Source: a virus
Direction: 5' to 3' (one strand)
IMG/VR virus record: IMGVR_UViG_3300008262_000500
Coordinates: 1 to 25,206 of that record
Length of the DNA: 25,206 nt
Each line of letters begins with the position of its first letter. Within the stretch, counting starts at the first letter, position 1. The notes under the pieces are model-generated. The model was not told the origin of the DNA, did no database searches, and saw nothing but the letters and a program-made list of their open reading frames with translations. This document shows, piece by piece, positions 1 through 25,206 of the stretch. The position numbers and the translations under genes were made by a program.

Positions 1-1719
1 CGAAGCGCTATTAACACCGATAAAACCTGCTTTAACAAGGGTAATCGTAATAAGCAGACCGCGCCAGGCTGTGGCAAGGGCCAAGGCTCCACCTTGAATA
101 AAGGTCCAGGCATAGCCAAGTGCGATAGCAGCGATCTTACCGCCAATGAGAGCCGTTGTTACACCCATAATTAGCTTAGTTAGAATAGGATGAGCTTCAG
201 CAAAGACGGCCATTTGCGTGGTTGCGCTGCGTAGCACATTGACCAGAGCATTAAGAGGCGGTAACAGTACTGAGCCCAAATTCATTCCAACTTCTGCAAG
301 TCCGTTTTTTAGAAGCTGTAAATTATTGGCTGTGGTGTTTGCACGATTGGCAAATTCACGCTGCATCGAGCCTGCAAACTTGGTCTCATCATTGATCATG
401 TTCACGGCTTTTTTGTATTCGTTGAGGCTGCCCACCAAGAGTGCTACATCGTCTTGATATTCCATACCAAACAGATCAAAGAGGATTCCGGAGCGTTTTT
501 GTTTGTCCATTTTTTCCATGGCCTCAAGGAATTTAACCAAAGCCCCTTGGGCATCTTGGCCGATATCTTTTTCCAGCTGTTTGGCGCTTATACCCATTTG
601 ACGCAAAGCATCTTGGAATTTTTTACCTTGTTTGCCAGCAGTTTGCAGTTTACTGAGCATCGCATTAATTGCCGTACCTGCTTTTTCCGGAGCTTTGCCA
701 AGGCTGATAAAGGCACCGGCAAGGGCGCTTGCTTGTACAGCAGTTAAGCCAAATTGCCTAGCTGTACCGCCAATTCTGTTAAGTGCCGGCACTATATCCT
801 TGGCTTTGGCTGCGGTATTATCAGAGAGGTAATTGATTGCATCACCTAGCTTGGTCATCTCCGTAATGGGAATCTGGTAAACGTTTGCCAATTTTGCCAT
901 GGCATCACCGGCTTCTTCAGCTGACATATCAAAAGCAGTAGCCATTTTAGCAACGGTATTGGTGAATGCTGATAAGTCTTTAGCCGCAATACCAAGCTGT
1001 CCACCACTTGCTGCAATTTGCGCAAGACCTGCGGCTGAAAGAGGAATCTCCCGTGACATGATTTTTAAAGTCTCGCCGAGTTTTTGAAGACCATCTGGGG
1101 TATCAAAAGTAATAACTTTGCGAACATCAGCCATGGCGCTTTCAAAATCGATTGCGGCTTTAATGGGTGCGGTAAATGTTGCACCGAGCGCCACTGCATC
1201 AAACATTTGGCCACGCAGATTAGCGCGCTGGGCAAGTATCCCTTGGCGTTTTTGCATCAAGCGATCAAGGGCTACATAATGGCCTTTAAGTTTTTCGATA
1301 GACGAACCTAATTTGGTTTGCTGCGCAATAAGACCTTGGATATCTTGGCCGGATTTTCGTATTTCACTATCAAGGGAATGTAATGCTTCACGTTTTTGTA
1401 GATAGACCGTTTTAGCCTTAAGGGCTGCTGTTTTAGAGCGCTCAAATTCTGTAACCAATGCTTTGCTGGGGTTAGCAGTAGCTGCCATCTGCATAGCAAG
1501 AGATTTAACTTGGTTTTCAGCCTCCATCCAAGTGCGTTTAGCAACTAAGGTATCGCGTTGTAATTGCTGGAATTTACCGACGGTTTTGCCTGATGATTCA
1601 AGTTGCTTAATGGCCTGACCGAGTCGATTAAGCTGAGATGCCCCTTGGGCCATGGTGGCGCCAAAATTTCCTTTTAAGGCAGCGCCGATAACAACGGATA
1701 AGGTGTGAATTGCTGTCAT
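1..1719 (-). CDS. Phage tail tape measure protein (partial, C-terminus beyond window)
   Basis: Open frame of 573 codons running off the left edge, so only the N-terminal part is seen. The tape measure protein sets tail length and is packed in the tail tube with the chaperone encoded just upstream. The first ~170 residues are Gln/Lys-rich and predicted helical or coiled coil. From about residue 185 the TP901-type tape-measure core is recognisable (FESAMADVRKV, then LAQIAASGGQLGIA, then AGTAINAMLSKL and SGILFDLFGMEYQDD). Near the window edge the protein becomes hydrophobic (ITLVKAGFIGV), as in the membrane segments of tape measures. The start at 1719 is preceded by GAGGGAG, and its ATGA overlaps the stop of the frameshifted chaperone product. 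The family is clear; the full length cannot be judged. Confidence 0.93.
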   Translation of the reverse strand, partial: MTAIHTLSVVIGAALKGNFGATMAQGASQLNRLGQAIKQLESSGKTVGKFQQLQRDTLVAKRTWMEAENQVKSLAMQMAATANPSKALVTEFERSKTAALKAKTVYLQKREALHSLDSEIRKSGQDIQGLIAQQTKLGSSIEKLKGHYVALDRLMQKRQGILAQRANLRGQMFDAVALGATFTAPIKAAIDFESAMADVRKVITFDTPDGLQKLGETLKIMSREIPLSAAGLAQIAASGGQLGIAAKDLSAFTNTVAKMATAFDMSAEEAGDAMAKLANVYQIPITEMTKLGDAINYLSDNTAAKAKDIVPALNRIGGTARQFGLTAVQASALAGAFISLGKAPEKAGTAINAMLSKLQTAGKQGKKFQDALRQMGISAKQLEKDIGQDAQGALVKFLEAMEKMDKQKRSGILFDLFGMEYQDDVALLVGSLNEYKKAVNMINDETKFAGSMQREFANRANTTANNLQLLKNGLAEVGMNLGSVLLPPLNALVNVLRSATTQMAVFAEAHPILTKLIMGVTTALIGGKIAAIALGYAWTFIQGGALALATAWRGLLITITLVKAGFIGVNSAS

Positions 1720-2092
1720 GTCTTTTGTAACTCCCTCGCACTGTTAAGCCATAAGATAAACTCCTCGATCTCCATTTCTAAAAATTCACCGATCCCACCA
1801 CCTGTAAAAGCAGCAAGTGATAGCACGCTACTTCTTAAGTCGTCGGATTTAATGGCAACAAAAAACCCTGTAATGCCTCCTGGATTTTGGCGTAATCAGC
1901 GAGATCTAATTCTTCCACGGCATCTTTTGGAATGTCGGCAAGATTGGCAATCAGCGCTACTTCTTTTTCAGCATCGTTGGTTCCAAGTCTTTCAACAGCT
2001 AGACGATCACGCACTTTAGGTCGTCTTAAAGTCAGCTCTGAAATATTTACTCCGTCAATTTTAATTGGTTCAATAAGCTTAATTTTGTGCAT
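1716..2092 (-). CDS. Tail assembly chaperone long form, E+E' fusion by -1 frameshift
   Basis: A -1 slip at the T_TTT_TTG heptamer lets ribosomes leave the E frame eight codons before its stop. They then read about 48 more codons, giving a ~125-residue fusion. The new C-terminus ends in an acidic helix (FLEMEIEEFILWLNSA) and terminates in TGA at 1716-1718, overlapping the tape measure ATG as ATGA. This is the arrangement known for P2 E/E' and, by analogy, lambda G/GT. The frame is open across the whole gap up to the tape measure gene, and no other gene explains that gap. That frameshifting really occurs is inferred. Confidence 0.8.
1835..2092 (-). CDS. Tail assembly chaperone, gpE-like (zero-frame product)
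   Basis: 85-residue protein between tube and tape measure, matching in size and position P2 gpE and the Mu gp41-type tail assembly chaperones. These bind the tape measure protein during tail assembly. Its N-terminal half contains the typical basic strand-and-helix segment (IKIDGVNISELTLRRPKVRDRL), followed by an acidic helical half. It starts 1 base after the tube stop codon, with GGGATTTAAT before the ATG. The zero frame stops with TAA at 1835-1837 after a slippery heptamer (see the separate entries). Family assignment rests on sequence character plus synteny. Confidence 0.85.
   Translation of the reverse strand: MHKIKLIEPIKIDGVNISELTLRRPKVRDRLAVERLGTNDAEKEVALIANLADIPKDAVEELDLADYAKIQEALQGFLLPLNPTT
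1859..1865 (-). promoter_or_regulatory. Slippery heptamer for programmed -1 ribosomal frameshift
   Basis: Minus-strand TTTTTTG, read in the E frame as (GG)T TTT TTG, is a canonical X_XXY_YYZ site. It is the same heptamer as that described for the P2 E/E' frameshift. Both codons re-pair after a one-base slip, and the -1 frame is open to the next gene. Confidence 0.8.
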
Positions 2093-2093
2093 A

Positions 2094-2594
2094 TTAAATC
2101 CCTAAAGCAGTTCGAAGTGATGACATTTGATCGACGCCATTGATTTTTCGCACCATATTCTCAGCATCAATTTCAATAAGTTCACGGCGATCAATGGTCA
2201 GTTTGTAATAACGGATGGAGACGGTGCATTTAAGCGTTGCTTTGTCTGCTGCTTTCCAATTACCAGGATCAAGTTCTTTAAATTGGCCGCGTAAATTCAC
2301 AACCACAGCTTCAGCATCGCCGCTGCCTTGCAGTCCACCACGAAGGGTAAGCGAAACAGCGTTGCCGTCTATAAGTCCAAAGAGCCTAAAAAGCTCAGGG
2401 TCATACTCAGAGAATGTGAGCTCTGCTTCTAATTTCTCCATACCCATATCAATGGCTACAGGAATATCCATGCCACCCGCACGATGTTCCTCGGTTTTAA
2501 TGGAAAGCTTTGGCAGACTGATTTCATCGATGCGTCCGGCATAACCACGACCATCAACAAAAGCGTTAAAGTTTTTAAGAATTTTTGGCAACAT
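2094..2594 (-). CDS. Phage major tail tube protein (P2 FII family)
   Basis: 166 residues, close to P2 FII (~170). It forms the inner tube of the contractile tail on which the sheath assembles. The start MLPKILKNFNAFVDGRGYAG is highly typical of this family (a short N-terminal stretch, then a Gly-rich turn). It is followed by the beta-rich body (ELTFSEYDPELFRLFGL, then VVVNLRGQFKELDPG) and the ending YYKLTIDRRELIEIDAENMV. The ATG overlaps the sheath stop codon (TGATG), indicating translational coupling in the order sheath-tube-chaperone-tape measure, as in P2. Nothing unusual in length or motifs. Confidence 0.95.
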   Translation of the reverse strand: MLPKILKNFNAFVDGRGYAGRIDEISLPKLSIKTEEHRAGGMDIPVAIDMGMEKLEAELTFSEYDPELFRLFGLIDGNAVSLTLRGGLQGSGDAEAVVVNLRGQFKELDPGNWKAADKATLKCTVSIRYYKLTIDRRELIEIDAENMVRKINGVDQMSSLRTALGI

Positions 2595-3763
2595 CAGATC
2601 AGCTCCTTAATATAATCGTTAATCAAATGGGAGCGAAAGACGATCCGCTCTGCCGGATAAGGCGGCGTAAAATCAAAGTCGAAATAGACTTTACCTTGCG
2701 CAATATTAGCCGGGGTATTCAGTTCTGGATCTGGATAACACTGCCCACCTAAAATAGCACCCAGTGCTTTGAGATGAGCCAGATAGGCATTTACGCTTTC
2801 CACCACATCATCTAAATAAGTGCGGGTGATATTGCGATCCACGGCCCACATATGAGCGCGTAGCAAACTGTCATTAACTAAATCAGCGGTTCTGCGTACC
2901 GATAAAAACGCCCATTTGGGATCACTAGAGCAACTTCTATTGCCCCAAAGTCGGTATCCCTCTTGGTGAATAATAGTTGTGACGTCATTTTCGTTAAGAA
3001 AGTTGGCGCGACAATTTGCATCCCCTAAAGTAAAATCAACGGGTCTTGCGGTGCCAACGATGCCATAAATTTCTTGATTAGACGGTGACCACCAAAAGCC
3101 ATTTTCGTTATCACTGCGAGCAATTAGGCCTGCTACATAAGGGCTTGGCGGCACAATTTCTTCTTGACCCGTAAAAATCTTGACCCATGGATCAACAACA
3201 TAAACCCGCGCATGACCAAAATCCTTGCGCCAGGTAATAGCGTCTTGATCATTGGTGTTCGGACCATCTGCAATAATAACCGCGCGCAATCTATCTGCGA
3301 TAGCCAGCATACCGCTGATAACGGGATTGGCTTGATTATTGGGTCTTTGATGGGTAAAGCCTGGTGCAATTAAAATACGAGGTGCGCTATGCACAATACT
3401 TTCGGCACTTAAAAATGCTTGAACGCCTTTGTAATCGCCTTTTTGTGCAGCAATGCCGCCAGTGATATTGTCAATGGTTTCTGCTTCATCTGCGCCTTCT
3501 TCAACGCGTATCACAATCACCATTGCGCCAATTTGATCAAAAATACCATTAATCGCCATGGGCAAAGTTCCGGTATCCCCAAGTTTGGCTGCTTCTCTGC
3601 GAGAGCCAACAATCAACACGGGCTTATTGAGTGGAAAGATTGTATTATCGGCATCCGGAGCGGTGCCGATCAAACCAATGACGGAAGATTTGGTGGTACG
3701 AATCGTGCGAGGACCGCTTGAGATTTCAGCAACTTCAACGCCATGTAAAAATTGTTCGGCCAT
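2594..3763 (-). CDS. Phage contractile tail sheath protein (P2 FI family)
   Basis: 389 residues, near the length of P2 FI (396). The sheath polymerises around the tube and contracts to drive it into the cell. Seen: MAEQFLHGVEVAEISSGPRTI at the N-terminus, the family's short leader and Gly-Pro-Arg turn; ITGGIAAQKGDYKGVQAFL; FWWSPSNQEIYGI; and the C-terminal LINDYIKELI helix that forms the polymerising handshake. Start chosen at 3763 because AGGAGG lies 6 bases before the ATG, one of the strongest ribosome sites in the window. That fits a high-copy structural protein. Confidence 0.96.
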   Translation of the reverse strand: MAEQFLHGVEVAEISSGPRTIRTTKSSVIGLIGTAPDADNTIFPLNKPVLIVGSRREAAKLGDTGTLPMAINGIFDQIGAMVIVIRVEEGADEAETIDNITGGIAAQKGDYKGVQAFLSAESIVHSAPRILIAPGFTHQRPNNQANPVISGMLAIADRLRAVIIADGPNTNDQDAITWRKDFGHARVYVVDPWVKIFTGQEEIVPPSPYVAGLIARSDNENGFWWSPSNQEIYGIVGTARPVDFTLGDANCRANFLNENDVTTIIHQEGYRLWGNRSCSSDPKWAFLSVRRTADLVNDSLLRAHMWAVDRNITRTYLDDVVESVNAYLAHLKALGAILGGQCYPDPELNTPANIAQGKVYFDFDFTPPYPAERIVFRSHLINDYIKELI

Positions 3764-3772
3764 AGCTTCCTC

Positions 3773-4351
3773 CTATAATTGCTTTAAGGTATTACTTAAA
3801 TTTTCTTCAAAGCTATTGAGAAATAAGCTCAGTTCTTCTTGAGTTGCTGCCTTCTTAATTGCATTTTGGGCTTGATCTTCAAGGGCTTCACATTTTGCAA
3901 TAGCCTTCACACTTTTTTCGGCTTTGGAGTGAATCAGCTTGGCCATATCAATCACTGAAATGGAGCGCAGGTCTGCAAGCGGCTGAATTAGAGCCGTATC
4001 TGCTTCATTTGGCGTTTGATTATTGGCTACAGCGTTTAAAATACTTTCGGCCGCTTTGGCTTGAATATCGTAAGATCTGGATTTTTCATGGGAATAACCT
4101 GCGTATTTACGGCGATAGGTATTTAGAATAAAGCGCACCGTATCTAATGCTCCAACTTTTGAATTGCCCAGTAATTCTGTAGCTACATCACTTTCATCGC
4201 GCTCGGCAATGGTGCCGTCATCTAAAAGCTTATAACGTTTTTCAAAGTCAAATTCAGCCGGCGCTTTGAGCCATCCACTTCCTTCAGGCTTTTTTGAAAG
4301 CGTTGTTGCTTCAACTTGCAAAGCATTTTCAAATCGTAAATAAATTGGCAT
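3773..4351 (-). CDS. Unknown protein between tail fibre and sheath; possible fibre assembly protein
   Basis: About 192 residues. The N-terminal half has short beta-like strands (MPIYLRFENALQVEATTL, then FDFEKRYKLLDDGTI). The C-terminal half is strongly helical (YDIQAKAAESILNAVANN, then IKKAATQEELSLFLNSFEENLSNTL). I do not recognise a named family with certainty. The Tyr-rich entry into a helical Ala/Glu/Lys tail and the place right after the fibre gene are reminiscent of tail-fibre assembly chaperones, so that role is an inference. Start 4351 is preferred because GAGGT lies 6 bases upstream. ATG 4363 (overlapping the fibre stop as ATGA) and TTG 4369 are weaker in-frame alternatives. Confidence 0.8.
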   Translation of the reverse strand: MPIYLRFENALQVEATTLSKKPEGSGWLKAPAEFDFEKRYKLLDDGTIAERDESDVATELLGNSKVGALDTVRFILNTYRRKYAGYSHEKSRSYDIQAKAAESILNAVANNQTPNEADTALIQPLADLRSISVIDMAKLIHSKAEKSVKAIAKCEALEDQAQNAIKKAATQEELSLFLNSFEENLSNTLKQL

Positions 4352-4359
4352 AGCTGACC

Positions 4360-5571
4360 TCATTTCCAAATTTCATATGAATATTGATAGCCTCGGCACT
4401 GCCAGGCTCTTAGTGTTCTGTCGATATCTACCTCAAGACCTGTGGTCAAAAATGCACTTTTAAAGTTATAGATGTACCAATGGATAAACTGGGTGTAATA
4501 GCTGTTGATCGCAGTGTAATAGTAGGCAGATGTATAGAATAAAATAGCCACCGTTTTACCGGCAGGAATGGTCACACTTGCTGAAGAGGTAATATTAGCG
4601 TTGCTGGTAGCATTGTTGTAAAGATTGGTCCATGTTAATCCGCTAATAGAGGATTTATTCGCATTGGTGTTATTTGGGTTTGCTAAAAATAATCCCATAC
4701 CCTCATAACCTGAAGACCAATAAGTTGAGCCGCCGAACGAAAGTGTTCTGGTAATATCAGCATTCGTATTATTTTTTACAAAAATCACCCCCAGACCGGC
4801 GCAAGGATATGTGTATTCATTAGTCGAAACAGCGTATTTGACATACATTTCTTTATGGATAAACATTCCGTTTGTGCCTTGTAAAAAATAGAGCTGAGGC
4901 GCTCTGTAAAATCCTGCATAGGTTGTGCTATACGCATGGGTTCCTGATAAAAGCTGAAGCATGTTATCGGCATTGGCCACGTTGTTATACCAAACGCCAA
5001 GTTGCGTTGTTAAATCCCCAGCTCCCCAGTAATCGTTTTGACGGCTTAATATGCCAAAAATAAATGGCAATGTTCCTGTTTCAATCATGTTGCGGTTTCG
5101 CACTTCAGTCATGATGGTGGAATTTGCCGGAACATCGTTAATAGAGGATAAATTACTTACTAATGTATTTAAAGCTTGAAGCTGCGTTTGCCCGGTTGAG
5201 TTGATGGCCGTAATATTGGTATCTTTTCTGGCATCAAGCAAAGATAAGTTCGTGGTCGTTGCTGTTTGCAGAGCCGTAAGCGATGTTGTTTTATTGGTGT
5301 TGATGGCATCAATAGATGAAGTTTTAGCGCTATCAATCGCTGATAATGCACTGGTTTTACTGGTATTTAAATTAGCTAAATGCGCCGTTGCTGCATCCAA
5401 AAGGGCTTGCAGTTTTTCATCAGACATATTGACGATGTCATAAACCGTGCTATGGCCTGCAATGGATTCCAAAGCTTTGGCTAAATAAGCCAGTTGATCA
5501 GCCGGTGCATTGATCGATAAATCCTTAAGGCGCTGATGTAGCGCATAAACGGCTTCTTTAGCTATTGTCAT
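4360..5571 (-). CDS. Tail fibre / receptor-binding protein with 11-residue repeats
   Basis: 403 residues. Residues ~1-60 are helical. Residues ~61-137 form a run of seven 11-residue units rich in Thr, Ser, Ala, Leu and Ile, the pattern of a trimeric fibre shaft. From about residue 150 the protein becomes rich in Tyr, Trp, Asn and Gly (TTYAGFYRAPQLYFLQG, then FGGSTYWSSGYEGMG, then YYTAINSYYTQFIHWYIY), typical of a beta-rich receptor-binding tip. Placement after the baseplate cluster and before the sheath is where P2-like phages keep fibre genes. The start overlaps the preceding 69-residue ORF by 14 bases, with GGAG 5 bases upstream. The target receptor cannot be read from the sequence. Confidence 0.85.
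   Translation of the reverse strand: MTIAKEAVYALHQRLKDLSINAPADQLAYLAKALESIAGHSTVYDIVNMSDEKLQALLDAATAHLANLNTSKTSALSAIDSAKTSSIDAINTNKTTSLTALQTATTTNLSLLDARKDTNITAINSTGQTQLQALNTLVSNLSSINDVPANSTIMTEVRNRNMIETGTLPFIFGILSRQNDYWGAGDLTTQLGVWYNNVANADNMLQLLSGTHAYSTTYAGFYRAPQLYFLQGTNGMFIHKEMYVKYAVSTNEYTYPCAGLGVIFVKNNTNADITRTLSFGGSTYWSSGYEGMGLFLANPNNTNANKSSISGLTWTNLYNNATSNANITSSASVTIPAGKTVAILFYTSAYYYTAINSYYTQFIHWYIYNFKSAFLTTGLEVDIDRTLRAWQCRGYQYSYEIWK
5161..5391 (-). repeat. Seven tandem 11-residue (hendecad) repeats in the tail fibre
   Basis: Codons 61-137 of the fibre gene encode back-to-back units such as KTSALSAIDSA, KTSSIDAINTN, KTTSLTALQTA, TTTNLSLLDAR, KDTNITAINST and GQTQLQALNTL. Small or hydrophobic residues (L/I at position 5, A/L at 7-8, I/L at 8) recur every 11. 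The first unit, ATAHLANLNTS, is more diverged. Confidence 0.8.
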
Positions 5572-5767
5572 GGTTGCTCCACAAATTCAAAAAAGTTTCA
5601 AAGGTGAAGCGATCAAACGCCTCCTTTAATTTCTTATGTTCAGCTTCTCGTGATGAAACGTCCGCATCCATGGCAATAATTGTTTCCCGAATACGCACCA
5701 CATCTTGGGATGCTATGTTATCTGGGTGGGGCAGCTTATAGCCCCTTTGGCTGATATCATTTGGCAT
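5558..5767 (-). CDS. Small tail-fibre-associated protein
   Basis: 69 residues. The segment RGYKLPHPDNIASQDVVRIR followed by ETIIAMDADV resembles the short conserved block (Gly-Tyr-x-Leu-Pro-His-Pro-x-Asn, then a helix ending Asp-Ala-Asp) found at the N-terminal end of some tail-fibre proteins. Here it stands as its own gene directly before the fibre and overlapping it by 14 bases. I infer a fibre attachment or linker role. It starts 1 base after the previous stop, with no clear ribosome site, so it is probably translationally coupled. The promoter-like copy J lies within it. Confidence 0.65.
   Translation of the reverse strand: MPNDISQRGYKLPHPDNIASQDVVRIRETIIAMDADVSSREAEHKKLKEAFDRFTFETFLNLWSNHDNS
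5633..5668 (-). promoter_or_regulatory. Phage promoter-like element upstream of tail fibre (copy J)
   Basis: Minus strand: ATGCGGAC, 17 bases, TGAACATAAG. It matches the bipartite element found at six other places. The -10-like part lies about 60 bases before the fibre start at 5571, inside the preceding small ORF. Confidence 0.6.
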
Positions 5768-5768
5768 A

Positions 5769-6995
5769 TCAAGTAATCACAACCCGTAAAGAGCGTACTT
5801 TAGGGCGATAAAGAATATTGCCGCTTAGAATCAACTTCACCCTGGTTTCAGTGGCGCTAAAACTTGAAATAATATGGGTACGCTCAACCCAGCTATCACC
5901 TACAGCTTTGCCATTTGTTAAATCAACCAATTGCCAAGTGCCGTCCGCCTTTTGGATGTAGACCTTAACATCAGCGGTCCCGGTCATCAGCGCTTCATAG
6001 GTGATGCTTACTTTACTATTGCTGCCTGCCGTAATAGCTCTTGTGACGTAATCTGCCGTTTCAGACATGTTGCCTAGAACAATTTGAATGCCGGGATATA
6101 GCACAGGGCTTCTAAGCGCAGAGCCACTGAGCAAAGCTTTAACGCTCAAAGGACCGGTGACGCGGGCCCGCAGGGCAATCGGCAAATCATCGGATAATTT
6201 ATGCTCTGTGCCGTCTTGCTCTGTCAGGGTAAATTGCACATCAGTGTCAGAGGCAACACGCTCAACATTTGCAAGCGCAATCAAATCGGAAATGCTAGTG
6301 GCTGTAACTGATCCTAAATCCACCGTTCTTGTATTTTCTGTAAAACGTGCACCGAGTAGCCTAAAAGTGAGATCACGATTTTGATGGGGCGTCCAGGTGC
6401 TAGCATTACTTGATGAAAGAAGTACGCCCACCTGATAAGGCTGACTCGTCACCCATCTGGCATGGGTTGCATCATATTTGCCAAGCTCTGCAACACGCAC
6501 TGCCGCATCAGCATCATCGGTCAACAATACAATGGCATATTCATGGCCGGCCTCAAGCCAAACAGGCTGCCAAGTTATTCGAGTAGAAGTCCCATTCACA
6601 TTAATAGAAGCAGGCATAATGCTACCTTCAGCAAGCACTGTTTGGGTAGGCATACCAAGACTGGTATCACGAATTTGTACAACTACTCTTTTGGTGCCGC
6701 GATTGCTAAACCACAGATCAACGCCTGCAATATGGCGGCTTTCGCTTAAGGTAAAGGTTTGAGCCAGTGGATCAAAACGGGTGAGGACAACGGTGGTTTC
6801 ATTGCGCCTGATATCGGTAATGACCGTAACACGCCTGCGTTCTTCGGTTGTAATAATACCTCGCCCTGTATATGTGGCCTCACCGTAATTGCCTTTATTT
6901 CCAATAAACTGCACAAGCTTTGTACCGGCTGGAACATTGGCTGGAACGGTAAATTTGCCTTTGATTTTTCCGCTATTATCTGCAACAAGTGGCAT
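5769..6995 (-). CDS. Tail/baseplate-associated protein, downstream partner of the DUF4815 protein
   Basis: 408 residues, predicted all-beta, no membrane segment. The opening MPLVADNSGKIKGKFTVPA and FIGNKGNYGEATYTGRGII resembles the stretch that, in some phage proteins, directly continues a DUF4815 region in a single chain. Here it is a separate gene starting 8 bases after the DUF4815 stop. The middle contains a jelly-roll-like section (LAQTFTLSESRHIAGVDLWF, then RVVVQIRDT, then WLEAGHEYAIVLLTDD) typical of carbohydrate-binding or fibre-base modules. Start 6995 is preceded by GGAGG with ideal spacing. The exact structural role (baseplate wedge, spike or fibre base) is not determined. Confidence 0.75.
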   Translation of the reverse strand: MPLVADNSGKIKGKFTVPANVPAGTKLVQFIGNKGNYGEATYTGRGIITTEERRRVTVITDIRRNETTVVLTRFDPLAQTFTLSESRHIAGVDLWFSNRGTKRVVVQIRDTSLGMPTQTVLAEGSIMPASINVNGTSTRITWQPVWLEAGHEYAIVLLTDDADAAVRVAELGKYDATHARWVTSQPYQVGVLLSSSNASTWTPHQNRDLTFRLLGARFTENTRTVDLGSVTATSISDLIALANVERVASDTDVQFTLTEQDGTEHKLSDDLPIALRARVTGPLSVKALLSGSALRSPVLYPGIQIVLGNMSETADYVTRAITAGSNSKVSITYEALMTGTADVKVYIQKADGTWQLVDLTNGKAVGDSWVERTHIISSFSATETRVKLILSGNILYRPKVRSLRVVIT

Positions 6996-7003
6996 AATTC
7001 CTC

Positions 7004-8989
7004 CTATAAACTAACCGGTTCAACGTTAATACCGTCAAACACCAAACGAAGTTGTTCACCGGGTGCAAATCCATCTAAATCAAAAGTTTGTGTTGCTTGG
7101 CGCATAAAGGCAGCCTCACGACTTGTACTTGAGAGCAACTCAGTGGTTTGACTGATTTGAGTGCCGATCGAAACATTTTGTGTTGTGCTAGACGACACCA
7201 TAGATAAAACACCGCCACCAACGACAACCTGACGGGTAATGGGGCTTGAAAGCACGCTAAACCGTTGTGTGATTGGGCTTGACCATGTGGTTTGCACTTC
7301 AGTCCAGCGATCCACATTGAGATTAATCGCCACCTTCGCAGGTATCGGTGCAAAAGCCTGATAAGGGTTAATTTGCATATCCACTGTTTGTAAGAGCTGC
7401 TCTAAAACAGGTTCTAAAACATAAGGTAAAAGCCACGGCGCGGTTCCTTTACCGCTATCAGCAATAGAAGCATTAATCGGTAAAGTCAGCTCGCGATCGA
7501 CAATGGCAGCGGTTTGGTTAATCCCCTGATCGCGCATGTCATCATCAAAAAATGGATCAACAAATACGCCTTTTTTAGCAGCAGGTTCACGGCTATTGGC
7601 ATCATTACGCAGGCGTTCTTGGGCAATTAAATCATAAAGATCATTAATGCTTGAGCGCATAGCTTCAATATCGCTCATAGGAATAGCATGAATAGCATTA
7701 TTAAAAACATTGGGCTTAATAGCGCTGCGCCAGTTTTGATAAACGTAAGCTAAAGCCAGTTGTCCGCTTGGAGCTTTCGGAACAGAAGGTCGCCATGGAT
7801 GAGCAAGCCCCTTAATCCGTCTGACAACGCCTGTTGCATCGATTGTGATTAAATCATAGCGCGGCATCATCCAGCTATAGTCCACAAGCACCAATGTACC
7901 GTCAACAGCGCCGGAGATTTTAAAGCCATCTTCTGTCACATTTTGCGGGGTAATTTTACTGCGGCAGCGATACGTAATTTGATACGAACTACCGGGAGCC
8001 GGTTCTGCTCCGGGCAAAGACCAATCCACATCACCGGATTTTAATTTATAATCCGTACCGCTGACGTAAGTGGTTGTTCCTTGTTTGATTTGAATGATCT
8101 CAAGTACTGCCGTATCCGGAATTGGATCCATAGCACCTGCATAAGAACCGTGCGTCATCGTGATAGTTTTTTGAACTGTCACATCAACATTTAATATTTG
8201 ATTGGCAGGTGATTCGTTGAGGACGAGATCCATCACGCCCCCGGCACCTGGCTGAAAGGTATAGGGATCAGAATCGATTTCTTGAATATCAGGGTCAATG
8301 GCAAAACGCACACGAAGGCTATGGGCAAGTTCAATCTCAAACCCATCCACATGGGCTTTACCTTCATTGATAACAAAAATCTGTTCACCGTTATCTTTGT
8401 CGAGGTACCTAACATCCATGCCGCTCACCACATAAGAGCCATTAGATTCACGGTCATATCTTGCTAAAGCACTATTGACTGCATCAAATTGTGGCGGTGG
8501 CGCATGCTGAATGAGTACGCCGTTTTCTACGCCATAAATTGGATAAAACTCACCTTCATGGGTCGGAGGGGCTATTCCATCAACTTGAAAATCCCAAGAA
8601 ATTTCAGCTTTTAAGCGTGCAGCGCCGGGCTCTTGATAGTTGCGCGTACCAATAGCAGGATCGCGAAGGCCATACCACACACCGATTCTAACCGTTGCAT
8701 TGGTGGGAATGGTGAAATTTGTAGAACCTATTTCTCGCACAGCACCGCGCAAATAAATAAACCCAGATTCCAGTGTTGTCTCTCCTGTATCTGGATTCAC
8801 TACGCAAGTGCCGCCACGGATCACATCACCATCTCTAAAAATCGCATCACCAATGCCTTTAAGGTTATGAAGCGCATAATCTTGCATTTCATTGAGCTCT
8901 GCCGATTGCAGCCCTCGACCTGCTAGAAAGAGCGTGCGATCATATTTTTTGGCCGGATCATAGCGGTTGTAATAGCTATTAAGAGTCAT
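7004..8989 (-). CDS. DUF4815-family phage tail protein
   Basis: 661 residues. The N-terminus MTLNSYYNRYDPAKKYDRTL, continuing FLAGRGLQSAELNEMQD, is the hallmark opening of DUF4815 phage proteins. The RGLQSAELNEMQ motif is also shared by baseplate/fibre-network proteins of other myophages. A beta module with a TTYVSGTDY core lies at residues ~294-347, and a helical region (~430-540) contains SSINDLYDLIAQERLRNDA. The C-terminus ends in a beta-like stretch (EQLRLVFDGINVEP) that in fused homologues runs on into the next gene's product. It is likely a baseplate or tail-spike structural component. The start has GAGG at suitable spacing, and a weak promoter-like element lies just upstream. Confidence 0.82.
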   Translation of the reverse strand: MTLNSYYNRYDPAKKYDRTLFLAGRGLQSAELNEMQDYALHNLKGIGDAIFRDGDVIRGGTCVVNPDTGETTLESGFIYLRGAVREIGSTNFTIPTNATVRIGVWYGLRDPAIGTRNYQEPGAARLKAEISWDFQVDGIAPPTHEGEFYPIYGVENGVLIQHAPPPQFDAVNSALARYDRESNGSYVVSGMDVRYLDKDNGEQIFVINEGKAHVDGFEIELAHSLRVRFAIDPDIQEIDSDPYTFQPGAGGVMDLVLNESPANQILNVDVTVQKTITMTHGSYAGAMDPIPDTAVLEIIQIKQGTTTYVSGTDYKLKSGDVDWSLPGAEPAPGSSYQITYRCRSKITPQNVTEDGFKISGAVDGTLVLVDYSWMMPRYDLITIDATGVVRRIKGLAHPWRPSVPKAPSGQLALAYVYQNWRSAIKPNVFNNAIHAIPMSDIEAMRSSINDLYDLIAQERLRNDANSREPAAKKGVFVDPFFDDDMRDQGINQTAAIVDRELTLPINASIADSGKGTAPWLLPYVLEPVLEQLLQTVDMQINPYQAFAPIPAKVAINLNVDRWTEVQTTWSSPITQRFSVLSSPITRQVVVGGGVLSMVSSSTTQNVSIGTQISQTTELLSSTSREAAFMRQATQTFDLDGFAPGEQLRLVFDGINVEPVSL

Positions 8990-9011
8990 AAACTTGCCTC
9001 ATTTGTCTTAA

Positions 9012-9047
9012 AATATATATTCACGAGCACCTCATCAAAACGTTACA
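9012..9047 (-). promoter_or_regulatory. Weak promoter-like element upstream of the DUF4815 gene (copy F)
   Basis: Minus strand TGAATATATATTTTAA is an excellent match to the -10 half of the phage element, between the stop of one gene and the start at 8989. The -35 half is poor (TTGTAACG at 17-18 bases), so this is only a candidate. Confidence 0.3.
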
Positions 9048-9718
9048 ACAAAAGAGAAAGTCTCGCGGGTTGCTGCTGTTCTAATCAAAGGCACCGTGCG
9101 TTCTAGAACCAGTAAAATGCCGCTTTCATCTATATCTGTGGGCTCAAAATAACGTTGGCCGGGAGGTAAATCAGGCTTTGTGACGGTGCCAACCATAACA
9201 CCAAGCTCACGGATGATCTGGTTGCTGGCATTATCAAAATCAAAAGTAAAGCGGAGAAAAAGATTATTCGTAGGCGTACTTGATGCCTTGAATCTGCCTG
9301 TTGGGGTGATCAAATCTCCGTCTTCATCACCTACGCAAAACAAGACTTCATCAGCGGTTCTGCGGCCTACTTCATTCAAAAGAGCATTTGCGGTAATGGG
9401 TTCAGGCGGCGTGGCATAAGTGTAGGAAATTGCAACGGTAGCGTTATTTTCTAAATTACCGTTTGGAAGACGAGTGATCACACCCATCACGCTATCAACG
9501 CTATAATCGGTACCGGCAATAAAGGTTGTGTCAGCTTGAGTAATAGACACATCTTTCACCGGCTTATGATCTAGCCCAATTTGATTGCTTGCAAAAGTTT
9601 TAGTGACCGTATGAGTGCTTTCCCAACTTGGATCACCCGTTCCCCAAGCAAGATGGATCGGTTGTTGTTTAATGCTTGCAGCAATAGCTGCTCTGCCGGA
9701 TTTGGTTAAAATGGCCAT
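9035..9718 (-). CDS. Phage tail protein with inserted beta module
   Basis: 227 residues from MAILTKSGRAAIAASIKQQP. The opening and the later blocks (LLNEVGRRTADEVLFCVGDE, RFKASSTPTNNLFLRFTFDF, IIRELGVMVG) belong to a tail protein that commonly accompanies DUF4815 proteins in myophages. Its precise role is unknown. Residues ~53-106 look like an inserted beta domain (TTFIAGTDYSVDSVMGVITR) similar to a segment of the DUF4815 protein. Start 9718 is favoured over the in-frame GTG at 9736 because AAAGGG sits 7 bases upstream. A strong promoter-like element (copy E) lies about 40 bases before it. Confidence 0.8.
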   Translation of the reverse strand: MAILTKSGRAAIAASIKQQPIHLAWGTGDPSWESTHTVTKTFASNQIGLDHKPVKDVSITQADTTFIAGTDYSVDSVMGVITRLPNGNLENNATVAISYTYATPPEPITANALLNEVGRRTADEVLFCVGDEDGDLITPTGRFKASSTPTNNLFLRFTFDFDNASNQIIRELGVMVGTVTKPDLPPGQRYFEPTDIDESGILLVLERTVPLIRTAATRETFSFVVTF

Positions 9719-9749
9719 ATGAATACCCTTTGACACACATATCGAAGTT

Positions 9750-10949
9750 CTAGTTAAGGGTTATATTCACGATTGGCTCTGTATTCGTCCAAGGGCGGTT
9801 TAAGTGACGATGCTCATGCCATAACAAGCATCCTTCATAAAAATAGGGCTCAAAATGATCACGTTTTTGATAAGGTAAAAGCTCCAATTTTCCTAGCGAA
9901 TCTGCTGATAAATAAGGCCATAACAGTGTTTCAGAAAACCAGTCCGAATGCTCTTTTGCAAAATAAGGCTTAACGTCTGACACGATCTCAGCGTCGAGAT
10001 TCTCCGTGTAGTTTGACGCAAAGCGTTCCAAAACTTCTTCAAAGTTTATCTTCCAGACATGTTCAGATAAAACATCTGCGCTTAAAATAAATGTTGCTCC
10101 CACCTCATGTTCAAGACGCACGGGAAAACAGGCGTTAATATCGCCAAGTCGCCAACTATCAGATAAAACAATCAATGCTTTGGCAAGATGAAGAGGCGGC
10201 TGAAAATCAGGAGTGATGGGTGATAATGGATCTGCATTTTGCCAAATATGATCGCGGATATAAATGCCGTTGTAATTGCGGGTATGAGGCTCCGTCTCAC
10301 CTATAAAAGCCACATCTAACCGGTAGAGATCATCGCTTAACGTGCTATTATGATGTCTGCGTGCGCTTGCAAATTTTAGCAAAACCTCTTCTGATTTAGC
10401 CTCAAAAGGATTAAATCGACCGAAAGATAATACGGGGCCATCAGCTGAAAGTTTTACCCCTGAATAATCAGAAAGCAGTGATCCAAATTCACTGTTATCA
10501 AGCATAAATCGCCTGATATCATAGCGATCATTATACATCCGCATCAAGCGTGACCTGGCCGGTGCTGAAAGCCTTGCAAGGGCTACCACATTATCGACAA
10601 AAAAATCATTCGGTACATCATGGATGCCCACCTGAAACTCGGCGAAGTGTTTGCCGGGCGGTTCTTCTTCGATATAAATATTTTCAATATTAACCCATTT
10701 TAAGGCCATACGAAGGGATGCCGGAGTGCCACGAATCCGTTGAAAAATAACGCCATCTTGAATCGCGCGCCTTGGATCAGGCACCCAGGCCAAAATTTCT
10801 CCCAGTCCATATTCATGAATGAGCCATGGGAGGACGCTGTCGGTAGGGCTAAATTTAAACCCACGTATTTTGCTTGGATCAACTCTAAAGCTAATCGCAT
10901 CAACAATGGCTTGTTCTTGAGGCGAACTACTTGGAGGCAATAACATCAT
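9750..10949 (-). CDS. Baseplate protein I-like (P2 gpI family), with long C-terminal extension
   Basis: 399 residues from the ATG at 10949, whereas P2 gpI is about 176. Residues ~1-140 carry the gpI hallmarks: LLPPSSSPQEQAIVDAISFR, LPWLIHEYGLGE, RGTPASLRMALKW and ARLSAPARSRLMR. The remaining ~250 residues are an extension with recurring short blocks (FSFGRFN-like, LIVLSDSWRLGDINACFPV) of unknown function, probably an added baseplate or spike-contact domain. The start overlaps the J stop (TGATG); GTG 10952 and TTG 10955 are possible alternatives. It sits in the canonical V-W-J-I baseplate order. Confidence 0.88.
   Translation of the reverse strand: MMLLPPSSSPQEQAIVDAISFRVDPSKIRGFKFSPTDSVLPWLIHEYGLGEILAWVPDPRRAIQDGVIFQRIRGTPASLRMALKWVNIENIYIEEEPPGKHFAEFQVGIHDVPNDFFVDNVVALARLSAPARSRLMRMYNDRYDIRRFMLDNSEFGSLLSDYSGVKLSADGPVLSFGRFNPFEAKSEEVLLKFASARRHHNSTLSDDLYRLDVAFIGETEPHTRNYNGIYIRDHIWQNADPLSPITPDFQPPLHLAKALIVLSDSWRLGDINACFPVRLEHEVGATFILSADVLSEHVWKINFEEVLERFASNYTENLDAEIVSDVKPYFAKEHSDWFSETLLWPYLSADSLGKLELLPYQKRDHFEPYFYEGCLLWHEHRHLNRPWTNTEPIVNITLN
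9760..9793 (-). promoter_or_regulatory. Phage promoter-like element before the DUF4815 tail cluster (copy E)
   Basis: Minus strand: CTTGGAC, 17 bases, TGAATATAACCC. The site lies in the last codons of the tail protein I gene and points to the next gene, whose start at 9718 is about 40 bases downstream. Confidence 0.65.
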
Positions 10950-11785
10950 CACCAATCACGCCCTCCCATCGTTAGCTCTATGGAATCAAGTGCAACGCAT
11001 TCATGATCCAAAACGATAATATCCTCAAGCGGACTCAGCAGTTCAATACGCTGCACTCCTTGGGCAAAGAGGTGTGCAATGATCCAACTGCGCGTTAAGT
11101 TCCATCCCAAACCTTTTGTTTCATTGAGCGTTTTGATCAAAGCAGCTTTGGCTGTCTCAATGATACCCTCCGGAGTTTCGGGATAGAGATAGATTTTAGC
11201 TTTAAGATTAACAGGGATAATGCCGCTACTGACCACTTCGACGGTATCGGTTAAAACCCTAACATCATCGCGCAAAATAACGGATCGTGCTTTTTCTAAC
11301 AGCTCTTGGCTTGGCGTGCCGTTTCCTTCATGGGATAAAATCGAGACTTTTACCATTCCAGGGCTTGGTGATTCAGCCCGCGCATCTTTAATACGAATAT
11401 CTGCAGATAGCGCGTGATAACGGTAATGCTCACGACTTCCTGCCGTCGACCAGCCCATGATTTTAGCTTGGATACGCCGCCTAAAAGCTTCATCATCTTC
11501 CCCTGATTTACGCTGTACATCATAAAAAGCGGCTAAATGTTCCAAATCTGATTTTGCGGCAAAAGCCAGTAAATTAGCGCGCGCGGCATCATTGACCCGT
11601 TGACGCAAAAGGAGTTCACGCCAAGCGGCAATTTCTAAAATCTTCATTGCCGGATCACTTTCAAGCAGAGCTGAAAACGTGGGATCAAGGCGAATAAGCT
11701 CTTGCTTCATTTGCGCAAAAATCGCCTCATACTCAAGCGTTTCAATGACATTCGGATTTTGAAGGCGTGTTAAGTCTTGCATCAT
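10949..11785 (-). CDS. Baseplate assembly protein J (P2 gpJ family)
   Basis: 278 residues (P2 gpJ ~302). It forms the baseplate wedge with gpW and gpI. Recognisable blocks: ALLESDPAMKILEIAAWREL and LLRQRVNDAARANLLAFA near residues 40-75, LAAFYDVQR, EDDEAFRRRIQAKIMGWSTA at ~95-115 (the family's core motif), then the SPSPGMVKVSILSHEGNGTPS segment and a C-terminal alpha/beta domain ending in VALDSIELTMGG. The start overlaps the gpW stop as ATGA, and its stop overlaps the next start, so V-W-J-I appear translationally coupled. Confidence 0.95.
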   Translation of the reverse strand: MMQDLTRLQNPNVIETLEYEAIFAQMKQELIRLDPTFSALLESDPAMKILEIAAWRELLLRQRVNDAARANLLAFAAKSDLEHLAAFYDVQRKSGEDDEAFRRRIQAKIMGWSTAGSREHYRYHALSADIRIKDARAESPSPGMVKVSILSHEGNGTPSQELLEKARSVILRDDVRVLTDTVEVVSSGIIPVNLKAKIYLYPETPEGIIETAKAALIKTLNETKGLGWNLTRSWIIAHLFAQGVQRIELLSPLEDIIVLDHECVALDSIELTMGGRDW

Positions 11786-12120
11786 GACACAACAATCCCA
11801 TCTAAGGTTATGGGCTTACCATCCGGCAGATAAATCCCCTCTAAAATCAAAGTAATATGACCTTCTTTAATGGACTCAACTTTAACGCGCTCGAGTTTAA
11901 AGCGATTCTCCCATTTTTGCAGCGCCTCAGCAGTAGCCGCATAAAGTTCAACGGCAAAACCAGGAGATGTTGGGCGATCAACAAGTTCAAAGAGTCTAGA
12001 ACCGTAATCTCTGCGCATCACTCGGCTCCCTATCGGTGTGGTCAAAATATCCACTATCGATTGCTTGAGATGCTCAAGGCCCGTTAATTCTTTGCCGCTT
12101 CTGCCGTTCATTCCACGCAT
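11782..12120 (-). CDS. Baseplate protein W (P2 gpW / T4 gp25 family)
   Basis: 112 residues, as expected for the gp25-like wedge protein (P2 gpW ~115). It contains the signature run HLKQSIVDILTTPIGSRVM followed by RRDYGSRLFELVD, and ends in a short beta pair (HITLILEGIYLPDG). In T4, gp25 triggers sheath polymerisation at the baseplate; the same role is inferred here. Start 12120 has GGGG 6 bases upstream; ATG 12111 is an alternative. The stop overlaps the gpJ start by 4 bases. Confidence 0.95.
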   Translation of the reverse strand: MRGMNGRSGKELTGLEHLKQSIVDILTTPIGSRVMRRDYGSRLFELVDRPTSPGFAVELYAATAEALQKWENRFKLERVKVESIKEGHITLILEGIYLPDGKPITLDGIVVS

Positions 12121-12123
12121 AAT

Positions 12124-12420
12124 TTACCCCGCAAAAACAGTTTGGCTGCCACCAAGCGTTTTTGAACCACAAGCAATGGGATCACCAATACGCGCAATGG
12201 CTTTTCCATTGACATAGACGTTGCTTGAACCTTTAGCGAGCACGCCATCATGAGGCGGCGTATTGGGGCACGCATGCATGGCCCATTTATCTTGCTCGCG
12301 GTGGACGGCTTTACCCTCAACAAACACATCATTACTTGCGGTAATGCAAGGTCTGGGCGGATAACAGCTGTGGCCGGTGCATTGATCATTAAGTCTTACG
12401 ATTCCTGGCATATTATTCAT
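12124..12420 (-). CDS. PAAR-motif spike tip protein
   Basis: 98 residues. PAAR proteins form a sharp cone on the tip of the gpV/VgrG spike. The Pro-Gly-Ile-Val-Arg-Leu start, the repeated SSNVYVNGKAIARIGDPIACG-type hairpin and the first copy ASNDVFVEGKAVHREQDKW match the family. Cys and His residues (positions ~14, 17, 19, near 50-59 and C84) could bind the tip metal ion. It lies immediately after gpV, overlapping it by 8 bases. ATG 12411 is an alternative start. Confidence 0.93.
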   Translation of the reverse strand: MNNMPGIVRLNDQCTGHSCYPPRPCITASNDVFVEGKAVHREQDKWAMHACPNTPPHDGVLAKGSSNVYVNGKAIARIGDPIACGSKTLGGSQTVFAG

Positions 12421-12880
12421 TCAAATCAATTCGTTTTGCTTTGAGCTTGATGCCATCTTTGCTCATCTCAAGGCTCGATTCACCTATCTTCAGCGTTAAG
12501 GTTCCATATGTCACAACTGAGACAGTCAAGTGATGTTTTTCTTTGTCATACAAAACTTTGCTACCATCTTGAAAAACCAAAGTGGCATCAGTTTCTTTAT
12601 CACTGGGCGCAGGGTGTTTTTGCTGATAAATAGCAGGAATCACAACACCTTGTGCCATTTCACCAGATGGCGATAACAAAACAACCTGTTCACCCACGCT
12701 GGGCGCTGACCAATTTCTGTCTTGCCCCGCACGAGAAGTCACCCAAGGCAGCCAATCGGTTAGGATTTTTCCAATCTGAATACGCACACGGGCTTTTTTG
12801 TAATCAGCTTCCTTCACAGTTCCAAGCCTGATAAGATTAGCCAATTTTCGGTCCAGTTCTGAAAAACTAAAACTCTCCAC
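12413..12880 (-). CDS. Baseplate spike protein V (P2 gpV family)
   Basis: 155 residues (P2 gpV ~211). It makes the trimeric membrane-piercing spike. The OB-fold domain is clear: IRLGTVKEADYKKARVRIQI, then WLPWVTSRAGQDRNWSAPSV and GEQVVLLSPSGEMAQGVV. After it comes a short beta-helix stem (KHHLTVSVVTYGTLTLKIGE, then SLEMSKDGIKLKAKRIDL), noticeably shorter than in P2. The start is GTG at 12880 with AGAGG 6 bases before it. It overlaps the preceding gene by 14 bases. Confidence 0.94.
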   Translation of the reverse strand: MESFSFSELDRKLANLIRLGTVKEADYKKARVRIQIGKILTDWLPWVTSRAGQDRNWSAPSVGEQVVLLSPSGEMAQGVVIPAIYQQKHPAPSDKETDATLVFQDGSKVLYDKEKHHLTVSVVTYGTLTLKIGESSLEMSKDGIKLKAKRIDLNE

Positions 12881-13388
12881 GTTGAACCTCTACATACTTT
12901 GGTTCATGGGCAGCGCCGATTTCCGGAGCGATACCCACATAAATGGTGTGTGGCTGAATGCCGCTTGGTGTCCAAACTGAATCCCCCTGGTGGATTTCAT
13001 GCACCCATTCAATGGTCCACACCATGTAGGCATCAAGATCAGGTTTGAAACCATCGGGACTAGCCCCTAAAAATTCAGCAGGTGATACATTCATCCCCCA
13101 TGAATTTTGATGGATCACTCTGGCAACTTCACTCACCAAAGCCCTTACAGCAAAAGCGGCATTGGGGATGGTACTATCCACAATAACTCTTGCTTCAAAT
13201 CGAGCGCGCAAGGCAATTTCACCGGTGCCTGGATCATTGCCCGGTTCAAAACTTGCCAGTTCTATCAAAACAGCCGGTGCTAATAACGCTGTTTTGATCA
13301 CCGGATAAGATTCACAAGTTTGAATTTCCGGTATCTCGCGTTTTAAAACGGTAGTGATGGCAACATGTAATTCTTCCCAAAAATTCAT
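12867..13388 (-). CDS. Probable tail completion / head-tail connector protein (unknown family)
   Basis: 173 residues. The segment FWEELHVAITTVLKREIPEIQ, followed by APAVLIELASFEPGNDPGTGEIAL and VIVDSTIPNAAFAVRALVSE, has the alpha/beta layout of the small tail-terminator or completion proteins found between head-joining and baseplate genes. I cannot assign it to a named family with confidence. Its position between the gpZ-like gene and gpV supports a neck or tail-completion role. The start has AGGTGAG just upstream and overlaps the gpZ-like stop as ATGA. Confidence 0.75.
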   Translation of the reverse strand: MNFWEELHVAITTVLKREIPEIQTCESYPVIKTALLAPAVLIELASFEPGNDPGTGEIALRARFEARVIVDSTIPNAAFAVRALVSEVARVIHQNSWGMNVSPAEFLGASPDGFKPDLDAYMVWTIEWVHEIHQGDSVWTPSGIQPHTIYVGIAPEIGAAHEPKYVEVQRGEF

Positions 13389-13921
13389 AGGCTCACCTTT
13401 AAAATAAAGCCTAGTTCATGGCGAAAATATTGAATGAATTTTTCTCCAGCACCTGAATCCACGAAGCTTTTAATGATATTAGAAGCGACAGGTTCAAGCG
13501 GTAGTACGACTTCACGGATAGGAAGCCTTGAGGCGCGCTTGCGTTTAAAAATACCCCGGTGACCTGTAGGCATTGTTGCCACAAAAGCGCCCTTGAATTC
13601 CATTTTACCTGCTTTGGCACCGCTTGAAGTTTGCCTCATATTACCAATAAGAGAAGCTTTTATGCCGTAAAGGCTAGCCACTACCAATACTTTAAGTGAG
13701 CTCGTGCTTGCCTTGATGACATTAAGACGATCTCGGATAATTTTTTGTTGCAGTTTTTTCTGTGCGCTGATTTCTTTCACGCTTTGGGATTTTAGCCAAA
13801 GAGCGGTTTTATTGAGAGCGCGCATAGAAGCCAACTTAACTTGCGCTTCGGTGCCATGCATTGAAGCAATGATTTGGTCGATATCGCCGTATGTTGCAAC
13901 ATCCAAGGTAAAAGTGGACAT
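13385..13921 (-). CDS. Minor tail protein Z-like (lambda gpZ family)
   Basis: 178 residues (lambda gpZ ~192). Blocks typical of the family: VKLASMRALNKTALWLKSQS, VKEISAQKKLQQKIIRDRLN and GAFVATMPTGHRGIFKRKRA. It is strongly basic in the middle. In lambda, gpZ completes the tail end that joins the head. It lies next to the FII-like gene, as in lambda. GGAAGG lies 6 bases before the ATG. Overlaps the next gene by 4 bases. Confidence 0.87.
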   Translation of the reverse strand: MSTFTLDVATYGDIDQIIASMHGTEAQVKLASMRALNKTALWLKSQSVKEISAQKKLQQKIIRDRLNVIKASTSSLKVLVVASLYGIKASLIGNMRQTSSGAKAGKMEFKGAFVATMPTGHRGIFKRKRASRLPIREVVLPLEPVASNIIKSFVDSGAGEKFIQYFRHELGFILKVSL

Positions 13922-13922
13922 A

Positions 13923-14231
13923 CTAACCTTCCATTACCATAGCTGTTATTTCCCAAATGGTATTGGAGGCATCCCGCAGAGGTTCAGCAAAGATTTTATA
14001 GCGATTGCCTGCAATAATCAGTTGATCACCGACTTTCGGGAAAGGCAATTCACGGATACGCACTTCAAATATCGCCATATGACCAATCACTTGCCCATCA
14101 CCCATTTCATAAGCAGTATCGGGTTGTTTGATTAAAACACGAATAGGAAAAGGGGCAGACCCAGAACTCTGGTATTGTGCCTCTTTCCCTAAATGTGCAA
14201 AACAATCTTCAAACATTTTGGTTAAACTCAT
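13923..14231 (-). CDS. Head-tail joining protein (lambda FII-like)
   Basis: 102 residues (lambda gpFII 117). It has the FEDCFAHLGKEAQYQSSGSA start, a VRIRELPFPKVGDQLIIAGN beta barrel core and the ending EPLRDASNTIWEITAMVMEG, as in phage attachment/head-tail joining proteins. Its place between the major capsid and gpZ-like genes is exactly that of lambda FII. No good ribosome site is visible; it begins 3 bases after the capsid stop and may be coupled to it. Confidence 0.85.
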   Translation of the reverse strand: MSLTKMFEDCFAHLGKEAQYQSSGSAPFPIRVLIKQPDTAYEMGDGQVIGHMAIFEVRIRELPFPKVGDQLIIAGNRYKIFAEPLRDASNTIWEITAMVMEG

Positions 14232-14234
14232 GGC

Positions 14235-15251
14235 TTATACCGTAAGTTTTACAAGCACTCCCGGGCGATGACACATTGGTAATGGATTAGACTGAGTATG
14301 TAAATCCGTACCGCGATCAAAGCGTCTTGGCTCTTGTTTGGCATAAAGTGGCTGCCCCAATGTGTTGACGGTTTCGTTAAAATCAGCCGGTGCAAAATAA
14401 GTTGAGAAAGTCTCAGCAGTACCTATCGGAAAGCAATGCGCTGTATCTTGGGCAATAAAGCGTCTGACGTTGCCATCAGGATCAGTTGCTTGGCCGCGAT
14501 ATTCTTCAAAAGTTATGCCGCCAAAGGTAAATCCTGAATGCATATCATTGCGAAGAGCTGCACCTTCCTGCCACCTGTCATAGGCTTCTTTGACTTTGGC
14601 GTGTGAGGTTAAGGCATCAAAAAATTCAGGGCTAACCAGTGCATGAACGCCTGTCATGAATTCACCGCGCAGGTTATCTTCAATGTGGCGCAAAACTTCA
14701 ATGCATTTGCGTTTCACATCAGTGCCAGCTGTGCCTAATGCAAAGCTTACGACTTTTGGTGTGATTTCAAATTCGTTATAGAGATTTACAAGCTCCGTAC
14801 CATCAGCATCCAAAATAATGCCTTTCAAAGCGCCCATCTTTAAGTGCTCTAAAGTAATGGCATGCTTGTTACGCATAGATTGCAGGTGATCGGTAATGAC
14901 ATTTGCAATGGCTTGCAGCTCATTTTCAGTACCAAAAGCACGGATACCTTGTACTTATTCTGGCAAAACCACATCATCATGAGGTATATGCGGAATGGTG
15001 AAGGTTCTGACTTTTCGTTTATCGCGTTTACCAACAGTACCGGGTGCACCTGGGCTTGCTGTTGGAAGCAAGCTTAAGACGCCATTGCGCTCTTCAATAG
15101 CGATGTGCCTAAAGCGTACTGATTTTGACGGAAATAAACCTAATGATTCTGTCCTACCATAGGTGTTTGGCAATAAATTAATGGAAGCTGTTAAGGCTGC
15201 CATATTAAATGCCGGATGTGAGAATGGCCCCTCTAGATTAAAAATTGGCAT
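14235..15251 (-). pseudogene. Major capsid protein E (lambda gpE family), interrupted by an in-frame ochre codon
   Basis: The full frame is 339 codons (338 residues plus stop); lambda gpE is 341. The frame is open except for a TAA at 14955-14957, codon 99. Upstream part: IFNLEGPFSHPAFNMAALTA, LPNTYGRTESLGLFPSKSV, HIPHDDVVLPE. Downstream part, in the same frame: VQGIRAFGTENELQAIANVI, then LKMGALKGIILDADG and GEFMTGVHALVSPEFFDAL, ending RPGVLVKLTV. All are major capsid E blocks. One base change (GAA to TAA) would explain it. The downstream in-frame ATG at 14876 has no ribosome site. The likely readings are a dead gene in a defective prophage, a sequencing error, or rarely suppression. A good GGGGG ribosome site precedes the start. 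Confidence 0.9.
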
Positions 15252-15254
15252 AAA

Positions 15255-15629
15255 TTATACCCCCTTACGAATAATAACGCCGCGTGCCTCAAGCTGTTTG
15301 ATTGCAGCGGTTTTTTGTTCAAGTGTGATTGCAGATGGCCAAACAACAGCGTGATCGGCAAGAATCGCATCACGTGTCACAATCACGGCTTTCGTGTTGC
15401 CACTTGTTGCATCCACCTCAGCAATCAAAGCCCCAAGGGCATTTTGTGTGCCGTCTGTGGCAGCAGGATTTAATGCTTTAATCACATCGGTTTCACTGTC
15501 TTGGCCGATAATGGCACCAAGGGCTAGTTTTTGCCCCTGAGCAACGGTTATCTCTTCACGGGAATAAAGATTAGGAGCTTCAAACTTGAGAAGATCTCCT
15601 AAATTGTTTTGTTCTATGGCAACGGTCAT
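15255..15629 (-). CDS. Head decoration protein (lambda gpD family)
   Basis: 124 residues (lambda gpD 110). gpD trimers bind the expanded capsid lattice and stabilise it. Seen: GDLLKFEAPNLYSREEITVA, GQKLALGAIIGQD, GALIAEVDATSGNTKAVIVT, and the closing QLEARGVIIRKG that contacts the shell. Start 15629 (MTVAIEQNN) is chosen because GGAGG lies 8 bases before it. The longer in-frame start at 15644 would place that ribosome site inside the coding sequence. The gene order C-D-E is that of lambda. Confidence 0.93.
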   Translation of the reverse strand: MTVAIEQNNLGDLLKFEAPNLYSREEITVAQGQKLALGAIIGQDSETDVIKALNPAATDGTQNALGALIAEVDATSGNTKAVIVTRDAILADHAVVWPSAITLEQKTAAIKQLEARGVIIRKGV

Positions 15630-15644
15630 AAGGGTTTCCTCCAT

Positions 15645-15956
15645 TTATGCGGTTAGTTTCATGTGACTACGAGCTTTAGCAGCTTGGATCACTGGATTTT
15701 CTTGAGGGGTTGGCTCAAGGCTCACAGTGCTCAAGATTTCAGTGCCGGTACGATCAGCGAGTAACTGCATAAGCTGCTCGCGTGCTTCGTTAACCGGGAT
15801 ATTTTGCTCAATAAAATCTCCGAGTTTTTCAGGCATCTTCGAGAGTTTGCATAAACGAAAAAGCTCTAAAGCCTCCGCCTGATATTCGCTGCGTCCTTGG
15901 ATTTTCCCTTGTGTGAGTAATTCTTCTGGATTAATGGTCGGTAATGTTTCAGTCAT
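15645..15956 (-). CDS. Capsid scaffold protein nested in the protease gene (lambda Nu3-like)
   Basis: In-frame internal start at protease codon 270: MTETLPTINPEELLTQGKIQ, 103 residues, mostly helical and acidic, ending in the protease's C-terminus. AAGGA lies 8 bases upstream, a better ribosome site than many in the window. A promoter-like element (copy I) sits 40-75 bases upstream. In lambda the C and Nu3 genes have precisely this nested in-frame arrangement, and Nu3 is the scaffold around which gpE assembles. The RBS and frame are seen; independent expression is inferred. Confidence 0.72.
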   Translation of the reverse strand: MTETLPTINPEELLTQGKIQGRSEYQAEALELFRLCKLSKMPEKLGDFIEQNIPVNEAREQLMQLLADRTGTEILSTVSLEPTPQENPVIQAAKARSHMKLTA

Positions 15957-16763
15957 AGCTATGGTCCTTATAAAAGATTGATTGGCTGCCTTTTGAATAC
16001 ATTCAGGAAAGGTGAGAATTTCGTCCGCAAGTCCTGTTTGAATGGCATCAAGACCAAAATAAAGACCGGCTTCCGTAGCCTTTACGGCTTCTGTTGTAAG
16101 ACCTCGATTACGGGCTACCAGCTCTATAAACATGTCATATAACCTGCTGACTTCACTTTGCAGTGTTTGCATTGATTCAGAAGTTAAGGGTTCATGGGGA
16201 TTTAAATCATTTTTACGATTACCGGCAAAAACGGTGGTGTATTTGACGCCTTGTTTTTCATCAAAGGCACTTTGATCCATGTGAGTGGCAATCACGCCAA
16301 TACTGCCAACACCGGAAGTGCGGTTGATAAAAACCCTCTCAGCACTGGATGCAATAGCATAAGCCGCGGAATAGGCTTCATCATTACACATGGCCCAAAT
16401 AGTCTTTTGGCTGCGCGCTTGATAAATAAAATCAGCTAAATCAAAGAGACCACTGGTTTCGCCGCCGGGACTATCAATGTCGAGCAAAAGCGTTTGTACC
16501 GCATCATCCGCCAAAGCAGCGCTGATCTGTTTTTGAATCTCATCATAAGAAGTCATCCCCAACATACCATCAAATACGCCTGATCGTTTGGTTAAAATGC
16601 CGTGAATCGAAATGATGGCCATGCCATTGCTAGCACCCTTTACTAATGAAGGCTTTGCAAGTTTAAAAGCCTTGTTTGAGCTCATGTGAGCAGCCAACCA
16701 CTCAAAGCTACGGCGTTCGAGCATCATTGGTTTCATAGCAAATTTTAAGTAGATATCATTCAT
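15645..16763 (-). CDS. Head maturation protease, S49 family (lambda gpC-like)
   Basis: 372 residues. A Clp/crotonase-like serine protease fold is indicated by DIDSPGG (residues ~95-101), the nucleophile Ser132 in DEAYSAAYAIASSAERVF and Lys184 in AGNRKNDLNPH. The Ser-Lys distance of 52 equals that of the catalytic dyad in bacterial SppA. The protease domain ends near residue 265. The last ~100 residues are an acidic helical scaffold-like region that also has its own start (next entry). It is expected to cleave scaffold and portal during prohead maturation. GAGG lies 6 bases before the ATG, which shares one base with the portal stop. Confidence 0.94.
   Translation of the reverse strand: MNDIYLKFAMKPMMLERRSFEWLAAHMSSNKAFKLAKPSLVKGASNGMAIISIHGILTKRSGVFDGMLGMTSYDEIQKQISAALADDAVQTLLLDIDSPGGETSGLFDLADFIYQARSQKTIWAMCNDEAYSAAYAIASSAERVFINRTSGVGSIGVIATHMDQSAFDEKQGVKYTTVFAGNRKNDLNPHEPLTSESMQTLQSEVSRLYDMFIELVARNRGLTTEAVKATEAGLYFGLDAIQTGLADEILTFPECIQKAANQSFIRTIAMTETLPTINPEELLTQGKIQGRSEYQAEALELFRLCKLSKMPEKLGDFIEQNIPVNEAREQLMQLLADRTGTEILSTVSLEPTPQENPVIQAAKARSHMKLTA
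15996..16030 (-). promoter_or_regulatory. Phage promoter-like element inside the protease gene (copy I)
   Basis: Minus strand: CTTGCGGAC, 17 bases, TGAATGTATT. It matches all ten core positions (CGGAC and TGAAT) of the bipartite element. It would initiate roughly 30-40 bases before the nested scaffold start at 15956, and would also serve the decoration and capsid genes. Confidence 0.65.
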
Positions 16764-18196
16764 TAAAAACCTCGTTTTTTAGGCGGCGCTGTATGTCGTG
16801 GATCAGAATCTAAAACAAATCCCGCTTCATCAGCTCTGTTGTTATCGGCTGCAATTTCTTGATCAATTTCTTCGGCGTCATAGCCAAGTTCTGAGATCAC
16901 TTCACTGCGGCTTTTAAAGCCATTACGCACTGCCATTTGTTGTGCTTGTTGATCTTTGAGTGGATCAACCCAGTCAAAACCTTGGGGTATCCATTTGACG
17001 TCTTTGATAGAAGTATCTTTGTCTTGAGAAGGTAAGGCGCCAGAAAGTAAAGCCAGTTCAATCCAGCGATTCCAAACAGGTCTGCAAAATTGAAACACCA
17101 TCACATGATGTTGCAAAGTGGAGCAGCGCCTACGAAATTCAATGAGGCCAGCGCGAATTGAGGAATAATTGACGTTGGTTAAATCACCTGTCAGCTGTTC
17201 ATAGGTAATGCCCATCCCAACGGCAATAGCTCTGAGCTGCTGACGCATAAAGGCTTCGTAATTTGCTCCAACATCCGAAGGATTAGAAAATTTTACATCT
17301 TCACCGGGTTCCAGTAGCTGCATGGTGCCAGGCTCAAGTCCGGCAAGGGCCATCCCTTGTTCATTGGCAGCACCTTCACCCATCATGTTGGCTTCAGGAT
17401 CAAGACGAGTGATAAACCCTGCAAACATAGCGGCCGTTTTCTTGCGCACCAGCTCTGCATCATCATACTGATCCAGCTCATAAAGTTTCAGTAACACACG
17501 GCTCAGCCAAGGCTCGCCTCGAATTTGACCGGGACGCAAGGGTTTATAAATATGCAGGACTTCAGAAGCAGGAATGCGGACAGATTCACCGTTTGAGACA
17601 AGTAACTTTTCACCGGGATGCTCGCGGAACAGATAATATGCTTCTCTTTGGCCGAGTTTATTAAACTCAATACCGTTTCGAACCATATTGCCTGTGACTA
17701 AAATGCGATTCACGGAGGTATCAAGATGTTCGGATTCCAAGGCTTGCAGTTGCAGGGGAACGGATAATCCATCTTCAGGGCGTCTAACTCTAAAACGCAC
17801 AAAACATTCGCCGCCTTCAATCATGCTGCGACAAATAGAGGCTTGTAGACCGTAAAAATCATTAACGCCATGGCTATCCGCCTCATCCGACCAACGTAGC
17901 CATAATGCCTGTACCGCTTTACGAAACTCTGCATTTTTAGCTTTGGATTGCGGTTTGATACCGGTGCCAACAGCATTACTCACCAGTGTTTCGATAATAT
18001 TGGAAGCATAAGGATTTTTGCGTACCATATCTCGCGCGCGGCTACGCAGTGTTTCTAGATGATTACCAAGAAGGCTATTGATCGCGCTATTTTCGGGCTG
18101 CCAATAGGTTAGGCGCTTGCCAGAACCTGCTGCATCCCAGGCGGATGCTTTGCTTTTGGGGCGTTTGAAAAGTTGTGCGAATGATTTTAGCAGCAT
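16763..18196 (-). CDS. Portal protein (lambda gpB family)
   Basis: 477 residues from the ATG at 18196 (lambda gpB 533). It forms the dodecameric channel through which DNA enters and leaves the head. Family blocks: SLLGNHLETLRSRARDMVRK and NPYASNIIETLVSNAVGTGI (residues ~40-80), FVRFRVRRPEDGLSVPLQLQ, ALESEHLD, IYKPLRPGQIRGEPWLSRVL, and GITYEQLTGDLTNVNYSSIR followed by AGLIEFRR. The start at 18196 overlaps the gpW stop (TGATG) with AAGGGG 8 bases upstream, and is preferred over the TTG at 18202. The C-terminus is basic (PPKKRGF) and overlaps the protease start. Confidence 0.95.
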   Translation of the reverse strand: MLLKSFAQLFKRPKSKASAWDAAGSGKRLTYWQPENSAINSLLGNHLETLRSRARDMVRKNPYASNIIETLVSNAVGTGIKPQSKAKNAEFRKAVQALWLRWSDEADSHGVNDFYGLQASICRSMIEGGECFVRFRVRRPEDGLSVPLQLQALESEHLDTSVNRILVTGNMVRNGIEFNKLGQREAYYLFREHPGEKLLVSNGESVRIPASEVLHIYKPLRPGQIRGEPWLSRVLLKLYELDQYDDAELVRKKTAAMFAGFITRLDPEANMMGEGAANEQGMALAGLEPGTMQLLEPGEDVKFSNPSDVGANYEAFMRQQLRAIAVGMGITYEQLTGDLTNVNYSSIRAGLIEFRRRCSTLQHHVMVFQFCRPVWNRWIELALLSGALPSQDKDTSIKDVKWIPQGFDWVDPLKDQQAQQMAVRNGFKSRSEVISELGYDAEEIDQEIAADNNRADEAGFVLDSDPRHTAPPKKRGF

Positions 18197-18420
18197 CAGC
18201 AAATCCCCTTATGTGTGGCAAAAGTAATGCGTCTTTTAGAGGAAACACCTGCAACTTTAAGTTCTGATTTCATACGCTGCCGCAAATTAAGCAAGTCGCT
18301 CAAGTCAACCTCCGCGTATTTGACAATATGATCGCCATAGGCAACAGAAACTACGCGCTCGCCTTTTTGTAGCTTGGTAATCGCTTGTTCTATTTGCGCT
18401 AAATCATCTTCTGTATACAT
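18196..18420 (-). CDS. Head-tail joining protein W (lambda gpW family)
   Basis: 74 residues (lambda gpW 68). gpW plugs the portal after packaging and allows tail attachment. Two helices flanking a beta hairpin are evident: DDLAQIEQAITKLQKGERVV, then SVAYGDHIVKYAEVDLSDLL and NLRQRMKSELK. The position between terminase large subunit and portal is the lambda order A-W-B. A small, well-conserved family, so confidence is high despite the length. Confidence 0.9.
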   Translation of the reverse strand: MYTEDDLAQIEQAITKLQKGERVVSVAYGDHIVKYAEVDLSDLLNLRQRMKSELKVAGVSSKRRITFATHKGIC

Positions 18421-18426
18421 GGTGTT

Positions 18427-20301
18427 CTATCCCATAAAACGGCTTCTAACCACACGTGGTCTTCCTTGCGACTTTGCGGGACGCATAGGTTCTCTTGGAG
18501 GGTTATATTCAGGATTGGGATATTTTTTGTATCCCATAAGACTTTTCCATTTATTTTCATTCCAGCGATCTGCGCCAATAGCGATGGCTGCGGCTCTAGC
18601 ATAGACTCGACAATCCAGCGCTTCATTACGCTCACGGATTTTTTGCCACTCACGTTTTGGATAGCCTTTGCTAATTTTGGTCACCAGTTGCTCAGCGGTG
18701 AGCTGCTTAAAATATTCAGGTCCGTAAGCTGGAAAATGACAGTAACCTGGTGGAAAACCCTCATCCCCTTGAGAAAGCTTAAGTGCATGATAAAGCTCTG
18801 ACTTTAAAACCGAGACACCCACGGGCCAAAGCTTGGCGCCGCGTCTGAGCTTTTGACCGAGCACAGTTACATCTACACGGCTTGGCGCTCCAAGCGGCAC
18901 AAGTGCTTTATCAACACCTTTTACAGCCATGACTCGCCCGGGAGGTAAACTTCGAATCCAACCATAGACTTCTTGAGTGGCATAACCGGCATCAACAGCC
19001 ATCATGGAAATTCCTCGATCTAAGCCGTCTTCGCTCGGGAATAAAGTGCTCATCAATGTGGAAAGATGCTGCCAAGTACTGGATTTAGCAGGGTCGCCAT
19101 CAAAGATGCGATAATCAACCGACCAACTCTCTCTGTTTTTACCCCATGCGACAATCTCAACTTCAATGCGGTCTTTTTGAATATCAACACCCGCCGTTAA
19201 AACAAGACCTCCATAAGGAACAGTACCGATTGAGTAATTTTCTTTGCGTTCAAACAAACGTTGCCAATCTGGTGCCTCACCTTTATCAACCCAGGTTTCA
19301 CCTAAGGTGGTATTTACCCAAACCTTAAGTAGTTGTTCATTTTCTTTGGCATGCAAGAAATTTTGCGCAGCTTGCCCCCAGCTTAACCACCCAACCGGGC
19401 TGTACAAACTGGAAATATGAAAACCGACAATTTTACCATTTGATTCGCCGAATGCACGCCACTGGCCATTTGCAAGCATCCATGTTTTTTGATGATTTTG
19501 GATTTTCTCTTTGCATTCAATACAAACGTAATGAGCATTTGAGGGATCACCTTCCCATTGTACTTGGGGCCATTTTAGAATTTGAAACGTATTACAATGT
19601 GGGCATGGCACCCAGTAATAACGTTGATCGGAAGCTTCAAACTCCCGCTCAATTCGGCTTAAGCCTTGAATGGTTGGCGTTGAGACGAGTAAAATTTTGC
19701 GCCTAGCAAAGGTTGCAGTACGTTGAATAGCAAGGGAGACAGGATCACCTTCACCGTCAGCATCACCCGGGTAAGCATCAATTTCATCTAAGAATAAATA
19801 CCTAACCGGCATAGAACGCAACCCAACAGCACTATTGGCACCGGTCACCACAACGATGCCGCCGGTAAATTCTTTGCTTTGGACGGTGTTGCCTGAATCG
19901 CGAGATCGTGGGTCTTTGACTTTATCGCGTAAGGTAGGTGTGTCATCGATGAGTGGTGCTAAACGTCCTTTGGACCAACGCTTACCCATTTCAACGGTGG
20001 GCTGAACAACCAACATAGGACCGGGCGCTTGATCAATGATATAGCCAATCCAGTTATTGCCGGCCTCAGTGCCACCGATTTGTGCGCCTTTCATAAAAAT
20101 CACTTTTTCAACTGGTGATGATGGTGATAAGGCGTCCATGATTTCTTTTAAATAAGGTGTGCGTTCGGTGCGCCATCTGCCTGGTTCAGAGGACGCGGTT
20201 TGCGATAACATGCGAAAACCATCAGCCCATTCAGAGACTTTGAGTAGCGGATCAGGCCGAAGCCCGGCATTAAAACTGGTTTGATAAGCTTCAAGTATCA
20301 C
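18427..20301 (-). CDS. Terminase large subunit (lambda gpA family)
   Basis: 624 residues (lambda gpA 641). It is the packaging motor and nuclease. ATPase part: Walker A-like FMKGAQIGGTEAG (~69-81) and Walker B YLFLDEIDAYPGD (~168-180), with coupling motif LLVSTPT at ~204-210. A CPHC...CIEC four-cysteine pair follows, as in many gpA-type terminases. The nuclease domain starts at LTAGVDIQKDRIEVEIVAWG with a second acidic patch (MMAVDAGYATQEVYGW). Start is GTG at 20301, overlapping the small-subunit gene by 11 bases, with GGAGA 7 bases upstream. The cos-type cutting partner is encoded immediately upstream. Confidence 0.96.
   Translation of the reverse strand: MILEAYQTSFNAGLRPDPLLKVSEWADGFRMLSQTASSEPGRWRTERTPYLKEIMDALSPSSPVEKVIFMKGAQIGGTEAGNNWIGYIIDQAPGPMLVVQPTVEMGKRWSKGRLAPLIDDTPTLRDKVKDPRSRDSGNTVQSKEFTGGIVVVTGANSAVGLRSMPVRYLFLDEIDAYPGDADGEGDPVSLAIQRTATFARRKILLVSTPTIQGLSRIEREFEASDQRYYWVPCPHCNTFQILKWPQVQWEGDPSNAHYVCIECKEKIQNHQKTWMLANGQWRAFGESNGKIVGFHISSLYSPVGWLSWGQAAQNFLHAKENEQLLKVWVNTTLGETWVDKGEAPDWQRLFERKENYSIGTVPYGGLVLTAGVDIQKDRIEVEIVAWGKNRESWSVDYRIFDGDPAKSSTWQHLSTLMSTLFPSEDGLDRGISMMAVDAGYATQEVYGWIRSLPPGRVMAVKGVDKALVPLGAPSRVDVTVLGQKLRRGAKLWPVGVSVLKSELYHALKLSQGDEGFPPGYCHFPAYGPEYFKQLTAEQLVTKISKGYPKREWQKIRERNEALDCRVYARAAAIAIGADRWNENKWKSLMGYKKYPNPEYNPPREPMRPAKSQGRPRVVRSRFMG
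18503..18533 (-). promoter_or_regulatory. Weak promoter-like element at the end of the terminase gene (copy G)
   Basis: Minus strand TGAATATAACCC is a full -10-type match, but the sequence 17 bases upstream is GGGATAC, a poor -35. It would precede gpW and the portal. Listed only as a candidate. Confidence 0.25.
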
Positions 20302-20761
20302 GGCTGATCTCCTCTAATGCGGTTCGAATTTCTTGCAATAACACCTCATGAATTTTATGGGAATCATCGATAGATGCTAAAAGCGAGGCAAGGCGATCAG
20401 GGATATTCATCAAGCTATCACGTACGATTCTGGCTTTGTTGAAGGCGGATACTTTGACGTCTTCTACTGAAACCAGAGCTCCAATTTCTGCTTTGGCGCG
20501 GGCTTCCAAAAGCTTGCCGCGTTCCATTTCATTTTTGATGCGGGTTTTAAGGAGAAGTGTTGAAAGCTCAGTTACATCAGAGGTACTTTTGCGTCGCTCA
20601 GGTTGACTTGGATCACGCATGACCGCCAAAGCAGCATCTGCTTGTTCTACATCTACAAGACCATCAACCAAATGAATGAGGCCACTTTGTACAAGTTGAC
20701 CTGCATATTGCCTTGAGAATCCATGCCGCTTTGCCCACTGCGATTGCTTGATGAGTTCCAT
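20291..20761 (-). CDS. Terminase small subunit-like DNA-packaging protein
   Basis: 156 residues. N-terminal winged-helix of the Nu1/terminase small subunit type: QSQWAKRHGFSRQYAGQLVQ, then SGLIHLVDGLVDVEQADAAL. A long helical region follows (LLLKTRIKNEMERGKLLEAR) ending in a basic-acidic oligomerisation-like tail (DRLASLLASIDDSHKIHEVL). Lambda Nu1 (181 residues) binds cos DNA with the same type of winged helix. The gene directly before gpA and overlapping it supports the call. No good ribosome site; the methylase stop is only 6 bases upstream, so coupling is likely. Confidence 0.85.
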   Translation of the reverse strand: MELIKQSQWAKRHGFSRQYAGQLVQSGLIHLVDGLVDVEQADAALAVMRDPSQPERRKSTSDVTELSTLLLKTRIKNEMERGKLLEARAKAEIGALVSVEDVKVSAFNKARIVRDSLMNIPDRLASLLASIDDSHKIHEVLLQEIRTALEEISRDT

Positions 20762-20767
20762 AAGCTA

Positions 20768-22015
20768 TCACGTACATAGTTCATCAAAGGTCTTTCGAGT
20801 GCTAGCATGAATGGCCTTTGATTTAGTTTGCATCTGGAATCGCCTAATGATGGTATCGATGTATTTTGGATCAAGCTCAATCATCCGGCAGCGTCTTTTG
20901 GTGCGTTCTGCGGCCATGAGTGTTGTACCAGAACCACCAAAGGGATCAAGAACGATATCGCCCACCTTGCTACTGTTCGTGATAGCACGCTCCATAAGTG
21001 CCACTGGCTTCATGGTGGGATGCAAATTATTAGCGTTGGGTTTATCAATAAACCAGACATCGCCTTGATCACGGGCACCACACCAATGGCGATCAGCGCC
21101 TTCACGCCAGCCATAAAGAATAGGTTCATATTGCCGTTGATAATCAGCGCGACCCAAAGAAAAATGATTTTTAGCCCAAATCAAAAAAGTAGACCAATGA
21201 CCACCGACTTGTTTAAATACTTTTTGTAACACAGCAAGTTCTGAGGCTGCCATGCACATATAAATGGCGCCTTTGGTGTTCATAATGATGTTAGAGCAGA
21301 CGTCATAGAGAAAACTTTCAAAGCCTTCTCCAAGATTGTCATTCAAGATTTTGTGTTTGTTTTCACGGGATTTGTTCCGCAGTGTATCTTTGATGCTGGC
21401 GCCATAATTGACGTTATAAGGTGGATCACACACAGTGATATCGGCTTGTTCATCCTCTAAAACAATTTTGTAGGAATCAATTAGGGTGCTATCACCACAA
21501 TACAATCGGTGCTCACCTAAAATCCATAAATCACCGGGCTTGCTGATGACTAGGACATTATCTGTCGAATCAACTGAATCGGCTTCAGCAGGTTTCTCAA
21601 GATCAATATCGGTTGCATCCAGCAGCTTTTGTATTTCATCAAAATCAAACCCGGTTAATTCCAGATCAAAATTAAGTGCCTGCAAATCTTCCAGTTCAAG
21701 CTTGAGTAAATCTTCGTCCCAATCCGCCCAATTAGCCGATTGATTGGCAAGCAATCTAAAGGCTTTGATTTGGGCATCACTTAAATCATCGGCTAAAATC
21801 ACCGGGATTAATTGTAAACCCAGTTTTTTAGCAGCTTTAAGGCGTAAATGGCCATCAATAACGCTGCCATCACTTTTAGCAATGACGGGGATACGAAAAC
21901 CAAATTCTTTGATGGAGGCACACATTTTATCAACCACCGCATCATTTTTGCGGGGATTGCGGGCGTATGCGATAAGATTGTCGATTGGGATATGTTGGAT
22001 TTGAAGTTCAGTCAT
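20768..22015 (-). CDS. ParB-like domain / DNA N4 or N6 methyltransferase fusion
   Basis: 415 residues. Residues ~5-95 are a ParB/sulfiredoxin-like domain (IPIDNLIAYARNPRKND, VIDGHLRLKAAKKLG). Residues ~160-395 are an amino-methyltransferase with catalytic DPPY at 197-200 and the SAM-binding LDPFGGSGTTLMA at ~356-368. The order DPPY then FGGSG, with the recognition region between them, marks a beta-class enzyme of the type that modifies A-N6 or C-N4. The HPTMKPV motif before the SAM site is typical. Such ParB-methylases are frequent in prophages and may protect phage DNA from host restriction. It is the first gene of the late block, three promoter-like elements lie upstream, and it has no visible endonuclease partner. 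Confidence 0.94.
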   Translation of the reverse strand: MTELQIQHIPIDNLIAYARNPRKNDAVVDKMCASIKEFGFRIPVIAKSDGSVIDGHLRLKAAKKLGLQLIPVILADDLSDAQIKAFRLLANQSANWADWDEDLLKLELEDLQALNFDLELTGFDFDEIQKLLDATDIDLEKPAEADSVDSTDNVLVISKPGDLWILGEHRLYCGDSTLIDSYKIVLEDEQADITVCDPPYNVNYGASIKDTLRNKSRENKHKILNDNLGEGFESFLYDVCSNIIMNTKGAIYMCMAASELAVLQKVFKQVGGHWSTFLIWAKNHFSLGRADYQRQYEPILYGWREGADRHWCGARDQGDVWFIDKPNANNLHPTMKPVALMERAITNSSKVGDIVLDPFGGSGTTLMAAERTKRRCRMIELDPKYIDTIIRRFQMQTKSKAIHASTRKTFDELCT

Positions 22016-22235
22016 AAGCGCACCCGTTCCTTAATATTTGTGTCAAGTGTCAAGGTTTGGGCCAATTCTAACGCTAGTAAAATCCCGGGGCTTTGCCACC
22101 CGCATGGCATAGGTATGGGGAAGGACCCGTGCATACCAATACCAGGACGATGAGAATATTCAGTTGCATTTTTAAGACTTACAGCGTTATCTAACCCATG
22201 ACCTTGTCACCCTTTCTTATTTGAATTTCTTTCAT
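22012..22235 (-). pseudogene. Possible small leader gene before the methylase, split by a -1 shift
   Basis: ATG at 22235 opens MKEIQIRKGDKVMG and then meets TAG. In the -1 frame the reading continues LDNAVSLKNATEYSHRPGIG and GMHGSFPIPMPCGWQSPG to a TGA at 22012-22014 that overlaps the methylase ATG. Together they would make ~74 residues. There is no X_XXY_YYZ site at the junction, so if real this looks like a one-base deletion. The downstream frame alone has an ATG at 22134 (40 residues) without a ribosome site. Not recognised; an open stretch this short could be chance. Confidence 0.3.
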
Positions 22236-22240
22236 ATCAA

Positions 22241-22274
22241 CTCTATTCAGCTTTGAGCTTTCATTCGTCCGCAT
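22241..22274 (-). promoter_or_regulatory. Phage promoter-like element before the late block (copy D)
   Basis: Minus strand: TATGCGGAC, 17 bases, TGAATAGAG. The ten core positions match exactly; the -10 flank is the least AT-rich of the set. Confidence 0.6.
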
Positions 22275-22333
22275 ATTTGCAACTTTTTTGCAAAATATTT
22301 TTTGGCTGATGAATGCTCCAATTGTCTCTGGTA

Positions 22334-22369
22334 GTTATATTCAGCAACACCACATGATCCGTCCGCAAA
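22334..22369 (-). promoter_or_regulatory. Phage promoter-like element before the late block (copy A)
   Basis: Minus strand: TTTTGCGGAC, 17 bases, TGAATATAAC. This is the best match to the consensus and lies in non-coding DNA with an AT-rich run just upstream of the -35 half. Confidence 0.72.
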
Positions 22370-22419
22370 ACTGAAAATATTTTTTTCATTGCAGTGGGCC
22401 TTTGGTATTGCTGATAGGT

Positions 22420-22453
22420 GTTATATTCACTGTTATGCATAGATGTGTCCGAC
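22420..22453 (-). promoter_or_regulatory. Phage promoter-like element before the late block (copy B)
   Basis: Minus strand: AGTCGGAC, 17 bases, TGAATATAAC. It lies just downstream of the DUF6378 stop and points to the methylase and terminase genes. AT-rich sequence flanks the -35 half, as in copy A. Confidence 0.7.
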
Positions 22454-22468
22454 TAAAGAAAAAATATT

Positions 22469-22726
22469 TCATCGAAGATCACTCAAACACGCGGCATACC
22501 CCGCAACATCAACCAGGCTATCGTAATGCCCAGGGTTCTTCTGTAATCGTGCAATCTTTAAATCCAGCATCATCAAGCCGACTTGAGCGGGCGTAATGGT
22601 TGTGCCAAGGATTAGCGACCAGCGTTTAGCAATATGCTCAAAATTCTCTTTGGGTGAGCCGTAAGTCTTCTGCCGTTCCTCAATGGTTGAGATGGATTGT
22701 TCCAGTAATCGTTTGCCGTTCATCAT
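22469..22726 (-). CDS. DUF6378-like small phage protein
   Basis: 85 residues from the ATG at 22726, whose ATGA overlaps the preceding stop, with GGGAG 5 bases upstream. The block STIEERQKTYGSPKENFEHI, then AKRWSLILGTTITPAQVGLM, MLDLKIARLQKNPGHYDSLV and DVAGYAACL matches DUF6378. These small helical phage proteins of unknown function have an HD- or MazG-like look (conserved E, D and the closing D-x-x-G-Y). It probably acts in nucleotide or DNA metabolism, judging only from its RuvC-like neighbour. A longer in-frame start at 22753 lacks support. Confidence 0.85.
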   Translation of the reverse strand: MMNGKRLLEQSISTIEERQKTYGSPKENFEHIAKRWSLILGTTITPAQVGLMMLDLKIARLQKNPGHYDSLVDVAGYAACLSDLR

Positions 22727-23190
22727 TTTGCTCCCATGTTGTCTTGTGCCCATAGCAGTAATGCCAGGCTATCGGCTTCATTATCATCCACCGGATTAAA
22801 TCCTTTGGCTTTAACAGCTGCGATAACCTCTTCCTTGCTGGCATTACCTTTACCGGTGGCATGACGCTTAATCGTCCCAACGCTAACCCCTTGATAAGGG
22901 ATTTCTTGATCTTCACACCAAGCTGTTAAATGTGCTAAAAACCCGCCGTAGGTATGTGCTGCATCCACGCCTAAATGCCTACGTACTTCTTCAAAATAGA
23001 CAGCCTTGATGTCCACTTTTTGTTTGAGGGAATCCAAAAAATGGCGAAAGCGTAAGAAACGCATACCACCCCCACTAAAGCGCGATGTATGAAAGCTCTC
23101 ACTGCCACTGAAGACGCGTCCATCACTCAGCAAAGCCCATCCGGTTTGCGTTCCTAAATCTAAAGCCAAGGTGTTTTCCATATTCACCAT
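22723..23190 (-). CDS. RuvC-like Holliday junction resolvase / phage RNase H-fold nuclease
   Basis: 155 residues. RNase H-fold nuclease with the RuvC acidic tetrad placed as expected: Asp11 in LALDLGTQTGWAL, Glu67/68 in VYFEEVRRHLG, and Asp136/Asp140 in FNPVDDNEADSLALLLWA. The basic block GTIKRHATGKGNASKEEVIA before the last motif is typical of RuvC and its phage relatives. It likely resolves branched DNA before packaging or during recombination. Two starts are possible, 23190 and 23181 (MENTLAL); neither has a strong ribosome site. A promoter-like element (copy C) lies about 35 bases upstream. Confidence 0.9.
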   Translation of the reverse strand: MVNMENTLALDLGTQTGWALLSDGRVFSGSESFHTSRFSGGGMRFLRFRHFLDSLKQKVDIKAVYFEEVRRHLGVDAAHTYGGFLAHLTAWCEDQEIPYQGVSVGTIKRHATGKGNASKEEVIAAVKAKGFNPVDDNEADSLALLLWAQDNMGAK

Positions 23191-23225
23191 CCAAGAAATG
23201 CTATTCGCAAAATTTATTTTCTGGT

Positions 23226-23263
23226 GTTTATGTTCAGCTTTGTTTGTAGTTGTGTTCGCAAAA
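23226..23263 (-). promoter_or_regulatory. Phage promoter-like element before the RuvC-like gene (copy C)
   Basis: Minus strand: TTTTTGCGAAC, 17 bases, TGAACATAAAC. It lies in non-coding DNA with initiation expected near 23220, about 30-40 bases before the RuvC-like start. It differs from copies A/B by G-to-A in the -35 half and T-to-C in the -10 half; the latter change is shared with copy J. Confidence 0.65.
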
Positions 23264-23319
23264 ATATGAAGTTAGAAGGGGGAACTTTTACGCGCGCGAA
23301 ATACCTTTTATAAATATCG

Positions 23320-23377
23320 GGGCAAGTGCCCGTCAGGGTCACTTACCCTATATATTTATATATAGGGAGTTTCTCCC
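23320..23377. repeat. Chain of four abutting hairpins sharing arms
   Basis: GGGC-AAGT-GCCC at 23320-23331; GGGT-CACTT-ACCC at 23336-23348; CCCTATATAT-TT-ATATATAGGG at 23346-23367 (10-base perfect arms); GGGAG-TTT-CTCCC at 23365-23377. Hairpins 2/3 and 3/4 share their CCC or GGG arms, so they exclude each other. No U-tract follows, so a simple terminator is unlikely. Confidence 0.75.
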
Positions 23378-23380
23378 GAA

Positions 23381-23541
23381 TCTAGAAATCTTCTGAAACC
23401 CTAGTAAAATCAGGGGTTTGCGCTAGATTTCCAAGACCCGCGTCTAGATTTCTTGTAAATCTAGAAACAGCCCTCAAACCCTTGATTTACCTGGATTTCT
23501 AGATTTCTGCAGATTCTAGATTTACAAAATCTGGGTCTAGA
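23381..23541. repeat. Cluster of TCTAGATTT repeats (iteron-like)
   Basis: TCTAGA occurs at 23381, 23443, 23460, 23498, 23515 and 23536, and two further CTAG at 23401 and 23423. Most are followed by TTT (TCTAGATTT). 23443-23465 is a perfect inverted pair TCTAGATTT-CTTGT-AAATCTAGA. 23515 and 23536 are direct copies of TCTAGATTTACAAAA. The 23443/23460 and 23498/23515 pairs are both 17 bases apart. Another TCTAGA lies at 23761. Confidence 0.85.
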
Positions 23542-23568
23542 TTTACAAAAATCACCCCTCATTTAGAA

Positions 23569-23733
23569 CTCATATTGCCAATGCCATAAGGTGAATGACC
23601 TCAAAAGCGCCTGTCATTTAAAATTCACAACACCAGTGCCATGTGGCAAATGAGCTTAAAAATTATTTTTATCGAAAGCTCACAGCACCAATCTCACCTG
23701 ATAATTCTTTCGCCATCCAATCCCATTCCAACA
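23569..23733. repeat. Three diverged 55-base tandem units
   Basis: Units starting at 23569, 23624 and 23679 each begin (C/T)TCA followed by a ...CCA(A/G)T(G/C)(C/T)CA block at the same offset. Units 1 and 2 align well over the first ~38 bases (for example TGCCAT, AATGA, CT-AAAA). Unit 3 keeps only the first ~20. The spacing is exactly 55 in both intervals. Confidence 0.5.
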
Positions 23734-23906
23734 TCTCATCCGAGTGATCTTATTTAATTTTCTAGAAGTCTGATTCTATGTTTTGGAGTGGGCTTATTTT
23801 AAGGCCCTTACAATTGCCCGCGGTCTTATTTGATTTAGGAGCAATCGGTCAGAAAACCCTCCAAAAATCGCATCCTTGAAGCATGAACCAATCAAGGAGG
23901 CTTCAT

Positions 23907-24482
23907 ATGAGATCACGTAATAATTACTCAGGTTTAGAGCCTGAGATCGTCAAACAACTGAAATACCATGCCTGGCGTTTAAAGCAAATGAAATGCTTTG
24001 AATCACAGGAAATAGAGGACATTGAGCAAGACTTATTGCTTGAGATTTGGCCGGCTTTATCCAAGTTTGACCGCTCAAAAAGTAGCCTTGCAACCTTTGT
24101 CGATAAACTTCTGACCCGTCGCAGCAATAATTTGATTCACAAACAAATGTGCATCAAACGGGGCGGTAAAACCCAAACTTTGTCTTTGGATCAAGAAGAT
24201 GAGAATGGCCAAACCCTTATGGATTATTTGGCAGATGATCATTGCTTTGAAGATGAGATCAGCATTCGCATTGATGTGAGTAAGGCGATTGATCAATTGC
24301 CGGAAAGCTTTCAAACGCTTTGTGAGCAGCTAAAAATCTTCACCATCACCGAAGTATCGCACATGAGCGGGCGCTCCAGAGCCGCTATTTACCGGGATTT
24401 AGAGCTCATGCGGCCCATGTTTTTTCTTAACTCTGTCTACATCAGAAGGTGCGAACAATTTTTTCCCCAATGCGGAATATAA
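23907..24482 (+). CDS. Phage-encoded sigma-70 family (ECF-like) RNA polymerase sigma factor
   Basis: 191 residues from the ATG at 23907, preceded by a near-perfect AAGGAGG 6 bases upstream. An in-frame ATG at 23883 has no such site. Region 2: IEDIEQDLLLEIWPALSKFD, then RSKSSLATFVDKLLTRRSNN (residues ~37-78), the core-binding and -10-reading helices. Region 4: AIDQLPESFQTLCEQLKIF, then TITEVSHMSGRSRAAIYRDL (~130-168), the -35-reading helix-turn-helix. Regions 1 and 3 are absent or minimal, so the architecture is ECF-like. It is the first rightward gene, divergent from the late genes it may switch on through the bipartite elements found only on the opposite strand. Confidence 0.85.
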   Translation: MRSRNNYSGLEPEIVKQLKYHAWRLKQMKCFESQEIEDIEQDLLLEIWPALSKFDRSKSSLATFVDKLLTRRSNNLIHKQMCIKRGGKTQTLSLDQEDENGQTLMDYLADDHCFEDEISIRIDVSKAIDQLPESFQTLCEQLKIFTITEVSHMSGRSRAAIYRDLELMRPMFFLNSVYIRRCEQFFPQCGI

Positions 24483-24504
24483 CAACCACACCAAGGAGAA
24501 CTGT

Positions 24505-24978
24505 ATGCAAAATTTAATACTACTATCGTTTCTAGATGAAGCTAAACCGACTGAAATCAGCCAGCTTTCTTCCGAAGATTTGCGCTCGCTGATGGAAAGA
24601 CTGAATGAAATGGCTGAGTGCCTTAAAAAGCGCAAAACCCTTTTAGAAGACGGCCTCAATCTTAAATTCAGCCAAGCAGCGCAGGACAAATTAAAGCTAG
24701 ACGGCAGGGATACGGGCACCATTCGCTTTGATGACGGCGTTTACACCATTGTTGCTGAAATGCCTAAGAAGGTGGTTTGGGATCAAGAAAAACTCGAAAC
24801 CATTATCGACAAAATCCCCGCCGGTGAACGCAAACACTACGTCAAAGCCACCTATGCCGTTGATGAGCGCAAATACCTGAGCTGGTCTGATGACCTTCGC
24901 AAATTCTTTGATGAGGCAAGGAGCGTCCATTTAGGCAAACCAAAATTTCAAATTATCGATGGAGGTAACGACCAATGA
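24505..24978 (+). CDS. Unknown phage protein preceding a P-loop ATPase
   Basis: 157 residues, not assigned to a named family. Residues ~18-60 are helical (SSEDLRSLMERLNEMAECLK, then KRKTLLEDGLNLKFSQAAQD). The middle has short beta strands (TGTIRFDDGVYTIVAEMPKK), then an acidic helical segment and KFQIIDGGND at the end. AAGGAGA lies 6 bases before the ATG. The stop overlaps the next start (ATGA), and its last codons contain the next gene's GGAGG, so the two are coupled. The pairing with an AAA_24-type ATPase suggests a role in phage DNA replication or recombination, by context only. Confidence 0.85.
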   Translation: MQNLILLSFLDEAKPTEISQLSSEDLRSLMERLNEMAECLKKRKTLLEDGLNLKFSQAAQDKLKLDGRDTGTIRFDDGVYTIVAEMPKKVVWDQEKLETIIDKIPAGERKHYVKATYAVDERKYLSWSDDLRKFFDEARSVHLGKPKFQIIDGGNDQ

Positions 24979-25206
24979 GCATGAAAATTATCAGCGCCGA
25001 TGAGCGTTTAAAACAACAAACCGGCGTCAAAATGGTGATCTTTGGTGGCTTTGGAATCGGCAAAACTCGGCTACTTACAACGCTTGATGAACCAACCCTA
25101 TGCATTGATTTAGAAGCAGGTTTACTTGCGGTTCAAGACTGGCAGGGTGACGCAATTAGTATCCGCACCTGGAATGAAGCGCGCGACATTGCTTGCCTTA
25201 TTGGTG
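24975..25206 (+). CDS. Phage P-loop nucleotide-binding protein, AAA_24/RecA-like (partial)
   Basis: Only the first 77 codons lie in the window. Walker A is clear: MVIFGGFGIGKTRLL (residues ~20-34). Next comes LCIDLEAGLLAVQDWQGDAI, matching the short strand with acidic residues that follows the P-loop in AAA_24 phage ATPases (the Asp-x-Glu-x-Gly pattern). These proteins are commonly encoded in phage recombination or replication modules. GGAGG stands 9 bases before the ATG, within the end of the previous gene. C-terminal length is unknown. Confidence 0.85.
   Translation, partial: MSMKIISADERLKQQTGVKMVIFGGFGIGKTRLLTTLDEPTLCIDLEAGLLAVQDWQGDAISIRTWNEARDIACLIG

Follow-up and report, generated by a model that had tools for sequence, protein, structure and literature searches.

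Phage-encoded sigma factors with cognate late promoters are already known, as in phiEco32, 7-11 and T4. In T4, gp55 is a phage sigma subunit dedicated to the late genes, whose promoters comprise a −10 block (TATAAATA) without a −35 and require gp33 and gp45. The putative circuit described here shares with gp55 the use of a phage sigma factor for late genes, whereas its sites, unlike those of T4, include a −35. The closest working systems are phiEco32 and 7-11, in which the phage sigma factor redirects host RNA polymerase to phage-specific promoters before structural genes (PMC4331800). As in the present phage, several promoter copies precede the structural genes, including several before one gene; and here, as there, the motif is phage-specific, lies upstream of late genes on the coding strand and is conserved in relatives. 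Both phages also encode an anti-sigma factor. Their motif, TGTGATGTTATA, is a single block found in lytic podoviruses, whereas the element described below has a clear −35 (G[GA]AC) at a fixed distance (N17) from a second block, in temperate WO-like phages.

Among bacterial systems the likeness is to the ECF sigma factors EcfG, RpoE, SigW and SigH: a protein of sigma2 and sigma4, a GGAAC-type −35, fixed spacing and, in some clades of Wolbachia phage WO, a CGT-type −10. EcfG promoters have the form GGAAC-N16-CGTT, with AAC nearly invariant (PMC7083833), which fits WO forms in which G[GA]AC stands 15–16 bases from CGT. The present case differs from bacterial ECF systems in that the gene belongs to a phage, G[GA]AC is preceded by GC or TT, and the −10 is longer and AT-rich (TGAAYATAA, TACATATA). 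For WO itself, a sigma-70 subunit in the replication module has been supposed to act on that module's genes (Kent 2011, PMC3173496), and according to a review it has yet to be established which targets the sigma factors of Wolbachia act on (PMC7397232). Start sites mapped by Cappable-seq in Wolbachia yielded only sigma70-like motifs, WO lytic expression being low in that study (PMC12558409). Holospora prophages have been described as undaviruses, relatives of WO (Symbioviridae: Wovirus, Undavirus; PMC9203015); the word 'promoter' is absent both from that paper and from Kent 2011. A search of the open-access literature found no paper describing the element or the circuit, and matches to the motif as text were unrelated.

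A two-block element in a Holospora prophage

Holospora are bacteria of Paramecium nuclei, and Wolbachia is an insect symbiont. The DNA analysed, a record of 25,206 bases (hereafter the window), covers part of a Holospora prophage akin to WO. Late gene content and order are common to the window, the Holospora prophages and WO, as is characteristic of Undavirus, and the window's late proteins are mostly 80–98% identical to those of H. obtusa and H. undulata (71–90% for the fibre and gpI). Late genes read leftward (RuvC-like, DUF6378, ParB/methylase, terminase, portal, protease, capsid, baseplate, fibre, sheath, tube, tape measure); sigma, Gam-like and Sak4-like genes read rightward. The features needed below are as follows.

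22723-23190, minus: RuvC-like resolvase, first gene of the late block (phrog_159, E=9e-30)
20768-22015, minus: ParB/DNA methylase, then terminase small and large subunits, portal, protease, capsid
9035-9736, minus: BW3TFN baseplate wedge/tail-fibre-network gene, first gene of the tail-fibre block (PF25691, E=5e-44)
23883-24482, plus: ECF-like phage sigma factor, 199 aa, sigma2 at ~20-92, sigma4 at ~138-182 (phrog_1740 RNA polymerase sigma factor, E=6e-26)
23227-23263, minus: candidate promoter element before the RuvC-like gene, TTTTGCGAAC-N17-TGAACATAA, noncoding
22420-22456, minus: tandem element 1, upstream of the methylase-terminase block, TTAGTCGGAC-N17-TGAATATAA
22334-22370, minus: tandem element 2, best match in the window (held-out rank 1), TTTTGCGGAC-N17-TGAATATAA
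22239-22276, minus: tandem element 3, weaker −10, ATATGCGGAC-N17-TGAATAGAG
9760-9796, minus: element ahead of the BW3TFN gene and overlapping the gpI gene at its 3′ end, CTTGGACGAAT-N12-CGTGAATATAACC
24447-24484, plus: rightward element ahead of the Gam-like and Sak4-like genes and overlapping the sigma gene at its 3′ end, TGCGAAC-N17-GGAATATAA (held-out rank 2)
5633-5669, minus: doubtful copy in a 69-aa ORF before the tail-fibre gene, on a conserved protein motif (D.D.S..E.EH)
16001-16032, minus: doubtful copy in the S49 protease gene, on a conserved protein motif (LAD....F.E)
18501-18538, minus: weak candidate upstream of gpW/portal, −10-like CCTGAATATAACC without a −35

A preliminary description of this DNA reported seven copies of the element, all leftward, and this observation is partly confirmed: the element is real, with corrections. 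Four perfect copies of CGGAC-N17-TGAAT lie on the minus strand (22425-22451, 22339-22365, 22245-22271 and 16001-16027) and none on the plus strand; variant copies at 5638-5664, 9765-9791 and 23232-23258 also have a gap of exactly 17, and every position originally given was correct. The enrichment first claimed holds for the exact form, at k=17 on one strand, and not for the loose 10-base pattern, which with up to two mismatches occurs 26 times against 19.8 expected. Because the latter shows no excess, only the exact or extended form can carry significance, and tests of spacing, strand and held-out recovery were used instead. The pattern CG[GA]AC-Nk-TGAA[CT] at k=17 has six minus-strand and no plus-strand matches in the window, and all other k from 8 to 27 gave none except k=15 (two matches); dinucleotide shuffles of the window gave a mean of 0.15 and a maximum of 2. 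Elsewhere, 18 contigs carrying the exact motif without a homologous gene were taken as chance background.

For the held-out test, a weight matrix derived from relatives' sites only was scanned over both strands of the window. Ranks 1 to 6 fell to sites at 22370 (minus), 24447 (plus), 22456, 5669, 23263 and 22276 (all minus), with 16032 (minus) at rank 8 and 9796 (minus) at rank 10. Since the site at rank 2 lies where the sigma gene ends and points rightward, the claim that the element points leftward only does not hold. As to number, five of the seven original copies stand, and two (5638 and 16001) are explained equally well by protein conservation. The copy at 5638 has a good matrix score, and its −10 is lost in the SP13 relative; for the copy at 16001 the amino acids are conserved in WO, where GCA GAT replaces GCG GAC and the −35 bases are lost. 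Both were rejected as promoters, and are not counted, because they lie in coding sequence, on conserved protein motifs that fix their spacing, and lose one half in SP13 or WO. Possibly tandem duplicates, the copies at 22245-22451 lie ~90 bp apart with AATATTTT before each, and we do not count them as three independent events.

Three further observations concern the window as a whole. The major capsid gene (14235-15251, minus) has an in-frame TAA stop at 14955-14957, giving frames of 98 and 213 aa, and relatives align across the stop. Repeated TCTAGATTT motifs at 23370-23545, between the RuvC-like and sigma genes, are a possible operator or origin. An Rfam scan of the window returned no family.

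Conservation among undaviruses and in Wolbachia phage WO

Enrichment of the element upstream of homologous genes, which the preliminary description proposed as a check, was found in five undavirus relatives as well as in WO. Matches to CG[GA]AC-N17-TGAA[CT] numbered 6 in H. undulata, 7 in H. obtusa, 6 in an alphaproteobacterial MAG, 4 in the SP13 MAG and 5 in L044, all on the late strand with none opposite; other values of k gave at most one per strand, and shuffle means, window included, were 0.1–0.4. Across whole Holospora genomes, matches to GGAC-N17-TGAAYATA were confined to prophage-bearing contigs. One H. undulata site (C2:4249) has no phage gene behind it and is probably due to chance. 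The element was also sought in distant relatives of the sigma factor (~25% identity), and none was found there.

Conservation of the blocks exceeded that of the sequence between them. In SP13 (L122-123), where late proteins are 48–84% identical apart from a few conserved stretches that are higher, the two blocks stay and the spacers change; the four noncoding copies (23232, 22425, 22339 and 22245) likewise have counterparts in relatives with different spacers. The 23227-23263 element is kept, with differing spacers, in L044, L050, L051 and H. obtusa, and its WO counterpart also precedes RuvC. For the copy at 9765, TTGGAC-N17-TGAATATAACC persists in SP13 despite a gpI identity of only 49%, and in WO a noncoding element precedes a BW3TFN gene of the same family. 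At the end of the sigma gene, G[GA]AC-N17-GGAATA is kept in H. obtusa, L021, L044, L050 and L051, ~50%-identical relatives among them, and WO has N17 or N18 copies in the same place.

Two observations on individual relatives may be recorded here. In L021/L046 the late region is 91–95% identical to that of the window and the sigma and Gam-like genes only 51–52%, from which it would seem that the sigma module was swapped and the promoters stayed. In L117 (H. undulata), methylase, terminase, portal, protein D and gpJ are each split into two frames in the assembly; this prophage may be decaying, or the sequence may contain errors.

In the annotated collection, WO were the only phages with the sigma factor of the window (7 records, 35–38% identity; ~35–40% overall). 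Their elements have the −35 seen in the window (TTGCGGAC or TTTTGGAC) at a spacing of 17, or 18 after sigma, and clade-specific −10s (TGAATATA, TACATATA, TGTATATA). They precede blocks matching those of the window, namely RuvC/late head, the BW3TFN tail and the replication genes directly after sigma, and for many of them the distance to a start codon is a few tens of bases. In WOMelB-type phages TTGCGGACGAATT...CGTACATATA occurs ahead of RuvC, behind sigma and ahead of the BW3TFN tail gene; the WOVitA-type element is TTTGGAC...ACCGTGTATATA; a third type has TTTTGGAC-N17-TGAATATATA and a fourth TTTTGGAC-N17-TGTATATA. The post-sigma site has N18 in both WOMelB- and WOVitA-type phages.

Searches of 41 Wolbachia genomes with GGAC-N15/16-CGTRYATATA gave 30 matches, and with the reversed pattern none. 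A model of 21 sites (R1), built from sequence only and partly including WO sites, gave matches at E<=1e-3 in 15/21 sigma-bearing genomes compared with 2/20 sigma-less ones (Fisher p=9e-5), counts that are not fully independent and partly restate known sites, since WO sites entered R1 and orthologous copies make up many of the matches. Strong matches clustered near the sigma gene, with 47/62 falling within 15 kb of it (~5.5% of the sequence); this location and the zero in the reversed control do not restate known sites. Six genomes, two of them fragments, have sigma without a strong R1 match, and two have a strong match without sigma. Separately, one Wolbachia genome (G041) has 50 R1 matches, mostly weak and possibly a repeat family of similar sequence. 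In L161, from a Wolbachia genome with four sigma genes, about seven tandem elements with several −10 types occupy 4140-5495 (minus), and these may respond to several phage sigmas.

The sigma factor and the reading of the sites

The two-region sigma factor that had been noted beside the sites is borne out by homology and predicted fold. With 199 aa and sigma2 and sigma4 only, it falls within the size (~160–200 aa) and domain make-up of ECF sigma factors; AF2 predicts two helical domains (20-92 and 138-182, pLDDT ~90) joined by a flexible stretch. The best Foldseek neighbours are the ECF factors SigH, SigE and RpoE (probability ~1, none at E<=0.001, with the low TM-scores expected if the two domains are placed differently), and a PDB profile search gave ECF SigE at 1e-7. 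It is 97% identical to its H. obtusa counterpart and 89% to that of H. undulata. It is named ECF-like, and not filed as an ECF member, because curated profile cut-offs were missed (TIGR02937, 24.2 bits against 42.9; Pfam Sigma70_r2, 22.2 against 24; Sigma70_ECF, 20.9 against 21.1). It further departs from many bacterial ECF genes, for which autoregulation through an upstream element is common but not universal, in having no element upstream on its own strand: neither R1 nor the matrix found one on the plus strand at 23191-23883, the plus-strand element sitting at the 3′ end of the gene. An anti-sigma gene alongside is likewise a frequent but not general ECF trait; the neighbours here are the Gam-like and Sak4-like genes.

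The sites also have an ECF-like arrangement, a GGAAC-like −35 at fixed spacing: G[GA]AC-N17-TGAA occurs in the window only at 17, and WO has G[GA]AC 15–16 bases from CGT. A residue of the sigma4 recognition helix tends to track the bases before GGAC, Arg occurring with GC, Asn or Thr with TT and Asp with TC; the pairing of Arg with GC-GGAC is found in the Holospora group and in WOMelB, and L097/L166, with Arg and GT, are an exception. This correspondence is suggestive only. Taken together, the element is probably the −35/−10 promoter of a phage-encoded ECF-like sigma factor (probability about 0.86), and we infer that it is cognate to the sigma factor of the window. The original proposal, that late genes are driven by a phage sigma factor acting at sites whose −35 is ECF-like, is thus supported, the element recurring before homologous genes in relatives.

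The strongest competing account has host sigma70 using these sites as promoters with a poor −35, a phage activator bound to the TGCGGAC block and ATATAA/TATAAC serving as the −10. Phage activators of late genes are common, and ATATAAC or TATATAAT stretches do occur at the downstream half in both phage groups. However, 21 bases separate the TATAAC hexamer from GGAC, the two blocks keep a constant gap of 17, the −10 half varies by clade, and none of these sites was recovered when 22000-23950 was scanned for sigma70 promoters; the −35 half is ECF-like and the regulator encoded beside the sites is itself a sigma factor. Host promoters of this kind are judged unlikely.

A cos-like stretch (GGGTCCTTCC...GGGTGGCAAAGCCCCGGGATTT), which we take to resemble lambda cosQ/cosN, lies at 22052-22133 (minus), and in the same place in L044, L048, L050 and L051. 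Three copies of the element fall no more than ~330 bases from it, and packaging and replication proteins bind repeated sites, so that the copies might be imagined as binding sites of another phage protein (a repressor, or one of replication or packaging) with no promoter function. Sites nevertheless also occur well away from cos, where they precede RuvC, the tail gene and the replication genes and are aimed at the next gene, and many WO elements closely precede start codons, making such a role highly improbable. The tandem sites and the terminase genes are on opposite sides of the cos-like site; in lambda, too, the late promoter reads across cos into the terminase genes. Least credible of all is a functionless product of chance, tandem duplication and conserved coding motifs: two copies are indeed explained by protein motifs and three are ~90 bp tandem units, but noncoding copies persist across undaviruses and WO with differing spacers, only k=17 on one strand is occupied, the held-out matrix recovers the sites of the window, and the reversed control gave 0 against 30.

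Under the preferred reading of the element as a phage sigma promoter, the sigma factor (23883-24482, plus) would be expressed first, presumably from a host-type promoter because no element lies upstream of it. It would then replace the host sigma on host RNA polymerase and direct it to [TG][CT]G[GA]AC-N17-TGAAYATAA sites, the timing being, like the recognition itself, a deduction from the arrangement. Leftward, the site before the RuvC-like gene and two to four tandem sites would serve methylase, terminase, portal and capsid, and the site before the BW3TFN gene the tail genes; rightward, the site at the end of sigma would serve recombination and replication genes. The late blocks of the regulon as first proposed are retained, and its restriction to late genes is not, one branch pointing into replication genes.

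Cargo genes and the biology of WO-like phages

In some Wolbachia genomes the element also precedes WO lysis genes and SpvB-like cargo genes. In three (L150, L151 and L152), elements lie before a small-protein/patatin operon and an SpvB-domain gene, and in one genome also before an endonuclease-family gene; the −10 type of these elements (TCTTGTATATA) is that of the resident sigma's other sites. Their positions are as follows.

L150, 478 and 1769: type-matched cargo elements
L151, 532, 2907 and 5249: type-matched cargo elements
L152, 587 and 1815: type-matched cargo elements

Matches at a similar spacing were seen in G040.

Whether one ECF-like phage sigma factor commands both lytic genes and accessory cargo across WO-like phages of intracellular bacteria is, from these placements, an evenly balanced question. 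Were it so, cargo directed at eukaryotes would be expressed in the manner of phage late genes. Phage WO carries cytoplasmic-incompatibility genes, and its regulation is largely unknown; for each of several WO clades the analysis supplies a defined promoter sequence, the genes that it would serve and a sigma factor that may be its partner, all of them testable. WO and the Holospora phages would, moreover, be linked by a common regulatory circuit in which the −10 has diverged and the −35 and spacing have stayed.
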